Assembly: GCA_031261425.1 (NCBI GenBank)
Contig: JAISJR010000052.1
Span: 1 to 64,000, forward strand
Length of the DNA stretch: 64,000 nucleotides
From: Planctomycetota bacterium
GTDB taxonomy: Bacteria; Planctomycetota; SZUA-567
Direction of reading: 5' to 3'
Below, piece after piece: positions 1 to 64,000 of the stretch. The stretch's first letter is position 1, and every line of letters starts with the position of its first letter. The position numbers were made by a program, and so were the translations under genes. The notes beneath the pieces were generated by a model that did not search any database, was not told where the DNA came from, and saw nothing but the letters and a program-made list of their open reading frames with translations.

Positions 1-230
1 GGGTAAAGAAATCGCCCATAAATTTTATGCGCCCTGTAAAAGGGCAGTGCAAAAAATTCCATTGCCCTTACAGGGCGCCGGCGTTTTCCGGCGACGCCAA
101 CCCAGCCCGCCGGAAAATCAAAGAGCCGATTTTCCTCTGGGCTGGGCTGTTACGCCTTGCCGCTTCGCGGCGACTTTGGAAACAATCCTATTCCGCAATC
201 AATCATTTGTAATTTTTAATTCGTAATTGA
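1..230. repeat. Composite palindromic intergenic repeat
   Basis: No gene is visible here. The stretch holds GC-rich inverted segments (GCCCTGTAAAAGGGC; CCCAGCCCGCCGGAAAATC paired with GATTTTCCTCTGGGCTGGG at about 101-150) and ends with a half arm of AATTAAA-type heptamers at about 208-229. Closely similar copies lie at about 12850-13060 and 15960-16215, so this is a dispersed family. The 5' end may be cut by the window edge. Confidence 0.75.
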
Positions 231-1565
231 TTACGCTTTCACCACCGTCGCTTTGACGCCTTTGACGCCCGCCATCGCGTTGCGCGTGTCGATGATGATT
301 TTGGCGTTTTTGCCGACCAACTCGTAATCGACGCCGCTGTGCGCCGTCGCGATAATCACCGCGTCGTATTTCGCCACGCTCGCCGCCGTGCAGGGCGACG
401 ACGACAGCGTGAAATCATACTGCCGCGTCTTTTTCAGTTTCGGAATAAACGGGTCGTGATAGTCAACTTTCGCGTCTTGTTTTTTCAGCAAATCCAGCAA
501 TTTCCAACTCGGACTTTCGCGGTCGTCGTCCACGTCTTTTTTGTAGGCGAAGCCGAGGATTAAAATTTTACTGCCGCTGACGCTCTTTTTGACTTTGTTC
601 AACGCGCCCGCCAAGCGCCCGACCACATACTCCGGCATCGCGCGGTTGATTTCGCCGGACAATTCGATGAAGCGCGTGGCGCAGTCGTATTCGCGCGCTT
701 TCCACGTCAAATAAAACGGGTCGATCGGAATGCAGTGTCCGCCCAAGCCGGGACCGGGATAAAACGGCGTGAAGCCGAACGGCTTGGTGCGGGCGGCGTC
801 GATGACTTCCCACACGTCGAGTCCCATTTTGTCGAAGACGATTTTCAACTCGTTGACCAGCGCGATGTTGACGCCGCGGAAAATGTTTTCCAACAATTTC
901 GTCGCTTCGGCGACTTCCGGCGACGACACAAAAACCAAATTCGGCGTTACTCGCCGATACAACTCGCCGGCGATTTCCGCGCAGTCCTTGGTCAAGCCGC
1001 CGATGACTTTCGGCGTGTTGGCGAGCGAGTGTTCGGGATTGCCGGGGTCTTCGCGCTCCGGCGAAAACGCCATAAAAAAGTCCTTGCCGACTTTCAGGTC
1101 GGGGCGTTTTTCCAACAACGCCGGCAAAACCACCTCGCGCGTCGTGCCGGGATACGTCGTGCTTTCCAGCACAATCAACTGCCCGCGCCGCACGGCTTCC
1201 GCGACCAGCGCGACCGTGCTTTTGATGTATTGCAGGTCCGGTTCGAGATGCTCGGTCAGCGGCGTCGGCACGCAAATAACCACCAAATCCGCGGCGTGCA
1301 GACGGGTGAAATCGGAAGTGGCGCTACAATTTTTCCGGTCGGTGATTTCGCGGATTTGCGCAGCGGGCAGGTGTTTGATGTAGGACTTGCCGGCGTTAAT
1401 CGCATCGACTTTGTCGTTGTCGATGTCGAAACCGGTTACCGGCAAACCGGCTTTGGCAAAGGCAATCGCCAGCGGCAGACCGACATACCCCAAACCGATG
1501 ACGCCGACGCGCGCGCGATTAGAACTGATTTTTTTCAGTAAATCGGCGCCAATAGAACTGTTCAT
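231..1565 (-). CDS. wbpA: UDP-N-acetylglucosamine/UDP-glucose 6-dehydrogenase family (WbpA/TviB-like)
   Basis: NAD-dependent nucleotide-sugar 6-dehydrogenase, probably making a UDP-hexuronic acid for surface polysaccharide. A Rossmann motif GLGYVGLPLA lies at residues 24-33. The catalytic-cysteine motif GLGGHCIPIDPFYL, typical of the WbpA/TviB branch, lies at about 260-275, and a C-terminal UDP-binding domain follows. I chose the ATG at 1565 because AGAAAGGG lies just upstream; the longer reading from 1598 lacks a ribosome-binding site and adds residues the family does not have. About 444 residues is usual for the family. The substrate (GlcNAc versus glucose or ManNAc) cannot be fixed from sequence alone. 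It is the last gene of a minus-strand cluster, and no polysaccharide genes are adjacent. Confidence 0.85.
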   Translation of the reverse strand: MNSSIGADLLKKISSNRARVGVIGLGYVGLPLAIAFAKAGLPVTGFDIDNDKVDAINAGKSYIKHLPAAQIREITDRKNCSATSDFTRLHAADLVVICVPTPLTEHLEPDLQYIKSTVALVAEAVRRGQLIVLESTTYPGTTREVVLPALLEKRPDLKVGKDFFMAFSPEREDPGNPEHSLANTPKVIGGLTKDCAEIAGELYRRVTPNLVFVSSPEVAEATKLLENIFRGVNIALVNELKIVFDKMGLDVWEVIDAARTKPFGFTPFYPGPGLGGHCIPIDPFYLTWKAREYDCATRFIELSGEINRAMPEYVVGRLAGALNKVKKSVSGSKILILGFAYKKDVDDDRESPSWKLLDLLKKQDAKVDYHDPFIPKLKKTRQYDFTLSSSPCTAASVAKYDAVIIATAHSGVDYELVGKNAKIIIDTRNAMAGVKGVKATVVKA

Positions 1566-1620
1566 AAATATCCCTTTCTGCGGTTCAAGAAACACCATCG
1601 ACGCAATTCTTGCGCCGTTT

Positions 1621-1944
1621 TTACGTCAAAGAAGGTTCGTATTTTTCGCGCCATTGCGGAACGGTCGCGTCAATCCACACGGCGGCGTAACGGGAATTTT
1701 GCCACAGCGGAAAATCCTCCCATTCATTTTCTATTTGCGCCAACGGTCGCGGCGGCGGCAACAATTCGCCGCGGTCGCGCGCGTCTTCCCAATGACCGGC
1801 AAGCGCTTCTTCGGCATTGCGCAACGCCTCGTCATAAGTGTCGCCGCACGAAATACACCCCGGCAAATCGGGAAACACCACCCCCAAAACATCGCCGGGA
1901 ATTTCTTTTTCCAATTCGACCAACGCGAGATATTTTTTTGCCAT
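1621..1944 (-). CDS. hicB: HicB-family antitoxin
   Basis: Antitoxin of a type II toxin-antitoxin pair. The N-terminal half (residues 4-55) has the partial RNase H-like HicB fold signature: a hydrophobic beta strand, then FPDLPGCISCGDTYDEALRNAEEAL. The C-terminal part (about 60-107) is Trp-rich and has no obvious helix-turn-helix. It starts 2 bases after the hicA stop, so the two are co-transcribed in the usual hicA-hicB order. HicB normally neutralises HicA and represses the operon. Confidence 0.85.
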   Translation of the reverse strand: MAKKYLALVELEKEIPGDVLGVVFPDLPGCISCGDTYDEALRNAEEALAGHWEDARDRGELLPPPRPLAQIENEWEDFPLWQNSRYAAVWIDATVPQWREKYEPSLT

Positions 1945-1946
1945 TT

Positions 1947-2150
1947 TTATGCACCGCCTTTCAATCCCGCTTGTCGCAAAACGCTGTTCGCCGTTTTCGG
2001 GCTAATCGTTCCGGTATGCATCGGGACAGTTACCGTTCCGGTTTTAAGCGGATGATGATATTGAAAATGCGAACCGCATGTTCGCGCCAAAAACCAACCG
2101 TCTGTTTTCAACATTCGCGTCAACTCGGCGGCGGTATAACGTTTCGGCAT
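1947..2150 (-). CDS. hicA: HicA-family mRNA interferase toxin
   Basis: Small (67 residues) double-stranded-RNA-binding-fold toxin that cleaves mRNA. The catalytic histidine is His28 in the motif GSHFQYHHP, preceded by the usual lysine- and Trp-containing helix (MLKTDGWF). Length and motif match the HicA family. It lies 9 bases downstream of the TPR gene and immediately upstream of hicB, so it may be read through from the TPR promoter. I see no separate promoter. Confidence 0.87.
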   Translation of the reverse strand: MPKRYTAAELTRMLKTDGWFLARTCGSHFQYHHPLKTGTVTVPMHTGTISPKTANSVLRQAGLKGGA

Positions 2151-2159
2151 TTTTTCACC

Positions 2160-3104
2160 CTAATTTTTCGGCAGTTTCGCCAACGCCGCGGCGGCGATTT
2201 CCGCGTTGGGCGAGGCGTCGCCGTCAAGGTTGCCGACGATTTTCAGATACGCGGTCAGATACTCGCGGGCGCGGTCGGCGTCGTCGGCGCGTAGCGGCAA
2301 CCCCTCCGGCGGCGTGGCGTAATACATCCCCAAATTGAAAAACGGGTCGGGCAATTTCGTCCCGTTCAGCGACGAAAATTCGGTCGCTTTTTCCCAGTCC
2401 GCCAACGCCTTTTTACTGTTGATTTCCCAATTGTCGCGGTCCACCAAATACGCCGGACTGCTGTAAATCAGCGCGCGCAGGTTATACGCTTCGGCGCTTT
2501 TGGCGCTAATCAACAGCACTTCGTCGAGGGTCGCCAGCGCCTCGCCGTAACGCCGGCATTTCGCGAAAATTTCGGCTTTCAACAACCGCAACGATTCGCT
2601 TTGCGGCGAAATCGCCAAGCCCGTCGCCAGCGCGTCCAACGCGGGTTTCAGTTCTTCCGGCGGCGGCGAAAAACCGTCGGCGTCGGCGAGATTTAAGCGA
2701 TAGCGCGTTTGCAGTTCGCCGAAGCGGGCGAGCGCCAAACCGTAAGCCGCCTCGGAAATGCGGGGCTTGAAATAGTCGATGCCGTCGCGTTTTTGGGTCT
2801 TTTCGTTGTCGGCAAAAATCCGCGCCGGCAGGACGCGCCGCCGCGAATTTATCGGCAGTTCGCGCCACTTCTCGTTGGCGGCGACATCGTTCGCCTGCGC
2901 CGTTTTCAGGGCTTCGACAAAACCGGCTTCGGCGCGGCGGTATTCGCCTTGCAGATAAAATTTCGCCGCGTCTTCGAGTTGCGTCAACAACGGTTTTTCC
3001 GCGGCGAGCAACCACCCCTGATAATCAGGACGGCGAAAATAAAAAACGCCCGCGCCCACCCCCGTGAGCAGCAAGAATATCACCCAATATCGCTTTTTAC
3101 CCAT
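2160..3104 (-). CDS. Membrane-anchored tetratricopeptide-repeat protein, function unknown
   Basis: Protein of about 314 residues. Residues 1-22 form an N-terminal membrane anchor (short basic start, then about 16 hydrophobic residues). The rest is helical, with TPR-like segments at about 40-65 (FYLQGEYRRAEAGFVEAL), 170-235 and 270-300, suggesting a periplasmic or cytoplasmic scaffold. The ATG at 3104 is preferred: AAAGGA lies 5 bases upstream and the anchor starts there, whereas the longer reading to 3173 adds a charged stretch with no ribosome-binding site. hicA follows after 9 bases. I cannot assign a specific role. Confidence 0.7.
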   Translation of the reverse strand: MGKKRYWVIFLLLTGVGAGVFYFRRPDYQGWLLAAEKPLLTQLEDAAKFYLQGEYRRAEAGFVEALKTAQANDVAANEKWRELPINSRRRVLPARIFADNEKTQKRDGIDYFKPRISEAAYGLALARFGELQTRYRLNLADADGFSPPPEELKPALDALATGLAISPQSESLRLLKAEIFAKCRRYGEALATLDEVLLISAKSAEAYNLRALIYSSPAYLVDRDNWEINSKKALADWEKATEFSSLNGTKLPDPFFNLGMYYATPPEGLPLRADDADRAREYLTAYLKIVGNLDGDASPNAEIAAAALAKLPKN

Positions 3105-3415
3105 CGTGATTCCTTTGGCGCTCACGCCCGACGCGAAAACGCGGGATTTTATTTTGCCGGCGGCAATAGTCAAAGGGACTCAGTCCCGACGCACTCCCGA
3201 CGCGAATTTTATCCGCATCGCCGCCCGCTTGACTTGCCGCGCCGTTTTCTTAAATTGACGCCGTTTTGCCGTGGCGGGGGCGCTCTTCCGACTGCGGTTT
3301 TGGCGGCGCTCGCGCCGCCGTCGCGCGAGCGGAAATTTCGCTTCGCCGCCTAAACGAGCGCGCAACACGACATTCCGGCATTTTTTCAATGCACACGTCT
3401 GTGGCGCACTCCGTA

Positions 3416-3590
3416 ACACAATTAAAAATTACGAATTAAAAATTAAAAAATGGTGGAGTTTGATTTATTTATCTCCGCTAAAAGCCCCCGCAGGGGCGAA
3501 ATGATGAATAACCGGCGGTGGAGCGCGTGTTTTTTACGCGCGTAACCGCCGGAAAGCGTCGCCACCGACCAAAATTCTTAATTTTTAATT
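3416..3590. repeat. AATTAAA heptamer element enclosing a GC-rich palindrome
   Basis: Left arm AATTAAAAATTACGAATT-type heptamers at 3420-3450 and right arm CTTAATTTTTAATTG at about 3577-3591. The middle contains GGAGTTTGATTT and a palindrome built on ACCGGCGGTGGAGCG/CGCGTAACCGCCGG. The latter is related to the repeats at 17930-18205. The rest of the 3105-3611 gap shows no convincing gene. Confidence 0.65.
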
Positions 3591-3611
3591 GTTCTTGCGG
3601 AGGGAGAAGCC

Positions 3612-4307
3612 ATTAACACTAACACCGGCAGTAAAAGCAAAAAGACGCGCCTGAATTTAGAAATTCGCGGCGCGAAAGAAGTGCGGTTGGTCGATGAAGA
3701 CGGCGCGATGGTCGGGATTGTCCCGTTTGAGCAGGCGCTCGCGCGCGCCCGCAAAGCCGAACTTGACCTGTGCGAAATATCGCCCACCGCCAAGCCGCCC
3801 GTGTGCCGCATTATGGACTACGGCAAGCACCTCTATCAGCAAAAAAAGAAAGAACACGAAGCCGAGCGCAAACGCCAGACCCAAGAGCAAAAACAATTGC
3901 GCCTGCGGAGTTTTCGCATTGATAAACACGACCTCGAAATCAAGGTCAAACAAACGCGGCAGTTCATCGAAAACGGCGACCAAGTGCTGTTCACCTTGCA
4001 ATTTCGCGCCCGCGAAAACGACCGCCCGGAAATGGGGCGCGACGTGTTGCTCGGCATCGCCAAAGCCGTCGCCGACGTGGCGCAAATTTCGTCGAAGCCG
4101 AACAAAGAAGGCAAGCGGATGACGATGTTGCTGACGCCGGTGCCGAATATCGCCGCCGTCGTCGCCAAACTCCGCGCCGAACGCGAACGCCTCGCCAAAG
4201 AAAAAGGAATCACGCTTGAACCGGAAATCCTGCCCGAAGACGACAGCAACGCGCCGGACGACGATGAGGACGATAATGACGCCGATTCTAACGTGAAAAC
4301 AGAGTAG
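3612..4307 (+). CDS. infC: Translation initiation factor IF-3, with an AUU start codon
   Basis: IF-3 binds the 30S subunit, keeps 50S off and proofreads the initiation codon. The reading frame extends upstream of the first GTG (3681) through NLEIRGAKEVRLVDEDG, the conserved IF-3 N-terminus, so that GTG cannot be the start. An ATT at 3612 follows a strong GGAGGGAG about 7 bases upstream, giving 231 residues. AUU initiation is the known basis of infC autoregulation in other bacteria. The N domain covers about 1-95 and the C domain 105-195. The last 25 residues are an acidic tail rich in Asp, longer than usual. It is first in the infC-rpmI-rplT operon. Confidence 0.93.
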   Translation: MNTNTGSKSKKTRLNLEIRGAKEVRLVDEDGAMVGIVPFEQALARARKAELDLCEISPTAKPPVCRIMDYGKHLYQQKKKEHEAERKRQTQEQKQLRLRSFRIDKHDLEIKVKQTRQFIENGDQVLFTLQFRARENDRPEMGRDVLLGIAKAVADVAQISSKPNKEGKRMTMLLTPVPNIAAVVAKLRAERERLAKEKGITLEPEILPEDDSNAPDDDEDDNDADSNVKTE

Positions 4308-4320
4308 TTTGATAATTTTT

Positions 4321-4440
4321 TAATTACAAATTAAAAATTACAAATTAAAAATTTTGGAGGAGTTCGGTTAGAAAATTCGCTTCGCGTAATTTTTAAGACC
4401 AATCCTCCATTCGTAATTTTTAATTTCTAATTTGTAATTG
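4321..4440. repeat. AATTAAA/AATTACA heptamer-armed element
   Basis: Between infC and rpmI. The left arm is four AATTAMA units; a second inverted pair GGAGGAGT/ATCCTCC follows; the core holds TTCGCTTCGCG; the right arm repeats the complement (AATTTTTAATTTCTAATTTG). It can fold into a long hairpin between two co-transcribed genes. Confidence 0.75.
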
Positions 4441-4465
4441 CTCTTTCTTTTAACGGGAGATAAAA

Positions 4466-4660
4466 ATGGGAAAGCAGAAACCTTGTAAAGCGTTGGTGCG
4501 GCGGGTGCGCGTTACGAAAAACGGCAAAGTCGTCGCCAAACCGTGCGGCTCGGTGCACCGCCGCGCCGTCAAAAGTCCGAAGCGCCGGCGTCAACTCCGC
4601 CGCGTCCACGTCCTCGACAACAACGCCGCGAAAATCATCAAGAAAATGTTGGTGCTGTAA
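4466..4660 (+). CDS. rpmI: 50S ribosomal protein L35
   Basis: Basic 64-residue protein ending KIIKKMLVL, with the L35 arrangement of Lys/Arg-rich central segment (AVKSPKRRRQLRRVHVL). Preceded by GGGAGATAAAA. L35 sits in the large subunit near the 5S/23S interface. It lies between infC and rplT as in most bacteria, but a heptamer element separates it from each neighbour. Confidence 0.93.
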   Translation: MGKQKPCKALVRRVRVTKNGKVVAKPCGSVHRRAVKSPKRRRQLRRVHVLDNNAAKIIKKMLVL

Positions 4661-4676
4661 GTCGATTAGCCATATG

Positions 4677-4765
4677 ACAATTAAAAATTAACCATTTTAG
4701 CCCTTGTTAATTTGTCATCAAACTCCGCAATTGTTAAGTGTAAATTGTTAATTTTTAATTCTTAA
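4677..4765. repeat. AATTAAA/AATTAAC heptamer-armed element
   Basis: Between rpmI and rplT. Short left arm (CAATTAAAAATTAACC), core with ATCAAACTCC, right arm GTAAATTGTTAATTTTTAATTC. It is more degenerate than the copy upstream of rpmI. Confidence 0.65.
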
Positions 4766-4780
4766 AATGAGGAGATAAAA

Positions 4781-5137
4781 ATGTCCCGTTCGACCTACGG
4801 CGTCGCTCGCCATCATAAGAAAAAACGTTTGTTCAAACGCGCCAAAGGAATGATTGGCGGGCGGAGCAAACTCTACCGCGTCGCCAAACACTCGGTCTTG
4901 AAAGCCGAACGGTTCGCCACTCGCGACCGCCGCGCGCGCAAGGGCGAATTTCGCCGGTTGTGGATTACCCGCATCAGCGCCGCGTTGCTTGACCATAACC
5001 TTAATTACAGCCGCTTCATCGACGGTCTGAAAAAAGCCGCCATCACGCTCGACCGCAAAGTCCTCTCGGAATTGGCAATCAGCAATCCGGCGGAATTTGG
5101 ACAAGTCGTCGAACAAGCCAAAGCCGCGTTGAAGTAA
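4781..5137 (+). CDS. rplT: 50S ribosomal protein L20
   Basis: 118 residues, the family length. The N-terminal basic helix (HHKKKRLFKRAKGMIGGRSKLY) that enters 23S rRNA and the globular part with LWITRISAA are both clear. AGGAGATAAAA precedes the ATG. In other bacteria L20 represses rpmI-rplT translation; no specific operator could be recognised here. Last gene of the infC operon. Confidence 0.95.
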   Translation: MSRSTYGVARHHKKKRLFKRAKGMIGGRSKLYRVAKHSVLKAERFATRDRRARKGEFRRLWITRISAALLDHNLNYSRFIDGLKKAAITLDRKVLSELAISNPAEFGQVVEQAKAALK

Positions 5138-5139
5138 AA

Positions 5140-5248
5140 CAGTTGGCAGTGGACAGCGGTCAGTTAGCAGTCCGCTTGCGGACTTGAAAATAAAACTCCA
5201 CAACTGTCCACTGTTCACTGCTCACTGCCCACTGCTCACTGTAAATTC
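5140..5248. repeat. CAGTGRN heptamer-armed element
   Basis: Left arm GGCAGTGGACAGCGGTCAGTTAGCAG, core CCGCTTGCGG followed by AAAATAAAACTCC, right arm ACTGTCCACTGTTCACTGCTCACTG and onward. The core is the same type as in elements that have AATTAAC or GAGAGTT arms. Confidence 0.78.
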
Positions 5249-5265
5249 TAAAAAAGGAAAAAACT

Positions 5266-5652
5266 ATGCGACGCATTTTTGGTTGGTTGGCGGTGTGCTT
5301 GGTCATCGCCGGTTGCGCGAGTTCGTCCGGCGGCGGCGGGGCGGTCGCGGACGGCGCCGTGGATTTGGCGTCGCGGTTTCCGTCCGGCGTAACGGTGATT
5401 TATTTTCATTCCACTTCTTGCGAGTCGTGCAAATATCAAGACCGGCACAACCCGGAAATCACGCCGGACTTAAACGCGCTCAACGTCGGCTTCGTCAAAA
5501 TCGCGCCCAACAACGCGACGATAAAAAAATACGGCATTCGCCGTTACCCGACGCTGATGGTGTTGCGCGACGGACGCGAAACGCAACGTTTCACCGGCGT
5601 AACCTACCGCGAAGACCTACTGCCCGCCGTGCGTAGCGCGCTCGGACAATGA
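5266..5652 (+). CDS. Thioredoxin-fold lipoprotein
   Basis: 128 residues. Residues 1-17 are a lipoprotein signal with lipobox LVIAGC, so Cys17 is probably lipidated. A glycine-rich linker follows. The thioredoxin-like domain is at about 38-126, with the active-site pair CESC in FHSTSCESCKYQ and the cis-proline motif RRYPTLMVL. It probably acts as a periplasmic thiol-disulfide protein; whether it reduces or oxidises cannot be told. AAAGGAAAAAAC precedes the ATG. It lies downstream of rplT but is separated by a repeat element. Confidence 0.8.
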   Translation: MRRIFGWLAVCLVIAGCASSSGGGGAVADGAVDLASRFPSGVTVIYFHSTSCESCKYQDRHNPEITPDLNALNVGFVKIAPNNATIKKYGIRRYPTLMVLRDGRETQRFTGVTYREDLLPAVRSALGQ

Positions 5653-5681
5653 GTGAAAAGTCGAAAGTTGAGTGGTTGCTC

Positions 5682-5820
5682 TATTCAATTGCCACGCGCT
5701 TTAGCGCGTGGTCAGCGTCCCTTTAAACAATGGGCTTTAGCCCAAGCATTCGGCGAAAGCCGATGGAAGGAGACCGTATTTTTTATTTTGGGCTAAAGCC
5801 CGTTTTAAAAAAAGAGGAAC
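5682..5820. repeat. GC-rich palindromic intergenic repeats
   Basis: Two nested inverted pairs: CACGCGCTTTAGCGCGTG at about 5694-5711, and GGGCTTTAGCCC at about 5731 matched by GGGCTAAAGCCC at about 5789. I see no gene in this gap between the lipoprotein and sppA. Confidence 0.6.
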
Positions 5821-5826
5821 GCCCAA

Positions 5827-6798
5827 ATGTCCGACCTTCCCAAAAACGCGCCCGCCGGCTGTCTGTGGGGAATTTTCCGTCACGCGCTTATCGCGGTCGT
5901 GGCGCTGTGCGGCTTGTTATTGTTGTTGACGCTGATTTTCGCGGTGGGCATCGGCAAATTCGGCGGCGACTCGACCGGCGATAAATTAAGCGAAAAAATT
6001 ATCGTCGCCGGCGCCGCGACCGAGCGCGTCGCGCTGATTGCGCTAAACGGCGTCATCGGCGGTTGGGGCAACGACGCCGTGGGCGACGGCGTCGCGCACG
6101 CGCTCGCGAAAAAACTTCGCGCCGCCGCCGAGGACGCGACGGTGAAAGTCGTGTTGTTGGAAGTCGATTCGCCGGGCGGCGGCTTGACGGCGAGCGACGG
6201 CTTGCATCACGAAATTTTGCGACTGAAAGAAGCGGGCAAAACGGTGGTCGCGGCGGTCGGCGATATGGCGGCGAGCGGCGGCTATTACGTGATTGCGCCC
6301 GCCGATTTTATTTTCGCGCAACCGACCGCTTTAATCGGCTCGTTCGGCGTGATTATGGAACATTTTGAATTGGGCGAATTGCTGAAAAAAATCGGCGTCA
6401 AAGTCGAGCCGATTAAAAGCGCCGACAATAAAGACCTCGGCAGTATTTTTCGCGAAATGACGCCGGCGGAAAAAGCGCGGTTGGAAAAAATCGTCGGCGC
6501 GTATCACCAGCGGTTCGTCGAAATTATCGCCGACGGACGGAAACTGCCGCGCGAAAAAGTCGCGGCGTTGGCGACCGGCGAAATTTTCACCGCCGCCGAA
6601 GCCGTCAAAAACGGACTCGCCGACCGCCTCGGTTACCACGACGACGCGCTGACCTACGCCGCTCATCTCGCCGGCAAAAATCCGCAGGTCTTCGCCTACG
6701 AGGACGCCTTCAATTGGCAACGGTTGGCGGAAGCGCTGTCCGGCAAAACGGCGCTCGGCGATTTCCTCGCCGCCGGACCGAAATTGTGGTTGAAATGA
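5827..6798 (+). CDS. sppA: Signal peptide peptidase SppA, S49 family (short form)
   Basis: 323-residue membrane-bound serine protease that degrades signal-peptide remnants and misfolded membrane proteins. One transmembrane segment at about 18-42 anchors a ClpP-like domain at 60-290. Nucleophile Ser150 in DMAASGGYY and general base Lys202 in NKDLGS have the 52-residue spacing of the Bacillus enzyme. Another conserved element is SPGGGLTASDG near 118-128. GAGGAACGCCCAA precedes the ATG. It is the single-domain type, half the size of E. coli SppA. Confidence 0.9.
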   Translation: MSDLPKNAPAGCLWGIFRHALIAVVALCGLLLLLTLIFAVGIGKFGGDSTGDKLSEKIIVAGAATERVALIALNGVIGGWGNDAVGDGVAHALAKKLRAAAEDATVKVVLLEVDSPGGGLTASDGLHHEILRLKEAGKTVVAAVGDMAASGGYYVIAPADFIFAQPTALIGSFGVIMEHFELGELLKKIGVKVEPIKSADNKDLGSIFREMTPAEKARLEKIVGAYHQRFVEIIADGRKLPREKVAALATGEIFTAAEAVKNGLADRLGYHDDALTYAAHLAGKNPQVFAYEDAFNWQRLAEALSGKTALGDFLAAGPKLWLK

Positions 6799-7081
6799 AG
6801 TGGGCTGTGAGCAGTGAGCAGTGGACAGTTTTCGGCGGCAATTTATTGCCGCCGATTGCAATGCGCGAAGCGCGGCAAATTAAATTCCCCTCTACGGAGG
6901 GGTGGCAGTCCGGCGCGGTTTGCCGGACTGACGGGGTGGTTGCCGAAACAGGGACAACGCGAAATACCACCCCGTCATCGCGACATAGAACCGTCGCGAT
7001 GCCACCCCTCCGTAGAGGGGAATTTTATAACGCCGCGCTTCGCGCTCATTCTCTCAACTCTAAACTCTCAACTCTCAAAAA
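6799..7081. repeat. Nested repeat: CAGTGRN/GAGAGTT heptamers flanking a 140-bp palindrome
   Basis: CAGTGAG-type heptamers at 6805-6831, then a hairpin around GGCGGCAATTTATTGCCGCC, then a long palindrome at about 6883-7024 whose ends are CCCCTCTACGGAGGGGTGGC and its complement. GAGAGTT-type heptamers (CTCTCAACTCTAAACTCTC) follow at about 7051-7078. The long palindrome recurs at 40499-40650. No gene is present; sppA and the flagellin gene converge here. Confidence 0.75.
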
Positions 7082-9649
7082 TTACCCCAACAGCGACAGC
7101 ACGTTTTGCGGGATTTTGTTGGCTTGCGCCAACATCGACGTGCCGGCTTGGACGAGGATTTGGTTTTTGGTGTATTCCGTGGACTCGGTCGCCATATCGG
7201 TGTCGCGGATGTAACTTTCCGTTTTCGTGATGTTTTCGACCGTTACTTCCAGCGAATTGGCGTTCGTCGCCAGCATATTTTTTTGAAACGCGCCGAGCCG
7301 CGCGCGCGTGCCGGTAACGTCGTCGATGGCTTGGCGGATGATTTTCATCGCCGCCACCGGGTCTTGCGCCAGCGCCGCGTCGCCGCCCGACAACACGTCC
7401 TGCAACGAATAGACGACGTTCAGCCGGACTTCCGTTTTGCCGAGGTTCGCCACCGCCATCGACGGAATACTGTAAATCGTCCGCTCGACTTCGTTCTCGC
7501 CTTCGCCTAATTGATACTGCATTCCGCCGACAAAATCGCGCACTTGCTCGTTCGTGTTGTGCCGCCCGTTGGTCGCCCAACTCAAATAGCCCTTCGAGTT
7601 CGGGTCGAACGGGTCTTCTCCGGGGTCGGGCGCGACCGCCTGCAACGCCCCGCCGCGGCTCGCGAGCGCGCCGACATCCTGCCCGACTTGCGCCAGCGTC
7701 GTCATTCCCAACTCGCCCGCGTAAAACCGCAATTCGCCGGAATAACTTTGCGACGAGACGCTCGCCGACAAGCCCTGCGTGTGCGCGACCGACCCGTTGA
7801 CCGCGACCAGCGCGTCGCCGCCCGTCGCTTGCAAGGTGTCGCCGGCGGCAATCGGTTGCAGTTCGTAACTGTCGCTCGCCGCGTAGCCGCCGAGCAAATG
7901 CCCTTCGAGATTTTGCGCGCGCAAATACTGCTCCGAGCCGTAAGCGTCGCTATACACGCGCAAACCGAGTTGGTTAAATTCGAGCGTGCCGGAGCCCTCG
8001 ATGCGTTGCGTCAAATCGGCGACCGCGCCCAACGATAACGTCGCGTAAATGCCGGACGGCTTGCCTTGATAATCGACCTCTTGCACCGCGACTTGATACG
8101 GATTGCCGGACGAGGCGTCGGCTGTGCCTGCGGCGACCAAATATTGCGGCAACATACTGCCGTCGGTGAAAATTTTCACCGTGGTTTCTTGCTTCGCTTC
8201 ATCGTAAGTTACGCCGAAATACAACCGCGCGTCCTCCGAAGTGTTGTCCTGCAACCGAATCCCGCTGAGGCACGACGCGCCGGAGGTCATATCCAAACCG
8301 AACGCCGTGGTGAGCGAGGTCATTTCGTCGAGTTTCATTCCGTTGGCGGCAAAACTGCCGTCCGTCGCGCCGTCGCGCAATTCAAACTGTTGCCCGAATT
8401 GCAAAACGCTTACGGCGCCAAGTTGCGGCGCGGGAGCGGTGGCGGTAATTGTGATATGCGCCGCCGCGACGCCGGAATTGTTGGACGAGGTCATCGGCGA
8501 ACCGGTTTTGCCGCGTCCGATTTCCATCGTGAAATTTTCGTCTTTGTAGGCAACGTAAGTCGCGGCGTCCGTCCAGCGCAAATACATCCGCCCGTCGCCG
8601 TCTAAATTCATTCCCGGCACCAGCGCGTTTTCATTAAAAGTCGCGCCGTCGGTGTTGATGGAAACCGCCGCCACGCCGGCGCCGCTATGGTTGTAAATCG
8701 CCGCTTGTCCGGCGAGACGGTCGCCGCTCGCCGCCGCCGCGCCGTCGGTGCTCATCGCCGTCAAATCCACCCGACTGCCGGAAACGGAACTGTCGAACGT
8801 CAGCGTCGCGCCGATGCCGGTGCTGCCTTTGGAATTGTTGATGCCCTGCGCGATGACGCCGAGATGCGTGCCGTCTAAAAACGAATACGCTTTCGCGCCG
8901 TTGTTGCCGGTCAAAATGAAACGTTGCGGCGCGGTGAGGTAGCCGTCAATCACGTCCGGCACCCAAGCGTTGGTGTTGTTGTTGCCCGCCAAGGTCTTGT
9001 CGCATTCCAGCACGGCGCGCCGCGCCTGCCGGTCGCCGAGCGCGGGCATTCCCGGATTGGTCGTATCGTAGCCGGTGAAATTTATCGCGAGCGGCGCCTG
9101 GTCGCCGCGTTTGGCAATTTGGTCCACGCGCGAATTGGTCACGTCGATGAGCGGATTGTCCATCGGGTCGTTGACGGTCGTGGACGCGCGGAAAATCAGC
9201 GACTTCGAGCCGTTGAGCAAAAATTGGTCGGAGAAGCGCGTGGTGTTGGCGATGCGGTCGATGGTCTGGATGCCGCTGTCGATTTCGGCTTGGTCGGCGG
9301 TTACTTGCTCCGGCGAGGTCGCGCCTTCGTTGGCGGCGTGAATCGCCAATTGGCGCATCTTGGTCAGGATGTTGTTGATTTCGATGAGCGCGCCTTCGGC
9401 GATGCCGATGACGTTGGACGCTTCCTGCGAATTTTGAATTGCCCGCGTGATGCCGCTCCCCTGCGAGCGCAATTGCTCGCTGATTTGCAGTCCCGACGGG
9501 TCGTCGGACGCGACGTTGATTTTGTAGCCCGACGACAGCCGCGCGAGCGACTGCGTCAACATCCGGTTGCTCCCGCCGAGATAACGACTCGTGCCGAGCG
9601 CGTTGATGTTGGTGTTGACATAAGCGCCGGGCGAAAAAGTGGTGGACAT
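7082..9649 (-). CDS. fliC: Flagellin with large central insertion, 855 residues
   Basis: Filament subunit. The N-terminal coiled-coil D0/D1 region is unmistakable at about 10-170 (LARLSSGYKINVASDDPSGL, EGALIEINNILTKMRQLAIHAANEG), as is the C-terminal one (about 770-855, ending AQANKIPQNVLSLLG). Between them lies about 600 residues of surface-exposed domain, roughly twice a typical flagellin. AAGAGGTGCCTT precedes the ATG. It is a paralogue of the next flagellin; similarity extends into the central part (LVPGMNLDGDGRMYLRW). FliW and CsrA, which control flagellin in other bacteria, are encoded at 32.9-33.7 kb. Confidence 0.93.
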   Translation of the reverse strand: MSTTFSPGAYVNTNINALGTSRYLGGSNRMLTQSLARLSSGYKINVASDDPSGLQISEQLRSQGSGITRAIQNSQEASNVIGIAEGALIEINNILTKMRQLAIHAANEGATSPEQVTADQAEIDSGIQTIDRIANTTRFSDQFLLNGSKSLIFRASTTVNDPMDNPLIDVTNSRVDQIAKRGDQAPLAINFTGYDTTNPGMPALGDRQARRAVLECDKTLAGNNNTNAWVPDVIDGYLTAPQRFILTGNNGAKAYSFLDGTHLGVIAQGINNSKGSTGIGATLTFDSSVSGSRVDLTAMSTDGAAAASGDRLAGQAAIYNHSGAGVAAVSINTDGATFNENALVPGMNLDGDGRMYLRWTDAATYVAYKDENFTMEIGRGKTGSPMTSSNNSGVAAAHITITATAPAPQLGAVSVLQFGQQFELRDGATDGSFAANGMKLDEMTSLTTAFGLDMTSGASCLSGIRLQDNTSEDARLYFGVTYDEAKQETTVKIFTDGSMLPQYLVAAGTADASSGNPYQVAVQEVDYQGKPSGIYATLSLGAVADLTQRIEGSGTLEFNQLGLRVYSDAYGSEQYLRAQNLEGHLLGGYAASDSYELQPIAAGDTLQATGGDALVAVNGSVAHTQGLSASVSSQSYSGELRFYAGELGMTTLAQVGQDVGALASRGGALQAVAPDPGEDPFDPNSKGYLSWATNGRHNTNEQVRDFVGGMQYQLGEGENEVERTIYSIPSMAVANLGKTEVRLNVVYSLQDVLSGGDAALAQDPVAAMKIIRQAIDDVTGTRARLGAFQKNMLATNANSLEVTVENITKTESYIRDTDMATESTEYTKNQILVQAGTSMLAQANKIPQNVLSLLG

Positions 9650-9663
9650 AAGGCACCTCTTAT

Positions 9664-9829
9664 CAATTAAGAATTAAAAGTTAGACCATTTCCAAATTAA
9701 AAATTACAAATTAAAAATTAAAAATTGCGGAAGAATTATCAAAATGGCGCGAAGCGAATTTGAGAATCAAACCTCACAATTTTTAATTTGTAATTTGTAA
9801 TTTTTAATTCCGCACCGCGCCTGCCGCAA
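9664..9829. repeat. AATTAAA/AATTACA heptamer-armed element
   Basis: Between the two flagellin genes. Arms of AATTAMA units on the left and their complement (TTTTTAATTTGTAATTTGTAA) on the right; core GGCGCGAAGCG with AATCAAACCTC. The core is on the opposite strand to that in several other copies. Confidence 0.75.
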
Positions 9830-9850
9830 ATTATTGGCGACCAATTTCTA

Positions 9851-12610
9851 TCAACCGCCGAGTAACGATAAAACGTTCTGGTTAATCTGGTTCGCCTGCG
9901 CCAGCATCGTCGTGCCGGCTTGGACGAGGATTTGGTTTTTCGTGAACTCGGTCGATTCCCGCGCCATATCCGCGTCGCGAATCGAACTTTCGGTTTTCTG
10001 GATATTTTCCACCGTTACGTCGAGCGAATTGATGTTCGTTTGCAACATATTGCTTTGGAACGCGCCGAGCCGCGCGCGCAATTCCGTAACGTCGGTAACC
10101 GCCTGCGTTACGATTGCCATCGCGCGCACCGGGTCGTTCGCGAGCGACGCCACGCCGCCGGACAACACGTCCTGCAACGAATAGCGCACGCCGTTCGCCG
10201 ACATCTTGCCGAGGTTGGTCATCGTCATCGACGGAATGGCGTAAATAGTCCGTTCCTGGTCGCCCGCGCCTTCGCCGAGTTGATACTGCATTCCGCCGAC
10301 AAAATGCCCGATGGTCTCCGTCGTCGTGTGCCGCGCGTTGGTTACCCACGTCAAATACGCCGGGTCGGTCGGGTCGTAAATCGAATTGTTGTCCGTCGCT
10401 TTGACCGCCTGCAACGAGCCGCCGCGGCTGTAAAGTCCGCCCACGTCTTGCCCGACTTGCGCGATGGTCGTCAAGCCGGGGGCGCCCTGGTTGAATACGA
10501 GTTTGCCCGAATAGTTCGGCGTCGTGATATTCGCCGTCAAGCCCTGCGTCTTGATGGCTTGTCCGTTGACGTAAATCGTCGCGTCGGAGCCGTATAACTG
10601 CGAGGTGTTGCCCACCGGCAACAATTCGAGTTTTTCGACGGGACTGGCGGGATTTTTGTAAGTCCCGAACATTTGCCCTTCGATGTTTTGCAGACGGAGA
10701 TACTCCTGCGAGCCGTATTCCTGCGTGTAAAGACGCAAGCCGATTTCGTTAAAGCGCGTCGAGCCGGAAAATTCCGCGCCGAGTTGCGCCGTCCGCAAGG
10801 ACTCCGGCTGATTGTTCAAGTTGAACACCAAATTGCCGTAAATGCCCGACGGTTTGCCTTGATTGTCGTCCATCGGCATCGCGAAAATCGGCACGTTCAG
10901 CAGTTCCGCCGCGCCGCCGGTAGTGTCGTTCACGTTGTAGGTGGCGATGCCGCGCGCCACTAAATCCTCGTCGTTCATATTCGCGTTGCGATACACCTCG
11001 ACGGTGAGCGTCTGCCCGTCGGTCGTCGTCGCGTCGCTGTCCTCGCCGATGATGTATTTGTAATAGAGTTTGCCGTTTTCGTCGGTGTTCACGCCGAGAT
11101 TGATGCCGCTCAAATTACTGGCGCAACCGGCGGTCATTTCCGGCGGGGTCAGGTCGCCGGTTTTATCGTCTTTGAGACCGGCGACCAAACCGAGCGCGTC
11201 CACGACCGCTTGCAATTGGTCTAATTCCAGCGCGTTTTTGCCCTGCTGATAATCTTCGTTCAATTCAATGTGTTGCGCGAATTGCAACACCGAAATATCG
11301 TCGGCGACCGGCGCCGGCAACGTGTTCGCCGCCGCGAACAAATCGGGATTGACGGCGCCGCCTTCGGTGAGCCGTTGGTCGCCGGACGCATAAATAATCA
11401 ACTGCGCTTTTTCGACGCCGGAATTATTGGTCGCGCCCATCGGTTTGCCGCTGGTGCCGCGTCCGACCTCCATCGTCATATCGGCGTCCTTGAAGGCGAT
11501 ATAGTTAATCGGGCTGACCCATTTGAGATACATCCGTCCTTCGCCGTCGAGATTGACGCCCGGCACCAACGTATTTTCTTGCGGCATATTCACGCCGCTG
11601 GTGGAGAAATCGACGCCATACACGCCGCTCTTGAACTCGTAGCCCTCCACGCCGCCCGCCACCGGTTTCGGCATAAAGTCGCCGCCCAAATTGTAAATCC
11701 CGACTTTGGCGCCGGAGGTTATGGTCAGTTCCGCGTTGAAATTCGTCCCGCCTTCGGTGGTGATGTTCACGCCGGTAACGTCGTGGTTGAAAATCAACGT
11801 CGCGCCGACGCCGATGCTGTCTTTGACGTTGTTGATGGATTGATAGATGGTGCCGAGTTCGGTGCCTTTGGCGAAAGTGAATTGCCGCGACCCTTGCGTG
11901 CCGGTAACGACGAAAATTTGACCGGCGGTGATTTTGCCGTCGTCGATTTGCGTCAGCGCGTTTTGCGACTTGTCGGCTTCGACGTAGGCGCGGCGCGCCT
12001 GCATATCCCATTGCGCCTGCGTCATCGTCGTGCCGTCGTTGACGCCGGAAAAACTCAGCGTCAGCGAGGTGCCGACGCGCTTGAACACCTGGTCGATGCG
12101 CGTGCCGTCAACGTTGATGAGCGAATGGTTCATCGACGTGTCCACGGTCGTGGTCGAGTCGAAGACGATGCCTTTCGAGCCGTTGAGCAAATACTGGTCG
12201 GAGAAGCGCGTGGTGCTGGCGATGCGCTCGATGGTTTGGATGCCGCTGTCAACTTCGGACTGGTCGGCGGCGACCTGGTCGGGCGCGGTAACGCCGTTGT
12301 TGGCGGCGTGAATGGCGAGCGAGCGCATCTTGGTCAGAATCGCGTTGACTTCGATGAGCGCGCCCTCGGCGATGCCGATGACGTTGCACGCTTCCTGCGA
12401 GTTCTGGCTGGCGCGGGTCAGCCCCGCGACTTGGGTGCGCAACTGTTCGCTGATGATTAAGCCGGAGGGGTCGTCGGCGGCGGTGTTGATGCGGTAGCCG
12501 GACGACAGTTTTTCCAACGACTTCGACAGCATTTGATTGCTTTTGCTGAGCGAAATCTGGGTGTTGAGAGCGTTGAGGTTGGTAACCACGGTCATTGCGC
12601 CGGTAGCCAT
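9851..12610 (-). CDS. fliC: Flagellin with large central insertion, 919 residues
   Basis: Second, larger filament subunit. The conserved N-terminus (LEKLSSGYRINTAADDPSGL, EGALIEVNAILTKMRSLAIHAANNG) and C-terminus (RDADMARESTEFTKNQILVQAG) flank about 650 residues of variable domain. A near-perfect ribosome-binding site (AAGGAGG, 7 bases before the ATG) suggests strong expression. No sigma-28 promoter stands out within 150 bases upstream. Order and similarity point to tandem duplication followed by divergence of the central domain. Confidence 0.93.
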   Translation of the reverse strand: MATGAMTVVTNLNALNTQISLSKSNQMLSKSLEKLSSGYRINTAADDPSGLIISEQLRTQVAGLTRASQNSQEACNVIGIAEGALIEVNAILTKMRSLAIHAANNGVTAPDQVAADQSEVDSGIQTIERIASTTRFSDQYLLNGSKGIVFDSTTTVDTSMNHSLINVDGTRIDQVFKRVGTSLTLSFSGVNDGTTMTQAQWDMQARRAYVEADKSQNALTQIDDGKITAGQIFVVTGTQGSRQFTFAKGTELGTIYQSINNVKDSIGVGATLIFNHDVTGVNITTEGGTNFNAELTITSGAKVGIYNLGGDFMPKPVAGGVEGYEFKSGVYGVDFSTSGVNMPQENTLVPGVNLDGEGRMYLKWVSPINYIAFKDADMTMEVGRGTSGKPMGATNNSGVEKAQLIIYASGDQRLTEGGAVNPDLFAAANTLPAPVADDISVLQFAQHIELNEDYQQGKNALELDQLQAVVDALGLVAGLKDDKTGDLTPPEMTAGCASNLSGINLGVNTDENGKLYYKYIIGEDSDATTTDGQTLTVEVYRNANMNDEDLVARGIATYNVNDTTGGAAELLNVPIFAMPMDDNQGKPSGIYGNLVFNLNNQPESLRTAQLGAEFSGSTRFNEIGLRLYTQEYGSQEYLRLQNIEGQMFGTYKNPASPVEKLELLPVGNTSQLYGSDATIYVNGQAIKTQGLTANITTPNYSGKLVFNQGAPGLTTIAQVGQDVGGLYSRGGSLQAVKATDNNSIYDPTDPAYLTWVTNARHTTTETIGHFVGGMQYQLGEGAGDQERTIYAIPSMTMTNLGKMSANGVRYSLQDVLSGGVASLANDPVRAMAIVTQAVTDVTELRARLGAFQSNMLQTNINSLDVTVENIQKTESSIRDADMARESTEFTKNQILVQAGTTMLAQANQINQNVLSLLGG

Positions 12611-12659
12611 AATTCTATCCTCCTTAATTTTTCAAACCGAAAGTCCGTTAGTTTGCCGG

Positions 12660-13060
12660 CGGCGTTCGCGCCGAAACGGCGGGACAGGCGTTTTTTGCCG
12701 CCGCAATCGCGCCGCCGCCGCCGGATATGCAACCGGCGTGCCAGCGCCCCGCCATCGGCGCAAAAAAAACGCCGCCGCCCAAAACGGCGGCGACGGGAAG
12801 GTGAGAATTAACAATTGTTATGCGATTTTGATAATTATTCCGACAGCCGCCGCGAAGCGGCAGAGCGTAACAGCCCAGCGCAACGCGCTGGGAAAAACCG
12901 TTTCCTAACAAACGCGCGCCCTGCAAGGGCAGTGCATTGCTCTTACAGAGCGCCGTCGTGTTTTTTCGGCAATGTCCCAGCCCGCCGGAAAATCAAAGAG
13001 CCGATTTTCCTTTGGGCTGGGTTGTTACGCACCGCCCCTGCGGGGCGACTGTCGGATTGA
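12660..13060. repeat. GC-rich hairpins plus composite palindrome family copy
   Basis: No gene is visible in 12611-13089. It contains a hairpin with arms CGCCGCCG/CGGCGGCG near 12768-12795 and a block at about 12850-13060. The block combines CAGCCCAGCGCAACGCGCTGGG, CGCGCCCTGCAAGGGC and CCCAGCCCGCCGGAAAATC, matching the copies at 1-230 and 15960-16215. Confidence 0.7.
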
Positions 13061-13089
13061 TGAAAAAAAACTCCAAACGGCTCACTTTT

Positions 13090-15561
13090 TTAGAACATCG
13101 CCCCGAACGCGAACTGCACCCATTCGACGTGGTCGCCGGCTTGTTGATTGAGCGGAATCGGGAAATACAAGCGAATCGGCATCGGCGACACCGGCGTTTT
13201 CACGTGCAAGCCGAAGCCGACGCTGGCGCGATAACCCAAGCCGAGATTTTTGTCGCCGTTGCCGAACGAGAAACTGTCCGCGTCCACCGCGCCGATGTCG
13301 AAGAAGAAACTGCCTTTAATCAACTTGTCGTAAATCGGCGCGAACACTTCGAGCGAATTGGTCTGGCGCGTCTTGCCGCCGATTTGGCTGTCGCCGTCGC
13401 GCGGACCGATGTTGTTGTTTTTCCAGCCGCGCACCGAGCCGATGCCGCCGGCGTAAAGCATTTCATAAACCGGAATATGGTCGGTGTTGCCGAGAATATC
13501 CATCGTCGTCATTTCCGTGCGCGCCGACAAATACCAGTTGCGGTTTTTGTTGTCGGTGAAGAACGGATAGAAAATTTGCGCCCGCGCCGACAAACTCCAG
13601 AAATTGTAATCGCCGCCCAAACCGTAATGTTTATAGGTGAGCGACGCCTGCTCGCCTTTTTCCGGGTCAAAGGCGTTGTCGCGGCTGTCCCAGGTGATTG
13701 ACGGCGCGATGCTGCTGAGCGTGTGCGCGCCTTTTTCTTTTTTAATCAAATACGACGCGCTGTCGTGAATGTATGCCATATCCACGTTTTCCAAGCGATA
13801 GGTCAGGTTGAAGCGCAAGTTGGGATTCCACAATTTATGCCCGACGGTAACGTAGGCGCCCAGCCGGCGGTCGGTGTATTCGTCCCACTCGTAGCCGCGC
13901 CAATACGGTCCGAAACCGAAGTTGACCGGATGGTGGAACACCCACGGATTGTTGAAATCGAAGCCGGTGTTGAACGATTTCGTGCCGAGCGAGCCGTTAA
14001 TCGCCGCGTATTGTCCGCCGCCGATAAACGATTTGCCGGTCAGAAATTCTTTCAGCGACGACGGCGTGTTGGTGAAATCGAAGTTGCGCTGTTCGATGCC
14101 GAGGTTCGCCGAGAACGGGTCGGCGGACGACACGCCGAAGCCCGCCGTAACCTTGCCCGTTTGCACTTCCTCGACGTTAATCACCACTTTGGCGCGTTCC
14201 GGCGACGAGCCCTCAAGCGCCTCGACCGTCAGCGTGTCGGCGTTGAAATAGTTTAAGTTGTCGAGATTGCGCTTGCTCGCGTTGAAGCGGCGCGTGTCGA
14301 GCAATTCGCCGGGATACACTTCGACGTTGCGGCGAATCACGTCGTCCTGCGTTTTGACGTTGCCGACGATTTGCACTTCCTCGACCGTTACTTGCTCGCT
14401 TTCGCGAATACGGAACAACACATCGACCACGCGCGATTGCTCGGTTAAAATCCGCTCCGGCACCACGACCGTAAAATAGCGGCTCGACGGATACAAGCCG
14501 TAGGTCTCTTTGATTTTTTGCGCGTCCTCGACCATCGCGATAGGATTAAAAATTTTCCCCGGCATCGTCTTGACCACGCCGCGCAAGTCGTCGCTCGACA
14601 CCAACATATTGCCCTCGAAATCCACCGCGCCGACGCGATATTGCTCGCCTTCGTCAACGTCGATGTAGATATACGCCTCGCGCCGTCCGAACCAGCCGGC
14701 GCCGGGGTCTTGCGCGGTCAGTTGAAACGGGCGCTCGGTTACGGTAACGTCCAAATAACCGTTCGATTGATAGAACAGGCGCAGGCGTTCAAGGTCTTGC
14801 TCGAAGTCGCGGCGATTGATTTGTCCGCGCGTGAAAAAACTGCTTTTGCGCGTTTTCATCGCCGTCCGCAACGTCGCGTCGGTGAAGCGGTAATTGCCGC
14901 GAAAAATCACGTCGCGCACCCAAATTTGCCCGCCTTCGTCGATGCGATACGTCAGTTTCACGCCGTCCTCGAACGGCTCCGGCTCGACTTCGACTTTGGC
15001 GAAATAATAGAGTTTCGTTTTGTATTCGTTTTCAATGTTGCGCGCGTCGCGGGCGGCTTGCCCTTCGTCGTAGCGCTCGCCGCTTTTGCTTTTCACCATT
15101 TCAAGCAATTTGTTGGCTTTGAATTTCTGGTTGCCGACAAACGCAATGCGTTTAATCAAATCCTTTTCCCGCAGTAAAACCGTAATGTTGACGCGGTCGT
15201 CGCTTCCCGGCACCAATTCCTGTTTTATCTGCACGTCGGCGAATTTGCCGAGGCGATACAGCCGCTGAAAATCCTCTTCGAGAACGCGCTTGTCGAGCGT
15301 CATTCCCTCGCGCGTCCCCATTTTGTCCTTGACTTCGTTTTCGGTAACGTAGCCGCCGCGCACGTAAATTTTATTGACCGTCAGCGGACGGTCGGGCGCG
15401 GGCGCGGGAGCAGGCGCGACGGGCGCGGGCGTTTCGTCCGCGGCGGGGGCGGGGGCATCGGCGGCAAGGTTGTCCGACAACACGTCGTCGATAGAAAGTT
15501 CGGCGGCGGCGACCGGGAACGCCGTCAGCGCCAGCGTCAGACATAAAATAAAATTGCGCAT
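13090..15561 (-). CDS. bamA: Outer membrane protein assembly factor BamA
   Basis: Central component of the machine that folds beta barrels into the outer membrane. A signal peptide at 1-20 (FILCLTLALTAFPVAAA) is followed by an Ala/Pro-rich linker of about 45 residues that is unusual for BamA. POTRA domains run from about 60-430 and the 16-strand barrel from about 450-823. The lid-lock motif GSVRGW is present and the chain ends in phenylalanine. I take the ATG at 15561 (AGGAAAGG upstream and signal peptide directly after it) over the longer reading from 15720. No skp or lpx neighbours are present; it stands alone between repeats. Confidence 0.93.
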   Translation of the reverse strand: MRNFILCLTLALTAFPVAAAELSIDDVLSDNLAADAPAPAADETPAPVAPAPAPAPDRPLTVNKIYVRGGYVTENEVKDKMGTREGMTLDKRVLEEDFQRLYRLGKFADVQIKQELVPGSDDRVNITVLLREKDLIKRIAFVGNQKFKANKLLEMVKSKSGERYDEGQAARDARNIENEYKTKLYYFAKVEVEPEPFEDGVKLTYRIDEGGQIWVRDVIFRGNYRFTDATLRTAMKTRKSSFFTRGQINRRDFEQDLERLRLFYQSNGYLDVTVTERPFQLTAQDPGAGWFGRREAYIYIDVDEGEQYRVGAVDFEGNMLVSSDDLRGVVKTMPGKIFNPIAMVEDAQKIKETYGLYPSSRYFTVVVPERILTEQSRVVDVLFRIRESEQVTVEEVQIVGNVKTQDDVIRRNVEVYPGELLDTRRFNASKRNLDNLNYFNADTLTVEALEGSSPERAKVVINVEEVQTGKVTAGFGVSSADPFSANLGIEQRNFDFTNTPSSLKEFLTGKSFIGGGQYAAINGSLGTKSFNTGFDFNNPWVFHHPVNFGFGPYWRGYEWDEYTDRRLGAYVTVGHKLWNPNLRFNLTYRLENVDMAYIHDSASYLIKKEKGAHTLSSIAPSITWDSRDNAFDPEKGEQASLTYKHYGLGGDYNFWSLSARAQIFYPFFTDNKNRNWYLSARTEMTTMDILGNTDHIPVYEMLYAGGIGSVRGWKNNNIGPRDGDSQIGGKTRQTNSLEVFAPIYDKLIKGSFFFDIGAVDADSFSFGNGDKNLGLGYRASVGFGLHVKTPVSPMPIRLYFPIPLNQQAGDHVEWVQFAFGAMF

Positions 15562-15729
15562 AAAGACCTTTCCTGATTTTTTGCCGCCGGAAAATACGGG
15601 CGGCAACGGTTTGATTTTTGTGAAAACAGCCGCCGAAACAACGGCGGAAACGCGAAAGCCCGCGCCTTTAACCGGAATTAGTTCACCGGTATATCGGCAA
15701 ATCGTTAGCGGACTCTGCAACTTTTGCCG

Positions 15730-16215
15730 ATAAAAAAGTGGGGGGGTGGGCGGTGAATAGTGAGCAGTGGGCGGTTGGAGTGAGAATCGAAGTTGCGATT
15801 AAGTTTTTTTTGCATTTCTTGAACCTCTATTCGCGTTTTTTCAACCTCCACCAAAAAACCGGAAATTCATTCTGAAAGGAAAGACGGCGATTCGATAAGT
15901 GAACGGTGTATCGCGGTAGAGCAGAGTTGAGAGTTGAGAGTTGAATTTGCGCGAAGCGATTTTTGATAATCTCCGACCGTCGCCGCGAAGCGGCAAAGCG
16001 TAACAGCCCAGCGCAACGCGCTGGGTAAAAAGTCGCCAATAAATTACGCGCCCTGTTAAGGGCAATGCAAAAATTTCCATTGCTCTTACAGAGCGCCGAC
16101 GTTTTTTCGGCAACGCTAACCCAGCCCGCCGGAAAATCATAAAGCCGATTTTCCTTTGGGCTGGGCTGTTACACGTTGCCGCTTCGCGGCGTCGGTCGGA
16201 ATGATTTGGTTAAAA
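15730..16215. repeat. Heptamer traces and composite palindrome family copy
   Basis: CAGTGRN heptamers at about 15755-15778, GAGAGTT heptamers at 15921-15943, then a composite palindrome at 15960-16215 related to those at 1-230 and 12850-13060. The gap between bamA and the autotransporter-like gene shows no gene. Confidence 0.7.
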
Positions 16216-16278
16216 TCACCACTAACTTCTTTCAACTTTTCCTTATTCCCTTTTCCCCATAAAAAAAAGGAGTGAAAA

Positions 16279-17854
16279 ATGTTCGGCAACCGTCAACGGG
16301 ACACTTACCCCCCCCCCCCCCGTTTTTGCCAATTCGCTTAAATCATTGAGTTGCAAACGCCGCGTGTTGGCGCTTTTCGCCGCCGCGCTGTTTTCATTCA
16401 ATCCATTCACTCCGCAAGCCCAAACCAACGACTTTACCGACGCCGTCGCCGGTATCGTTATCTCTAATCCCAGCAGTTCTGTCAGTGCGGTTTTAACCGT
16501 TTTCACCGGATTAAAGAACGGAGACAACTCTCCCGCTTCGTTAGGCGATAAAATCAAAGCGGCAAAAGCCATTGCGCCGAATGGTGGGTCGTATTGGACG
16601 GCATTGGCAACCGGTATCGAGACGATTTATACTACTCATGTCGCCGAATTCGGTTCGATGATAGATATGACCGATTCTTTAAACATTTGGATTGACGGTT
16701 GGGGCGGTGGCGAGGATGCTCTAGTAGCACTTGTTAGCAAATTTTCCCATAACGGAACCGCCGCCGAATTCGTCGAATCCGTGCAAAAGATAATCGCGTC
16801 AGGTAGCGCGGACAGCGATATTGGCGGCGGTAAAAACGCCGCGACCGCAGTGGCGTTGGTGCTTGACAGCGTGCAACAATTCAACACCGCGATTGGACAA
16901 CAATTCTGCGACTCCGCCGTTCACGGCGTCGCCTTGAACTCGCTTGCCGGCGGCGGAAGTCGCGCCGCGGCGGGCGGAGCGACCGGTTCCGGCGACCGCT
17001 CGTTAGCCGGTTTTATCAAAGCGTATGGCGGCTTTGGCTCGCAGGACAACTATTCCCGCCACGGCAACCGTTACGCCGGTTCGGATTTCGGCGGCGCGGG
17101 CGTGGCGACGGGCGTCGGCTATAAACTGTCGCAAGAACTCGAACTTGGCGCGTTGTTCGGCTACTCGTGGAATCATTCCGAACAGAAAACGCCGGACGGC
17201 GGCACGCATTCGCTCGGCAACGTTACCGACAATACGTTACGCCTTGGTCTTTACGGTAATTTTACGTGGGACAATTTATTCGTTACGTCGTCGCCGACAT
17301 TCGGCATTCACTTGTTGAACGGCGAGCGAACGGTTGGCGCCAACGAAAAAGCGAAAAGCGACCGCACGGGCTTTGATTTCTCGCTGTATAACCGCGCGGG
17401 TTACACGTTTGCTTTGCCGGCGGAATTTTTCATCACGCCGTCCTACGCGCTCGGAATGACCTATCTGCACGACCCCGAACATCGCGAATACGGCGCGTCG
17501 CCGTCGGTCAAATATCACGATTACGACAATTGGTCGTTGTTGCAGGCGCTTGAGGCGCGCGTCGGGCGGCTGTTCCGCGTGAACGATTGCTTCGCGATTC
17601 TGCCGGAAATTTGGGCGGGCTGGGAACACGAATACCTCGACTCGAACGACGCGACGACGACGACGAGTTTCTGGGGACTTCCCTTGACCAATCAGTTCAA
17701 AGTGCAAGGCGTCGCGCAAGACCGCGCGTTGCTCGGCGTCGGGCTGACGACGCTCATCAAAGACAAATACGAGGTCTCCGCCCGCTACGACGAACGCCTC
17801 TGGGACGGCGGACACTTGTCGATGTTCACGGCGGGGGTGAATGTGAAATTTTAA
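16279..17854 (+). CDS. Phase-variable autotransporter-type outer-membrane protein (frameshifted, off)
   Basis: The start ATG at 16279 has AAAGGAGTGAAAA upstream. A run of 14 C (16308-16321) puts the ATG frame out of register, and translation stops at 16339-16341. With 13 or 16 C the ATG would join the long frame that continues to 17854. The joined product has a signal peptide (basic CKRR, then VLALFAAALFSFN), a passenger of about 170 residues and a C-terminal beta barrel from about 225 (FIKAYGGFGSQDNYSRHG) to a terminal phenylalanine (GVNVKF), as in autotransporter barrels. A TTG start at 16346 could in principle give protein without the tract, but it has no ribosome-binding site. Passenger function unknown. 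Confidence 0.82.
16308..16321. repeat. Poly-C tract (14) in the 5' coding region: probable phase-variation switch
   Basis: Fourteen consecutive C, 29 bases after the start codon. Slipped-strand mispairing at such tracts switches surface proteins in other bacteria. The present length is one base above the in-frame length. Confidence 0.85.
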
Positions 17855-17861
17855 CCGGCGC

Positions 17862-18225
17862 TTCGCGCCGTTAAAATTTCAGAGTAGAGAGTTGAGAAAT
17901 CGCGCCGTAGGCGCGAAATGCCGGTAGAAAACCGCCCGATTTGTTATTCCACTAATCGCCCCGCAGGGGCGTGATTATGCATAACCGGCGGTGGAGCACG
18001 AAGCGCGTAACCGCCGGAAAAGCGCCACCGCACGACAAGCCCCGCACGGGGCGGGGTTATTTTGTATGGCGTCGATTCATAATTTCGCCCCTGCGGGGCT
18101 AATTTATTTTCGGCGTTATCCGGCGGTTACGCGGGCGAAACGCCCGCTTCACCGCCGGTTATTCATCATCACGCCCCTGCGGGGCGAGCCGGTAGTTAGC
18201 ACGGTTTTACGGTTGACCGCGTAAC
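17862..18225. repeat. Cluster of GC-rich palindromes
   Basis: Repeated CGCCCCGCAGGGGCG-type palindromes (about 17958, 18039, 18089, 18172) alternate with ACCGGCGGTGGAGC/GTAACCGCCGG segments, the same modules as at 3490-3560. No gene is seen between the autotransporter-like gene and rplD. Confidence 0.7.
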
Positions 18226-18227
18226 AC

Positions 18228-18330
18228 GAGTTTAGAATTGAAAGTTGAGAAGGCGGTTGCGCTTCGCGCGGCTTAAAAAATAAATCCGCTTTTTTTCTCA
18301 ACGCTCAACTTTCAACTCTAAACTCTGCTC
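18228..18330. repeat. GAGAGTT-class heptamer-armed element
   Basis: Left arm GAGTTTAGAATTGAAAGTTGAG, core GGTTGCGCTTCGCGCGGC followed by AAAAAATAAATCCGC, right arm CTCAACTTTCAACTCTAAACTC. Typical constant core with this arm class. Confidence 0.75.
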
Positions 18331-18418
18331 TTTCCCGTCGCCAAAAAATCCGCCGCCGCGCGGCAATTTTATTCGGAATAAGGCGTTCGCGCGGCGGCGC
18401 GCGGCGCGCGTTATGCCG

Positions 18419-18447
18419 GATAAACGCCGGAAAAACCGGCGTTTATC
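18419..18447. other. Perfect 12-bp hairpin upstream of rplD
   Basis: Arms GATAAACGCCGG and CCGGCGTTTATC with an AAAAA loop, about 200 bases before rplD. There is no T run, so it is not a typical terminator. It may be part of the leader of the ribosomal operon or another dispersed palindrome. The flanks to 18647 hold no recognisable gene. Confidence 0.45.
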
Positions 18448-18647
18448 GCGCTTTGGGTCCGTCGCGAAAAAAAAATCCCGCGCGGCGGAAAAAAACAAAA
18501 AAAATCTATTGCGGCGCGTTGGGTTTTTCATACGATATTCGCCTCACGAATTTAACGCGCCGGAAAAACGGGCGCGCAGAAAAACGACGCGGTTAAGCGG
18601 TGTCCGCCGAGCGGTTGCGGACGCTATTTTTTTCGGGAACGAGAACG

Positions 18648-19271
18648 ATGGAACTTTCTGTCTATAACCAACAGGGCGAGCAGGTCGAGACGATTAGTTT
18701 TGACGAGTCGTGTCTCGGCAAGTTTGTCAACTACGATTTACTGCACCAGGCGATTGTCGCTTTTCAGGCGAACCAACGTTTGGGCACGCATTACACGAAA
18801 AACCGTCGCGCGATTATCTGTCGCAAAGGCAAACCGTTTAAGCAAAAAGGCACCGGCAACGCGCGTATGGGTTATCGCGGTCGCGTGGGCAGTCGCGGCG
18901 GCGCCGTGGCGCACGGACCGAAACCGCGCGATTATCGCTTGGATATGCCGCGTCAAGCCAAAAGAGCCGCGTTGAAAAGCGCTTTGCTCGGCAAACTCCG
19001 TGAACAAGAAGTCGTCGTGGTCAATAGTTTGCCGGTCGGCGAACAACCGAAAACCAAAGAAATCGCGACGGTGATTAAAAATCTGAAAATCGACCGCTCG
19101 TGTTTGTTGGTAACGTCGGGCTACAACGAAAATCTTTACAAGAGCGTGCGCAATCTGCCGCGGGTGGAAATCCTACCGTTGGCGGATTTGCACGCTTATG
19201 CCGTGTTGAAACCCGACCGCCTCCTTTTCACCAAAGAGGCGTTGCTCGCCGTTTCGCAGGAGGCCAAATAA
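18648..19271 (+). CDS. rplD: 50S ribosomal protein L4
   Basis: First gene of the long ribosomal operon. The conserved loop (KGTGNARMGYRGRVGSRGG) and C-terminal Rossmann-like region (VNSLPVGEQPKTKE) identify L4. The ATG at 18648 (MELSVYNQQGEQV) fits the family N-terminus; the longer reading from 18600 has none. In most bacteria S10 and L3 precede L4; here about 790 bases of non-coding repeats do. The stop codon overlaps the rplW start (TAATG). Confidence 0.95.
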   Translation: MELSVYNQQGEQVETISFDESCLGKFVNYDLLHQAIVAFQANQRLGTHYTKNRRAIICRKGKPFKQKGTGNARMGYRGRVGSRGGAVAHGPKPRDYRLDMPRQAKRAALKSALLGKLREQEVVVVNSLPVGEQPKTKEIATVIKNLKIDRSCLLVTSGYNENLYKSVRNLPRVEILPLADLHAYAVLKPDRLLFTKEALLAVSQEAK

Positions 19272-19552
19272 TGAACGCGCAAAATATCATTAAATATCCT
19301 TACGTTTCCGAAAAAGCCACCGATTGCACGACGAAGCAAAATGTTTATGTCTTTGTCGTCGCGAACGACGCGATGAAAGACGATGTGCGGGCGGCGGTGA
19401 AAGAGATGTGGGACGTAACGCCGGTCGGTGTGCGCACGTTATACACGAATCCGAAAAAACGGCGGCGCGGCGCGAAAGTCGGTTACACCGCTTCGATTAA
19501 AAAAGCGTTCGTGCGGTTGCGGGAAAACGAGACGATTTCCATTCTGAAATAA
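19271..19552 (+). CDS. rplW: 50S ribosomal protein L23
   Basis: 93 residues. Recognised by IIKYPYVSEKATD near the N-terminus and the basic loop NPKKRRRGAKVGY. GGAGG precedes the ATG, which overlaps the rplD stop by one base, so the two are translationally coupled. L23 lines the polypeptide exit and docks trigger factor and SRP. Confidence 0.95.
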   Translation: MNAQNIIKYPYVSEKATDCTTKQNVYVFVVANDAMKDDVRAAVKEMWDVTPVGVRTLYTNPKKRRRGAKVGYTASIKKAFVRLRENETISILK

Positions 19553-19606
19553 AAATTTTTAGCCGTGATTCTCGCGTTTGACGGCTTGAAAAAAGACAGG
19601 TTGAAA

Positions 19607-20440
19607 ATGGGTATTAAAAAATTTAATCCGTTGACGCCTTCGTTGCGGCAGATGACGAAGTTGGATTACGCGGAAATCACGACCGATGAGCCGGAAAAAA
19701 CATTGACGGAAACGTTGGTGCCGACCGGCGGGCGCAATAATCGCGGTTTGATTACGTGTCGTCATAAAGGTTCCGGCGCGAAGCGTCTGTATCGGCAAAT
19801 TGATTTTAAGCGCCTCGACCGCGACGGCGTCGAAGCGAAAGTGGCGACGATTGAATACGACCCGAACCGGACGGCGAATATCGCGCTGTTGCATTACACC
19901 GACGGCGTTAAGCGCTACATTCTCGCGCCGAAAGGGTTGACCGTCGGGATGCGCGTGACGAACGGGGAAAAAGCCGAGCCGGAAGTCGGCAATTGTTTGC
20001 CGTTGCAAAATATCCCGCTTGGTTTGCAAATTCATAATATCGAGTTGAATCCGGGGCAGGGCGGCAAGTTTGTGCGTTCGGCGGGAATGGCGGCGACGCT
20101 GATGGCGAAAGAGCAGTATTTGGCGATTTTGTTGATGCCGTCGGGCGAAATGCGCAAAGTCGATATTCGCTGTCGAGCGACAATTGGCGTGGTTGGCAAC
20201 GAAGACCAGGCGATGGTCAATATCGGCAAAGCCGGACGGACGCGCCATATGGGAATTCGTCCGACGGTGCGCGGTAGCACGATGAACCCGATTGACCACC
20301 CGCTCGGCGGCGGCGAAGGGCGACGCGCCGGCGGCAAACACTTCTGCAGTCCGACGGGCGTGTATGCTCGCGGCGGCAAAACCCGTAATCGCAAAGCGCT
20401 GAGTAATAAGATGATTATCAGCCGGCGGAAGAAAAAATAG
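19607..20440 (+). CDS. rplB: 50S ribosomal protein L2
   Basis: 277 residues, needed for the peptidyl-transferase centre. Recognisable segments are [12 protein letters not shown] at the start, [16 protein letters not shown] and the C-terminal catalytic-centre loop [15 protein letters not shown]. The ATG at 19607 gives the family N-terminus; the longer reading from 19565 adds 14 non-conserved residues. Confidence 0.95.
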
Positions 20441-20456
20441 TAAATATAAGGGTGTG

Positions 20457-20524
20457 GAATTGGGAGTTTTGGAGTAATCTGAAATTCTTAATTCTTGATT
20501 CTTAATTCTCAATTAGGAATTGAA
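20457..20524. repeat. Partial AATTAAG heptamer element
   Basis: Between rplB and rpsS: GAATTGGGAGTTTTGGAG, then ATTCTTAATTCTTGATTCTTAATTC. It is a short, degenerate member of the intergenic heptamer family. Confidence 0.55.
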
Positions 20525-20526
20525 AG

Positions 20527-20796
20527 ATGGGACGTTCTACGAAAAAAGGACCTTACGTTGACGATAAGTTGTTCGGCAAGGTCATCAAGCAAAAGCAAAA
20601 GGGCGCGCGGGAGCCGATTAAAACGTGGGCGCGGGCTTGCACGATTGTGCCGGAATTTGTCGGGCATAACTTTAACGTCCACGACGGGCATAAATTCGTC
20701 GGACTGTTCGTTACCGAGGCGATGGTCGGGCATAAATTAGGCGAATTTGCGATTACGCGCACGTATCACGGTCATAGCGGTAACAACAAAAGTTAA
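20527..20796 (+). CDS. rpsS: 30S ribosomal protein S19
   Basis: 89 residues. It starts [15 protein letters not shown] and contains [14 protein letters not shown] and [16 protein letters not shown], all typical of S19 in the head of the small subunit. Between rplB and rplV, as in the standard S10 operon. Confidence 0.95.
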
Positions 20797-20826
20797 TTAA
20801 CAATTAAGAATTGAGGGTATGGCAAA

Positions 20827-21165
20827 ATGTCTTATTTGGCGAAACATCGTGGCGCGCCGCTCAGTCCGCGCAAAGCCCGTTTGATTATTGATTTGATTCG
20901 CGGCAAGGATTTGGGGATGGCGTTGTCGGTTTTGCAGTTCGCGCCGCAACGCGCCGCGAAATTGCTCTATAAAGTGGTGCGTAGCGCGCAAGCCAACGCC
21001 GAAAATCTGGGCGTGGAAGACGTTGATAAATTGTATGTGTCGAAAGCGTGGGTGGACGAAAGTTTTCGGATTAAGCGTTTCCGTCCGCGCTCGCGCGGTA
21101 TGGCTAATCCTTACGTTCGCCGCCGGAGCCATTTGTGTGTCGAGTTGGATGTGCGCGGGGAATAA
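20827..21165 (+). CDS. rplV: 50S ribosomal protein L22
   Basis: 112 residues with the exit-tunnel beta hairpin region (RFRPRSRGMANPYVRRRSHL). The AKHRGAPLSPRKARLIIDLIR segment is the L22 N-terminus. The ATG lies 30 bases after rpsS. Confidence 0.94.
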   Translation: MSYLAKHRGAPLSPRKARLIIDLIRGKDLGMALSVLQFAPQRAAKLLYKVVRSAQANAENLGVEDVDKLYVSKAWVDESFRIKRFRPRSRGMANPYVRRRSHLCVELDVRGE

Positions 21166-21223
21166 ATTCAGATAAGGTTTTATCAAAGAAAATTTTTAAT
21201 TGCGGCAAACATAGGATTATCAG

Positions 21224-21874
21224 ATGGGACAGAAAGTTCATCCAATCGGGTTTCGGACGGGAGTAACGCGGGATTGGGAATCGCGCTGGTATGCCGACAA
21301 ACAGCATTTCGGGCAATACATCTGCGAGGACTTCAACATCCGCAAATACGTCAACAAAAATCTCGCGGCGGCGAATATCGCCAAGACCGAAATTGAGCGC
21401 GACCAAAATGAAATCGAAGTAATTATCCACGCGGCGCGTCCCGGTTTGGTCATCGGGCGGCGCGGTTCGGAAGTCGATAAAATTCGCGGCGACCTGCGGA
21501 AAATCGCGGGCGGACGCAATATCCAGATTAAAATTCGTGAAGTTCAGCAACCGGAACTTAATTCGCAATTGGTCGCGGCGGGTATCGCGGAGCAAATTGT
21601 CAAGCGCGTTAATTATCGCCGCGCGATTAAAAAAGCGGTGGAAACTTGCGTTAACGCCGGCGCGTTCGGCGTGAAAGTGCGGGTTGCGGGGCGGCTCGCG
21701 GGCGCGGAAATTGCTCGCGCCGACGGTTACACGGTCGGCAACTTGCCGTTGCAGAAACTGCGGGCGATTATTGACTACGGTTTCGCCGAAGCGGCGACGA
21801 CGGTCGGCAACATCGGAATTAAAGTTTGGATTTACAAAGGCGATGTCGATATGGTCGCCAAGGAGAGTAAATAA
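21224..21874 (+). CDS. rpsC: 30S ribosomal protein S3
   Basis: 216 residues. MGQKVHPIGFRTGV start, type II KH domain with PGLVIGRRGSEVDK, and C-terminal domain with GRLAGAEIARADGYTVGNLPL. S3 forms part of the mRNA entry channel. Its stop overlaps the rplP start (TAATG). Confidence 0.95.
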   Translation: MGQKVHPIGFRTGVTRDWESRWYADKQHFGQYICEDFNIRKYVNKNLAAANIAKTEIERDQNEIEVIIHAARPGLVIGRRGSEVDKIRGDLRKIAGGRNIQIKIREVQQPELNSQLVAAGIAEQIVKRVNYRRAIKKAVETCVNAGAFGVKVRVAGRLAGAEIARADGYTVGNLPLQKLRAIIDYGFAEAATTVGNIGIKVWIYKGDVDMVAKESK

Positions 21875-22296
21875 TGCCAGCGAATATGCCGAGACAGGTC
21901 AAGCACCGCAAAATGCAGAAACGGCGCATTCGCGGCAAAGCGACCACAAATAATACCGTGGCTTTCGGCGATTACGGGATTCAATCGCTTGAAACCGGAC
22001 GGGTAACGTCGCAACAGATTGAGGCGGCGCGGGTGGCGGCGAACCGGTTGTTGGGGCGGAGCGGCAAGATTTTTATCCGCATTTTTCCGCAACGCTCGGC
22101 GACGGCGCAACCGGCGGAAACTCGTATGGGCAAGGGTAAAGGCGATATTGAGTATTGGTATGCGGAGGTTAAACCCGGCACGGTGATGTTTGAGATTGCC
22201 GGCGTGGATAAAGTGTTGGCGCAACAGGCGTTTCGTCGGCAGGCGTATAAGTTGCCGGTAAAAACGTGTATGACGGAACGGAGGCATACGGTATGA
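21874..22296 (+). CDS. rplP: 50S ribosomal protein L16
   Basis: 140 residues. MPANMPRQVKHRKMQKRRIRG is close to the L16 start, and RMGKGKGDIEYWYAEVKPG is the signature loop near the A site. It overlaps rpsC by one base and rpmC by four. Confidence 0.95.
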   Translation: MPANMPRQVKHRKMQKRRIRGKATTNNTVAFGDYGIQSLETGRVTSQQIEAARVAANRLLGRSGKIFIRIFPQRSATAQPAETRMGKGKGDIEYWYAEVKPGTVMFEIAGVDKVLAQQAFRRQAYKLPVKTCMTERRHTV

Positions 22297-22496
22297 AACC
22301 GGGCGAAATTCGGGCGATGTCCGAGGCGGCGATTTTGAGCGATATTGCCGACAAACAAAAGAAAATTTTGGAAACGCGATGCGCGGTGGCGATGGGCGAC
22401 GAAGTGAACGCGGCGGATTTGAAAAAAATGAAACGCGATGTGGCTCGTCTTTACACGATTAAGCGGGAAAAAGAATTAAGCGAGGGCGCCAAATGA
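22293..22496 (+). CDS. rpmC: 50S ribosomal protein L29
   Basis: 67 residues with the helix-turn-helix form MKPGEIRAMSEAAI...KKMKRDVARLYTIKREKEL of L29. The ATG at 22293 overlaps the rplP stop (ATGA) and gives the family length. Followed by an ATGA overlap with rpsQ. Confidence 0.92.
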   Translation: MKPGEIRAMSEAAILSDIADKQKKILETRCAVAMGDEVNAADLKKMKRDVARLYTIKREKELSEGAK

Positions 22497-22756
22497 GCGA
22501 GCAAAAACGAAATGTCCGCCGGTCGATTGTCGGCACGGTAACCAGCGACAAAATGGACAAGACCATCAAGGTTGAAGTCAATGTTTCGGTGAAACACCCG
22601 AAATATGAAAAACGGGTGAATCGCCGCTCGGTGTTCGCGGCGCACGACGAGAAAAACGAAGCGAAAAGCGGCGACCTCGTCGAAATCGAAGAAACCCGCA
22701 AATTGTCGAAAACGAAATGTTTTCGCTTGGTGAAAGTGCTGAAAAATTCCAATTAG
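22493..22756 (+). CDS. rpsQ: 30S ribosomal protein S17
   Basis: 87 residues. OB-fold protein with GTVTSDKMDKTIKVEVNVSVKHPKYEKRV, the S17 signature, and ETRKLSKTKCFRLVKVL near the end. Start overlaps rpmC by four bases. Confidence 0.94.
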   Translation: MSEQKRNVRRSIVGTVTSDKMDKTIKVEVNVSVKHPKYEKRVNRRSVFAAHDEKNEAKSGDLVEIEETRKLSKTKCFRLVKVLKNSN

Positions 22757-22774
22757 CCGGAACAGGTGGTTATT

Positions 22775-23146
22775 ATGATTCAGATGCAAACCATTTTAGA
22801 TGTCGCCGACAACACCGGCGCGAAAAAAGCGATGTGTATCAAGGTGTTGGGGGACACGCGCCGCCGCTATGCGTCTTTGGGCGATGTGGTGGTGTTGGCG
22901 ATTAAGAAAACGATTCCGGGTTCGCCGACGATTAAACAAGGCGCGGTGGCGAAAGGGGTTATCGTGCGGGTGAAAAAAGAGGTGAAACGCCACGACGGTT
23001 CGTCGATTCGCTTTGACAGCAACGCGGTGGTGTTGGTTGACGGCGAAAACAATCCGCGCGGCACTCGTATATTCGGGGCGGTGGCGCGGGAGTTGCGGCA
23101 AAAGAATTTTATGAAAATCGTCTCGTTGGCGCCGGAAGTGGTGTAG
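22775..23146 (+). CDS. rplN: 50S ribosomal protein L14
   Basis: 123 residues. The [20 protein letters not shown] start and C-terminal [21 protein letters not shown] identify L14. The ATG at 22775 follows CAGGTGG and matches the family; an upstream GTG at 22766 is less likely. Confidence 0.94.
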
Positions 23147-23187
23147 TTGTCCAAGTTATATTTACGGGTAATGGTAGTTTGCAGTAA

Positions 23188-23302
23188 TAATTAACAATGC
23201 ACAATTAACAATTAAAATAATGGAGTTTGACAAGTTAAAAATCGCTTCGCGCCATTTCTAATAACTAATTCCGCAATTGTTAATTGTGCATTGTTAATTG
23301 TT
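23188..23302. repeat. AATTAAC heptamer-armed element
   Basis: Between rplN and rplX. Left arm AATTAACAATGCACAATTAACAATT, then GGAGTTTGACAAG, core ATCGCTTCGCG with AATAACTAATTCCG, right arm exactly complementary. Inside an otherwise tightly packed operon. Confidence 0.8.
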
Positions 23303-23326
23303 CTGTTTTCCGGCAGGAATAAAAAT

Positions 23327-23737
23327 ATGGCTCAGGTAGCGAAAAAAATAAAGACCAAATTGCGGGTCGGCGATTTGGTGCAACGGATTGCCGGTCGCGG
23401 GACTTCCGGCAAACGGCGTGGCGCGGCGGACGACCGGCAACCGCGGGGTAAAATCGTCAGCATTGATTTTACGTCGGGGCGGGCGGTGGTGAGCGGTTTG
23501 AATACGGTTTATCGCCACAAAAAGCGCACCGACAAAAATGACCCGAACAGCGGCGGGCGCATCGAAAAAGAAGCGCCGATTCATTTAAGCAATTTGATGT
23601 TGGTTGACCCGACGAAAGATGAAATTACGCGCATTGGCGCGAAAACGATTGAATTTACCGACCAAGGAAAAACGAAAAGTCGGCGTGTCCGCGTGGCGAA
23701 ATTGAGCGGCACGGAACTTCCGGGAGGCAAAAGATAA
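23327..23737 (+). CDS. rplX: 50S ribosomal protein L24
   Basis: 136 residues. KOW-type motif LRVGDLVQRIAGRGTSGKRRG, then RIEKEAPIHLSNLMLVDP and GTKSRRVRVAK-like end. I take the ATG at 23327 (CAGGAAT upstream); the longer reading from 23291 starts inside the repeat. L24 nucleates large-subunit assembly. Confidence 0.92.
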   Translation: MAQVAKKIKTKLRVGDLVQRIAGRGTSGKRRGAADDRQPRGKIVSIDFTSGRAVVSGLNTVYRHKKRTDKNDPNSGGRIEKEAPIHLSNLMLVDPTKDEITRIGAKTIEFTDQGKTKSRRVRVAKLSGTELPGGKR

Positions 23738-23740
23738 GCA

Positions 23741-24298
23741 ATGTCGCTCAGTCAAGAAAAATATCAAAAAGAAGTCGTGCCGGCGTTGCGCGAGGAATTC
23801 GGCATCAAAAATATCAACGCGGTGCCGCGTTTGGTGAAGGTTTGTTTGAATATGGGCGTGGGCAAAGCGATTGACGAAGCCAAAGTTCTGGACGTGGCGA
23901 AAAAGGACTTGACGCTGATTGCCGGTCAGGCGGCGGCGGTAACGACGGCGAAAGTCGCGATTAGCAACTTTCATTTGCGCGAAGGGCAGAGAATCGGTTG
24001 CCGCGTTACTTTGCGCCGCCAACGGATGTATGAATTTATCGACCGCTTGATTAACGTGGCGATTCCGCGCATCCGCGACTTCCGGGGCGTCAAAGACCGC
24101 GCGTTCGACAAGCAGGGCAATTATTCGCTCGGTATCGAGGATATTAACATTTTCCCGGAAATTAATACCGACGCGGCGGAATACAATTTGGGGATGGACG
24201 TTACGTTTGTGATTAAGAACAGCGCCGGCGCGGAACAGAGCAAGCGTTTTCTGAAATTGTTAGGGATGCCGTTCGTGGAACGGGATAAAAAGGAATAG
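23741..24298 (+). CDS. rplE: 50S ribosomal protein L5
   Basis: 185 residues. [41 protein letters not shown] and [20 protein letters not shown] are characteristic of L5, which binds 5S rRNA and contacts the P-site tRNA. Starts 3 bases after rplX. Confidence 0.95.
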
Positions 24299-24302
24299 AC
24301 CA

Positions 24303-24488
24303 ATGGCTCGGACCTCATTAAAAGTCAAGGCGAAAAAGCCGGCGAAATTTTCCACCCGCGCTTATACCCGTTGCGAACTGTGCGGACGGGCGCGGGCGGT
24401 GTATCGTAAATTCAAACTTTGTCGCCTGTGTTTTCGCAAACTCGCCAACGAAGGCAAATTGCCGGGCGTGATGAAATCAAGTTGGTAA
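24303..24488 (+). CDS. rpsN: 30S ribosomal protein S14, zinc-ribbon type
   Basis: 61 residues, the short (C+) form. A zinc ribbon is formed by Cys24, Cys27, Cys40 and Cys43, and the chain ends GVMKSSW as in type Z S14. Starts 4 bases after rplE. Confidence 0.95.
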
Positions 24489-24541
24489 GTCGGCGAAAAG
24501 AGTGAAACGGAAAACGTAAATTAAAAAGAGGATAAGATAAA

Positions 24542-24940
24542 ATGAGTATGACCAGTCCGATAGCGGATATGTTGACGCGGATACGCAACGCTTTGGCGCA
24601 ACGCAAGCCGGAAGTGCAGATGCCGTCGTCGAAAGTAAAGTTGAACATCGCCGAAGTGTTGCAACGCGAGGGATACATCAGCGGTTTTGAGATTGTCGAA
24701 AAACCGTATCAGAACGACTTGAAAATTGCGTTGAAATACGGTCCCGAAGGCGAATTTGTCATTCAGAAAATTAACGGTTATTCGACGCCGGGTTGCCGCC
24801 GTTACCGTAAAGTGAGCGATATTCCGTCGGTGATGAACGGTTTGGGCATCGCGATTGTCAGCACCAATCAAGGCGTGCTGTCCGACCGCGAATGTCGCGC
24901 CAAAAATGTCGGCGGTGAGGTTTTTTGCACCGTTTATTAA
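24542..24940 (+). CDS. rpsH: 30S ribosomal protein S8
   Basis: 132 residues. The [15 protein letters not shown] start and C-terminal [27 protein letters not shown] are S8 signatures. AGAGGATAAG precedes the ATG. In other bacteria S8 represses its own operon; no operator was identifiable. Confidence 0.95.
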
Positions 24941-24946
24941 AAAATA

Positions 24947-25065
24947 ACTTATCCACGAATCTTCACGAATGAGAACCGTTTAACCGATTGATAAGGAAAT
25001 AATTCGTGGAAAACTTGGAACGCACACTAACTTTCTCTTCGTTCGGTTTCGTGGACTAATCTCTT
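24947..25065. repeat. CACGAATT-class intergenic element
   Basis: Between rpsH and rplF: ATCCACGAATCTTCACGAATG at the left, CGCACACTAACTTTCTCTTCG plus GGTTTCGTGG at the right. It belongs to the class with CACGAATTA units seen at 26800, 36683, 49566 and 53087. Confidence 0.65.
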
Positions 25066-25110
25066 TAATCAATAATTGATGAATTTTAATTCGCAGAAAT
25101 TGGTGGTATT

Positions 25111-25668
25111 ATGTCGCGTATAGGTCGAAAACCCGTAACTGTTCCTGCCGGCGTGGATATTAAATTTGCCGGCGGTTTGTTGACGGTCAAAGGTCCGAAA
25201 GGGCAATTAACCCAAACGATTAAAGCGGGCGTGTCGTTCAAAACCGAAAACGGGCAAGCGGTGGTCGAGCGTTCCGACGACACCAAAGCGTTGCGGTCGT
25301 TGCACGGTTTGTATCGGGCGTTGTTGGCGAATATGATTGCCGGCGTTACCGCCGGTTACGAGCGGACGTTGCGAATTGTCGGCACCGGTTATCGGGTGGA
25401 ACTAAAAGGCACGGCGTTGGAAGTTACCGCCGGTTATTGCCATCCGGTAAAATTTGCGGCTCCGGCGGGGATTACCTTTGAACTGCCCAAGTCGAACAGT
25501 CGCGAATATATGGATTTTACGGTTAAAGGTATTGACCGGCAAAAAGTTATGGAGACGGCGGCGCAATTGCGGAAAATCCGTCCGCCGGATTTATATCAGG
25601 GTAAAGGCATTCGTTATTTGGACGAAACGCCGCGGCGGTTGGAAGGCAAGAGTTTCGGTTCGGCGTAA
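25111..25668 (+). CDS. rplF: 50S ribosomal protein L6
   Basis: 185 residues. MSRIGRKPVTVPAGVDIKF start, LHGLYRALLANMIAGVTAGYE, and the C-terminal RPPDLYQGKGIRYLDE motif are L6 hallmarks. L6 sits near the factor-binding stalk base. Confidence 0.95.
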   Translation: MSRIGRKPVTVPAGVDIKFAGGLLTVKGPKGQLTQTIKAGVSFKTENGQAVVERSDDTKALRSLHGLYRALLANMIAGVTAGYERTLRIVGTGYRVELKGTALEVTAGYCHPVKFAAPAGITFELPKSNSREYMDFTVKGIDRQKVMETAAQLRKIRPPDLYQGKGIRYLDETPRRLEGKSFGSA

Positions 25669-25702
25669 TTTGAATTTAGTTAAAAATTAACGGGGTTAAG
25701 CA

Positions 25703-26062
25703 ATGGATACCTTTATTAAAAAAAACGCGCAACTGAAACGCCGCCATTTGCGTTTGCGGAATAAAATTACCGGCACGGCGGAGCGTCCGCGTTTGTATGT
25801 GTTTCGCACCGCTAAACATATTTACGCGCAAATAATTGACGATGTCGCGGGCAAGACCTTGGCGTCGGCGACGAGTAACGTCAAAGCGTTCGGGCAAAGC
25901 GGCGGCAATATCGCGGGCGCGAAAAAAGTCGGCGAATTATTGGCGCAGACGGCGAAAGCCAAAAATATCGAAACGGTGGTTTTTGACCGCGGCGGGCGCA
26001 AATATCACGGGCGGGTAAAAGCGTTAGCCGACGGTGTGCGCGCGGGCGGCGTTAAATTCTAA
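25703..26062 (+). CDS. rplR: 50S ribosomal protein L18
   Basis: 119 residues. [21 protein letters not shown] and the C-terminal [18 protein letters not shown] identify L18, a 5S rRNA-binding protein. Lies 34 bases after rplF. Confidence 0.95.
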
Positions 26063-26105
26063 AAAACTTTTCCATTGCACCGAGTTGTAATTAAGGAGTT
26101 ATATC

Positions 26106-26762
26106 GTGGCGGCTGAAACTGAAAAACGTAACGAAGAAGAAATACCGGCGGTTGCCGTTTCGCAAGCGCAGGAAGCGGCGGCGGAATCCGGTGCCGAAGC
26201 GGAAGAAGAAGCGGGCGGTGGGCGGCGGCGGCGCGACCGGCGGCGTGGGCGCGGCAAAGACCGTGATAAAGACAAGGAAAAACGCGATGTCAAAGACCGC
26301 GAATATGCGGAAATTTTAATTGATATTTATCGTTGTTCGGCGACGGTTAAAGGCGGGCGGCGGCTTAGTTTTGGCGCGCTCGTTACGGTCGGTAACGGCA
26401 AAGGGCGCGTCGGCTTCGGTTATGCCAAAGCCAAAGAAGTCCCCGGCGCCATTCAGAAAGCGATTAAAAAAGCGCATCGTAGTTTGGTTGATTTTGAGAT
26501 TAGCGAAGGCGACACCATTCCGCACCAAATAATCGGCATTTACGGCGCTTCGCGCGTGATTTTAATTCCAGCGCGACCGGGAACCGGCGTGATTGCCGGA
26601 ACTTCGGTGAAGGCAATTTTAGAAGCCGGCGGCGTGAAAAATGTGTTGACGAAATGCGTCGGCAATACCAACAGCCGCAATATGGTCAAAGCGACGATGG
26701 ACGCGCTGGTGAATTTGCGGAGCAAAGACACGGTGGCGAAATTGCGCCAAATTGAACTCTAA
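26106..26762 (+). CDS. rpsE: 30S ribosomal protein S5 with long charged N-terminal extension
   Basis: 218 residues, against about 165 in many bacteria. The core starts near residue 65 with RSS-type double-stranded RNA-binding domain (GGRRLSFGALVTVGNGKGRVGFGYAKA) and continues through KNVLTKCVGNTNSRNMVKATMDAL. The first 60 residues are low-complexity: acidic Glu/Ala, then an Arg/Gly/Asp/Lys-rich stretch. The GTG start at 26106 is supported by AAGGAGTT upstream. The L30 gene, which usually follows, is absent; a repeat element lies there instead. Confidence 0.93.
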   Translation: MAAETEKRNEEEIPAVAVSQAQEAAAESGAEAEEEAGGGRRRRDRRRGRGKDRDKDKEKRDVKDREYAEILIDIYRCSATVKGGRRLSFGALVTVGNGKGRVGFGYAKAKEVPGAIQKAIKKAHRSLVDFEISEGDTIPHQIIGIYGASRVILIPARPGTGVIAGTSVKAILEAGGVKNVLTKCVGNTNSRNMVKATMDALVNLRSKDTVAKLRQIEL

Positions 26763-26799
26763 ACGCTTTTAGAGCGCTTCAATTAAAAAAGAGAGATTT

Positions 26800-26938
26800 T
26801 TTGTCCACGAATTACACGAAGTTAAAGAGCCGGAAAACGGACAAAAAAATTTGGAAAGCACACTAACCTTCGCTTCGCTCGGTTTCGTGAAATTCGTGTT
26901 AAGTTCTTTTAGTGTTTATGCGTGGCTTCTCTTTTTTT
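26800..26938. repeat. CACGAATT-class intergenic element
   Basis: Between rpsE and rplO. GTCCACGAATTACACGAAG on the left; centre AAAGCACACTAACC and TTCGCTTCGCTCGGTTTCG; right side AATTCGTGTTAAG. It sits exactly where rpmD (L30) lies in the usual gene order. Confidence 0.7.
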
Positions 26939-26988
26939 GCGCGTAAATCGAGTTTGTAATTGCTCTAAAAAAATCAGGTGTAAAAAAA

Positions 26989-27501
26989 ATGAACATTACA
27001 GATGTCAACAATCGGGTAAAAGCGGCGAAAAAACGTCATCGGGTCGGGCGCGGCGCGGCGAGCGGTTCCGGCAAAACCGCCGGACGCGGAATGAAAGGCG
27101 CGGGAGCGCGGGCGGGCGAGGCGGCTTTGCGCGGCTTTATCGGCGGACAAAGTCCGTTGCGGCAACGCATCCCGAAACGCGGTTTCAATAACGCGGAATT
27201 CAAAACGGAGTATTTGCCGGTCAATCTCGAATGGTTGAACGAAAATTTTTCCGACGGCGCCACGGTCGGGATTGACGAACTCAAAGCCGCCGGTAAAGAC
27301 GTGCGGCGCGGCGAGTTGGTGAAAATTTTAGGCGCCGGCGAAATTACGAAAAAAATCACGGTCAAAGCGCACGCTTTCAGTCAGGCGGCAATTGAAAAAA
27401 TCGTCAAAGTCGGCGGAAAGACCGAAATCATCGCGTTGGTCAAAGAAGTGCGCGAAGTCGCCGGTAAGAGAGCCAAAAAATCCGAGAAGTCCGAAAAATA
27501 G
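26989..27501 (+). CDS. rplO: 50S ribosomal protein L15
   Basis: 170 residues. The N-terminal basic glycine-rich extension (KKRHRVGRGAASGSGKTAGRG) and LRQRIPKRGFNN identify L15. The C-terminus ends in a Lys/Ser-rich tail (KRAKKSEKSEK). Followed by secY after 47 bases. Confidence 0.95.
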   Translation: MNITDVNNRVKAAKKRHRVGRGAASGSGKTAGRGMKGAGARAGEAALRGFIGGQSPLRQRIPKRGFNNAEFKTEYLPVNLEWLNENFSDGATVGIDELKAAGKDVRRGELVKILGAGEITKKITVKAHAFSQAAIEKIVKVGGKTEIIALVKEVREVAGKRAKKSEKSEK

Positions 27502-27548
27502 AAAGAATTAGGTAATAGGGGAAAGCCCTGTTCCCGGAAATCATAGAG

Positions 27549-28901
27549 ATGTTTGAGACCATTGCCAAAGTCGTTAGCGTAAAAGACCTGCGCGGGAAAA
27601 TCATCGCCACGGCGTTGCTGTTGGTGGTTTTTCGTTTGGGTAAATTTATCCCGTTGCCGGGGATAGATTACAATGTGGTAACAAAATTTATCGACGATAT
27701 GAGCGCCAGCGGCGACGCCTCGGCGTTGGTGTTTTCGATGGCGGATATGTTTTCCGGCGGGGCGATGGGGTCGATATTTTCGCTCGGCATTATGCCGTAT
27801 ATCACCGCGTCGATTATTTTTCAGTTGCTCGTGGCGATTGTCCCGTCGTTGGCGCGGATTTCCCGCGAAGGCGCCACCGGACGCAAGCGCATCAATCAAT
27901 ACACGCGCGTTTCGACGGTTTTATTGTGCATTGTCCAAGCCGTGATGGCTTGCAGTATATTATTGTCGCAATCGGACAAATACGGCGGCGTTAATTTCGT
28001 CGTTCCCGGCATAACGAGTTATGAGTTCTACTTTTTCGGGGTGATTGGTTTGACGGTCGGCACCGTGTTTTTGATGTGGCTCGGCGAACAAATCGACACT
28101 TTCGGCATCGGCAACGGTATTTCTTTGTTGATTATGGCGGGCATCATTTCGTCGATGCCGAGCGCGATTTCAACGACGATTATTTCGACGTTCGGCAAAC
28201 AAGGCGGAATGACGACGTTCAAGGTCTCGTTGTTGATAGTCCTGTTTGTGCTGATGACGTTGGCGGTGGTGTTGATAACTTTAGGCACGCGGCGGGTGAG
28301 TGTACAGGCGTCCAAGGCGATGCGCGGGCGCAAGGTCTATATGAATCAGCGCCAATTCCTACCGTTGCGCGTTAATCAGGCGGGCGTGATTCCGATTATT
28401 TTCGCGCAAGCGATTATGGCGTTGCCGGCGTTCTTTTTCGGTTTTATCGACGGCAAATTCGGCACGCAGTCCTCGATATTTTTTGCGCCGGGGGCGTTTT
28501 GGTACACGGTGTTGTATGTGTTGTTAATTATCTTTTTCTGCTATTTTTATACGGCGATTACCTTTAATCCGAATGAAATGGCGGATAATCTGAAACAAAG
28601 CGGGATGTATTTGCCGGGGATTCGTCCGGGACAGCGGACGGCGGAACATTTGGAAAAAATAATGACGCGGATTGCGTTAGCCGGTTCGGTGTTTTTGGCT
28701 TTTATCGCGATTGTGCCGCAATTTATCAGCCGCGCGCTCAACGTCGATTACACCATCGCGGGAATGTTGGGCGGCACGGGTTTGTTGATTGTTGTCGGCG
28801 TGGCGTTGGACGTGGTGCAACGGGTCGAGAGTTATTTGCTGATGCGCAATTACGAGGGCTTCGGCATCGGCGATGGGCGGATTCACGGGCGAAACGGCTA
28901 A
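27549..28901 (+). CDS. secY: Protein translocase subunit SecY
   Basis: 450 residues with ten predicted transmembrane helices. This is the channel of the Sec translocon. Typical features: helix 2 plug region (FSMADMFSGGAMGSIFSLGI), MPYITASIIFQLL, GIGNGISLLI, the cytoplasmic loop QASKAMRGRKVYMNQRQFLPLR, and FNPNEMADNLKQSGMYLPGIRPG. The C-terminus YEGFGIGDGRIHGRNG is conserved in type. No ribosome-binding site is strong. adk, the usual next gene, is missing. Confidence 0.96.
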   Translation: MFETIAKVVSVKDLRGKIIATALLLVVFRLGKFIPLPGIDYNVVTKFIDDMSASGDASALVFSMADMFSGGAMGSIFSLGIMPYITASIIFQLLVAIVPSLARISREGATGRKRINQYTRVSTVLLCIVQAVMACSILLSQSDKYGGVNFVVPGITSYEFYFFGVIGLTVGTVFLMWLGEQIDTFGIGNGISLLIMAGIISSMPSAISTTIISTFGKQGGMTTFKVSLLIVLFVLMTLAVVLITLGTRRVSVQASKAMRGRKVYMNQRQFLPLRVNQAGVIPIIFAQAIMALPAFFFGFIDGKFGTQSSIFFAPGAFWYTVLYVLLIIFFCYFYTAITFNPNEMADNLKQSGMYLPGIRPGQRTAEHLEKIMTRIALAGSVFLAFIAIVPQFISRALNVDYTIAGMLGGTGLLIVVGVALDVVQRVESYLLMRNYEGFGIGDGRIHGRNG

Positions 28902-28930
28902 TTTTAATTTCTAATTTGGTTGTTAATAAT

Positions 28931-29722
28931 ATGCGGCAAGACCGGCATCATCCTATACTAAAAACAGAAGCGGAAATCGAGAAGATGCGGGTGGCGAATA
29001 AGATAGTGGCGCGCGCGTTGCGGTTAGTCGGGGAAATGGTGCGACCGGGGATTAGCACGGCGGAAATTGACGAAGCGGTGGAAAATTTAATTCGGGGCGC
29101 CGGCGCGGTTCCGCTGTTTAAGAATTATCCGAGCGGCAATAGCGAGGTGCCGGATTTTCCGGCGAGTATTTGCGCCTCGGTCGATTATGAAGTGGTGCAC
29201 GGTATTCCGAAAAAAACGCGAATTTTGCAAGCCGGGCAAATTATCAGCATTGATGTCGGCGCGAAAATCGACGGTTATTGCGGCGACGCGGCGTGGACGT
29301 TTCCGGTCGGCGAGGTCGGTAAAAAAGCGCGAAAATTGCTGACGGTAACGGAAGAGTGTTTAAGAAGCGCAATTGCGGCGATTCGTCCGAACGGTCGGCT
29401 ATACGATATTTCCGGCGCGGTTCAGCGGTGCGCCGAAAAAAACGGTTTTTCGGTGGTGCGGCAATTTGTTGGACACGGCATCGGCGTGGAAATGCACGAG
29501 CCGCCGCAAGTGCCGAACTACATTTCCCGCAAAGAGAATTACGATATGCCGCTTGGCGCGGGAATGGTGTTGGCGATTGAGCCGATGGTCAATATCGGCG
29601 GCTACGAGGTCTTGACGGCAAAAGACGGGTGGACGGTTTTTACCCGCGACCGCAGTTTATCGGCGCACTTTGAGCATACGGTCGCGATAACGGCAAACGG
29701 CGCGGAAGTGTTGAGCGCATAA
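28931..29722 (+). CDS. map: Type I methionine aminopeptidase
   Basis: Removes the initiator methionine from new proteins; dinuclear metal enzyme. Ligands are seen as the two Asp of SIDVGAKIDGYCGDAAWTF, His in FVGHGIGVEMHE, Glu in LAIEPMV and Glu in FEHTVAI. The ATG at 28931 is preferred over a TTG at 28916, although the ribosome-binding site is weak. Length of 263 residues is standard. It sits between secY and infA, as usual apart from the missing adk. Confidence 0.94.
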   Translation: MRQDRHHPILKTEAEIEKMRVANKIVARALRLVGEMVRPGISTAEIDEAVENLIRGAGAVPLFKNYPSGNSEVPDFPASICASVDYEVVHGIPKKTRILQAGQIISIDVGAKIDGYCGDAAWTFPVGEVGKKARKLLTVTEECLRSAIAAIRPNGRLYDISGAVQRCAEKNGFSVVRQFVGHGIGVEMHEPPQVPNYISRKENYDMPLGAGMVLAIEPMVNIGGYEVLTAKDGWTVFTRDRSLSAHFEHTVAITANGAEVLSA

Positions 29723-29724
29723 AC

Positions 29725-29829
29725 GTAATTACAAATTAAAAATTAAAAGCAGTAGATTGGACTTAAATAATAGCGCTAAACGAATTTGAAAATCAAACTC
29801 CACCATTTTTAATTTGTAATTTTTAATTG
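29725..29829. repeat. AATTAAA heptamer-armed element
   Basis: Between map and infA. Left arm TAATTACAAATTAAAAATTAAAA, core TAGCGCTAAACG with AATCAAACTCCACC, right arm TTTTTAATTTGTAATTTTTAA. Confidence 0.72.
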
Positions 29830-29848
29830 CTCTTTCAAAGAAGTTATT

Positions 29849-30064
29849 ATGGCAAAAGAAGAAGCGATACCGGTGGAGGGCGTGGTCAAAGAAGCCCTGC
29901 CTAATGCTAATTTCCGCGTCGAAATCAGCAACGGTCATATCGTTATGGCGCACATCAGCGGTAAAATGCGCCAGCATTTTATCAAAATTTTGCCGGGCGA
30001 TAAAGTTACGGTTGAACTGTCCCCTTACGATGTCAATAAAGGGCGGATAACTTACCGGAGTTAG
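29849..30064 (+). CDS. infA: Translation initiation factor IF-1
   Basis: 71 residues, S1/OB fold: [53 protein letters not shown] covers the whole family core (in segments). It binds the A site of 30S during initiation. Flanked on both sides by heptamer elements. Confidence 0.95.
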
Positions 30065-30076
30065 AGTAGTTTTAAT

Positions 30077-30189
30077 GAACAATGCACAATTAACAATTAA
30101 TAATGGTGGAGTTTGATGACTAAAAATCGCTCCGCGAAATTTTGATAATTAACTCCTTAATTGTTAATTGTGCATTGTTAATTGTTAAT
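30077..30189. repeat. AATTAAC heptamer-armed element
   Basis: Between infA and rpmJ. Left arm GAACAATGCACAATTAACAA, then GGTGGAGTTTGATG, core AATCGCTCCGCG with TTGATAATTAACTCC, right arm complementary. Very close to the copy at 23188-23302 and to the core of 58618-58793. Confidence 0.8.
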
Positions 30190-30236
30190 GGCTCTAAACC
30201 GATTTCAATTTGTAATGAACGATAAGGAGCGCGATT

Positions 30237-30353
30237 ATGAAAGTTAAGCCATCGGTGCGTCCGCGTTGCGACAACTGTCGCGTAATCCGGCGCAAAGGCG
30301 TGTTGCGAGTGATTTGTAGCGTAAATCCGCGTCATAAGATGCGGCAGGGATAA
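30237..30353 (+). CDS. rpmJ: 50S ribosomal protein L36
   Basis: 38 residues. Starts [20 protein letters not shown] and ends NPRHKMRQG, with the zinc ligands CxxC, Cys and His of the C+ form. ATAAGGAGCGCGATT precedes the ATG. Followed 11 bases later by rpsM. Confidence 0.95.
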
Positions 30354-30364
30354 GGAGAACAGTA

Positions 30365-30748
30365 ATGCCACGTTTATTAGGTGTTGACATTCCGAATGAC
30401 AAAATCGTCGCGATTTCGCTGACTTACGTGTATGGCGTCGGGCGGCGGACGGCTTTGGATATTTGCAAAGAAGTGCGAGTGAATCCGCAGTCGCGCGCGA
30501 GTAAATTGACCGAAGGCGAATTAAGCCGTATCGCGTCGTTGTTGGAAGGACATTACGTTGTCGAAGGGCAGTTGCGGCGGCAAATCAATCAAAATATCGG
30601 TCGTTTGAAGAAAATCGGTTGCTATCGCGGCATCCGGCACGGGCGCAATTTGCCGGTGCGCGGACAGCGGACGCGCACCAATGCCCGCACGCGCAAGGGC
30701 AAGCGCAAGACGGTTGCCGGCAAGAAGAGCGTCAAAGCGATGCGGTAG
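30365..30748 (+). CDS. rpsM: 30S ribosomal protein S13
   Basis: 127 residues. MPRLLGVDIPNDKIVAISLTY, YGVGRRTALDIC and the C-terminal RGQRTRTNARTRKGKRKTV are S13 hallmarks. S13 bridges the subunits in the small-subunit head. AAGGAGAACAGTA precedes the ATG. Confidence 0.96.
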   Translation: MPRLLGVDIPNDKIVAISLTYVYGVGRRTALDICKEVRVNPQSRASKLTEGELSRIASLLEGHYVVEGQLRRQINQNIGRLKKIGCYRGIRHGRNLPVRGQRTRTNARTRKGKRKTVAGKKSVKAMR

Positions 30749-30801
30749 TTAAAACGGCTTATCACGGGGCGGAGCACCTCCCATAAATTTTGGAGCAAAA
30801 T

Positions 30802-31185
30802 ATGGCGAGCACTTACAAGAAGAAAAAAGTCAAAAAGAGCGTGGCGAAAGGGATTGCGCACGTTACCGCGACTTTCAACAACACGATTATTTCGATAACC
30901 GATATTTACGGCAATGTGTTGGTGTGGGCGTCGGCGGGAACTTGCGGCTTCCAGCACAGCCGGAAAAGCACGCCGTTCGCGGCGCAACGCACGGCGGAAC
31001 AGGCGGCGGAAAAGGCGCAAAAAATCGGGATGCGGGAAATTGAGGTGCAGGTCAAGGGACCGGGAAGCGGTCGCGAGAGCGCGATTCGTGGACTGCAAGC
31101 GGCGGGATTGACGATTAAGGCGATTGAAGACGTTACGCCGTTGCCGCACAACGGTTGCCGTCCGCCGAAGCGCCGCCGGGTGTGA
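30802..31185 (+). CDS. rpsK: 30S ribosomal protein S11
   Basis: 127 residues. [30 protein letters not shown] and the C-terminal [18 protein letters not shown] identify S11. TTTTGGAGCAAAAT precedes the ATG at 30802, preferred over an in-frame TTG at 30790. The usual downstream neighbour rpsD (S4) is absent; rpoA follows after 67 bases. Confidence 0.95.
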
Positions 31186-31252
31186 TGAGCGAGTTTGGCT
31201 TGCTACCGGTTGGCGTCAAATTTCCGTCTCTAATCATAAATGGAGAAAACCA

Positions 31253-32266
31253 ATGCCGATTCGTTGGAATGGATTTGAATTGCCTTCGCAGGCGGATGTC
31301 GATAAATCGAGTTTAACTCGTGAATACGGCAAATTTGTCTTTGAACCGTTTGAGCGCGGTTTTGGCGTAACGATTGGCAATTCGTTGCGGCGGGTTTTGT
31401 TGAGTTCGTTGGAAGGTGTGGCGCCGGTTTCGCTTCGTTTACAGGGCGCGTTGCACGAATTTTCGTCGATACCGGGCATTTACGAAGATGTCATCAATAT
31501 CGCGCTGAACGTCAAAACCATTCGCGCGACGTTTGACGGACCAGGACCGGAAACGTTGCGTCTGCACAAAAAAGGCAAGGGCAAAGTTTTAGCCGGCGAT
31601 TTGACCGGTTGCGCGACGTTGAAAGTGGCTAATCCGAACTTTCAGATTTGTGAAATCATCGACGACAAAGTAACTTTTGACGCGGAAATTGTTTTCCGCA
31701 AAGGTCGGCGTTTTGTGCGCGCCGAGGATTTCACTTTCGATTTGCCGAAAGAAGTCGGTTTAATTCCGTTGGACGCTTCGTTTTCGCCGATTGAGCGGGT
31801 GCGCTACCGGGTCGAAGAGACCCGCGTCGGCAAAATGACGAACTATGACAAATTGGTCTTGGAAATTTGGACCGACGGCACGTTAACGCCGGAAGACGCG
31901 CTGATGGAAGCGGGCGTGATTTTGCGCAAACACTTAAATCCGTTCGTTAAAATGCCGGAATTGGGCGGCGAGTTTAAGCGCGAAAATCCCGAATCGGACG
32001 AGGGAAGCGTGGTGGTTAATTCCGAATTGACGACGGAATTGACGAAAGGCGATGCGTTAGACCAGTCGGTGTCGGTGTTGGAGCCGAGCGTGCGCGCGGC
32101 GAACTGTTTGGCGGCGGAAGGAATTAAAACTCTGCGCGATTTGGTCAAACACAACGAGCAAGATATGCTGAACGTCAAGAATTTCGGCAAAACCAGTATG
32201 AAAGAAATCAAATTGAAATTGGCGGAAATGGGCTTGGCGTTTGGGATGGATTTGAAAAACGATTAA
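31253..32266 (+). CDS. rpoA: RNA polymerase alpha subunit
   Basis: 337 residues. N-terminal domain with the dimerisation region FGVTIGNSLRRVLLSSLEG and C-terminal DNA/activator-binding domain at about 250-330 (AANCLAAEGIKTLRDLVKHNEQDML...MKEIKLKLAEMGL). A short acidic linker joins them. The ATG at 31253 follows TGGAGAAAACC; the longer reading from 31124 overlaps rpsK and is not conserved. Confidence 0.96.
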   Translation: MPIRWNGFELPSQADVDKSSLTREYGKFVFEPFERGFGVTIGNSLRRVLLSSLEGVAPVSLRLQGALHEFSSIPGIYEDVINIALNVKTIRATFDGPGPETLRLHKKGKGKVLAGDLTGCATLKVANPNFQICEIIDDKVTFDAEIVFRKGRRFVRAEDFTFDLPKEVGLIPLDASFSPIERVRYRVEETRVGKMTNYDKLVLEIWTDGTLTPEDALMEAGVILRKHLNPFVKMPELGGEFKRENPESDEGSVVVNSELTTELTKGDALDQSVSVLEPSVRAANCLAAEGIKTLRDLVKHNEQDMLNVKNFGKTSMKEIKLKLAEMGLAFGMDLKND

Positions 32267-32379
32267 AAGGCGGGCAGTTGGCAGTGAGCAGTGGAGGGTT
32301 TTGGGCGTATTTCTTGCGCCGCTTAACCCCCCCTAACCATCTTAAAATCCTTATCGGTTCTTATCTTTTGGAAGCAAAA

Positions 32380-32772
32380 ATGAGACACTTAAAACGCGGA
32401 CGACACTTAAACCGGACTTCGGCGCATCGCGGGGCGTTGGTGCGGAATTTGGTGAGCGGTCTGTTTGAGCACGGCAAAATTATCACGACTTCGGCGAAAG
32501 CGAAAGAAGCGAAACCGTTTGCCGAAAAGATGATTACGTTGGCGAAAGAAGGCACGTTGGCGGCGCGGCGGCGGGCGATAGCGTTGCTCCATTCGCGGCA
32601 GGTGGTGGCGGGTTTGTTTGAGGACATCGGACCGCGTTACGCCGAGCGCGCCGGCGGCTACTGCCGGATTTTGCATTTGCCGACGCACCGTATCGGCGAC
32701 GGCGGCGACCAAGTGTTATTCGAGTTGGTCGAAGGGCGCGTCAAAGAAAAAACGACGAAAGCGGAAGCGTAA
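32380..32772 (+). CDS. rplQ: 50S ribosomal protein L17
   Basis: 130 residues. MRHLKRGRHLNRTSAHRGAL start and YCRILHLPTHRIGDGGDQVLFELV identify L17. The ATG at 32380 is used; the apparent extension to 32278 is repeat-derived sequence (CAGTGAG heptamers just after rpoA). Last gene of the ribosomal run. Confidence 0.95.
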   Translation: MRHLKRGRHLNRTSAHRGALVRNLVSGLFEHGKIITTSAKAKEAKPFAEKMITLAKEGTLAARRRAIALLHSRQVVAGLFEDIGPRYAERAGGYCRILHLPTHRIGDGGDQVLFELVEGRVKEKTTKAEA

Positions 32773-32902
32773 AGTTCGGCGACGTGCCGCGAAATAAGTT
32801 ATGGTTCGAGCGCGTTGTCCGTTACGGCGGAAAACGCGCTTTGTTCGTTAGAGCGCAGTTAAGCGGATTTGTTAAAGCGCAGTTAAGCGCAAAGGAGTGG
32901 CG

Positions 32903-33376
32903 ATGAACATTTTGACCAGTCGTTTCGGCGAGATAGAAGTGCCCGACGAATCGCTGATTGAATTTCCGCGCGGCATCATCGGCTTCCGCGACGCGCGGCG
33001 GTTTGTGATTTTCGATTGCGGCGAGCAGGGCATTTTCAAGTGGCTCCAATCGGCGGATATTCCCGATTTGGCGTTTGTGATTTGCGAAGCGCATTTGCTC
33101 GTGCCGGAATACAAAATAACGTTGCGCCCGGAAGAGAGCGAAATTCTCAAACTGACGAATTCCGAAGACGCGGCGGTGTGTTTAATTTTAGTGATTCCCG
33201 AAAATCCGCAGGAGGCGACGGCGAATTTATTGGGACCGATTGTGATGAATTCGGCGTCGCGGTTAGGGATGCAGTTGGTCTTGATTAACGCCGATTATTC
33301 GACCCGTTACAAGATTTTCGCCGGACGGACGCTCCCCGGCGCGGCGGGCAAGGAGGGCGACAATGTTAGTGCTTAG
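32903..33376 (+). CDS. fliW: Flagellar assembly factor FliW
   Basis: 157 residues. In Bacillus and Campylobacter FliW binds flagellin and sequesters CsrA, coupling flagellin translation to secretion. The family pattern is seen in [20 protein letters not shown] and [17 protein letters not shown]. The ATG at 32903 has AAAGGAG 5 bases upstream; a GTG at 32897 overlaps that site and is rejected. Overlaps csrA by 14 bases, so the pair is translated together. The flagellins themselves are 20 kb away. Confidence 0.92.
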
Positions 33377-33701
33377 CCGCCGCCGCGACGAAACGATAAT
33401 GATCGGCGATGAAATTGAGATAACGGTGGTTGACATCAAGGGCGACGCGGTGCGCATCGGCATTAACGCGCCGCGGGCGGTGTCGGTGCATCGCAAAGAG
33501 GTCTATGATTCGATTAAGGCGGAAAACGAAAATCTCAAAGCGCAAGCCGCGCCGACGGCGGACACGCTCGGCAATTTGGCGAAAATGCTCGGTCCCTCCG
33601 CCGGACAATTGACGAAATTATCGCGGTTGCAACCGTCGCAATTATCGCAGACCTTGCCGCTGTCGAACAAAAACAAAAATCGAGTGGGCGGTGGGCAGTA
33701 A
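33363..33701 (+). CDS. csrA: Carbon storage regulator CsrA with long C-terminal tail
   Basis: RNA-binding translational regulator. Residues 1-55 are a full CsrA domain ([39 protein letters not shown]), with the RNA-contacting Arg in VHRKEVY. The product is 112 residues, against about 60-75 in most relatives. The extra 45 residues are Gln/Leu/Asn/Lys-rich. The last few (RVGGGQ) and the stop codon come from CAGTGRN heptamers. Start lies inside fliW. Confidence 0.92.
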
Positions 33702-33813
33702 TCAGTTGGCAGTGGACAGTGAGCAGAGTAATCATTTGCGACTGTTCACTGACCACTGTTCACTGACCACTGTTCACTGACCGACTGACCGCTGTTCACT
33801 GACCACTGTTCAC
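33684..33813. repeat. CAGTGRN heptamer-armed element
   Basis: Left arm GTGGGCGGTGGGCAGTAATC and GGCAGTGGACAGTGAGCAG; short core with AATCATTTGCGAC; long right arm of repeated ACTGTTCACTGACC units. It provides the csrA stop codon and ends just before rpmB. Confidence 0.8.
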
Positions 33814-33827
33814 GAAAGGAAAAGACA

Positions 33828-34085
33828 ATGACTAACGGCTGTTTAATTTGCGGTAAAAAGACGACGTTCGGGATTAAGTATGCGCGGCGCGGCGCGGCGA
33901 AGAAAAAAGGCGGTTCGGGCGCGAAAATCAGCGGCAAAACGCCGCGCACGTTCAAGCCCAATTTGCAAACCGTGCGCGCCAATATCGACGGCGTGGTGAA
34001 ACAAGTCCGCGTGTGTGCCAGTTGCTTGCAGGCGGGCAAAATCACCAAAGCCGCCCGCGGCGTCGGACACCAAAAAGCCGGCTAA
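33828..34085 (+). CDS. rpmB: 50S ribosomal protein L28, zinc-binding type
   Basis: 85 residues. NGCLICGKKTTFG and RVCASCLQAGKITKA carry the two CxxC pairs of zinc-containing L28. A basic insert (AAKKKGGSGAK) follows the first pair. GAAAGGAAAAGACA precedes the ATG. A terminator follows. Confidence 0.94.
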   Translation: MTNGCLICGKKTTFGIKYARRGAAKKKGGSGAKISGKTPRTFKPNLQTVRANIDGVVKQVRVCASCLQAGKITKAARGVGHQKAG

Positions 34086-34117
34086 AGCCGACGGCAATGT
34101 TTGGTAGGGAACATCGG

Positions 34118-34154
34118 TAGGGGCGAATAATTATTCGCCCCTATATTGTTTTTA
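34118..34154. terminator. Rho-independent terminator after rpmB
   Basis: Perfect 13-bp inverted repeat (arm TAGGGGCGAATAA) at 34118-34143, followed by TATTGTTTTTA. It ends the fliW-csrA-rpmB run. Confidence 0.75.
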
Positions 34155-34203
34155 TTCTTCTCACTCCAACTTTGCATCCCAAACGAACGGGAAATACGCG
34201 CCT

Positions 34204-34241
34204 AAAAAAAAGACCGCCCACGAAAACGGGAGGTCTTTTTT
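34204..34241. terminator. Bidirectional terminator hairpin
   Basis: A-rich left flank, stem AAGACCGCCC paired with GGGAGGTCTT, loop ACGAAAAC, T-run on the right. It has the form of a terminator on both strands. Confidence 0.7.
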
Positions 34242-34300
34242 AATTTTGATAAATCATTCCAATTTTTGCTTTTTCATTCGCGGCGGACAAACCTGCCTCT

Positions 34301-34328
34301 TTGCTTTGCGCGCGGCGCGTTTTATACT
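34301..34328 (+). promoter_or_regulatory. Possible sigma-70-type promoter for the PepT-like gene
   Basis: TTGCTT at 34301-34306 and TATACT at 34323-34328, spacer 16. The -10 match is good and the -35 is weak. It lies 27 bases before the start codon. Confidence 0.4.
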
Positions 34329-34354
34329 GTCTTGCGACTCGGTGGAGAAAAGTT

Positions 34355-35524
34355 ATGAGCAAGGGGCTTGATACGGCGTTTATGCGGAAAACATTGTTGG
34401 CGTTGTTGGCAATCCCGTCGCCGTCGGCGGACGAACGCGCGGTCGCCGATTACGTCGTCGCGGTCGCCGCCGAACTGGGCTACGCTCTCAAAGAGGACGG
34501 CGCCGGCAAAGCCATCGACGGCAACTGCGGCAATCTTTACGTCAAAATTCCGGCGACCGACAAGACCTTTCCGTCGCTGTTGTTGAGCGCGCATCTCGAC
34601 ACCGTCGGCGACCTCCGCGCGCCGCAGGTAATTCACGACAAAACCGCCGACCGCTATCACGCCGACGGTTCGACGATTTTGGGCGGCGACGACAAATGCG
34701 GCGTCGCGATATTGTTGGCGCTGATGAAAAAAATCCACGCCGAAAAAATTCCGCACGGCGAATTGCTGTTCGTCTTTTCCGTGTCGGAAGAAACCGGTTT
34801 GAGCGGCGTCGAACATTTCGACTCCAAACTTTACGCCAAACTCGACGGCGGCATTATTTTAGACCACGGCGCGCTGAACGAAATAATTGTCGCCGCGCCG
34901 ACGAAAGTGCAAATCAATCTGACGGTGCGCGGCGTCGGCGGACACGCGGCGTTTCCTGAAAATCACATCAACGCGGCGCAAGTGGCGGCGCGCGCCGTGT
35001 CGCGTCTGCCGTCCGGTCGGCTTGACCCCGGCACGACGGCAAATCTCGGCATCCTTTGGTCCGGCACGGCGGCGAACATTATCCCCGACACCGGTTACGC
35101 CGAATACGAAATCCGCAGTCATAGCGAGCAGTTGTTGGATTTTCATTTGACGAACGCGCTGACGATTATCGAAGCGGCGGTGCGGGAGGCGCGGGTCATT
35201 CACCAAAGCGGCGAAAAAAATCCGCGTTTCAGCAAGGCGACGGTGGATGTCGATATTGAGACGCACTACTGCCGTTACGCGCTGGCGGACGAGGCGTTGC
35301 CGGTGCGGCTGTTGAGCGGCGCGTTCAAGGGACAAAACATCGATTTTGTGAAAAAGCCGACCAACGGCGGCAGTGACGCGAACGTCTATAACGCGAAAGG
35401 TTTGCCGACGGTGGTGATGGGTTGCGGCTACTACGAGCCGCACGGCGTCGGCGAATACATCGAGTTCGCCGAAACGGTCGCCGCCGGCGAAATTTTATTG
35501 AAAGCCGTTACCACGCCGGCGTAG
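34355..35524 (+). CDS. M20-family peptidase, PepT-like
   Basis: 389 residues. Zinc-dependent exopeptidase or related deacylase. Metal-binding motifs are seen in order: LLLSAHLDTVGD (His, Asp), TILGGDDKCGVA (Asp), VFSVSEETGLSG (Glu-Glu) and the C-terminal HGVGEYI. The lid or dimerisation domain is at about 190-310. The ATG at 34355 follows GGTGGAGAAAAG. Similarity of motifs is closest to the tripeptidase (PepT) branch; the substrate is not certain. Confidence 0.85.
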   Translation: MSKGLDTAFMRKTLLALLAIPSPSADERAVADYVVAVAAELGYALKEDGAGKAIDGNCGNLYVKIPATDKTFPSLLLSAHLDTVGDLRAPQVIHDKTADRYHADGSTILGGDDKCGVAILLALMKKIHAEKIPHGELLFVFSVSEETGLSGVEHFDSKLYAKLDGGIILDHGALNEIIVAAPTKVQINLTVRGVGGHAAFPENHINAAQVAARAVSRLPSGRLDPGTTANLGILWSGTAANIIPDTGYAEYEIRSHSEQLLDFHLTNALTIIEAAVREARVIHQSGEKNPRFSKATVDVDIETHYCRYALADEALPVRLLSGAFKGQNIDFVKKPTNGGSDANVYNAKGLPTVVMGCGYYEPHGVGEYIEFAETVAAGEILLKAVTTPA

Positions 35525-35554
35525 GCGACAGACCTGCTCGCAACGGAGAAGAGA

Positions 35555-35755
35555 AATTAATTACGAATTACGGATGAGGTAGAACGTTGAACGCGCCCGA
35601 TTTTATTCCGACAAGCGCACTAACTTTCGCTTCACTACGTCATAATTCGTAATTTTTAATTTGTAATTCTTACGCGCCTTCGTGAGCAACAAAAAAAGTT
35701 AAGACACAGGTCTATTTCGTAATTGTCAATTGTTAATTATGAATTGTTAATTACT
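35555..35755. repeat. AATTACG/AATTGTT heptamer element
   Basis: Between the peptidase and accD (convergent). AATTACGAATTACGG at the left, AGCGCACTAACTTTCGCTTC in the middle, CATAATTCGTAATTTTTAA to the right, then CAATTGTTAATTATGAATTG at about 35726-35750. No gene is present. Confidence 0.65.
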
Positions 35756-35756
35756 T

Positions 35757-36617
35757 TCACGCCGCCGCCACTTTGCCGAGCAAGAGATTTAGCAGGGCGG
35801 TTAGCCGTTCGCGCAGGACGCTTCGCGGCACGATTTGGTCAACTTGTCCGTGCGCCAGCAAAAATTCCGACCGCTGAAAACCGGCGGGCAGTTCCGCGTT
35901 AATCGTCGTTTTGATGACGCGCGGTCCGGTGAAGCCGACTAACGCCCCCGGCTCGGCGAGAATGATGTCGCCCAACGCCGCCCAACTTGCCCACACGCCG
36001 CCCATAGTACATTCCGTAACCACGCTGATAAACGGCAAACCCGCCTCGCGCAACCGCGCCAACGCCGCCGCCGTCTTCGCCATCTGCATCAACGAATACA
36101 TACCCTCGTGCATCCGCGCCCCGCCGCCGGAACTGGAAACGGTGATAAGCGGCAACCGCTCGGCGAGCGCGAATTCCGCCAGACGCGCGAATTTTTCCCC
36201 GACGACCGAATCCATCGACCCCGCGAGAAAAAACGGGTCGGTCGCCAAAATCGCCACGCGCCGCCCTTCGAGCCGTCCCTCGCCGGCGATGATGGCGGAG
36301 AGTTGTCCGGTCTTTTTCATTTCGTCAAATAATTTTTCCTGATAGGTCTTGCCGCCGCAGTCGAAATTCAGGATGTCTTTGCTCGCCAAGTCGGCGTCGT
36401 GTTCGACGAAAGAATCTTGGTCGAGCGTGATTTGCAGGCGCGTGCGCGCGCTAATCTGGCGGTGAAAGCCGCACAGTTGGCAGACGCCGAGATTTTCTTC
36501 CAAGACCTTGACGAGAATAATTTCGCCGCATCCCTTGCATTTCACCGCCGGCGGATTCTCAATCGGGTCGTGCCGCCGGTGAAATTTCTTCAATAACTCC
36601 AAGCCGAAAATCGCCAT
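35757..36617 (-). CDS. accD: Acetyl-CoA carboxylase carboxyltransferase subunit beta
   Basis: 286 residues. It transfers CO2 from biotin to acetyl-CoA, the first step of fatty-acid synthesis, together with AccA. An N-terminal zinc ribbon (Cys27, Cys30, Cys46, Cys49) is followed by the crotonase-fold domain with SSSGGGARMHEGMYSLMQMAKT and VVTECTMGGVWASWA. CGGGAGGCAAAACC precedes the ATG. accA is not in the window. Confidence 0.95.
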   Translation of the reverse strand: MAIFGLELLKKFHRRHDPIENPPAVKCKGCGEIILVKVLEENLGVCQLCGFHRQISARTRLQITLDQDSFVEHDADLASKDILNFDCGGKTYQEKLFDEMKKTGQLSAIIAGEGRLEGRRVAILATDPFFLAGSMDSVVGEKFARLAEFALAERLPLITVSSSGGGARMHEGMYSLMQMAKTAAALARLREAGLPFISVVTECTMGGVWASWAALGDIILAEPGALVGFTGPRVIKTTINAELPAGFQRSEFLLAHGQVDQIVPRSVLRERLTALLNLLLGKVAAA

Positions 36618-36682
36618 GGTTTTGCCTCCCGTTTTCTTTGAGCGGACAGAGTGGTTCGGAAACCGTTAGGAGTAAGAGATTC

Positions 36683-36925
36683 GTCCACGAATTAGCACGA
36701 ATTAGACGAATTTTCACGAAACCGAGCGAAGCGAAGGTTAGGGCGCTTGCCAAATTTTTTGTTTCTCACAGAGGCACAGAGGCACAGAGGCACAGAGGCA
36801 CAGAGAAAATCCGAATTTGTTTGCTTCTTTTTTTTCTCTTTTCTCTCTCCGTGCCTCTGTTGCTCTGTGAGAAATCTCTTGCTCTTATATTCGTGTAAAT
36901 TCGTCTAATTCGTGAAAATTCGTGG
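36683..36925. repeat. Concentric element: CACGAATTA arms around CACAGAGG arms
   Basis: Outer left arm GTCCACGAATTAGCACGAAT, then GAGCGAAGCGAAGG, then an inner arm of five CACAGAGG octamers at about 36769-36802. The inner right arm (GTGCCTCTGTTGCTCTGTGAG at about 36860) and outer right arm (AATTCGTCTAATTCGTGAAA to GTGGAC) mirror them. No gene is present in 36618-37174 apart from the start of the toxin-antitoxin leader. Confidence 0.8.
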
Positions 36926-37174
36926 ACACGTTCTTTTTTTTCTAAACGAGTCGAATTAAAACCATCGCCGCGCGGAAAGGAATAGCGGCGCGTCCACTCT
37001 CACCGAAAGTTTGCGGCGGCGGCGAGTTTTTCACGCGCCGGATTTTTTATCAAATTCCGAAAGGCGAGGCGGAAAAACTTTTTTGCGCGTTAAAAATCGC
37101 GGTTATGCTTCCTGTCTAAAATTCGCCAAATCGGCGGCGCTTAACTTGCCCGCCGTTCACGCAGGAGAAACACG

Positions 37175-37384
37175 ATGTCAATCGTAGCCAATTCTATTCC
37201 GTCGCCATCGCAACAGTTGCCGTTTCCCGTTATCGAAGTCGAAACCGGCTTGCCGCCGCCGGACGGCGATATTTTTTATCATCCGGCGAATATCGCTTGG
37301 CTCACGGAGTCAATGCGGCAAAGTGAAAGAGGCGAATTTGTGGTCAAAACAATGGAAGAATTGGAGGAGATGATGCGTGGGTAA
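37175..37384 (+). CDS. Putative antitoxin of a YoeB-type pair
   Basis: 69 residues, ahead of and overlapping the toxin gene by 8 bases, which is the usual antitoxin position. The C-terminal half (AWLTESMRQSERGEFVVKTMEELEEMMRG) is acidic and helical, as in antitoxins that wrap RelE-fold toxins. The N-terminus is Pro/Ser-rich and lacks a clear Phd/YefM DNA-binding motif, so the family is uncertain. CAGGAGAAACACG precedes the ATG. Confidence 0.65.
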   Translation: MSIVANSIPSPSQQLPFPVIEVETGLPPPDGDIFYHPANIAWLTESMRQSERGEFVVKTMEELEEMMRG

Positions 37385-37646
37385 AATCCAATTCACCGCC
37401 GACGGTTGGCGCGATTACATTTTTTGGCAAACTGCCGACCGCAAAACGGCGAATAAAATCAACGCGCTCATAAAGGACACGGAACGTGACGGCAATTCCG
37501 GCATCGGCAAACCGGAAGCGTTAATCGGCGACCTTTCCGGCTATTACAGCCGCCGCATTGACGAGAAAAATCGTTTCGTCTATCGACTGTTGGACAACGG
37601 CGATTTTGAGATTCAATCGTGCCGCGGACACTACAACGACAAATAA
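37377..37646 (+). CDS. yoeB: Txe/YoeB-family mRNA interferase toxin
   Basis: 89 residues, RelE fold. It cleaves mRNA in the ribosomal A site. Catalytic residues expected in the family are present: Glu47 (GKPEALIGDLSGYYSRRI), Arg66 (KNRFVYR), His85 and Tyr86 (CRGHYND). The GTG start at 37377 lies inside the antitoxin gene and follows GGAGGAGA. Length and motifs match E. coli YoeB closely. Confidence 0.88.
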   Translation: MGKIQFTADGWRDYIFWQTADRKTANKINALIKDTERDGNSGIGKPEALIGDLSGYYSRRIDEKNRFVYRLLDNGDFEIQSCRGHYNDK

Positions 37647-40031
<2,385 letters not shown>

Positions 40032-40138
40032 AATTGAGAGTTGAGAGTTTAGAGTTAAGAGTTGAGCAGAGGTTGCGCTTCGCGCGTTATTAAAAATAAC
40101 TCCACTGCTAAACTCTCAACTCTAAACTCTCAACTCTA
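40032..40138. repeat. GAGAGTT heptamer-armed element
   Basis: Between ptsG and ptsH. Left arm GAGAGTTGAGAGTTTAGAG and on, core GGTTGCGCTTCGCGCG with AAAATAACTCC, right arm CTCAACTCTAAACTCTCAA. A model example of this class. Confidence 0.85.
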
Positions 40139-40170
40139 ATTCTTTTAACTCTCAAAAAAGGAGAACCGCA

Positions 40171-40428
40171 ATGAAATCCATTTCTTACGTCATCAAAGAC
40201 CCGATTGGGATTCACGCGCGACCGGCGGGGTCGCTCATCAAGGAATTGGGCGCGTTCGGCAGTAAGGTTACGATTAAGCGCGGCGCCGACAGTTGCGACG
40301 GCAAGAAATTGCTGGCGCTGATGAAACTGAAAGTCAAGCAAGGCGAAACCATCGTCGTCGAAGCCGACGGCGCCGACGAAGAAGCGACGGTCAAGGCGGC
40401 GGAAGCGTTTTTGACCAAGAACCTTTAA
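40171..40428 (+). CDS. ptsH: Phosphocarrier protein HPr
   Basis: 85 residues. Accepts phosphate from EI on His15 (GIHARPAGS) and passes it to EII. The usual regulatory serine at 46 (KSIMGVM in other bacteria) is Lys here (CDGKKLLALMKL), so control by HPr kinase at that site appears impossible. AAAAGGAGAACCGCA precedes the ATG. Confidence 0.93.
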   Translation: MKSISYVIKDPIGIHARPAGSLIKELGAFGSKVTIKRGADSCDGKKLLALMKLKVKQGETIVVEADGADEEATVKAAEAFLTKNL

Positions 40429-40430
40429 GA

Positions 40431-40744
40431 GCAGAGTTGAGAGTTGAAAGTTCAGAGTTGAGATAATTGACCTGTTTAATCATCTCCGCTTAAATTCCCC
40501 TCTACTTAAATTCCCCTCTACGGAGGGGTGGCAGGCGAAACGCTCTATCTCGCCTGACGGGGTGGTTGCTCGCGTTACCCCAAATTCGGCAACCACCCCG
40601 TCAATCGGCGAAAGAGCCGCCGATTGCCACCCCTCCGTAGAGGGGAATTAAGAGTTGCCGCGCTTTTGGCGCGACCGTCGGCGATGATTAAACTGCTCTC
40701 AACTTTTAACTCTAAACTCTTAACTCTAAACTCTCAACTCTAAC
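40431..40744. repeat. GAGAGTT heptamer element interrupted by a 150-bp palindrome
   Basis: Outer arms of GAGAGTT-type heptamers at 40434-40462 and 40687-40742. Between them is a palindrome at about 40499-40650 with ends CCCCTCTACGGAGGGGTGGC and complement, and inner pair GACGGGGTGGTTGC/GCAACCACCCCGTC. The same palindrome occurs at 6883-7024. It appears to have landed inside the heptamer element. Confidence 0.8.
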
Positions 40745-40762
40745 CACAGGGAGATGATGAAA

Positions 40763-42385
40763 ATGATAACCCTCAAAGGCAAAGGCGTCAGCGTCGGGAT
40801 TGCCACCGGAAAATTGCTGTTTATCGACCGGTCGAAATTCGTGCCGGAACGCAAAGCCATCACCGATGTCGCCGGCGAATTGCAACGCTTTGAACACGCC
40901 AGCAAGACCGCCCAAGACCAATTGAGCAAACTCGCCGAAGAAATGAAAGAGAAACTCGGCGAGGAACACGCGGCGTTGTTTGAAGTCCACAGTATGATGC
41001 TCGCGGACACCGACTTTACCGACCCCATCCGCAAAATCATCAGCGAAGAAGTCGTCTGCGCGGAATACGCGACGTTGCGGGCAAGCACGGTTTTGGCGCA
41101 GGAATTTGCCGACTTGGAAGACGAATATATGAGCGCGCGGGCGGCGGACGTGCGCGACGTGGCGAAACGGGTGATTGCGGTGTTGTCCGGCGCGCCGGTG
41201 GACCCGACGAGCGGTCCCGAACAGGTGATTCTGGCGACCGACGATTTCACGCCGAGCGAAACGGCGCAGTTTGACCGGAGCAAGGTCTTGGCGCTCGTGT
41301 CGCAAGCCGGCGCCGCCAATTCGCACACGGCGATTTTTGCGCGGACGATGAACATTCCGGCGATTATCGGCTTGGGCGCGTCGTTGTCGGCGGGTTTGTC
41401 CGGCTTGCCGGTCGCGGTGGACGGCGAAGGCGGCGAATTGTATGTCGAGCCGGACGCCGGCGTCGTTACCCGTCTGCAAGAAAAAGCCGCGAAAATCAAA
41501 GGCGAGCGGGCGCAACTCGAACAATATCGCGGCAAGCCGACGGCGACGAAAAGCGGCAAAAAAATCAAACTCTACGCGAACATCGGCTCGGCGAAGGACG
41601 CGGATTCGGCGGTCAACAACGACGCGGAAGGCATCGGCTTGTTCCGCAGTGAATTTTTGTATTTGGGGCGCGACGATTATCCCGACGAAATGGTGCAGTT
41701 TGAGAGTTACAAAACGGTCGCCGAACGGCTGAACGGAAAATTGGTCGTCATCCGCACGCTCGACATCGGCGCGGACAAACAGGCGGACTATTTCAAACTG
41801 CCGCACGAAGAAAATCCGGCGTTGGGGATGCGCGCCATTCGGATTTGTTTGACGCGCAAAGACCTGTTCAAGACGCAGTTGCGCGCGTTGTATCGGGCGT
41901 CGGCGTTCGGCAACGTGGCGATTATGTTCCCGATGATTTCGAGCGTGAAAGAGTTGTTGCAGGCGAAAACGATTACGGCGGAAGTCCGCGCCGAACTGAC
42001 GGAAAAGAACATCAAATTCAATCCCGACACGCCGATTGGGATTATGGTCGAAACGCCGGCGTCGGCGATTATCAGCGACCAGTTGGCGCGCGAGGCGGAT
42101 TTCTTCAGCATCGGCACCAACGATTTGACGCAATACACGCTGGCGGTGGACCGGCAAAACGAGTCGATTAGCGAATTTGTCGATACGCACCACGAGGCGA
42201 TTTTGCGGTTGATTCAAATGACGGTCGATAACGCGCACAAGGCGGGTATTTGGGCGGGCATTTGCGGCTCGCTCGGCGCCGACCCGACGCTGACGCAACG
42301 CTTCGTCGATATGGGCATCGACGAATTGTCGGTCGAGCCGTCGGCAATCCTCCGCCTCCGTAGCCGCATCAACGAAATGGCGTAA
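40763..42385 (+). CDS. ptsI: PTS enzyme I (phosphoenolpyruvate-protein phosphotransferase)
   Basis: Transfers phosphate from PEP to HPr. Active-site His188 in GAANSHTAIFARTMNIPAI, PEP-binding barrel with GLFRSEFLYLGRDDYPDE, MLDIG-like RTLDIGADKQ, and CGSLGADP near the end. Three ATGs are available (40754, 40757, 40763). CAGGGAG abuts the first, so spacing favours 40763, which also puts the active His at the usual position. A strong terminator follows. Confidence 0.94.
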   Translation: MITLKGKGVSVGIATGKLLFIDRSKFVPERKAITDVAGELQRFEHASKTAQDQLSKLAEEMKEKLGEEHAALFEVHSMMLADTDFTDPIRKIISEEVVCAEYATLRASTVLAQEFADLEDEYMSARAADVRDVAKRVIAVLSGAPVDPTSGPEQVILATDDFTPSETAQFDRSKVLALVSQAGAANSHTAIFARTMNIPAIIGLGASLSAGLSGLPVAVDGEGGELYVEPDAGVVTRLQEKAAKIKGERAQLEQYRGKPTATKSGKKIKLYANIGSAKDADSAVNNDAEGIGLFRSEFLYLGRDDYPDEMVQFESYKTVAERLNGKLVVIRTLDIGADKQADYFKLPHEENPALGMRAIRICLTRKDLFKTQLRALYRASAFGNVAIMFPMISSVKELLQAKTITAEVRAELTEKNIKFNPDTPIGIMVETPASAIISDQLAREADFFSIGTNDLTQYTLAVDRQNESISEFVDTHHEAILRLIQMTVDNAHKAGIWAGICGSLGADPTLTQRFVDMGIDELSVEPSAILRLRSRINEMA

Positions 42386-42436
42386 AGGCGCGGGCGGGCG
42401 CGGGCGCGAACTTCTCGGCGGGATTTTTTTTTGCGG

Positions 42437-42474
42437 GGGGCGTTGCCGGAAGAGCGGCAACGCCCCTGTTGTTT
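42437..42474 (+). terminator. Rho-independent terminator after ptsI
   Basis: Stem GGGGCGTTGCC paired with GGCAACGCCCC, 8-base loop, then TGTTGTTT. It ends the ptsG-ptsH-ptsI transcript. Downstream (42510-42565) are loose repeats of TTAAGGTTCTTAAAA before murD. Confidence 0.8.
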
Positions 42475-42599
42475 CGCGCCGTCGGCGTGCCGAGCGGCGC
42501 GATTAAGGCAATTAAGGTTCTTAAAATTCTTAAAAACCTTAATCACCTTAAAAAAACCTTAAATTTATCAATGACGGTCCCCCAAATTGTGAATTGAAG

Positions 42600-43982
42600 A
42601 TGACTACTTTTCTCGCGCCGCGCCGCGCCACCGTGATGGGTTTGGGATTGTTCGGCGGCGGCGTGGGCGTCGCCAAGTTTTTAGTAACGCGGGGCGTCGA
42701 AGTTACCGTTACCGATTTGCGCGACGCGGAGACCTTGCGCCCGTCGATTACCGCGTTGCGCGATTTGCCGATGCGCTACGTTCTCGGTCGGCACGACGAG
42801 CGCGATTTTATCGACACCGATTTGGTCGTCGTCAATCCGGCGGTCAAATTCGACAACCCATTCGTCCGCCTCGCCCGCGACCATCACGTCCCGCGCCAAA
42901 CCGAAATCGGCATCGTTTTAGCCATTCACCGCGGCGCGCAACTTGCGGTTACCGGCGCCAACGGCAAATCCACGACGACGGCGTTGCTCGGCGCGATGGT
43001 CAAAGCGGCGGCGCCCGCGACGCTCGTCGGCGGCAATATCGGCGGCTCGTTGCTCGAAACTCTGACGGAAAATCCGGCGGCGTTGACCGCGCCGTTGGTG
43101 TTGGAATTGTCGTCGTTTCAGTTGCATTATTTATCGGCGGAAAAATGGGCGCCGCGCGTCGCCGTCGTTACGAATCTCTCGCCGAATCATCTCGATTGGC
43201 ACCGGAACTTGGCGCATTATTACGCGAGCAAACGCCGCTTATTGCGCGACCAAACCGCGACCGATTACGTCGTTCTGAATTACGCCGACCCGCTTTTGCG
43301 CGTCTGGGCGGACGCGGTCGGCGGCGCGGTTATCGCGGCGCAGGAGCGCGACGCCGGAACGCCGAACGCCGTTTTTTCGCGCGGCGACGAAATTGTTTGC
43401 CGCCTTGCCGGCGAGGAAAAAGTAATCGGCGATTGGCGCGATTTCCGCCTGCCCGGCGCGCATAACCGGAGCAACGCGCTACAAGCGGCGGCGGCGGCGG
43501 CGGCGTTTGGCAAGAACGCGGACGCGGTTCGGCGCGGATTAAAAAATTTCGCCGGTCTGCCGCACCGGTTGCAAAAAGTCGCGGAAATCGGCGGCAAAAT
43601 TTTTATCGACGACTCGATAGCGACGACGCCGGAAAGCGCGATTTGCGGGTTAGATTCTTTCGCCGCGCCGGTCGTGGTCATCGCGGGCGGTTACGACAAA
43701 GGCAGTGATTTGACCGCGTTCGCGCAAGCCGTCGCCGACCGCGCGTTCGCCGCCGTTTTAATCGGCGCGACCGCCGAAAAAATCGCGGACGCCGCGCGCG
43801 CGCGTAATCCGCAATGCCGGTTAATTATGGCGGGAACCGATTTCGCGACGGCGGTCAAACGCGCCGCCGAAATTTGTCCGGCGGGCGGCGTGGTGTTGCT
43901 CAGCCCCGCCTGCGCGAGTTACGATATGTTCAGAAATTTCGATGAGCGAGGGGAACGGTTTAGAGCAGAGTTGAGAGTTTAG
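42600..43982 (+). CDS. murD: UDP-N-acetylmuramoylalanine--D-glutamate ligase
   Basis: 460 residues. Adds D-Glu to UDP-MurNAc-L-Ala in peptidoglycan synthesis. N-terminal domain GLGLFGGGVGVAKFL, central ATP-binding VTGANGKSTTTALLG, GGNIGGSLLE, ELSSFQLHYL, NHLDWH, and C-terminal LSPACASYDMFRNFDERGERF. The ATG at 42600 is preferred to a TTG at 42594. The last six residues (RAELRV) and the stop are made by GAGAGTT heptamers. No other mur genes are adjacent. Confidence 0.93.
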   Translation: MTTFLAPRRATVMGLGLFGGGVGVAKFLVTRGVEVTVTDLRDAETLRPSITALRDLPMRYVLGRHDERDFIDTDLVVVNPAVKFDNPFVRLARDHHVPRQTEIGIVLAIHRGAQLAVTGANGKSTTTALLGAMVKAAAPATLVGGNIGGSLLETLTENPAALTAPLVLELSSFQLHYLSAEKWAPRVAVVTNLSPNHLDWHRNLAHYYASKRRLLRDQTATDYVVLNYADPLLRVWADAVGGAVIAAQERDAGTPNAVFSRGDEIVCRLAGEEKVIGDWRDFRLPGAHNRSNALQAAAAAAAFGKNADAVRRGLKNFAGLPHRLQKVAEIGGKIFIDDSIATTPESAICGLDSFAAPVVVIAGGYDKGSDLTAFAQAVADRAFAAVLIGATAEKIADAARARNPQCRLIMAGTDFATAVKRAAEICPAGGVVLLSPACASYDMFRNFDERGERFRAELRV

Positions 43983-44051
43983 AGTTGAGAGTTTAGATAA
44001 AGCGCGTAGCGCGACCTTCTCTTAACTCTAAACTCTCAACTCTAAACTCTT
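43963..44051. repeat. GAGAGTT heptamer-armed element between convergent genes
   Basis: Left arm GAGCAGAGTTGAGAGTTTAG and on, core AAAGCGCGTAGCGCGACC, right arm CTTAACTCTAAACTCTCAAC. It supplies the stop codons of both murD (+) and queD (-). Confidence 0.82.
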
Positions 44052-44413
44052 TCGCTATAAACCGCGCAACATTTTTCCGACTCCCACACCGTCACGGCGG
44101 ACATTTGGACGGTCGCGGGCAATTGGGGCGCGAGGCGCTGAAAAAGGTATTGCGCGATGCTTTCCGAGGTCGGATTGCGGCGGTCGAACGGCGGGATTTG
44201 ATTGAGAAATTGATGGTCGAGAAGATTTAATTCGACGGCGAGGATTCTTTTTAGGTCGCCGAAATCCATTAACATTCCGTTGGACGGCAATTCGGCGCCG
44301 CTAATCGCGACCTTGACGCGCCAATTATGCCCGTGCAAATTTTCGCATTTGCCGCGATATTCGCGCAATTGGTGCGCGGCGGAAAAATGGTCTTCGACTT
44401 CAAGCGTGAACAT
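44042..44413 (-). CDS. queD: 6-carboxy-tetrahydropterin synthase / 6-pyruvoyl-tetrahydropterin synthase family
   Basis: 123 residues. Converts dihydroneopterin triphosphate to carboxytetrahydropterin on the way to queuosine, or a related pterin step. Zinc ligands His14, His27 and His29 (FSAAH, LHGHNW) and catalytic Cys23 (RGKCENLHGH) are present, with LLDHQFLN and a late Glu. Length fits QueD. The C-terminal SERV and stop are heptamer-derived. No queC or queE nearby; a pteridine-reductase-like gene is at 48.8 kb. Confidence 0.9.
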   Translation of the reverse strand: MFTLEVEDHFSAAHQLREYRGKCENLHGHNWRVKVAISGAELPSNGMLMDFGDLKRILAVELNLLDHQFLNQIPPFDRRNPTSESIAQYLFQRLAPQLPATVQMSAVTVWESEKCCAVYSERV

Positions 44414-44414
44414 A

Positions 44415-44526
44415 TTTTTTAGAGTTTAGAGTTAAGAGATTAGAGTTTAGAGAATGGAGTTTTATTTTTAAGACGCGCGAAGCGCAACCTTTGCTCAACT
44501 CTTAACTCTAAACTCTTAACTCTGAA
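44415..44526. repeat. GAGAGTT heptamer-armed element
   Basis: Between queD and the next minus-strand gene. Arms AGAGTTTAGAGTTAAGAG and CTCAACTCTTAACTCTAAAC; core GGAGTTTTATTTTTAAG and GCGCGAAGCGCAACC, i.e. the standard core in reverse orientation. Confidence 0.82.
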
Positions 44527-44527
44527 T

Positions 44528-44749
44528 TTACGCGGCGGCGACCTCTTCCCATTTGCGCCGGAGGGCGCATTCCTCGCGGCAGGAACAAACTTGCGAGCAA
44601 TAGACGCGCCGCATCATTCCGCCGTAGTGCTGAATAAACTGCGCGACTTGCTGATTGAAATCGGCGACGAACGGCGTGGCGGCGTAGCGCTGAATCATCG
44701 CCGCTTGCCCTTTCATTAGATTGCCCATTTGAGCGCACGGCGTAAGCAT
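44528..44749 (-). CDS. Small cysteine-rich protein of unknown function
   Basis: 73 residues. I do not recognise a family. The first part is helical (MIQRYAATPFVADFNQQVAQFIQHYGGMM). A cysteine cluster follows near residues 51-61 (YCSQVCSCREEC), which could bind metal. AAGGAGACCGCG precedes the ATG and supports translation. Confidence 0.6.
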   Translation of the reverse strand: MLTPCAQMGNLMKGQAAMIQRYAATPFVADFNQQVAQFIQHYGGMMRRVYCSQVCSCREECALRRKWEEVAAA

Positions 44750-45185
44750 CGCGGTCTCCTTGGCGATAAATTCCCCTACTGGTTATCGGTTGGACGCGGC
44801 AATAGATAAGTAATTTTTTTTGGCAATTTTTTCCGGCGAACGAGAGCGGGCGCCGCAATTGCCGTGCCAATAAGAAAACGATGCAGTCGCGTTGCTGAAG
44901 CCGTCAAAAATTTTCGTCTTTTCGGCAAAAAGGCGGGACGAACTATTGCGCCCCCCCCCCCCCCGTAAATTTAATTTCGCGGCAAAAGAAAAAGGGGAAA
45001 AGATTTTTAAGAAAGCGCTTAAAGAGTTTAATTTTTTAAGGATTTGATAAAGAGATAAGTTCTAAACCGCTTAAAACCTTTGCCGCGCTTAAAAACTTTT
45101 ATCCCTTTTGCCGGATTATTCTTTTACGATGATTTTGCCGATAAAGATAGAGCGATAAACTTGCCGTCCTCGGACCGGAAAAAAT
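44750..45185. other. Divergent intergenic region with a poly-C tract
   Basis: No gene is visible. It separates a minus-strand small gene from the plus-strand STAS-like gene, and so should hold promoters for both. It is A-rich from about 44990 and has loose TTAAAA repeats. Fourteen C lie at 44951-44964. Confidence 0.6.
44951..44964. repeat. Poly-C tract (14), non-coding
   Basis: Fourteen C, the same length as the tract at 16308. No reading frame crosses it; it may affect promoter spacing for one of the divergent genes. Confidence 0.7.
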
Positions 45186-46145
45186 ATGGAAGTAAAAATC
45201 ATCCCCAATCAAATCGGCGTGCTGTTTCCCGAAGACACGTTGTATCGGGACACCACCGAGAATTTTCGCGACGCCGCGCAACAACTCTTAAACGAGCCGT
45301 TGCCGCTCATTGTCGTGTCGTTCGCCAAGGTCAAGTCGTTGTTGAGCGACGGCATCCGCACTTTGATTGTCGTCGGCGATATGGTCGCGGAAGCCGCGCC
45401 GCTTAACGGCGTCGAGCGGCAAATGTTTATCACCGATTTGGGGCGGGAAGTGAAATACGCGCTCCACGTGAGCAACGTGTTGTCGTTGGTGAATTATTTG
45501 CCGACGTTAGGCGAGGTTTTGTCCAAATTTAATTTGCGCGAGGAAAATTTCATCACGACCGCGGCGGAAGACGCGGAAACGGTGGAAGCCGTCGCCATGG
45601 AAGAAGTCGCGCCCGCGCCGTCGCCGGTCGCGCCGCCGCCCGTCGCCGCCCCCATTGCCCAAGTCGCCGCGCCGCCCGCCGCGTCCGTTACCGGCGCGCA
45701 AGTCAAACGGCAGGGTGTTTATGCGGATATTTTAGCGAAAGCCGCCCAAAAGGCGGCGGCGAATCCCGCCGCCAAACCGGCAATCAACGCGCCGCCCGCG
45801 ACGAGCGGCACGGCGTCAATTGACCAATTGCGGCGCATCATCAAAGCGCACGTGCCGGGGCGGATTTGTTTGGACGTGTTGCGGATTTTTTTGATGATGA
45901 AAAATGATTTGGTCAGTTTCGACGACATCCAAAAGGCGTTGCACAATATCCCCGCCCAAACATTGAAAATCGAAATTCAGCGGCTAATCACGCGCGGCAC
46001 CTTGTCGAGCGTGGGCGGCGGTATGTATAATTTTTGCGTGTCGGGGGCGATACGGGGACAAATCACCGCCGTCGCCAACGCGCTCAACGACCGCAGTATG
46101 CACGCCGAAGTGCTGAAACTGCTGACCGCGCACGAGAAAAATTAG
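45186..46145 (+). CDS. STAS-like protein with Pro/Ala linker and C-terminal helical domain
   Basis: 319 residues. Residues 1-115 look like a STAS domain (beta strand MEVKIIPNQIGVLF, then LIVVSFAKVKSLLSDGIRTLI), as in anti-sigma-factor antagonists. The usual phosphorylatable serine region is replaced by SLLSDG. Residues 135-210 are Pro/Ala-rich. The C-terminal 100 residues include a possible winged-helix (FDDIQKALHNIPAQTLKIEIQRLITRGTLSSVGGGMY). No strong ribosome-binding site. A regulatory role is inference. Confidence 0.6.
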   Translation: MEVKIIPNQIGVLFPEDTLYRDTTENFRDAAQQLLNEPLPLIVVSFAKVKSLLSDGIRTLIVVGDMVAEAAPLNGVERQMFITDLGREVKYALHVSNVLSLVNYLPTLGEVLSKFNLREENFITTAAEDAETVEAVAMEEVAPAPSPVAPPPVAAPIAQVAAPPAASVTGAQVKRQGVYADILAKAAQKAAANPAAKPAINAPPATSGTASIDQLRRIIKAHVPGRICLDVLRIFLMMKNDLVSFDDIQKALHNIPAQTLKIEIQRLITRGTLSSVGGGMYNFCVSGAIRGQITAVANALNDRSMHAEVLKLLTAHEKN

Positions 46146-46248
<103 letters not shown>

Positions 46249-46252
46249 CGCT

Positions 46253-46972
46253 ATGCCCGACTCTCCCGCTATCGCCGCCGAACCCGCCGAATCCGCTTCG
46301 CCGGAAGAACCCGCCGACGATATTCCAGCCACACTCACCGAAGACGAACTGACGGCGGCGACGGAAGCGTTGCTTTTCGCGGCGGCGGAACCGCTCAAAA
46401 TCGAGACGCTGGCGCGGGCGCTCGGCAAGGGCGTCCGGCGGGAAGCCGTCGCGGCGGCGCTTGAACGACTGAATGAATTTTACGCGGCGCGGGCGTTCAC
46501 GCTCGTCGAAACGGCGGGAAAATTCGCGCTGATGAGCCGCTCGCAATACGCGCCGTTTATCCGGCGGCTTTACGGCAACAAAGCGGCGAAAGAGGAAAAA
46601 ATCAGTCCGGCGATGTTGGACACGCTGGCGATTGTCGCCTACAAACAGCCGGTAACCCGCGCCGAAATCGAAACCGTGCGCGGCGTCGGTTGCGGGCAGT
46701 TGTTGCGGCAGTTGTTGGAGCGCGGTTTGGTGCGCGTTACCGGCAAGAAAATGGACGTGATTGGCTATCCGGCGCTCTACGGCACGACCGAGCAATTTTT
46801 GCGCGAATTCGGCTTGCCCTCGCCGGCGGAATTGCCGATGCTGGCGGAACTGCGCCAAATGAAAATCATCGACGACGAAGTTGCGGGCGAACTCCCAAAT
46901 AACGCCGGCGCTGAAAGCGAAAACAGCGCCGACGCCGACGCCGAAATCGCCGTTGCGCCGGAAATTGCATAA
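46253..46972 (+). CDS. scpB: Segregation and condensation protein B
   Basis: 239 residues. Partner of SMC-ScpA in chromosome condensation. Two winged-helix domains at about 35-185: ALLFAAAEPLKIETLARAL, then ILDTLAIVAYKQPVTRAEIETVRG and LYGTTEQFLREFGL. N- and C-terminal extensions are acidic and Ala-rich. scpA is not in the window. No clear ribosome-binding site. Confidence 0.92.
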   Translation: MPDSPAIAAEPAESASPEEPADDIPATLTEDELTAATEALLFAAAEPLKIETLARALGKGVRREAVAAALERLNEFYAARAFTLVETAGKFALMSRSQYAPFIRRLYGNKAAKEEKISPAMLDTLAIVAYKQPVTRAEIETVRGVGCGQLLRQLLERGLVRVTGKKMDVIGYPALYGTTEQFLREFGLPSPAELPMLAELRQMKIIDDEVAGELPNNAGAESENSADADAEIAVAPEIA

Positions 46973-47009
46973 GTTAAGGTTCTTAAAATCTTAATCGCCT
47001 TTGCATTGC

Positions 47010-47699
47010 TCACTGAAACAGTCGCGAGCCGACGCGCACCAACGTCGCGCCTTCGAGAATCGCGTCGGTGAAATCGTGGCTCATTCCCATAGATAATTGC
47101 GGCAAACTTTGACCGAGGGCGTCTTGCAAACGGTCGCGGAGTTCCGCCAAGCGGCGAAAAAACGGGCGCGCCGCGGTGTTCAGCGGCGCCATTCCCATCA
47201 AGCCGGTCAGCCGCCAGCGGCGACACGCCGCCGCCTGTCGCGCCAGCGGCAATACGGCGTCGAGAGTAAGCGGCAAGCCGTTTTTGCTCGCTTCGCCGCC
47301 GAGGTTCACTTCAAGTAAAATTTCCCCATCGACATTGCGGCTGTCGGCGTGCCGCTCCAACGTCGCCAACAATTCCGGCGATTCGACGCTGTGAATGACG
47401 GTGAAGGCGGGACGCGCCGCGTCGCCGATAATTTTTTTAACTTTGTTGCGTTGCAGGTGTCCGATGAAATGCCACCGCGCTTGCGGCACGTCGGCGAGCG
47501 CGTTGATTTTATTCATTCCGTCTTCGACGCGATTTTCGCCGAAATCGCGAACGCCGAGCGCGGACAGTTCGCGCGCCGTTTCCGCGCCGACGTATTTGGT
47601 CGCGGCGACCAACGTTACTTCGCCCGCATCGCGCCGCGCGGCGGCGCAAGCGGCGGCGATTTCGACGCGGACTTGCCGGAGGTTTTCTGCCAGATTCAT
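47010..47699 (-). CDS. yggS: PLP homeostasis protein (YggS/PROSC family)
   Basis: 229 residues, single-domain fold-type III PLP-binding barrel. PLP lysine is Lys35 in LVAATKYVG. FGENRVEDGMNK, WHFIGHLQRNKVK, LLEVNLGGEASKNG and LSMGMSHDFTDAI are family signatures. It buffers pyridoxal phosphate rather than being a known enzyme. Confidence 0.94.
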   Translation of the reverse strand: MNLAENLRQVRVEIAAACAAARRDAGEVTLVAATKYVGAETARELSALGVRDFGENRVEDGMNKINALADVPQARWHFIGHLQRNKVKKIIGDAARPAFTVIHSVESPELLATLERHADSRNVDGEILLEVNLGGEASKNGLPLTLDAVLPLARQAAACRRWRLTGLMGMAPLNTAARPFFRRLAELRDRLQDALGQSLPQLSMGMSHDFTDAILEGATLVRVGSRLFQ

Positions 47700-47702
47700 A
47701 GT

Positions 47703-47819
47703 TTATCCTTTGTTTAGAGTTTAGAGTTAAGAGTTTAGAGTTGAGATAATGGAGTTTTATTTTTAAGACGCGCGAAGCGCAACCTCCGCTCAACTCTCAA
47801 CTCTCAACTCTAAACTCTC
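47703..47819. repeat. GAGAGTT heptamer-armed element
   Basis: Between yggS and the nucleotidyltransferase-Nudix gene. Arms TTTAGAGTTTAGAGTTAAGA and CTCAACTCTCAACTCTAAAC; core GGAGTTTTATTTTTAAG and GCGCGAAGCGCAACC. Confidence 0.82.
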
Positions 47820-48738
47820 ATTCCTCGTCCTCTCCCATTTGCACATAGCGCGGATAGGTCGCGGCGTTTTCGGCGTAGCGGCGGAGGTATTCGCGCCCCA
47901 TAATGGGCTCGCGCCAGTCGCGGATTTTCGCCGCCGAGAAATACGCCGCGTCGATGACGTGTTCTTCCCGCGGGTCAATCCGCAATTCGCCGCCGACGAC
48001 CGTCGCGGCAAATTGATGGCAGTGCAAATGTAGGCGCGGGTTAATTCGTTCGAGCAAGCCGACGTATCCGTCAATCCGCAGGTCCAAACCGGTTTCTTCG
48101 CGCGCTTCGCGGACGACGGCGGCGGTCAGCGACTCGCCGCGAATTTGTCCGCCGCCGGGCAAGCCCCAGCGGATTTTGTCGTCGTAGCGGTTGCGCACGA
48201 GCAAAATTTCGCCCGCCGGATTTTTGAGAAAAGAAAACGCCGCCGCCGTGATTTTTTCCGGGTCGGAGCGGCGAATTTTTTTTACCAAATTGCTGGTGCT
48301 TAAACCGGCGACGAGCGGCGCGAAGACGATTTTTCCGCCGTGCTTTTCGACGGCGGCGCGCTCGGCGGGGTCGAGCGTCGCCAAGGTGTAATCGGCGCTT
48401 TTGACATACACGTCCGGCTCGACGGCGGCGAGAATCCGGTCGCAACGGCGGTCGTGAAAAACGACGACGAAGTCCACCGGCGCGAGCGCGGCGAGCAACG
48501 CGGCGCGGTCGTCTTCGCCGACGAACGGGCGGTCGGGACTTTTGAGCGACTGCACCGAACTGTCGGCGTTGACCAGCACGAGCAACACGTCGCCGGCGTT
48601 CGCCGCCTGCGTCAGCGACTGCAAATGCCCGCGATGAAGCAGGTCGAAACAACCGTTGGTGCAAACCAATTTCCGGCGGTCGCGCCGCAGGTTTTCGCGC
48701 ATCCGTAAAATTTCGGCGAGCGTCGTTATTTTTCCCAT
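47818..48738 (-). CDS. RfaE2-type nucleotidyltransferase fused to a Nudix hydrolase
   Basis: 306 residues. N-terminal half (about 20-155) is a cytidylyltransferase-fold domain of the RfaE/HldE C-terminal type: CTNGCFDLLHRGH with the HxGH motif at 35-38, VNADSSVQSLK, and a late region KIVFAPLVAGLSTSNLV. C-terminal half (about 165-290) is a Nudix domain, box GGQIRGESLTAAVVREAREE. In HldE the partner is a kinase, so this arrangement is unusual. The ATG at 48738 follows GAGGGAG. Possible role: making and proof-clearing an ADP-sugar. Confidence 0.85.
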   Translation of the reverse strand: MGKITTLAEILRMRENLRRDRRKLVCTNGCFDLLHRGHLQSLTQAANAGDVLLVLVNADSSVQSLKSPDRPFVGEDDRAALLAALAPVDFVVVFHDRRCDRILAAVEPDVYVKSADYTLATLDPAERAAVEKHGGKIVFAPLVAGLSTSNLVKKIRRSDPEKITAAAFSFLKNPAGEILLVRNRYDDKIRWGLPGGGQIRGESLTAAVVREAREETGLDLRIDGYVGLLERINPRLHLHCHQFAATVVGGELRIDPREEHVIDAAYFSAAKIRDWREPIMGREYLRRYAENAATYPRYVQMGEDEE

Positions 48739-48756
48739 TGCCACTCCCTCTATCAA

Positions 48757-48788
48757 TTAAGAATTAAAAATTAAAAATTAGAACCAAT
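48757..48788. repeat. AATTAAA heptamer half element
   Basis: Single arm TATCAATTAAGAATTAAAAA and onward between the divergent nucleotidyltransferase and reductase genes, with no opposite arm. It therefore also occupies their shared promoter region. Confidence 0.6.
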
Positions 48789-49544
48789 ATGCCTCATTCC
48801 ACCTTACAAAACAAAACGGCGTTGATTACCGGCGGGGCGCGGCGGCTCGGCAAGGCGCTGACGACGGCGCTGGCGGCGAACGGTTGCCGCGTCGCCATTC
48901 ATTATCATCGTCATCAAGCGGACGCCGAAGCGCTGGCGCGGGAATTACAGGCGGAGGGCGTTGCCGCCGCGCCGTTTGCCGCCGATTTGTCCGCGTCGGC
49001 GGGCGCCGAAAATTTGTTTTATCAGGCGCAAAAAAAATTCGGCGCGCTCGATTTCCTCATTAACAACGCGGCGATTTACGAGGACACGAATTTTCCGGCG
49101 CTGACCGCCGCCGCGTGGTCGCAGACCGCGCAAATCAACGCGCAGGCGCCGTTGTTTTTGGCGCGGTTGTTCGCCGAACACGCTCCGACCGGCGCGGCGA
49201 TTATCAATTTGTTGGACGCGCGGATGCACGGTTATGACCGCGAACATTTGGCGTATCATCTCGCCAAGCGCCAACTGCGCGACCTGACCAAAATTTTAGC
49301 GTGGGAATTAGCCCCGAAAATTCGCGTGAACGCGCTCGCGCCGGGTTTGATTTTACCGCCGGACGCGGTCGCCGACGGCGACGAATGGTTGGCGGCACGG
49401 GCGACGGGCAATCCGCTCCGCGCCCACGGCGCCGCGGAAGAAATCGGCGCGGCGGCGGTCTTTTTATTGACGAGCAATTTTATCACCGGCGAGATTATTC
49501 ATATTGACGGCGGGAGAAATTTACGCGACGATTTTTACCGGTGA
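48789..49544 (+). CDS. Short-chain dehydrogenase/reductase, pteridine-reductase-like
   Basis: 251 residues. NADP-binding TGGARRLGKAL (the Arg-rich form found in FolM/pteridine reductases), NNAAIYEDTNF, and catalytic Tyr/Lys in LAYHLAKRQL, with NALAPGLILPP and IHIDGGRNL late. A role in folate or pterin reduction fits the RRLG motif, but many short-chain reductases look alike. rnpA follows after about 100 bases of repeat. Confidence 0.8.
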   Translation: MPHSTLQNKTALITGGARRLGKALTTALAANGCRVAIHYHRHQADAEALARELQAEGVAAAPFAADLSASAGAENLFYQAQKKFGALDFLINNAAIYEDTNFPALTAAAWSQTAQINAQAPLFLARLFAEHAPTGAAIINLLDARMHGYDREHLAYHLAKRQLRDLTKILAWELAPKIRVNALAPGLILPPDAVADGDEWLAARATGNPLRAHGAAEEIGAAAVFLLTSNFITGEIIHIDGGRNLRDDFYR

Positions 49545-49565
49545 AAATTTGCCGCTAAAAGAAAG

Positions 49566-49641
49566 AACGTATCCGCGAATTTTCACTAACCTTCGCTTCG
49601 CTCGGTTTCGGGTTAATTCGTGTAATTCGTGGACAAAAAAT
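49566..49641. repeat. CACGAATT-class element (half)
   Basis: Between the reductase and rnpA: CACTAACCTTCGCTTCGCTC, GGTTTCGGGTTAATTCG and TGTAATTCGTGGAC. The left arm is short. Confidence 0.65.
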
Positions 49642-49965
49642 ATGAGCAAATCCCCGCGCAAACTTACTTCCGCCGCCGTCGCCGCTTTATTTGCGCGGGG
49701 GCAATTCGTCAAAGGGCGCTCGTTGTCGGCGCGTTATTTGGCGAACGGTTTGGCGCTCTCGCGGTGCGCGCCGATTGTCGGCAAAAAACTCGGCAACGCC
49801 GTCCGTCGCAATCGCATCAAACGCCGGCTCCGCGCCGCGTGGCGGGAAATCGCCGCCGACATTCCGGCGGGTTTCGATTTCGCCGTGCTGGCGCGGGTCG
49901 AAGCGCAAACGATGCCGTTCCCGCAATTGGTCGCCGCGATGAAGGAAGTGTTAAAGAGAGTTTAG
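49642..49965 (+). CDS. rnpA: Ribonuclease P protein component
   Basis: 107 residues. Assists the RNase P RNA in maturing tRNA 5' ends. The RNR signature is VGKKLGNAVRRNRIKRRLRAAWRE. The usual partners rpmH, yidC and dnaA are not next to it. The ATG at 49642 immediately follows the repeat (GGACAAAAAAT) with no good ribosome-binding site. The final LKRV and stop are made by a GAGAGTT heptamer. Confidence 0.92.
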   Translation: MSKSPRKLTSAAVAALFARGQFVKGRSLSARYLANGLALSRCAPIVGKKLGNAVRRNRIKRRLRAAWREIAADIPAGFDFAVLARVEAQTMPFPQLVAAMKEVLKRV

Positions 49966-50042
49966 AGTTGAGAGTTAAGCAGAGGTTGCGCTTCGCGCGT
50001 CTTAAAAATAAAACTCCACTCTCTCAACTCTAAACTCTTCTC
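49957..50042. repeat. GAGAGTT heptamer-armed element between convergent genes
   Basis: AGAGAGTTTAGAGTTGAGAG, core GGTTGCGCTTCGCGCG with AAAATAAAACTCC, right arm CTCAACTCTAAACTC. It separates rnpA and the kinase gene. Confidence 0.82.
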
Positions 50043-52266
50043 ACTCGCTCCCCGCCGCCAAACTTCCCGCCATTTCCGCTTGCCGCCGCGTCGCCGCGTC
50101 GCCGGTTTGCGCGACGGTTTGATACGCCGCGAAGAACGGCTCGTCGGCGGACGCCGCCATCACCATTCCGCCTAACGCCAATACCGGTATTTCCGCCGCC
50201 GTTGCCGCCGCCGCGCGCCACGCGCCCAACACGTCTTCCGCGTTCACTTGGGCTAACCGGACGATTTCGGCGTTATTTTTGCCGACGGCGAACAGTTGAC
50301 CGTCGCGAATTTCGAGACGCGCCTTGCGCATCCGCCCGTCCACAAAAACCAACACCGGCGCGGCGCCGAGCGTTTCTTGCACCGTCGCCGCCGTCGCCGA
50401 AAATTTTTCCGCCGCGTTCGCCAGCGCGAGAAAGTCGGCGCCCGTTCCGGCTTGCGGATAATCGGCGAGCGCTTCGGTTAGACGGTTCGCCGTCTCTTGG
50501 GCGGCGATAAAATCCTCGCGCCGCAAATGGTCGCCCAAGTCCCGCCACGCCGTATCGACGATTTCTTTTTGCGTTTGCCAAATGTCCGCCGCCCGCGCCG
50601 CGGCGCGGGCGCTACTCGGCGAATGGGTCTCGCTCAACGCCGTGTAAATTTTCAGCGCGTCGTTGAAACGCCCGCCGCCGTAAAAACCGTCCGCCGTCTG
50701 CATCGCCGCCGCGTCCGCCGCCGGCATTTTATTTTCGGCGACGGGGTTCGCCGCCGGTTCATTTTTTTTCGCCGGCGCCGGCGCGGCGAGGTTTTCCGCG
50801 GGCGTTAATCCGAGCGGCAAAGGCGGCGCGCTCGCGGCGGTTATTTTCGCTCTTATTTGCGCCGCGGTTTCCGCCAACAATTCTTGATTCTGCCACAAAT
50901 AATAGCCCGCCGCCGCCAGCAACGCGACCAACGCGCCGCCAAGCAACACCGGTCTGAATTTAGAGCGGCGTTGCCGCAAAGTCGTATGAAGCGGCGGCTC
51001 CGCGTCTTCGGCGAAGACCTCCGTGCCGGACGCCGGGTCGGGCGTCGCCGCGCCGATTTTGACGGTTTGCGAAATGGAGCGAAACGCCGTGTCCAATTTT
51101 TTCTCGGCGGCGACGGAGTTGGTCTGCATTTTTTGCAAAAATTCCCCGTATTCCGCCGCCGTTTGCGGGCGGTCGGCGGGATTTTTCGCCAAGCCCCGCA
51201 TAATGAATTGCGCGAGTTCGGCGGGAATTTTCGGGCGATAGACGCGCGGGTCCGGCACGGGCGCGTAGAGGTGCAGTTTCAATAAATCGCCGACGCGCTT
51301 GGCATCGTAGGGGACGCGCGCGGTCAAGGCGTGATAGAGCGTCGCGGCGAAAGAATAAAGGTCGGAGCGCGGGTCGGCGGGCTGACGGCGGATAATTTCC
51401 GGCGCGACATATTGCGGCGTCGCCATCACCGGCAGAGGATGCGCCGCGCCCGCCGCGCCCGCCGCGTCGGCGCCCGCGCCGTCGCTCGGCGGCGTGATGA
51501 ACGCGGCTAAACCCATATCGGCGAGTTTGACCAAACCGTTGCGTTTAATCAGCAAATTGCGCGGCTTGAAATCCTTGTGGATAACGCCGTGCCGGTGCAG
51601 ATAGTCGAGCGCGGCGGCGGCTTGCCGACCGTAATCCAACACGGCGTCCACGGCGAGCGCGCCCTGCCGCAAAATGCTGTCGAGCAAATTTTCGCCATCG
51701 ACAAATTCCATACTGAAAAAACAGCCGTCTTTTTTGCGGAATTCATACAAGGTGATTAAATTCGGATGCGACAATTTGGAACTGATAAGCGCTTCGCGGG
51801 CGAACGCCTCGACGAAATCGGGATTGGTCGCGAGGGGCGGATTGAGGATTTTGACGGCGACCGGACGGACTTCGCCGGCGAGCAATTTTTGCTCCGCGAG
51901 ATAGACCGTCCCCATGCCGCCGCCGCCGATTTTTTCCCGAATGAAATAGTCGGCGTGAAACGGTTTGCCGACGAGCGGGTCGGAACTTTGGGCGAGAAAG
52001 CGGAACGCCACGCCGCCGATGACGATTTCGTCGCGGTCGCACAATTCGACGTTGACGACGCGCTCGCCGTTGACGAACGTGCCGTTGGCGGAGCCGAGGT
52101 CTTCGAGAAAAAAGCGGTCGGCGCGTTGCGTAACGCGGCAATGCTCGCGCGACGCCCGCAACGATGGCACGCCAATCGCGCAATCGGCTTTGCGCCCCAA
52201 CGTGGTAACGGCGCCTAATTCAAATTCTTGGGTGCGGTTGTCCCGCCGCATTTCCAATCGTGCCAT
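50041..52266 (-). CDS. FHA-domain serine/threonine protein kinase, membrane-anchored
   Basis: 741 residues. FHA domain at about 15-92 (LGRKADCAIGVPSLRASREHC, LGSANGTFVNGERV) binds phosphothreonine. Kinase domain at about 108-365: glycine loop IGGGGMGTVYLAEQ, Lys in PVAVKIL, catalytic HKDFKPRNLLIK, metal motif ADMG (for DFG), and APE-like VAPEIIR. A transmembrane segment at about 440-460 (VLLGGALVALLAAAGYYL) leads to an Ala-rich extracytoplasmic part of about 280 residues with helical repeats. This resembles bacterial Hanks-type kinases common in non-proteobacterial lineages. HKD and DMG replacements keep the catalytic Asp residues. Confidence 0.9.
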   Translation of the reverse strand: MARLEMRRDNRTQEFELGAVTTLGRKADCAIGVPSLRASREHCRVTQRADRFFLEDLGSANGTFVNGERVVNVELCDRDEIVIGGVAFRFLAQSSDPLVGKPFHADYFIREKIGGGGMGTVYLAEQKLLAGEVRPVAVKILNPPLATNPDFVEAFAREALISSKLSHPNLITLYEFRKKDGCFFSMEFVDGENLLDSILRQGALAVDAVLDYGRQAAAALDYLHRHGVIHKDFKPRNLLIKRNGLVKLADMGLAAFITPPSDGAGADAAGAAGAAHPLPVMATPQYVAPEIIRRQPADPRSDLYSFAATLYHALTARVPYDAKRVGDLLKLHLYAPVPDPRVYRPKIPAELAQFIMRGLAKNPADRPQTAAEYGEFLQKMQTNSVAAEKKLDTAFRSISQTVKIGAATPDPASGTEVFAEDAEPPLHTTLRQRRSKFRPVLLGGALVALLAAAGYYLWQNQELLAETAAQIRAKITAASAPPLPLGLTPAENLAAPAPAKKNEPAANPVAENKMPAADAAAMQTADGFYGGGRFNDALKIYTALSETHSPSSARAAARAADIWQTQKEIVDTAWRDLGDHLRREDFIAAQETANRLTEALADYPQAGTGADFLALANAAEKFSATAATVQETLGAAPVLVFVDGRMRKARLEIRDGQLFAVGKNNAEIVRLAQVNAEDVLGAWRAAAATAAEIPVLALGGMVMAASADEPFFAAYQTVAQTGDAATRRQAEMAGSLAAGSE

Positions 52267-52438
52267 AAAGCGTTTAGAGTTTAGGGAAAAGGGAAAAGTT
52301 GCGCGCCGCTCTTAATCGCCGACCTCGCGGATTTTGCTGATATGTAATTTGACGGATTAACTTTTAACTTTTTTTTCATAAAAAAAAAGCGCACCCCGCA
52401 TTTACGGGACGCGCTAATTTTTAATTTGTAATTGCTCT

Positions 52439-52672
52439 TTAACTGACGGCGACGACTTCGGCGATGCTCGGCACGGCTTCCCGAATACGTATTTCGACGC
52501 CGTTTTTGATGGTCAGCGCGGCGTGCGGACAGCCGTGACACGCGCCGCGCAAGCGCACTTCGACTTTGTCGCCGTTCAATGCCACAAATTCAATATCGCC
52601 GCCGTCGCCCTGCAACATCGGGCGAATCTCTTCAATCGCCTTTTTTACGGCTTCTTCGATATTTTCCGCCAT
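52439..52672 (-). CDS. nfu: NifU C-terminal-domain (Nfu) iron-sulfur carrier
   Basis: 77 residues. It consists only of the Nfu domain: IRPMLQGDGGDIEFVAL and CHGCPHAALTIKNGVE, where the CxxC pair binds a 4Fe-4S cluster for delivery to target proteins. AGAGAGGTGCTTT precedes the ATG. No suf or isc genes are nearby. Confidence 0.92.
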   Translation of the reverse strand: MAENIEEAVKKAIEEIRPMLQGDGGDIEFVALNGDKVEVRLRGACHGCPHAALTIKNGVEIRIREAVPSIAEVVAVS

Positions 52673-52700
52673 AAAGCACCTCTCTTTTTATGAATACGAA

Positions 52701-52904
52701 TTACGACACCAACGCCACCTCCGCTTCGAGCGGCTTCAACGGCACCCGCGTCGTCAGCGGATTGACAAACCGGCAAAACGTCGTGGCGGAGCAGGACAAC
52801 ATTTCCGTGCAGGTCATCGGCGCGCCGCCGTGGCGTTTGTGGTCAACCAAAGCCGAAACCGTCCCCTTTTTTTCAACGCAAAAGAAATCTTCTTTTTCCA
52901 ACAT
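52701..52904 (-). CDS. Small protein of unknown function upstream of nfu
   Basis: 67 residues, four cysteines (CVEKKG, MTCTEMLSCSATTFCRF). I do not recognise it. It has a strong ribosome-binding site (CGAAGGAGAAACA before the ATG) and ends 28 bases before nfu, so it is probably co-transcribed. An opposite-strand reading frame of similar length here has no ribosome-binding site. Confidence 0.5.
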   Translation of the reverse strand: MLEKEDFFCVEKKGTVSALVDHKRHGGAPMTCTEMLSCSATTFCRFVNPLTTRVPLKPLEAEVALVS

Positions 52905-53086
52905 TTGTTTCTCCTTCGACCGTTAAAAATATCCCCGTCATTTCGCGACTGCCGCGCCGGCGAGGAGGAAGCGCGGAGAGTATATTTATTATCGGACGAA
53001 GCAACAAAATTCTTGATTTTTCCGATAGCCGGTTGACGGCGTTTTTTTGCGGCAACGCCGTCGCGCCGCCAATCATAGAGTAAGAA

Positions 53087-53347
53087 ATTTGTCCACGAAT
53101 TTTTGCGAATAAAAAAGAGATTTTTTTTGTCCACGAATTACACGAATTACACGAATTAAAAAGCCGGAAAACGGACAAAAAAATTGGGAAAGCACACTAA
53201 CCTTCGCTTCGCTCGGTTTCGTGAAAATTCGGGTTAAGTTCTTTTCGTGTTCAGGCGTGGCTTCTCTTTTTTGCGCATAACGCGAACTGTTAAGTTTTTT
53301 AATTCGTGAAAATTCGTATAATTCGTGCTAATTCGTGGACACGCTCT
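53087..53347. repeat. CACGAATTA-class element
   Basis: GTCCACGAATTTTTGCG, then TCCACGAATTACACGAATTA units, then AAAGCACACTAACC, TTCGCTTCGCTCGGTTTCG, and a right arm of AATTCGTGAAAATTCG units to GTGGAC. Longest copy of the class. It directly precedes the sigma-54 activator start. Confidence 0.78.
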
Positions 53348-53367
53348 TCCCTCTCGCCCGAAAAATT

Positions 53368-54858
53368 ATGGACCAAATCATCATCGTTGACGACGACGAA
53401 TTTATGCGCGGCTCGTTAGAAGAGACGCTGGCGTTCGGCAATTACCGCGTCGCCGGTTTCGCCCAAGCCGAAGACGCGCTCGCCGCGTTGAGCGACGGTT
53501 CGGCGTCGCTGTTGCTGACCGATATGCGGATGCCCGGCATGAGCGGCTTGGAATTGTTGGAGCGCGCCCTCAAAGCCGACCCGCAATTGCCGGTCGTGAT
53601 GATGACGGCGTTCGCCACCGTCGAAACCGCCGTCGAAGCGATGAAAAAAGGCGCTTACGACTACATTATGAAACCGTTCGACGCGGCGCGGATTGAAGTC
53701 GTGGTCAAAAAAGCGCTGGCGCACCGGCGACTGCTTCGCGAAAACGAATTTCTCAAAGACGAACTCAACAAACGTTGGAGCGTCAAAAATTTCATCGGCA
53801 AAAGTCCGGTGATGAAAACGGCGTTCGAGCAAATCCGCCAAGTCGCCGCGACGAACGCGACGGTGTTCATTCACGGCGAAAGCGGCACCGGCAAGGAAAT
53901 GGTCGCGCGCGCCGTGCACGCGCAAAGTCCGCGCCGCCACAAGCCGCTGATTTGCGTCAACTGCGCGGCGCTGTCGGCGGGCGTGCTCGAAAGCGAATTG
54001 TTCGGACACGAAAAAGGCGCGTTCACCGGCGCCGACAAACGGCGCATCGGACGGTTTGAACTCGCCGACGGCGGCACGCTGTTTCTCGACGAAGTTACGG
54101 AAATGAACTTGGAATTGCAGGGCAAATTGTTGCGGGTGTTGCAAGAGCGCGAATTTGAGCGCGTGGGGTCGAGCGAAACGATTAGCGTCGATGTGCGGAT
54201 TCTGGCGAGTTCCAACCGCGATATGGCGAAGGCGATTGCCGACGGCGTTTTCCGGCAGGATTTGTTTTACCGGCTGAACGTGGTCGAAGTCGAATTGCCG
54301 CCGCTCCGCGCCCGTAAAGACGACATTCGCGCGTTGGTCAATTATTTCATCGAGAAATACAACCGCGAGCAAGGCACGAAAGTTAAAACCGTCGGCGAAA
54401 ACACCTATCGCTTGCTTGAAAGTTACGACTGGCCCGGCAACGTCCGCGAATTAACCAATATCGTCGAGCGGGCAATCGTGCTGGGCAACGGCGGCGAGTT
54501 GTCGGAAACCGTCGTCGCGCAAAGCATCCGCAAGGGCAGTGGGCAGTCGGCAGTCGGCAGTGAGCAGAAAGTGAATAGTGAGCAGTGGGCAGTGAACAGT
54601 GAACAGAAAGCGCAAGCGAATGAATCGGGGAAAAAGGGCGGCGTTGGGGAAAATTCTGCTCACTGCCCACCGCCCACTGCGGACTGCCCTCCGCCCACTG
54701 CGTTCGCGCCGCAACCGTTGGAAAATATCGAGCGCGACTACATTTATCAAACGCTGAAATTTTTTGACGGACACCGGCAAAAAGCGGCGCAATCGTTGGC
54801 TATCAGCGAGCGCTCCCTCCGCGACCGGCTGAAACGTTGGCAGGACGAGGAAGAATAG
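53368..54858 (+). CDS. Sigma-54-dependent response regulator (NtrC family) with repeat insert
   Basis: About 496 residues. Receiver domain at 1-118 (acidic pocket DDD near 8-10, phospho-acceptor Asp52 in LLTDMRMPGMSG). AAA+ domain at about 140-380 with Walker A GESGTGKE, sigma-54-contact loop GAFTGAD, and Walker B TLFLDEV. Fis-type helix-turn-helix at the end (HRQKAAQSLAISERSLRDRLKRW). Between AAA+ and helix-turn-helix, about 58 residues (54533-54706) are translated CAGTGRN heptamers. No histidine kinase is adjacent. The ATG at 53368 matches the family start; a longer reading from 53335 begins inside the repeat. Confidence 0.9.
   Translation: MDQIIIVDDDEFMRGSLEETLAFGNYRVAGFAQAEDALAALSDGSASLLLTDMRMPGMSGLELLERALKADPQLPVVMMTAFATVETAVEAMKKGAYDYIMKPFDAARIEVVVKKALAHRRLLRENEFLKDELNKRWSVKNFIGKSPVMKTAFEQIRQVAATNATVFIHGESGTGKEMVARAVHAQSPRRHKPLICVNCAALSAGVLESELFGHEKGAFTGADKRRIGRFELADGGTLFLDEVTEMNLELQGKLLRVLQEREFERVGSSETISVDVRILASSNRDMAKAIADGVFRQDLFYRLNVVEVELPPLRARKDDIRALVNYFIEKYNREQGTKVKTVGENTYRLLESYDWPGNVRELTNIVERAIVLGNGGELSETVVAQSIRKGSGQSAVGSEQKVNSEQWAVNSEQKAQANESGKKGGVGENSAHCPPPTADCPPPTAFAPQPLENIERDYIYQTLKFFDGHRQKAAQSLAISERSLRDRLKRWQDEEE
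54533..54706. repeat. CAGTGRN heptamer element inside the sigma-54 activator gene
   Basis: Left arm GGGCAGTCGGCAGTCGGCAG and onward, centre with AATCGGGGAAAAAGG, right arm CTCACTGCCCACCGCCCACT and onward. It stays open in the host frame and encodes SEQWAVN-like and TADCPPP-like residues with a 7-residue period. Confidence 0.85.
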
Positions 54859-54886
54859 AGATTGTCAATTGCTACGGGTCTAAACA

Positions 54887-56062
54887 ATGTCATCAACCGA
54901 CTGGCTTATCATCGGCGGCGGCGCGGCGGGCTTGGCGGCGGCGCGAACCGCGGCGGCGCGGGGCAAAACCGTAACCTTGTTGGAAGCGTCCGCCGCGGCG
55001 GGCGAAAAAATTTTGGCGGCGGGCGGCGGACGGTGCAATATCGGCAATCTCGCGCTGACGGAACGCGGCGTCGATTACGGCAAATTTTACGGCGCGGCAA
55101 AAAATTTCGTCAAACCGGCGCTGTCGGCTCTGCCGTCAATGCGCGATTTTTTTCATCCCCTTGGCGTGGCGCTAATCGCCCACGGTTCGCGTCTTTATCC
55201 CGCCGACGAACGCGGCGCGACGATTCTTAACGCGCTGACCGGCGCGGATGCGCATCTCCCGCAAATAACCGCGCATTTTCTTTGTCCGATAGTCGCCTTG
55301 CGCCAAGACGGGGACGGTTGGCAAGCCGTCGCGGGCGACGGACGCCGATTTTTTGCCGCCCGCGCGTTGCTCGCGACCGGCGGCGTCAATGCCGCGACGC
55401 GCGAAATTTTGCAATCGCTCGGACACGCCGTTACGCCGCTTTTGCCGGCGCTCGCGCCGTTGACGGTTGCTGGGTTTGGGGATTTGGCGGGCGTGAGCGT
55501 GCCGCAAGTCGAAGTTTGGCGCGTCGCCGCCTCGCGCCGGAAATTCGGCGGCGACTTGCTTTTTACGCATCACGGTTTGTCCGGTCCGGCGATTTTGGAT
55601 TTGTCGGGCGAGGTCGCGGCGGCGGTGGCGGCGCGGGGACAAAGTGAAATCGCCGTCAATTTTGCGCCCGCTTTAACCGCGGCGGAATTTGCCGCGTGGC
55701 GCGTCGGCGGACAACCGCTGAAAAAACGCTTGCCGTTGCCGGAGCGTTTGGCGGTAAAAATTTTGCGGTCGGTCGCGCCGGCGCCGCCGCAACGCGCCGC
55801 CGAATTAACCGCCGTGCAAAGCCGGAATTTGTGGACGGCGCTGACGGCGCATCGGTTTTTGATTACGCAACTGACGCCGAGGCATCAGGCGATGGTTACG
55901 CGCGGCGGCGTGGCGTTGGACGAAGTTGAAGCGAAAACGCTCGCGAGCCGCCGGCATAAAAATTTGTATTTTGCCGGTGAAATTTTAGACGTGGACGGCG
56001 TTTCCGGCGGCTTTAATTTGCAGTGGGCAATCGCCGGCGGATGGTTGGTAGCGAGTGTTTAG
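54887..56062 (+). CDS. BaiN/RdsA-type FAD-dependent oxidoreductase (YhiN family)
   Basis: 391 residues. Dinucleotide-binding start WLIIGGGAAGLAAARTAA, LLEASAAAGEKILAAGGGRCN (the HI0933 motif), LFTHHGLSGPAILDLSG, and a C-terminal GEILDVDGVSGGFNLQWA. The family binds FAD and reduces organic substrates; the physiological substrate is unknown here. It lies 28 bases after the sigma-54 activator with no strong ribosome-binding site. Confidence 0.9.
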   Translation: MSSTDWLIIGGGAAGLAAARTAAARGKTVTLLEASAAAGEKILAAGGGRCNIGNLALTERGVDYGKFYGAAKNFVKPALSALPSMRDFFHPLGVALIAHGSRLYPADERGATILNALTGADAHLPQITAHFLCPIVALRQDGDGWQAVAGDGRRFFAARALLATGGVNAATREILQSLGHAVTPLLPALAPLTVAGFGDLAGVSVPQVEVWRVAASRRKFGGDLLFTHHGLSGPAILDLSGEVAAAVAARGQSEIAVNFAPALTAAEFAAWRVGGQPLKKRLPLPERLAVKILRSVAPAPPQRAAELTAVQSRNLWTALTAHRFLITQLTPRHQAMVTRGGVALDEVEAKTLASRRHKNLYFAGEILDVDGVSGGFNLQWAIAGGWLVASV

Positions 56063-56063
56063 A

Positions 56064-56147
56064 GTTAAGAGTTTAGAGTTTAGCAATGGTCGCGCTTCGC
56101 GCATTTTGAAAATAACTCCACTGCTCAACTCTCAACTCTAAACTCTC
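56064..56147. repeat. GAGAGTT heptamer-armed element between convergent genes
   Basis: GTTTAGAGTTAAGAGTTTAG, core GGTCGCGCTTCGCGC with AAAATAACTCC, right arm CTCAACTCTCAACTCTAAAC. Ends at the exbD stop. Confidence 0.82.
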
Positions 56148-56604
56148 ACTTGCCGTTTGTTTCTTCGTTCAGGTAGAGCGCGCTGTAAGCGAGGCGCCAG
56201 AGGTGATTTTCGCGGCAGATATTGACGACGCGCCGGACGCTTTCGTAGGTGGCGCGTTTGTCGGCGCGGATGATGACGATGCGGTTGGAATAACCGTTGG
56301 CGTCGCGCTCGCCGAGTTCGGATTGCTCTTTGAGAACTTGTTGCAATTCCGCGTCGTTCAGCGTTTGCCCCATCACGCGAATCTCGCCGTCGCGGCTGTA
56401 ATTTTGACTGTCCTCCGCCATCACGTTAATAATGAAGCGCTCGGCGTTTTGGGACTCGCCGTTTTTCGCTATCGGCAACGCGACGCGCGCGTGGCTGGCG
56501 TCGGTAACGGCGGACGCGCAAACAAAGAAAATGACCAGCAAAAAAATCACGTCAATCATCGCCGTCATCGTCATCGCCGACTCGTCGGAACGGATGCGCA
56601 ACAT
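56146..56604 (-). CDS. exbD: ExbD/TolR-family biopolymer transport protein
   Basis: 152 residues. One transmembrane segment at about 10-32 (MTMTAMIDVIFLLVIFFVCA) carries the conserved proton-path Asp. A periplasmic domain follows (IVIIRADKRATYESVRRVV). It normally works with ExbB/TolQ to power an envelope process; no partner gene is in the window. The C-terminal 25 residues (LWRLAYSALYLNEE) are not typical. Confidence 0.88.
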   Translation of the reverse strand: MLRIRSDESAMTMTAMIDVIFLLVIFFVCASAVTDASHARVALPIAKNGESQNAERFIINVMAEDSQNYSRDGEIRVMGQTLNDAELQQVLKEQSELGERDANGYSNRIVIIRADKRATYESVRRVVNICRENHLWRLAYSALYLNEETNGK

Positions 56605-56639
56605 TGTTTGTCCTTTCGTGCCGTGCAGTTGACAGTGGT

Positions 56640-56752
56640 TATAGGGTTTAGAGTTTAGAGTTGAGAGTGTGGAGTTTTATTTCTAAAAAGCGCGAAGCGC
56701 GACCACTGCTTAACTCTAAACTCTTAACTCTAAACTCTGCTCACTGCTCACT
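56640..56752. repeat. GAGAGTT heptamer-armed element
   Basis: TTTAGAGTTTAGAGTTGAGA, core GGAGTTTTATTTC and GCGCGAAGCGCGACC, right arm CTTAACTCTAAACTCTTAAC and then CTGCTCACTGCTCACT, i.e. GAGAGTT and CAGTGRN units joined. It supplies the recD stop codon. Confidence 0.82.
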
Positions 56753-58578
56753 AATCTGTCCGCCAAACCGGAGTCGCGGGCGGTCGCGGCGGCGACGGCG
56801 GCTTTGAAGACCGCCTCGTCCGCCCAAATGACGCACCGTTTTTTAGCGCGCGTCAAGCCGGTGTAAAGCCATTCGCGCGTCAACAGCGGCAACGACCGCG
56901 CCGGTAAAATCAACAACACTTCGTCAAAACCGGAGCCCTGCGCCTGATGCGTCGTCAGCGCCCACGCCGCCGTATGCGCCGGCAGTTCGGCGACGCTAAA
57001 ATGGCGAAATTTTTCCGCGGCGGGAAAATAAACGCGAACGCCGTCGCGCGCGTCGTCCCAACATAAACCGGCGTCGCCGTTAAACAATCGGCGCCGGTAA
57101 TCGTTTTCCGTAATCAGCACCGGATAGCCACGCCCGTATTTTTTCACGCCGAGAATTTTCGGCAACAGCCGGTTCACCGTTTCGCCGCCGCCGACCCCGT
57201 CGCGCGTCGCGCATAAAATACGGAAGCGGTCGAATTGCGCGAAAGCGTCCGCGAGGTCGCCGCCATCGCCCCAATAATCGCCCGCGCGCCCTAAGCGCCG
57301 CTCCAATTCGCCGACCGTTTTCGGCGCGGGCGCGCCGGCAAGCGTGTCGTCGCCGGACGCGAGAATTTGCCACGCCGCGTCGCCGTCGCCGCGGTTGACG
57401 GCGTCTTTGAGTTTGCCGATGCCGCGCGTCCCGTCGAAGCGGTGCGATTTTTCCAAACGCGCCACGCGCGGCGAATTTTGCCACGCGGCGCAAATATCGG
57501 CAAAAACCGCGCCGGTTTCCACGGCGGCGAGTTGGTCGCGGTCGCCCAACAAAATAACGCGACACGCCGGCGGCGTCGCCGCCAATAAATTTGCCATCAG
57601 CGGCAAGTCAACCATCGAACATTCATCGACGATTAAACAGTCGGCGGCAAACGGATTTTCGGCGGTATGCGCGAACGCGCGGCGCGACGGTTGATATTTA
57701 AGCAACCGATGAATCGTCGCCGTTTCAAGATTAGTCAGAAAATTCTTCACCTCGTCGCCGACGTTAAGATTTTGCCGGATTTCATCTTTGAGCGCCTCCA
57801 ACATCCGCGCCTGCGCCTTGCCGGTCGGCGCGACGAGGCGGATGTTGGCAGTGGACAGTGGGCAGTGGGCAGTGAGCAGTGGGCAGTGAGCAGTGGGCAG
57901 AGTTGGCGCTCGCTCGCTTTTCTGTCCGCTGTCCACTGTCCGCTGTCCACTGACCGCTGACCACTGTTCACTGTTCACTGCCCACTGCTCACTGACCAAC
58001 GCGGCAAGCACGACGCTGATAATCGTCGTTTTGCCGGCGCCCGGCGCACCGGTGATGACGCAAAATTGTTCGGTCAACGCGCGGCGCACGGCGACCACTT
58101 GCTCGTCGTCCAACGGCAATTTCGTGAGCGCTCGAATCGCGGCGGCGTCCCAAGTTGCCGCCGATGCCGACAACGCGGCGGATGCGTCAGATTCGGCGGG
58201 GCGATAATTGAGACGAGCGGCAAGTTGCCGTTCAAGCAACCAATAGCGTTGCAAATAGAGCCGGTCGCCGTCAAGGACGAGCGGTTTGCAGAGGTCGTTG
58301 CGCGGCGGCGCGGCATCGGCGACCGCGACGGCGAAAGCGTAATCGTCTTCGCGCAACCGGCGCGACCAATCGACGGCGAGGAGCGCGTCGCCGGTGAAAA
58401 AATTTTTCAATTTATTGAGCGGCAAACAGACGTGGTTGTCGTCGCACGTGGCGCGGGCGACGAGCGCGACTAACCGTTGAAACTCCTCGCCGACCGCCAC
58501 GCCGACCGGCGCCAAACGCGCGACGACCGCGGCGAAGTGCCGCGCAAAGGACGACGGAGTGGGACGTTGATGCGTCAT
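56716..58578 (-). CDS. recD: Exodeoxyribonuclease V alpha subunit (RecD) with repeat insert
   Basis: About 620 residues. SF1B 5'-3' helicase of RecBCD: Walker A GAPGAGKTT, VAPTGKAQARM, VDECSMVDL, LLGDRDQLAAVETG, TTHQAQGSGFDEVLL and WLYTGLTRAKKR. N-terminal RATCDDNHVCLPL fits RecD rather than RecD2. A stretch of about 50 residues (57847-57996) between the Walker A helix and the VAPTGKA strand is translated CAGTGRN heptamers. The last residues (SSEQSLELRV) are also repeat-derived. recB and recC are not in the window. The ATG at 58578 is chosen; the reading to 58647 starts in repeats. Confidence 0.88.
   Translation of the reverse strand: MTHQRPTPSSFARHFAAVVARLAPVGVAVGEEFQRLVALVARATCDDNHVCLPLNKLKNFFTGDALLAVDWSRRLREDDYAFAVAVADAAPPRNDLCKPLVLDGDRLYLQRYWLLERQLAARLNYRPAESDASAALSASAATWDAAAIRALTKLPLDDEQVVAVRRALTEQFCVITGAPGAGKTTIISVVLAALVSEQWAVNSEQWSAVSGQRTVDSGQKSERAPTLPTAHCPLLTAHCPLSTANIRLVAPTGKAQARMLEALKDEIRQNLNVGDEVKNFLTNLETATIHRLLKYQPSRRAFAHTAENPFAADCLIVDECSMVDLPLMANLLAATPPACRVILLGDRDQLAAVETGAVFADICAAWQNSPRVARLEKSHRFDGTRGIGKLKDAVNRGDGDAAWQILASGDDTLAGAPAPKTVGELERRLGRAGDYWGDGGDLADAFAQFDRFRILCATRDGVGGGETVNRLLPKILGVKKYGRGYPVLITENDYRRRLFNGDAGLCWDDARDGVRVYFPAAEKFRHFSVAELPAHTAAWALTTHQAQGSGFDEVLLILPARSLPLLTREWLYTGLTRAKKRCVIWADEAVFKAAVAAATARDSGLADRLVSSEQSLELRV
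57847..57996. repeat. CAGTGRN heptamer element inside recD
   Basis: Plus-strand left arm GGCAGTGGACAGTGGGCAGT and onward, centre GGCGCTCGCTCGC, right arm CTGTCCACTGTCCGCTGTCC and onward. It is in frame, with no stop codon in the recD direction, encoding SEQWAVN/SGQRTVD then TAHCPLL periods. Confidence 0.88.
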
Positions 58579-58617
58579 TGGAATGGTTCTATTTCTCGCC
58601 GGCGGCGGGAGGGAGCG

Positions 58618-58793
58618 AATTAACAATTTACAATTAACAATTAACAATTAACAATTAACAATTAACAATTTTGGCGTTTTGCCGGTCAAAATCGCTTCGC
58701 GAAATTTTGATAATTAACTCCTCAATTGTTAATTGTGCATTGTTAATTGTTAATTGTTAATTGTTAATTGTTAATTGTTAATTGTTAATTGCC
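58618..58793. repeat. AATTAAC heptamer-armed element, longest copy
   Basis: Left arm of about six CAATTAA units (58622-58668), core AATCGCTTCGCGAAATTTTG with AATTAACTCC, right arm of about eight AATTGTT units to 58790. It supplies the hisH stop codon. Confidence 0.87.
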
Positions 58794-59434
58794 CTGCCGT
58801 CCCACTCGATAAAATTTTGCAACATTTGCAGTCCCGCCGCGCCGCTTTTTTCGGGGTGGAATTGCGCGGCGACGAGGTTGTTTTTTCCGACCATCGACGG
58901 GAAAATTTTTCCGCCGTATTCGGTTTCGGCGATGATGTCGGCGGCGTCCCGCGGCGCGACGTAATACGAATGCACAAAATACGCTTCGCTCGCCGGACGG
59001 AAATTTTTAAGCAACGGATGCTCGCGGCGCGGGACGACGGCGTTCCAACCCATATGCGGGATTTTCGGCGCACTCGCGAGCGAGTTCGCGGACGCGGGAA
59101 AAGAAAATTTCACCACCTCGCCGGCGAGCAAATCCAAACACGGCACCGCGCCGTCCCGCCCCTCGGCGGAAGTGGAAAATAACAGTTGCATCCCGATACA
59201 AATCGCGAGAAGGGGCTTGCCGGCGGCGTAGGCGGCGCGCAACGCCGCGTCCAAACCCCGCCGTTTGAGATTGGTCATACACGTTTCGGCGTAGCCGACG
59301 CCGGGGAAAATCACGCGGTCGGCGGACGCGACGACGGCGGGGTCGGACGTAACCACGCTCGCGCCGCCCAAATGCTCCACCGCCAATTTCACGCTGGTCA
59401 AATTACCCGCTTCGTAGTCGATGATTGCCAACAT
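58778..59434 (-). CDS. hisH: Imidazole glycerol phosphate synthase glutaminase subunit
   Basis: 218 residues. It releases ammonia from glutamine for HisF in histidine synthesis. Triad: Cys79 in LLAICIGMQLLF, and His and Glu in AAQFHPEKSG. PHMGWNAV and YFVHSYYV are family signatures. The ATG at 59434 has AAGGAAAAAAAC upstream; the longer reading from 59473 is rejected. The last residues (RAINN) and stop come from AATTAAC heptamers. No other his genes are adjacent. Confidence 0.93.
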   Translation of the reverse strand: MLAIIDYEAGNLTSVKLAVEHLGGASVVTSDPAVVASADRVIFPGVGYAETCMTNLKRRGLDAALRAAYAAGKPLLAICIGMQLLFSTSAEGRDGAVPCLDLLAGEVVKFSFPASANSLASAPKIPHMGWNAVVPRREHPLLKNFRPASEAYFVHSYYVAPRDAADIIAETEYGGKIFPSMVGKNNLVAAQFHPEKSGAAGLQMLQNFIEWDGRAINN

Positions 59435-59509
59435 TTTTGTTTTTTTCCTTTTGATATAACCGCAAGGGCGCAAAAGGCGCGCTTTTACCTTCTGCGTCTT
59501 GTGCGCGAG

Positions 59510-60796
59510 TTACGCTTTTTGGATTAACACGCGCCGGAACTTTTCACGTCTATTAATAACGGGAATATATCCCTTATCAGCGTAAATATCATAGCCGCTT
59601 TCTAAAACGCCGTTCAATATCGGACGGGCGGATACGGCAAACGGCTTTTTATAGTCGGACGGGATATAGCAATTATCCACCAGCAACATTTTATTATCGT
59701 CATAGCTCTTATCGGCATCGGGAATGTCTTTCAACGGGATTATGGTCAAGTGTCCAAGTTTGGCGCGATTTTTAATCGGCAAATTGCAATACCAATGTCC
59801 CGACGCCTCAACTAATTGGCGTTTCGGATTAAGATATTGGTCAATTCGATTATGCCCCGCCCAAACTTTTTTATCCCTGAAATAATGGATAAACGCATTA
59901 GTAACCGGATTGGCGATGTTTGACACTATTAAAAATTGTTTCCCGCTACCGATAATAAGTTTCCAATAATCACGCGCTTTACTAAATGGCGGATTCGTGC
60001 AAACAATGTCGGTTTCCTCGTTGAGGATTTTCAGCGAAAGCGGGTGGTCGAAAGACCCCGTATATCCTTTCGGCGAAATTGTAATTTCCGTATAGCCGTC
60101 TTTGGTGAAGATATAACCGCTTGTTCCCGCGTTAAACAAATCGACAGCGCCGGAATAATGCGTGCAGATAAGTTTCTTTAAGCCCAAATCGGTGAAATGG
60201 CTGATAAAATAGAGCGCGAAAGCCGATGTTCTGGTTTCGTCTTTCCCGACCGCGTCATCGCAATTACAAAAAACCGTCTTATCGCGCCAAATGCTTTTAT
60301 CATAGCAAGCAATTTCTTTTTCAATGTCTTCATAAAGGGTATAAAACTCGTCGTCATCGACTTTTTGGGCTTTTTGCAATACTTCTTTGCGCGTCAATCC
60401 CCGTTCTTTTAAGGTCGGCGTAATGCGTTTCACGATTTTGGTTAGGGTTTTCGGCGCGGTTGGTTGAATGAAAACTTCTTGCACAAACAACGGACTTTTT
60501 TTGATATAATCGACATATTGGCGGAACAGTTCGTGATTATAGAAGTAGATTTCCCGCGATTTTTCTTCGCGCAGAATGGCAAACCGGTTTTTAATCGCCT
60601 TTTCCATCGGCGCCATATCGCTAACTTGCGCCACGAAAAGATATTCATAGCGATTATCTTTGCTTTTACCGGTCATACGGTTGTATTCGGCGAGGCGGCG
60701 CTCCGTGTCGTTGGTTTTGCCTATTTTACAGCGGGTCGGCTCCCTTGACGCTTGCACGATATAGACAAACTGTCCGGTTTTCGTGGCTTTTGCCAT
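59510..60796 (-). CDS. GIY-YIG domain fused to EcoRI-type adenine DNA methyltransferase
   Basis: 428 residues. N-terminal domain at about 8-100 is of the GIY-YIG (T5orf172) type: FVYIVQASREPTRCKIGKTN, ERRLAEYNRMTG, PMEKAIKNRF. The C-terminal domain (about 130-428) matches EcoRI methylase: DDEFYTLYEDIEKEI, KTVFCNCDDAV, DLGLKKLICTHYSG, catalytic CTNPPFSKARDYW near 263-275, and WAGHNRIDQYL. The gene is visibly richer in A and T than its neighbours, which suggests transfer. No separate restriction endonuclease gene is adjacent. It may be an orphan methylase or a single-chain restriction-modification enzyme. Confidence 0.85.
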   Translation of the reverse strand: MAKATKTGQFVYIVQASREPTRCKIGKTNDTERRLAEYNRMTGKSKDNRYEYLFVAQVSDMAPMEKAIKNRFAILREEKSREIYFYNHELFRQYVDYIKKSPLFVQEVFIQPTAPKTLTKIVKRITPTLKERGLTRKEVLQKAQKVDDDEFYTLYEDIEKEIACYDKSIWRDKTVFCNCDDAVGKDETRTSAFALYFISHFTDLGLKKLICTHYSGAVDLFNAGTSGYIFTKDGYTEITISPKGYTGSFDHPLSLKILNEETDIVCTNPPFSKARDYWKLIIGSGKQFLIVSNIANPVTNAFIHYFRDKKVWAGHNRIDQYLNPKRQLVEASGHWYCNLPIKNRAKLGHLTIIPLKDIPDADKSYDDNKMLLVDNCYIPSDYKKPFAVSARPILNGVLESGYDIYADKGYIPVINRREKFRRVLIQKA

Positions 60797-60826
60797 AAGT
60801 TTCCCCTTAAATTTCGCGATTCAACT

Positions 60827-62230
60827 TTAATACCGCGTGGCGCGGAACCACCAGTAGCCGCCGGCGAGCATCATCAACAAATTTGGCGCCCATAGCGAAT
60901 ACCACGGAAACGTGCCGTTGCGCACCGAATTAAACAGCATACTGACGACCATATAAAAAATAAACGCGAAGCCCAAACCCGCCGCGTAGCCAATCGTCGA
61001 GTTGCCGCACCGCGCGCTCGACGCCAGCGGAATCCCCAAAAACGCAAACGACACGCACGCGAACGACATCACCAATTTCACCTGCACTTCCGCCATCGCG
61101 CTAATCAAACTCCAATGCGCCTCTTCGTTTTGCCCGCGCCAATTGCCGATACGATAATCCTCGCTCGCCAACGCCGGACTTTTTACTTTCGCCCATTCCG
61201 CCGCCAACACCGGATTTCTCGCGGCGATTTCCGCCGGCGGCGCGGTCGGGGGCGCCGCCAGCCACGCCGCCACGTTTTCCGGCAAGGCGCGTCCCGTCGC
61301 CGCTTTCGTCAAGCCCGCCCGCAATTCCTGATAAAAACGCTCGCCGGTTTCGGCGACTTTTTTCCGCCGCGCCGCCATTTCCAACAGCAGTTTGTCGATG
61401 CCCATATATTGGACGCGGTGCGGGTCGAAAGTAACTTCAAAGCCGCCGTTCGGGTGGACGAATTTGTCGCGCGTGTGCGGCGTCAACTGAATCGAAGTCA
61501 GATTTTTGTTGATGCGGTTGAACACGATGGCGTCCCAAAAATCGCCGATAATCGACATATTGCCGTCGTCGTCTTCGGTTACTTTGATTTGATGATTTTT
61601 GGCGAGCGTGCGCGTTTCCAAATGCGGATAGCGCGGGTCCCAAACCTCGTCGTCCGCCGCGTTCGCCGCGGGGCTTTTGAACACGGCGAAATCAATGCCG
61701 GTCTGATTGCCCGATTCGCCGTTCCACGCCGAGGGCAGGCGGCAAATCGCCAATGTAATCGAGCCGGGAATTTGAAACGAAAAACTGCCGGGCTTTTCCA
61801 ATTTGGCGTTGATGATGTTGGTGCGGTCGGCGAGGATGCGCCGCTCCATATTGACGACCGACGCGGTCAGCACGTCGGCGTTGAGATACACGGTTATCAT
61901 CGAGGCGAACAGCGCCAAAACCATTCCGGGCGCGCCGAGCCAGAACGGATGAATCCCCGCCGCCTGCGCCGCGACCATTTCGTTGTTCGCCGTGAACCGC
62001 CCGTAGGCGATGAGAATGGCGGTAACCACCGCGAGCGGCAACACCAACCGGCTGATGAGCGGAAAAATATAGGGAATAATTTGCAAGACCGCCGGCATCG
62101 ACACGCCGTTGCTGATGACCTGCGAGCACATCAGCGCGAGAAAGACAAACGAATAAACCGCCAGCGACATCGCAAACGCCTTGCCGAGGTCGGTCAGCAG
62201 ATAACGCGGCAGAGTAAGCAAAAGGCGCAT
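60827..62230 (-). CDS. lptG: LptF/LptG-family lipopolysaccharide export permease
   Basis: 467 residues. Three membrane segments at the N-terminus (about 15-125: FAMSLAVYSFVFLALM, RLVLPLAVVTAILIAYGRF), a periplasmic domain (about 130-370) and three at the C-terminus (about 380-465; LGIPLASSARCGNS). The pattern NNEMVAAQAAGIHPF is typical of the family. It would pair with a second permease and LptB to extract lipopolysaccharide. Which of LptF or LptG it is cannot be told. No lptB is in the window. Confidence 0.87.
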   Translation of the reverse strand: MRLLLTLPRYLLTDLGKAFAMSLAVYSFVFLALMCSQVISNGVSMPAVLQIIPYIFPLISRLVLPLAVVTAILIAYGRFTANNEMVAAQAAGIHPFWLGAPGMVLALFASMITVYLNADVLTASVVNMERRILADRTNIINAKLEKPGSFSFQIPGSITLAICRLPSAWNGESGNQTGIDFAVFKSPAANAADDEVWDPRYPHLETRTLAKNHQIKVTEDDDGNMSIIGDFWDAIVFNRINKNLTSIQLTPHTRDKFVHPNGGFEVTFDPHRVQYMGIDKLLLEMAARRKKVAETGERFYQELRAGLTKAATGRALPENVAAWLAAPPTAPPAEIAARNPVLAAEWAKVKSPALASEDYRIGNWRGQNEEAHWSLISAMAEVQVKLVMSFACVSFAFLGIPLASSARCGNSTIGYAAGLGFAFIFYMVVSMLFNSVRNGTFPWYSLWAPNLLMMLAGGYWWFRATRY

Positions 62231-62281
62231 GGTTGTTCCTTGGTGGATGTGAAAATATTTAAAAATTACGAATTACGAAGC

Positions 62282-62610
62282 GAAGCGATATTTGATAATT
62301 TGTTCCGACAGTCGCCCCAACGGGGCGAAATATATTAGCCCAGGGTAAGGCGCGCGTTCTTTGCGCCGCCACCCTGGGTGGCGGTTGATTGATAACTCAA
62401 TCCGACAGTTCCGCCGCGCGGTTTTGCGGCGGCAAACGCCGCCTCCGGCGGCGAAAGCGGTTCGCCAAAACACGGCGAACCGTCCAATTGCGGTTGGCGC
62501 TTCGCGCCGTCTTTACCCAGTGGGGCGCGGCTGATAGAACATCGCCGCTTACCCTGGGCTAATATGTTTCGCGCTTTCAGCGCGGCTGTCGGAATAAATT
62601 ATCAAAACAC
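62282..62610. repeat. Large palindrome cluster
   Basis: Outer pair TCCGACAGTCGC/GCGGCTGTCGGA; inner pair TTAGCCCAGGGTAAG/CTTACCCTGGGCTAA; further modules CGCCGCGCGGTTTTGCGGCGG and CCGCCTCCGGCGG. No gene is present in 62231-62816; A/T-rich segments near 62620-62760 could hold the promoter of the next gene. Confidence 0.7.
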
Positions 62611-62816
62611 AACCAAACCGCGTAACTTTCAGTTACGAATTAAAAATCGCGGAATTGGGTTGGCAAATCGCGCTCCCCGAAATTTAGCGCAAAAAATACG
62701 AAAAGGGAGTGCTAAAATCAGAATGGTGAAAAGAATCCTTTTGACTCGACAATAATTCATTTTACCATTCCGCGCTCTTTTCCAGGGTTATTTTTTTTTC
62801 TTAAAGGAGAACGGTT

Positions 62817-63972
62817 ATGGTTCGCGCTCTGTTCGGCAAGGCAACGCTCGCGGTTCTGGTTGGCATTTTTGCGCTGAGTATTTCGGGGGGGGGGGAGTAG
62901 TTTAGCCGCAGATGTCGGCGCCGAAGATTATTGGTACACCGACGGCGGCACCACGCTGAAACACGGTTCCGATTTGTATTTCAGCCGCGCTTTACGCTCC
63001 GCCTCGCAAAAAAGCACCGCCAAAAATGCAGGCAACAAATGGAATGTGTTCGCCGACACCTCGGCCGGCTACACGAAATACGAAAGAGGTAGTTACCAAA
63101 ATGACGAAGACCTCGGCAACTTTAATTTAATGGTCGGGCTTGACCGCCTGTTCGATTTGGGGTGCGGCAATCTCACCGTCGGCGGGTTCTTTGAATACGG
63201 TCTCGGCTACCATTCGGGACGCGCAGAAGCCGATAGAGTGCTAGGGGGAATTATACCCGTCCATGGTTCCCAAAAGAACGAATTTACTTCGCAAAACTTC
63301 GGCGGCGGTTTGTTCGCGCAATACAATTCGCCGGATTTTGGACCGGGGCATTTTTATGCCGACGGCGCGTTCAGAATGGGCGCCGCCACCAATTCGCACA
63401 AAAGTGATTCCGATGCTTCTGTAACTGCCCTGACTACGGGAACTTTGAATTTAGATACAAGATTTGATTCCACACGCCTGTATGTCGGCGCCGACTTCGC
63501 GCTCGGCTATGTCTGGGAACCGGTCGAAAAACTTGCGGTTAATGTTTATGGTCGCGGGTCCTACCTGTTTTTAGGCGACGATAGCGGCACCGTTCACAGC
63601 AACAGTAAAGGGACCGGACCTGTCTTCGGCAATCAAGCATACAACGCCTCAGCGTCCTACGGTTACCGCTTTGATTCGCTGAACTCTTTCCGTCTGCGTC
63701 CGGGCGCGCGGGTTTCCTACGCCGCGACCAATTGGCTCACTCCCTATATCGGCGCCGCGTATGAATACGATTTTACCGAAGCGGACCACTTTTATCAGCC
63801 GACCGTCAACGCTCGCGACGTCCAACCTGACTTGAGCGGAAGCACCGGAATTTTAGAAGCGGGATTGTATTTGCGACCGCTAAAATCGTTAAGCGTCAAC
63901 TTGGGCGCCCAAGGTTACGTCGGCAACCAAAGCGGTATCGCCGGTTTATTGAGCGTGGGCTTGTCGTTCTAA
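62817..63972 (+). CDS. Phase-variable outer-membrane beta-barrel protein (frameshifted, off)
   Basis: The ATG at 62817 follows AAAGGAGAACGGTT and encodes a signal peptide (FGKATLAVLVGIFALSIS). A run of 11 G at 62885-62895 then leads to a TAG at 62898. With 10 or 13 G the frame continues as GGGSSLAADVGAEDYW into the long frame ending at 63972. The mature part (about 340-355 residues) has repeated amphipathic strands (RLYVGADFALGYVWEPVEKL, SLNSFRLRPGARVSYAAT) and ends GLSF with terminal Phe, like an autotransporter barrel. Function unknown. Confidence 0.82.
62885..62895. repeat. Poly-G tract (11) in the signal-peptide region: probable phase-variation switch
   Basis: Eleven G at codons 23-27 of the signal peptide. 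As at 16308, the present length is one base above the in-frame length, so the gene reads as off. Confidence 0.85.
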
Positions 63973-64000
63973 TTAAAGACGAACGACGGATTGCGGCGCT

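Follow-up and report, generated by a model that had tools for sequence, protein, structure and literature searches.

Heptamer-armed hairpins in the gaps between genes keep their positions between a termite-gut-type Planctomycetota bacterium and its sister species, while their contents are usually overwritten or flipped. These hairpins are among the fastest-changing parts of the genome. The window is the whole 64,000-nt stretch, positions 1-64,000 of contig JAISJR010000052.1. Its genome (G000) was covered as stretches amounting to 1.18 of 2.62 Mb, and the sister species (G001) was covered over 1.14 Mb.

Element architecture and abundance

Intergenic short repeats number roughly a thousand in G000, and many of them are hairpins in which heptamer arms surround a related centre. 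Tracts of period 7 occur 413 times in 823 kb, compared with none in block-shuffled DNA. Most other periods give 1-50 tracts per 823 kb, and period 14 recovers the same tracts as period 7. The tracts are tandem degenerate heptamers in intergenic DNA, and most belong to inverted pairs. Paired-arm elements number 303 in G000 and 269 in G001, over the lengths given above. The window holds 23, mostly of class AATT, AGAGTT or CAGTG. The earlier note's observation of elements of the form heptamers, core, complementary heptamers stands, far above chance, and the coordinates that it cites are off by a few bases at most. Its placement of elements in most gaps does not hold, since a tract occurs in 14 of the 32 window gaps of at least 100 nt (under half, with crude ORF calling).

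On the best reading, which is part of an explanation given about even chances as a whole, the elements are intergenic repeats, about 100-120 bp long, that are non-coding and fold into hairpins. The layout consists of 4-5 heptamers, a centre (a GGAGTTTKATT.TCAA half, here called the head, and an apical CGC-GAA-GCG hairpin) and 4-5 complementary heptamers. Arm length peaks at 4-5 units, and both arms are of the same class in 272 of 303 elements across G000. Predicted single-strand folding is strong, both as DNA and as RNA. In the following list, R1 is a profile model made from AATT-armed centres only, with the arms excluded.

4322-4439, plus strand: AATT-armed, centre GGAGGAGTTCGG..CGCTTCGCG..CCAATCCTCC; R1 match at 4359-4405 (E 1e-10); DNA fold z -6.3
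5140-5241, minus strand: CAGTG-armed, head GTGGAGTTTTATTTTCAA on the minus strand, apex CCGCAAGCGG, not CGCGAAGCG; R1 match at 5178-5202, minus strand (E 0.007)
9694-9809, minus strand: AATT-armed, head on the minus strand; R1 E 5e-13
15923-15971, minus strand: hybrid half element, an AGAGTT arm adjoining an AATT-type centre; R1 match at 15931-15971 (E 6.5e-5)
18236-18326, plus strand: AGAGTT/AAAGTT-armed, apex CGCTTCGCG
23185-23302, plus strand: AATT-armed, rare unit AATGCAC mirrored in both arms; R1 E 3e-9; fold z -7.5
29727-29828, minus strand: AATT-armed, apex degenerate; R1 E 4e-10
30074-30189, plus strand: AATT-armed, apex CGCTCCGCG (a GGA triloop when read on the opposite strand); R1 E 6e-15; fold z -9.6
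33678-33808, plus strand: CAGTG-armed, without conserved centre
35643-35752, plus strand: AATT arms with a non-family centre
40030-40138, minus strand: AGAGTT-armed, centre GTGGAGTTATTTTTAATAACGCGCGAAGCGCAACC (head on the minus strand); DNA fold z -10.8; ortholog in G001 (C10:20231-20339) with AAAGTT arms and a different centre
43967-44050, plus strand: AGAGTT-armed, apex GCGCGTAGCGC (GTA triloop); ortholog on G001 C59
44418-44523, plus strand: AGAGTT-armed, canonical class centre; R1 E 0.008
46144-46244, minus strand: AGAGTT-armed, head GCGGAGTTATCTTAA on the minus strand
47712-47820, plus strand: AGAGTT-armed; fold z -8
49957-50040, minus strand: AGAGTT-armed; R1 E 0.006; an AATT-armed element in the orthologous G001 gap (C39:7187-7307)
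54534-54701, plus strand: CAGTG-armed, inside ORF 53335-54858; of equal length but degenerated in G001
56057-56148, minus strand: AGAGTT-armed, nearly unchanged in G001 (C39:13617-13738); partial R1 match (E 0.009)
56642-56752, plus strand: AGAGTT-armed, CAGTG-class units outside the right arm; R1 E 3.6e-4
57849-57998, plus strand: CAGTG-armed; G001 has TAGTTGG units here, only 73 bp
58618-58791, plus strand: AATT-armed; R1 E 2e-10
3420-3449, 4732-4765, 7051-7078, 20483-20514 and 48755-48780, no strand: heptamer tracts standing singly, with no family centre scored

Centres and arm classes

The elements had been described as one constant core on unrelated arms. The centres in fact vary. A GGAGTTTKATTNTYAA half is common to them, the apex is usually CGC-GAA-GCG, and a separate subtype belongs to each arm class. 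R1 was made from AATT-armed centres only, yet it picks up elements with AGAGTT and CAGTG arms as well (E 4e-4 to 9e-3), so the centres are related across classes. These matches lie at 56668-56700 (E 3.6e-4) and at 49986-50019, 44455-44487 and 56093-56118 (E 6e-3 to 9e-3) in AGAGTT-armed elements, and at 5178-5202 (within the latter range) in a CAGTG-armed one. Scored at 13 or more of 16 positions, the head is present in 200/278 AATT, 88/153 AGAGTT, 20/22 TAGTT and 4/14 CAGTG elements, compared with 0.6% of shuffled centres. Identity between AATT and AGAGTT centres is nevertheless only 0.56, against 0.51 when shuffled, and within classes it is 0.66-0.79. Across arm classes, similarity of the centres exceeds chance, with a subtype for each class. 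Of the four elements cited as having the same core, those at 5140-5241, 23185-23302 and 58618-58791 match R1 and 40030-40138 has no R1 match; 5140-5241 has CCGCTTGCGG in place of CGCTTCGCG. A second, different centre is also found on the same arms, in AAAGTT-armed elements of G001.

The apex CGCNNNGCG has a GNA triloop in 362 of 386 cases. Of 35 single substitutions in the triloop, 27 affect the middle base (GGA, GTA, GCA), so that GNA is kept (p 1e-7). The apices have the form of the GC-GNA-GC mini-hairpin DNA motif, of which CGCGAAGCG is a published, extraordinarily stable example (PMC4686876).

The register A[AG]T[TG]NNN holds for all main arm classes, and 31 of 40 junctions between classes are in phase (exactly 7 nt; p 5e-19). 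The arm classes are therefore not unrelated. They are mutational neighbours, and the core is a set of class-linked subtypes. Hybrid elements and concentric nests are also present. Within an element the two arms do not mirror each other exactly, so hairpin copying is not the sole process acting on the arms. The idea that the arms are exact copies of each other was rejected: units are shared within an element more often than by chance for AATT and for G001 AGAGTT/AAAGTT, but not for G000 AGAGTT, and mirrored unit order between arms is only slightly above chance.

Turnover at conserved positions

In orthologous gaps, the flanks are 95.9% identical between the two species. A heptamer tract is found in both species in 131 gaps, in one only in 44 and in neither in 79 (OR 21.8, p 3e-25). 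Presence is thus kept in 131 of the 175 gaps where either species has a tract. The centres themselves are no more alike between orthologs (median identity 0.74) than between random pairs of the same class (0.73), and the figure for the best paralog is 0.92. Retention at 0.98 identity or more does occur at some loci. Empty sites usually carry arm remnants, and clean ones are few.

Among the 56 orthologous pairs that could be scored cleanly, 11 have arms of different classes, and AGAGTT arms in G000 are AAAGTT in G001 at 12 loci. The centre is flipped in 10 of 74 same-family pairs; an early count (18 opposite, 16 same) was discarded as too generous, since it included replaced centres. An example is the element at 58618-58791, where the outer left units are the same in G001, including the rare AATTTAC, and the centre lies in the opposite orientation (identity 0.91 after flipping, 0.74 as it stands). 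In AATT elements with a replaced centre, the outermost arm unit is the same in 27 of 50 cases, against 28% expected (p 1e-4), and sharing decays inward, the pattern that exchange at the arm would leave. This gradient is clear only for AATT, being weak for AGAGTT/AAAGTT (0.27 vs 0.20). The suggestion of one element type with exchanged or rewritten arms is largely borne out by these class differences, hybrids and nests, but the classes are mutational neighbours, the core is not one but several class-linked subtypes, and a second centre occurs on the same arms.

The best explanation, which as a whole has about an even chance of being correct, is that the arms serve as short inverted homology, that centres are exchanged and flipped, and that arms drift by unit turnover and nesting. 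Arms of ~30 bp would provide homology common to hundreds of copies. A replication fork or repair patch may stall where the hairpin forms, with the very stable GNA mini-hairpin apex as its nucleus. If synthesis then continued on the other arm as template, the centre would be flipped; if it continued on another copy, the centre would be replaced. The arms would be rewritten by unit slippage and homogenisation (AGAGTT to AAAGTT, AATTTTC to AACTTTC), and apex nesting together with recombination in the shared half-centre might give class switches and hybrids. The elements are probably tolerated intergenic repeats, not control elements of neighbouring genes. Kept positions with replaced centres, the gradient in AATT arms, flipped centres, in-phase junctions, hybrids and nests, strong folds, the kept GNA, the lack of gap-type preference and the weak orientation bias count for this explanation. 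Slippage alone, proposed earlier, does not account for arm lengths that peak at 4-5 units. Complete class swaps have no outer-end homology, and another step is needed for them. A bolder and doubtful extension is a genome-wide pool of interchangeable hairpin cassettes, in which the arms would be universal recombination handles, centres would be copied and flipped between fixed sites without a dedicated transposase, and arm classes would shift species-wide. Equally doubtful, and only together with this pool, the heptamer-hairpin arrays of Planctomycetota, cyanobacteria and others would be products of one general replication process.

Another model, possible but somewhat improbable, is that the elements are non-autonomous transposons of MITE or REPIN type, mobilised in trans by a transposase, with old elements as landing sites, so that gaps stay occupied while their contents change. 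Lineage-specific expansion suits it (TAGTT, 19 in G001 vs 3 in G000; CAGTG, 13 in G000 vs 1 in G001), as do insertions into the apices of older elements, an arm-length peak resembling a defined unit, and concentric AATTACG/TAGTT composites that recur as whole units. The spread of TAGTT composites as whole units in G001 also suits transposition. However, the outer-boundary profile has no conserved motif outside the arms, and the motif AAGAGC..GCTCTT, noticed by eye, was rejected as a general terminal inverted repeat (GAGC at about 16% per side). Arm remnants make the empty sites look like losses, and these results do not support a classical mobile element. A RAYT as mover was rejected, because the only Y1 transposase gene found in the genome (C96:43842-44177) is flanked by another palindrome family (CCCAGC/GGGCTGGGC). 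Viral contigs gave no matches to two exact centre patterns, and there is one reverse transcriptase match (RVT_1) genome-wide, barely above the cut-off.

Host selection of RNA hairpins (terminators, mRNA stabilisers, RNase sites), with sequence free to change while the hairpin stays, is unlikely. In its favour, gap occupancy is conserved where sequence is not, predicted folds are stable with the GNA apex kept, and placement is intergenic (apex inside an ORF of at least 100 aa in 28 of 199, vs ORF coverage of 85%). Against this, density does not differ between gap types (0.41 co-directional, 0.38 divergent, 0.40 convergent) and there is only a weak bias in orientation (59:81, p 0.08). The terminator role was therefore rejected, and the earlier proposal of transcript-end hairpins is not supported. 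Tracts also lie around secY (20483, 23185) and within an ORF (54534), Rfam gave no matches above the gathering threshold in the window, and flips and class swaps would need to be neutral.

MDA can make inversion chimeras. The turnover evidence comes from the assembled sequence of two species, and G001 carries the MS499 label, which is used for MDA-amplified single-cell genomes (PMC12887300). Assembler mis-joins or MDA inversions are a very improbable source of the pattern: elements are somewhat enriched at G000 contig starts (13/34 vs 17% of random windows), but few centres are shared exactly by different loci (2 and 5 centres), which means that tangles in the assembly graph cannot account for most of the replacements. 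Each whole class swap with its flanks intact would take two precise joins, and some loci are almost identical.

Relation to known heptamer repeats

Heptamer repeats have been recorded in bacteria for decades, yet no explanation of their origin is generally accepted. What is new here is turnover at conserved positions between aligned sister species: with hundreds of copies whose centre can be recognised, and with two species whose gaps can be aligned, flips, centre replacement, in-phase class conversion and concentric nesting become visible. If long reads confirm this, intergenic hairpins can turn over far faster than by point mutation with their position unchanged, which bears on conserved intergenic position as evidence of function and on strain typing.

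The nearest known systems are cyanobacterial STRR heptamers, the Nostoc trnL P6b class swap and REPINs. Nostoc small dispersed repeats (SDR) are also similar in description, as short structured inserts embedded in heptamers; Elhai et al. (2008; cited in PMC3116915) reportedly described them as 21-27 nt long, often inside heptamer repeats, and proposed RNA-mediated movement. STRR are likewise degenerate heptamers of several kinds per genome, but they are unpaired tandem tracts in heterocyst-forming cyanobacteria, whereas those of this planctomycete are mostly inverted pairs. In the Trichormus plasmid NC_007410 they have the same A[AG]T[TG]NNN register (AATTCGC, AGTGAAC, AGTTATC). In 150 kb sampled there, tracts were mostly single, with one possible inverted pair about 155 nt apart and no shared centre seen.

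The Nostoc trnL intron P6b has Class I or II complementary heptamer arms in one stem at a fixed place, with the class repeatedly replaced whole (PMC4476775). The G000 elements resemble it, with one class per stem and replaceable classes. P6b, however, is one locus in a group I intron, with unidirectional replacement and no dispersed shared centre reported (PMC4476775), whereas the G000 elements are dispersed in gaps, and the window gave no Rfam match.

REPs and REPINs with RAYT transposases are also small intergenic hairpins in hundreds of copies that turn over within genomes, but a REP is a short palindrome tagged with GTAG or CGTC (PMC3116915, PMC3733652) and G000 elements have long heptamer arms. 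Such a tag is not apparent in the centre alignment or outer-boundary profile, and the copies do not flank the one Y1 gene found. Unlike MITEs, which have constant terminal inverted repeats, G000 elements have arms that vary in class.

The TAACTGA heptamers of Beggiatoaceae are direct repeats of one sequence, mostly just upstream of start codons, with 1 inverted in 170 sets (PMC4679880). They are intergenic too, and TAACTGA read on the other strand is TCAGTTA, which has the same AGTTNNN register.

Abundance and folding of the elements

The window corresponds to contig C85 of the source genome, G000, a draft of 2.62 Mb in 104 contigs. It was compared with one other draft, G001, a sister species and the sole congener in the sets searched, the remaining relatives being planctomycete MAGs. 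The DNA of G001 was probably single-cell and amplified, ORFs come from crude calling, and p values are approximate because the sequences are related to one another.

Inverted pairs of heptamer tracts are present at the sites for which they had been claimed, both by direct reading and by a period-7 scan. Period-7 tracts scoring at least 12 number 413 in 823 kb of G000, against none in block-shuffled DNA, and 363 in G001, against one. Paired elements number 303 in 1.18 Mb of G000 and 269 in 1.14 Mb of G001, with both arms of one class in 272 and 237 of them, respectively. Tract clusters account for about 3% of the DNA; at their density of about 0.39 per kb, a whole genome would have roughly 1,000. 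Arm length peaks at 4-5 units. ORFs of at least 100 aa cover 85% of the DNA and contain the apices of 28 of 199 elements.

Folded as DNA, five of six elements form a single long hairpin with z of -6 to -11 (5140-5241 reaches only -2); folded as RNA, elements give z of -4.7 to -9.3. The apex, or tip hairpin, has the form CGC-NNN-GCG. Single changes of its GAA fall on the middle base in 27 of 35 cases (GGA 23, GTA 3, GCA 1; p 1e-7, merely indicative given the relatedness of the sequences). GNA loops with closing G-C pairs, CGCGAAGCG itself included, are reported to be extraordinarily stable DNA mini-hairpins (PMC4686876), a stability that makes a single-stranded DNA hairpin plausible as an intermediate.

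Among several possibilities, the earlier note listed hairpins that end or process transcripts. Element density is equal across three gap types and orientation is 59:81, which argues against terminators or strand-specific signals.

Centres and arm classes

Relatedness of the centres was followed with R1, a model built on sequence alone from 25 AATT centres, their arms left out. In the window, R1 matches four AGAGTT-armed elements and one CAGTG-armed element (E 4e-4 to 9e-3), as well as a hybrid at 15931-15971; its sole match outside the element family is the weakest, at 62664 (E 0.8). G000 and G001 each contain at least 150 R1 sites; 27 other genomes belonging to the same class have none. An exact-type centre pattern has 84 matches in G000 and 52 in G001 (reversed control, 0 in either), and four weak isolated ones in 39 other relatives. 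The head, or conserved half, GGAGTTTKATTNTYAA, was defined from AATT and AGAGTT elements and afterwards looked for in other classes; it occurs in 20 of 22 TAGTT and 4 of 14 CAGTG elements, compared with 0.6% of shuffled centres.

Centres are thus related across classes, as the proposal of swappable arms on a fixed core implied, but they are not fixed. Identity between AATT and AGAGTT centres is 0.56, against 0.51 when shuffled and 0.66-0.79 within a class, so that each class has its own subtype. AAAGTT arms in G001 also carry a different centre, CGATTAACCGGYGCGG; AAAGG arms mostly lack the shared centre. A second recurring centre on AAAGTT arms in G001, CGATTAACCGGYGCGGTTTTC, is found at:

C10:19855
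C10:27451
C14:8452
L080 ~18691 (C8 ~58691)

For these reasons "fixed core" is to be replaced. The centres are shared in part only, and class-linked centres with a common half, and usually a common apex, are the better description.

Nor are the arm classes unrelated, as had been stated. One register, A[AG]T[TG]NNN, fits AATTAAC, AGTTKAG (the AGAGTT class), AGTTGAA (AAAGTT), AGTTGGT (TAGTT) and AGTGGRC (CAGTG). Adjoining classes keep phase exactly at 31 of 40 junctions. Two examples are:

AATTTAGAATTTAGAATTTAGAGTTTAG, in-phase class junction, G001 C7
AAAAGGGAAAAGTTGAAAGTTC, in-phase class junction, G000 C14

The register occurs in 81 of 246 sampled Planctomycetota, in many cases, though not all, far more than in the reversed control. 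Inverted heptamer pairs around other centres exist in further contigs of planctomycetes and Omnitrophota. Units GCTGTAA, AGTTGCC, AATTACG, GGAATGC and AATTGAG form inverted arms in stretches L108, L119, L151, L186, L189, L191 and L192 (other planctomycetes and one Omnitrophota contig).

Replacement at orthologous gaps

Beside the elements, aligned G000 and G001 are about 93-96% identical. Among 254 orthologous gaps, 131 hold a tract in both genomes, 25 and 19 in one only and 79 in neither (OR 21.8, p 3e-25). Occupancy could persist because weak selection keeps a hairpin of some kind in place, or just because loss is slower than overwriting.

The content turns over. In 56 orthologous pairs with one scored centre each, median centre identity is 0.74, against 0.73 for random centres of the same class; a paralog is closer than the ortholog in 43, and about a fifth reach at least 0.9. 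Arm class differs in 11 of the 56, and alignments reveal whole class swaps between intact coding flanks, such as 49957-50040, AGAGTT here and AATT in G001. Within a class, arms can be rewritten in concert, AGAGTT in G000 answering to AAAGTT in G001 at 12 loci. This largely bears out the suggestion that arms are exchanged or rewritten.

Among same-family pairs, 18 centres are kept and 10 match better flipped. At 58618-58791 the two genomes share the outer units AATTAAC AATTTAC AATTAAC AATTAAC, with the centre inverted between them. Of 50 AATT elements with a replaced centre, 27 retain the outermost arm unit (28% expected), and retention drops inward. Nine elements, all TAGTT-armed, are concentric nests flanked on both sides by AATT-class outer arms; such composites have multiplied in G001.

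The data favour exchange via the arms. These would act as short inverted homology for exchange and flipping of centres, which would explain the flips, the replacement at a fixed address and the retention of outer units. Template switching at stalled forks would be the simplest pathway, the enzyme and pathway being presumptive. Class swaps would require further steps, for which in-phase conversion, nesting and half-centre recombination are candidates, each with examples. A serious rival is transposition behind the TAGTT and CAGTG expansions. The lone Y1 transposase (160 aa open frame, G000 C96:43842-44177, L086) has a different palindrome family, CCCAGC..GGGCTGGGCTGTTAYGC-GCCGCTTCGCGGC, on either side and therefore more likely serves that family, in a RAYT/REPIN-like arrangement.

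The CAGTG element at 54534-54701, within open ORF 53335-54858, has a G001 ortholog that keeps the length (157 against 158) with degenerated repeats.

Known relatives and other features of the window

Among known systems, Nostoc trnL P6b (PMC4476775) comes nearest as a precedent for heptamer stems whose class is replaced, and TAACTGA repeats share a register with the present elements (PMC4679880). STRR, REPIN and SDR are further comparison systems. A search of open-licence papers found no described family with this centre.

The window also contains:

161, 12851, 15984, 16180, 62498: dispersed CCCAGC..GGGCTGGGCTGTTAYGC-GCCGCTTCGCGGC palindromes
6760-7050, 40489-40660: dispersed repeat TTCCCCTCTACGGAGGGGTGGCA next to heptamer arms
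7082-12610: two adjacent flagellins, unusually long (855 and 919 aa)
36660-36940, 53100-53350: two more armed elements, each with arms of CACGAATTA type (~9-10 nt) and a CGAGCGAAGCGAAGGTTAG (or reverse) centre that includes GCGAAGC; the first has nested inner octamer arms, CACAGAGG
59510-60796: predicted adenine methylase of EcoRI type, T5orf172 domain at its N terminus

Follow-up and report, generated by a model that had tools for sequence, protein, structure and literature searches.

A poly-G tract as a probable phase-variation switch in an autotransporter-related barrel gene of a planctomycete

In a planctomycete genome, a gene for a putative outer-membrane protein (62817-63972) carries a run of G residues inside its signal-peptide region and is out of frame as assembled. 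The question raised by this locus is whether the run is a switch and, if it is, whether the gene belongs to a larger set of genes controlled in the same way. We considered the 64,000-nt stretch of DNA in which the gene lies (the window), the assembly to which it belongs (2.62 Mb in 104 contigs, 92.7% complete) and the genomes of relatives. In our reading, to which we assign a probability of roughly 0.85, the gene encodes an exported barrel protein related to autotransporters, whose expression slipped-strand mispairing in the G-tract turns on and off, and is a member of a genome-wide contingency set. Slippage at G-runs is very probably how the bacterium, itself probably an insect-gut symbiont, varies its surface. 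We infer replication slippage as the cause, its reversibility, the role in varying the surface and a benefit against phages, protists or the host from the patterns described below.

The barrel gene and its tract

The gene lies on the forward strand, where a strong Shine-Dalgarno sequence (AAAGGAG, 62803-62809) precedes the ATG start codon at 62817-62819. The first part of the signal peptide, or leader (62817-62884), is read in both states and is followed, 68 bp after the start of the ATG, by the tract at 62885-62895, whose 11 Gs were counted from one assembly, with a possible error of one. With 11 Gs the frame ends at the TAG at 62898-62900, after 27 codons. With 10 Gs it gives a protein of 384 aa and with 13 Gs one of 385 aa, both ending at the TAA at 63970-63972; every one of the lengths 8, 9, 12 and 14 meets a stop within 30 codons. 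In the computed frames, gain or loss of a single G can thus convert the full-length product into the truncated one or the reverse. The segment read only at 10 or 13 Gs (62896-63972) comprises the remainder of the signal peptide and an autotransporter-type beta-barrel; the 358 codons after the tract stay open up to a C-terminal Phe, and the residues conserved in the family are retained. The in-frame N-terminus, MVRALFGKATLAVLVGIFALSISGGGSSLAA-D, was judged by eye to be a plausible signal peptide, cut near SLA/A-D.

According to the original prediction, eleven Gs cause a premature TAG and ten Gs restore the frame, together with a signal peptide cleaved near SLAA-D. The frames of 27 codons and 384 aa confirm the former and the signal peptide is plausible, whereas the statement that the gene is switched off holds for the assembled consensus sequence (G11, with the TAG after 27 codons) and is limited to it. 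Under phase variation, 10 or 13 Gs would let the signal peptide read into the barrel, and the protein would be made and exported (ON); at the other lengths, including the assembled 11, translation would end within 30 codons (OFF).

Taken alone, the window protein had no Pfam match over the cut-off, falling below that of the Pfam Autotransporter family as well, and a single-sequence AlphaFold model of the barrel was uninformative (pLDDT 28). Fifteen homologous regions from its own genome and from relatives could be aligned with the mature part, nearly all of them reaching the C-terminal Phe. The profile of this family (16 sequences) matched the beta-domain of the autotransporter BrkA (PDB 3qq2) with an E-value of 7.7e-10. 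The C-terminal barrel can be considered homologous, through the family profile, to the domains of type Va autotransporters, and the earlier description of a surface-protein gene is supported. Pfam Autotransporter (PF03797) was matched by 8 of the 16 family members, the window protein not being among them. It shares with the BrkA beta-domain the barrel, by profile match, and the C-terminal Phe, but differs in having no passenger domain: only about 50-60 residues precede the barrel, compared with several hundred in most homologues, and the secreted passenger expected in type Va between signal peptide and barrel is absent. Because of this short stretch in place of a long passenger we filed the protein, on sequence grounds, as a barrel-only relative of autotransporters and did not class it as an autotransporter. 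Other genes of the barrel family in the same genome also carry tracts where their start was assembled (L079, L056); among the homologues in other genera, a start-proximal tract occurs in L160 only.

G-tracts across the genome and their flanks

The 2.62-Mb assembly contains about 89 G-tracts of at least 9, where the decay of short runs predicts about one. Over 492 kb of its DNA around the tracts, the counts of G/C runs of lengths 3 to 7 were 5734, 1292, 169, 23 and 5, followed by a second peak at 13; the A/T runs in the same 492 kb had no second peak. The window itself has three G/C tracts of at least 8 (16308-16321, 44951-44964 and 62885-62895) and 18 8-G words, whereas shuffled windows contain 0.86 on average. 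By shuffling and by run-length decay alike, the tract of the barrel gene is longer than expected by chance. MutS and MutL are both encoded in the genome, and on this ground we rejected loss of mismatch repair as a cause of the tracts; slippage would thus act despite mismatch repair.

Convincing reading frames contain 57 of the tracts; those near the ends of contigs we regarded as unreliable. In 18 of the 57 the coding strand carries C, and 25 lie within 45 codons of the gene start, where 6.5 would be expected under a uniform distribution. As assembled, with homopolymer counts uncertain by one, 20 genes are in frame, 22 have a tract one too long and 15 one too short. The share in frame is near the one third expected if lengths drift freely, and the spread of frames over the 57 genes is close to random. 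Among the Pfam classes of the tract genes are autotransporters (some with subtilase passengers), glycosyltransferases, acyltransferases, FkbM methyltransferases and sulfatase-fold enzymes, as well as a Kdo/WaaP-type kinase, an LRR protein, a radical-SAM enzyme, a chemoreceptor, histidine kinases and an FHA-kinase; judged by these classes, the set appears to be concentrated in surface and glycan genes. Roughly 60-80 contingency loci would be distributed over surface proteins, glycan-modifying enzymes and sensors, and one clone could hold many surface states.

A second tract gene in the window codes for an autotransporter (16279-17854, forward strand) and has a C14 tract at 16308-16321, near its start, that puts the assembled gene out of frame. 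That these two surface genes are both off by one had been taken as pointing to a regulated repertoire. A surface gene out of frame within a switchable repertoire is what we found, in a set far larger than two; the shared state had to be rejected as a sign of regulation, since all three frames are about equally common.

Read on the G strand, unrelated tracts have a common 5' flank, AATTTRC. Precisely, TTRC precedes 36% and TTTRC 24% of the non-redundant tracts, compared with 1.5% and 0.7% of the runs of 4-6 Gs in the same DNA, and the flank is present at gene starts, deep in genes and in both coding orientations. TTTRC-G9 occurs 29 times in this genome, against 2 for the reversed control, and 7 times against 3 in a sister genome of the same genus; it is almost absent from 58 other genomes, and the viral contigs gave 30 motif matches across the whole collection. 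The tract of the barrel gene, ATTTC-G11, fits the motif loosely. The motif persists once similar flanks are removed and is absent from runs of 3-6 Gs, and we rejected both shared ancestry and the ordinary context of G-runs as its origin.

An intergenic family of tracts bears on a further candidate origin. The window contains a stretch of about 173 bp (44894-45066, forward strand) with the C14 tract at 44951-44964, which is upstream of a gene of 319 aa (45186-46145) and is missing from the corresponding position of the sister genome. Its relatives (L055, L064, L070, L086 and L147), several of them upstream of start codons, have in common a TTGC...C-run-GTAAATT core. The arrangement TTGCGC, C-run, G, TAAATT resembles a promoter whose spacer is the tract, and the family is a candidate phase-variable promoter element. 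A promoter -10 element would fit these stretches but not the motif-bearing tracts that lie deep in coding regions, and was discarded as the general explanation of the flank.

Tract lengths and gene exchange in the sister genome

The sister genome (G001) corresponds to Planctomycetales bacterium MS499-59, apparently a single cell from a termite gut. Where both flanks of a tract are shared, the lengths in our genome and in the sister genome are 13/11, 10/13, 12/14, 13/14, 14/10 and 9/12. The gene pairs L068/L118 and L082/L119 are out of frame in the former and in frame in the latter. In a joined-flank search for tract-free orthologues of 18 tract loci, 14 had no orthologous match in the sister genome, and there are consequently few empty sites for comparison. 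One tract (L050) is interrupted in the sister genome. In fact, at two unrelated sites (L050 2900-3120 versus L181, and L055 versus L147) the sister genome reads RC-GGGGGAGGGGG where the other has an uninterrupted G-run; this coincidence may be fortuitous, or it may reflect a frequent route by which tracts become frozen.

The barrel gene has no orthologue at its locus in the sister genome. This locus is fixed by a conserved neighbour, an LptF/LptG-family permease gene (60827-62230, reverse strand; 97% in the sister genome). The place of the barrel gene, bounded by the LptF/LptG-family gene and a PIN-toxin-like gene pair, is taken there by a B12-binding radical-SAM gene (named from sequence) with a G14 tract of its own. 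The pair is VapBC-like (antitoxin-like 101 aa and PIN-like 140 aa, named from sequence only; L107 4203-4927, or 64202 onward in window numbering), adjoins the barrel gene, is conserved beside the replaced gene and has similar stretches in L043 and L131. A dispersed repeat (62285-62609) lies directly upstream of the barrel gene; it is about 320 bp long, has inverted arms of 64 nt and gave more than 40 matches in the sister genome. A 428-aa protein encoded at 59510-60796 (reverse strand) has an unusual pairing of T5orf172 (GIY-YIG-like) and EcoRI-type adenine methylase domains.

At the 16308 locus the DNA on both sides is about 96% identical in the two genomes, and the leader is the same, with C14 in our genome and C15 in the sister. 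The autotransporter bodies differ, however: they have 39-44% identity in the C-terminal part and no resemblance ahead of it. A chimeric assembly is unlikely, because the site lies inside contigs of 79 and 123 kb. The leader MVTSNTKQV... precedes three unrelated bodies in our genome, and the signal-peptide region of the 16308 gene follows this leader in L082 and L119. Tract flanks formed 41 similar pairs; in 19 of these the likeness is confined to one side and ends at the tract, in some cases trivially, the tract being at the gene start. These patterns point to exchange at or near the tracts, at least in the 16308/MVTSNTKQV autotransporter group.

Such exchange might be the main function. In this alternative the tracts serve chiefly as joints at which recombination swaps the leaders and bodies of surface genes, and frame switching is secondary. 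The 16308 locus, with flanks, leader and tract common to both genomes and different bodies, would agree with it, as would the one leader before three unrelated bodies, one body type behind two leaders, the 19 one-sided pairs and the common flank motif. On the other hand, several genes keep both sides and change only in tract length, tracts deep inside enzymes have no sign of exchange, rapid evolution can make genes dissimilar next to a tolerant linker even if no recombination takes place, and the one-sided pairs are in part trivial as noted; on balance we consider it unlikely. Also improbable, and proposed here tentatively, is that a process directed by AATTTRC makes or maintains poly-G in unrelated genes of one planctomycete genus and that AATTTRC-G(n) is a recombination joint between surface-gene leaders and their bodies; a single site would then serve both for frame switching and for the exchange of gene modules.

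Other alternatives concern the barrel gene more directly. The off state could be an assembly error, the real tract having 10 (or 13) Gs and the gene being simply ON. When 11-14 Gs are counted in amplified short-read DNA, an error of one is frequent, and in both genomes the tracts near contig ends are clearly unreliable; however, the barrel tract lies inside a contig of 79 kb, about 37 of the 57 tract genes are out of frame, too many if all were truly fixed ON, and the tract would be switchable even with a wrong count. We consider a miscount rather improbable. Long G-runs can also cause polymerase slippage, and transcriptional or translational slippage in every cell would result in some expression from G11, that is, in a constant low level of protein in place of DNA switching between cells. 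This is improbable, as the DNA lengths differ at many sister sites and about one third of the genes are in frame, the pattern of drift at the DNA level. It is very improbable that we are dealing with a decaying pseudogene and a chance G-run: the gene is out of frame as assembled and lacks an orthologue at its locus in the sister genome, but its 358 codons are open to the terminal Phe, its Shine-Dalgarno sequence is strong, the family-conserved residues are kept, and the same tract design is seen in tens of genes. Slipped-strand phase variation is the reading that we prefer. Against it are the presence of MutS and MutL, which should dampen slippage, the absence of a tract from most barrel homologues in other genera, the lack of an orthologue of the barrel gene with another tract length, and the uncertainty by one of homopolymer counts in assemblies.

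Relation to known phase-variable systems

Frame-switching G/C tracts at or near the start of surface genes are known from Neisseria, Campylobacter and Helicobacter, in phase-variable genes for outer-membrane proteins and autotransporters (PMC5953494, PMC7168839, PMC2823697). The present genes resemble them in this design and differ in belonging to another phylum, in coding for unrelated proteins and in that, at one locus, leader and tract are conserved whereas the body has been replaced. In Campylobacter, C. jejuni has a median of 20 tracts per genome, with 81 repeats in one strain, mostly of 9-10 Gs (PMC6321876). The genome studied here is like the Campylobacter phasome described with PhasomeIt in the same work in having many G/C tracts of at least 8 that belong to genes for the surface and for glycans and lie for the most part within reading frames, an in-frame share near one third and lengths that differ between strains. 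It differs in its tract peak (13 Gs versus 9-10) and in the share of tracts with C on the coding strand (18 of 57 versus 5%), and has features of its own: a GC-balanced planctomycete genome (55%), MutS and MutL, and the 5' flank AATTTRC.

The barrel gene alone is ordinary and of a known kind; the set stands out by its size, its long tracts, its phylum and its flank motif. In the open-access literature we found nothing on point for phase variation with Planctomycetes or termites, most subscription journals being outside this coverage, and no earlier report there of slipped-strand phase variation in Planctomycetota. The large poly-G phasomes described so far come mainly from Campylobacterota and Neisseria adapted to hosts. 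If our reading is true, surface diversification by poly-G arose in a distant phylum as well, at a similar or larger size and probably in an insect gut. The flank motif, if confirmed, would be a pointer to what makes tracts arise or keeps them stable, a matter on which little is understood in contingency loci. Long tracts, which may mark phase-variable genes or be GC-rich background, are also present in other relatives (G003, G009, G012, G029, G048, G051 and others), each of which has 50-205 G-tracts of at least 9, with flanks other than TTTRC.
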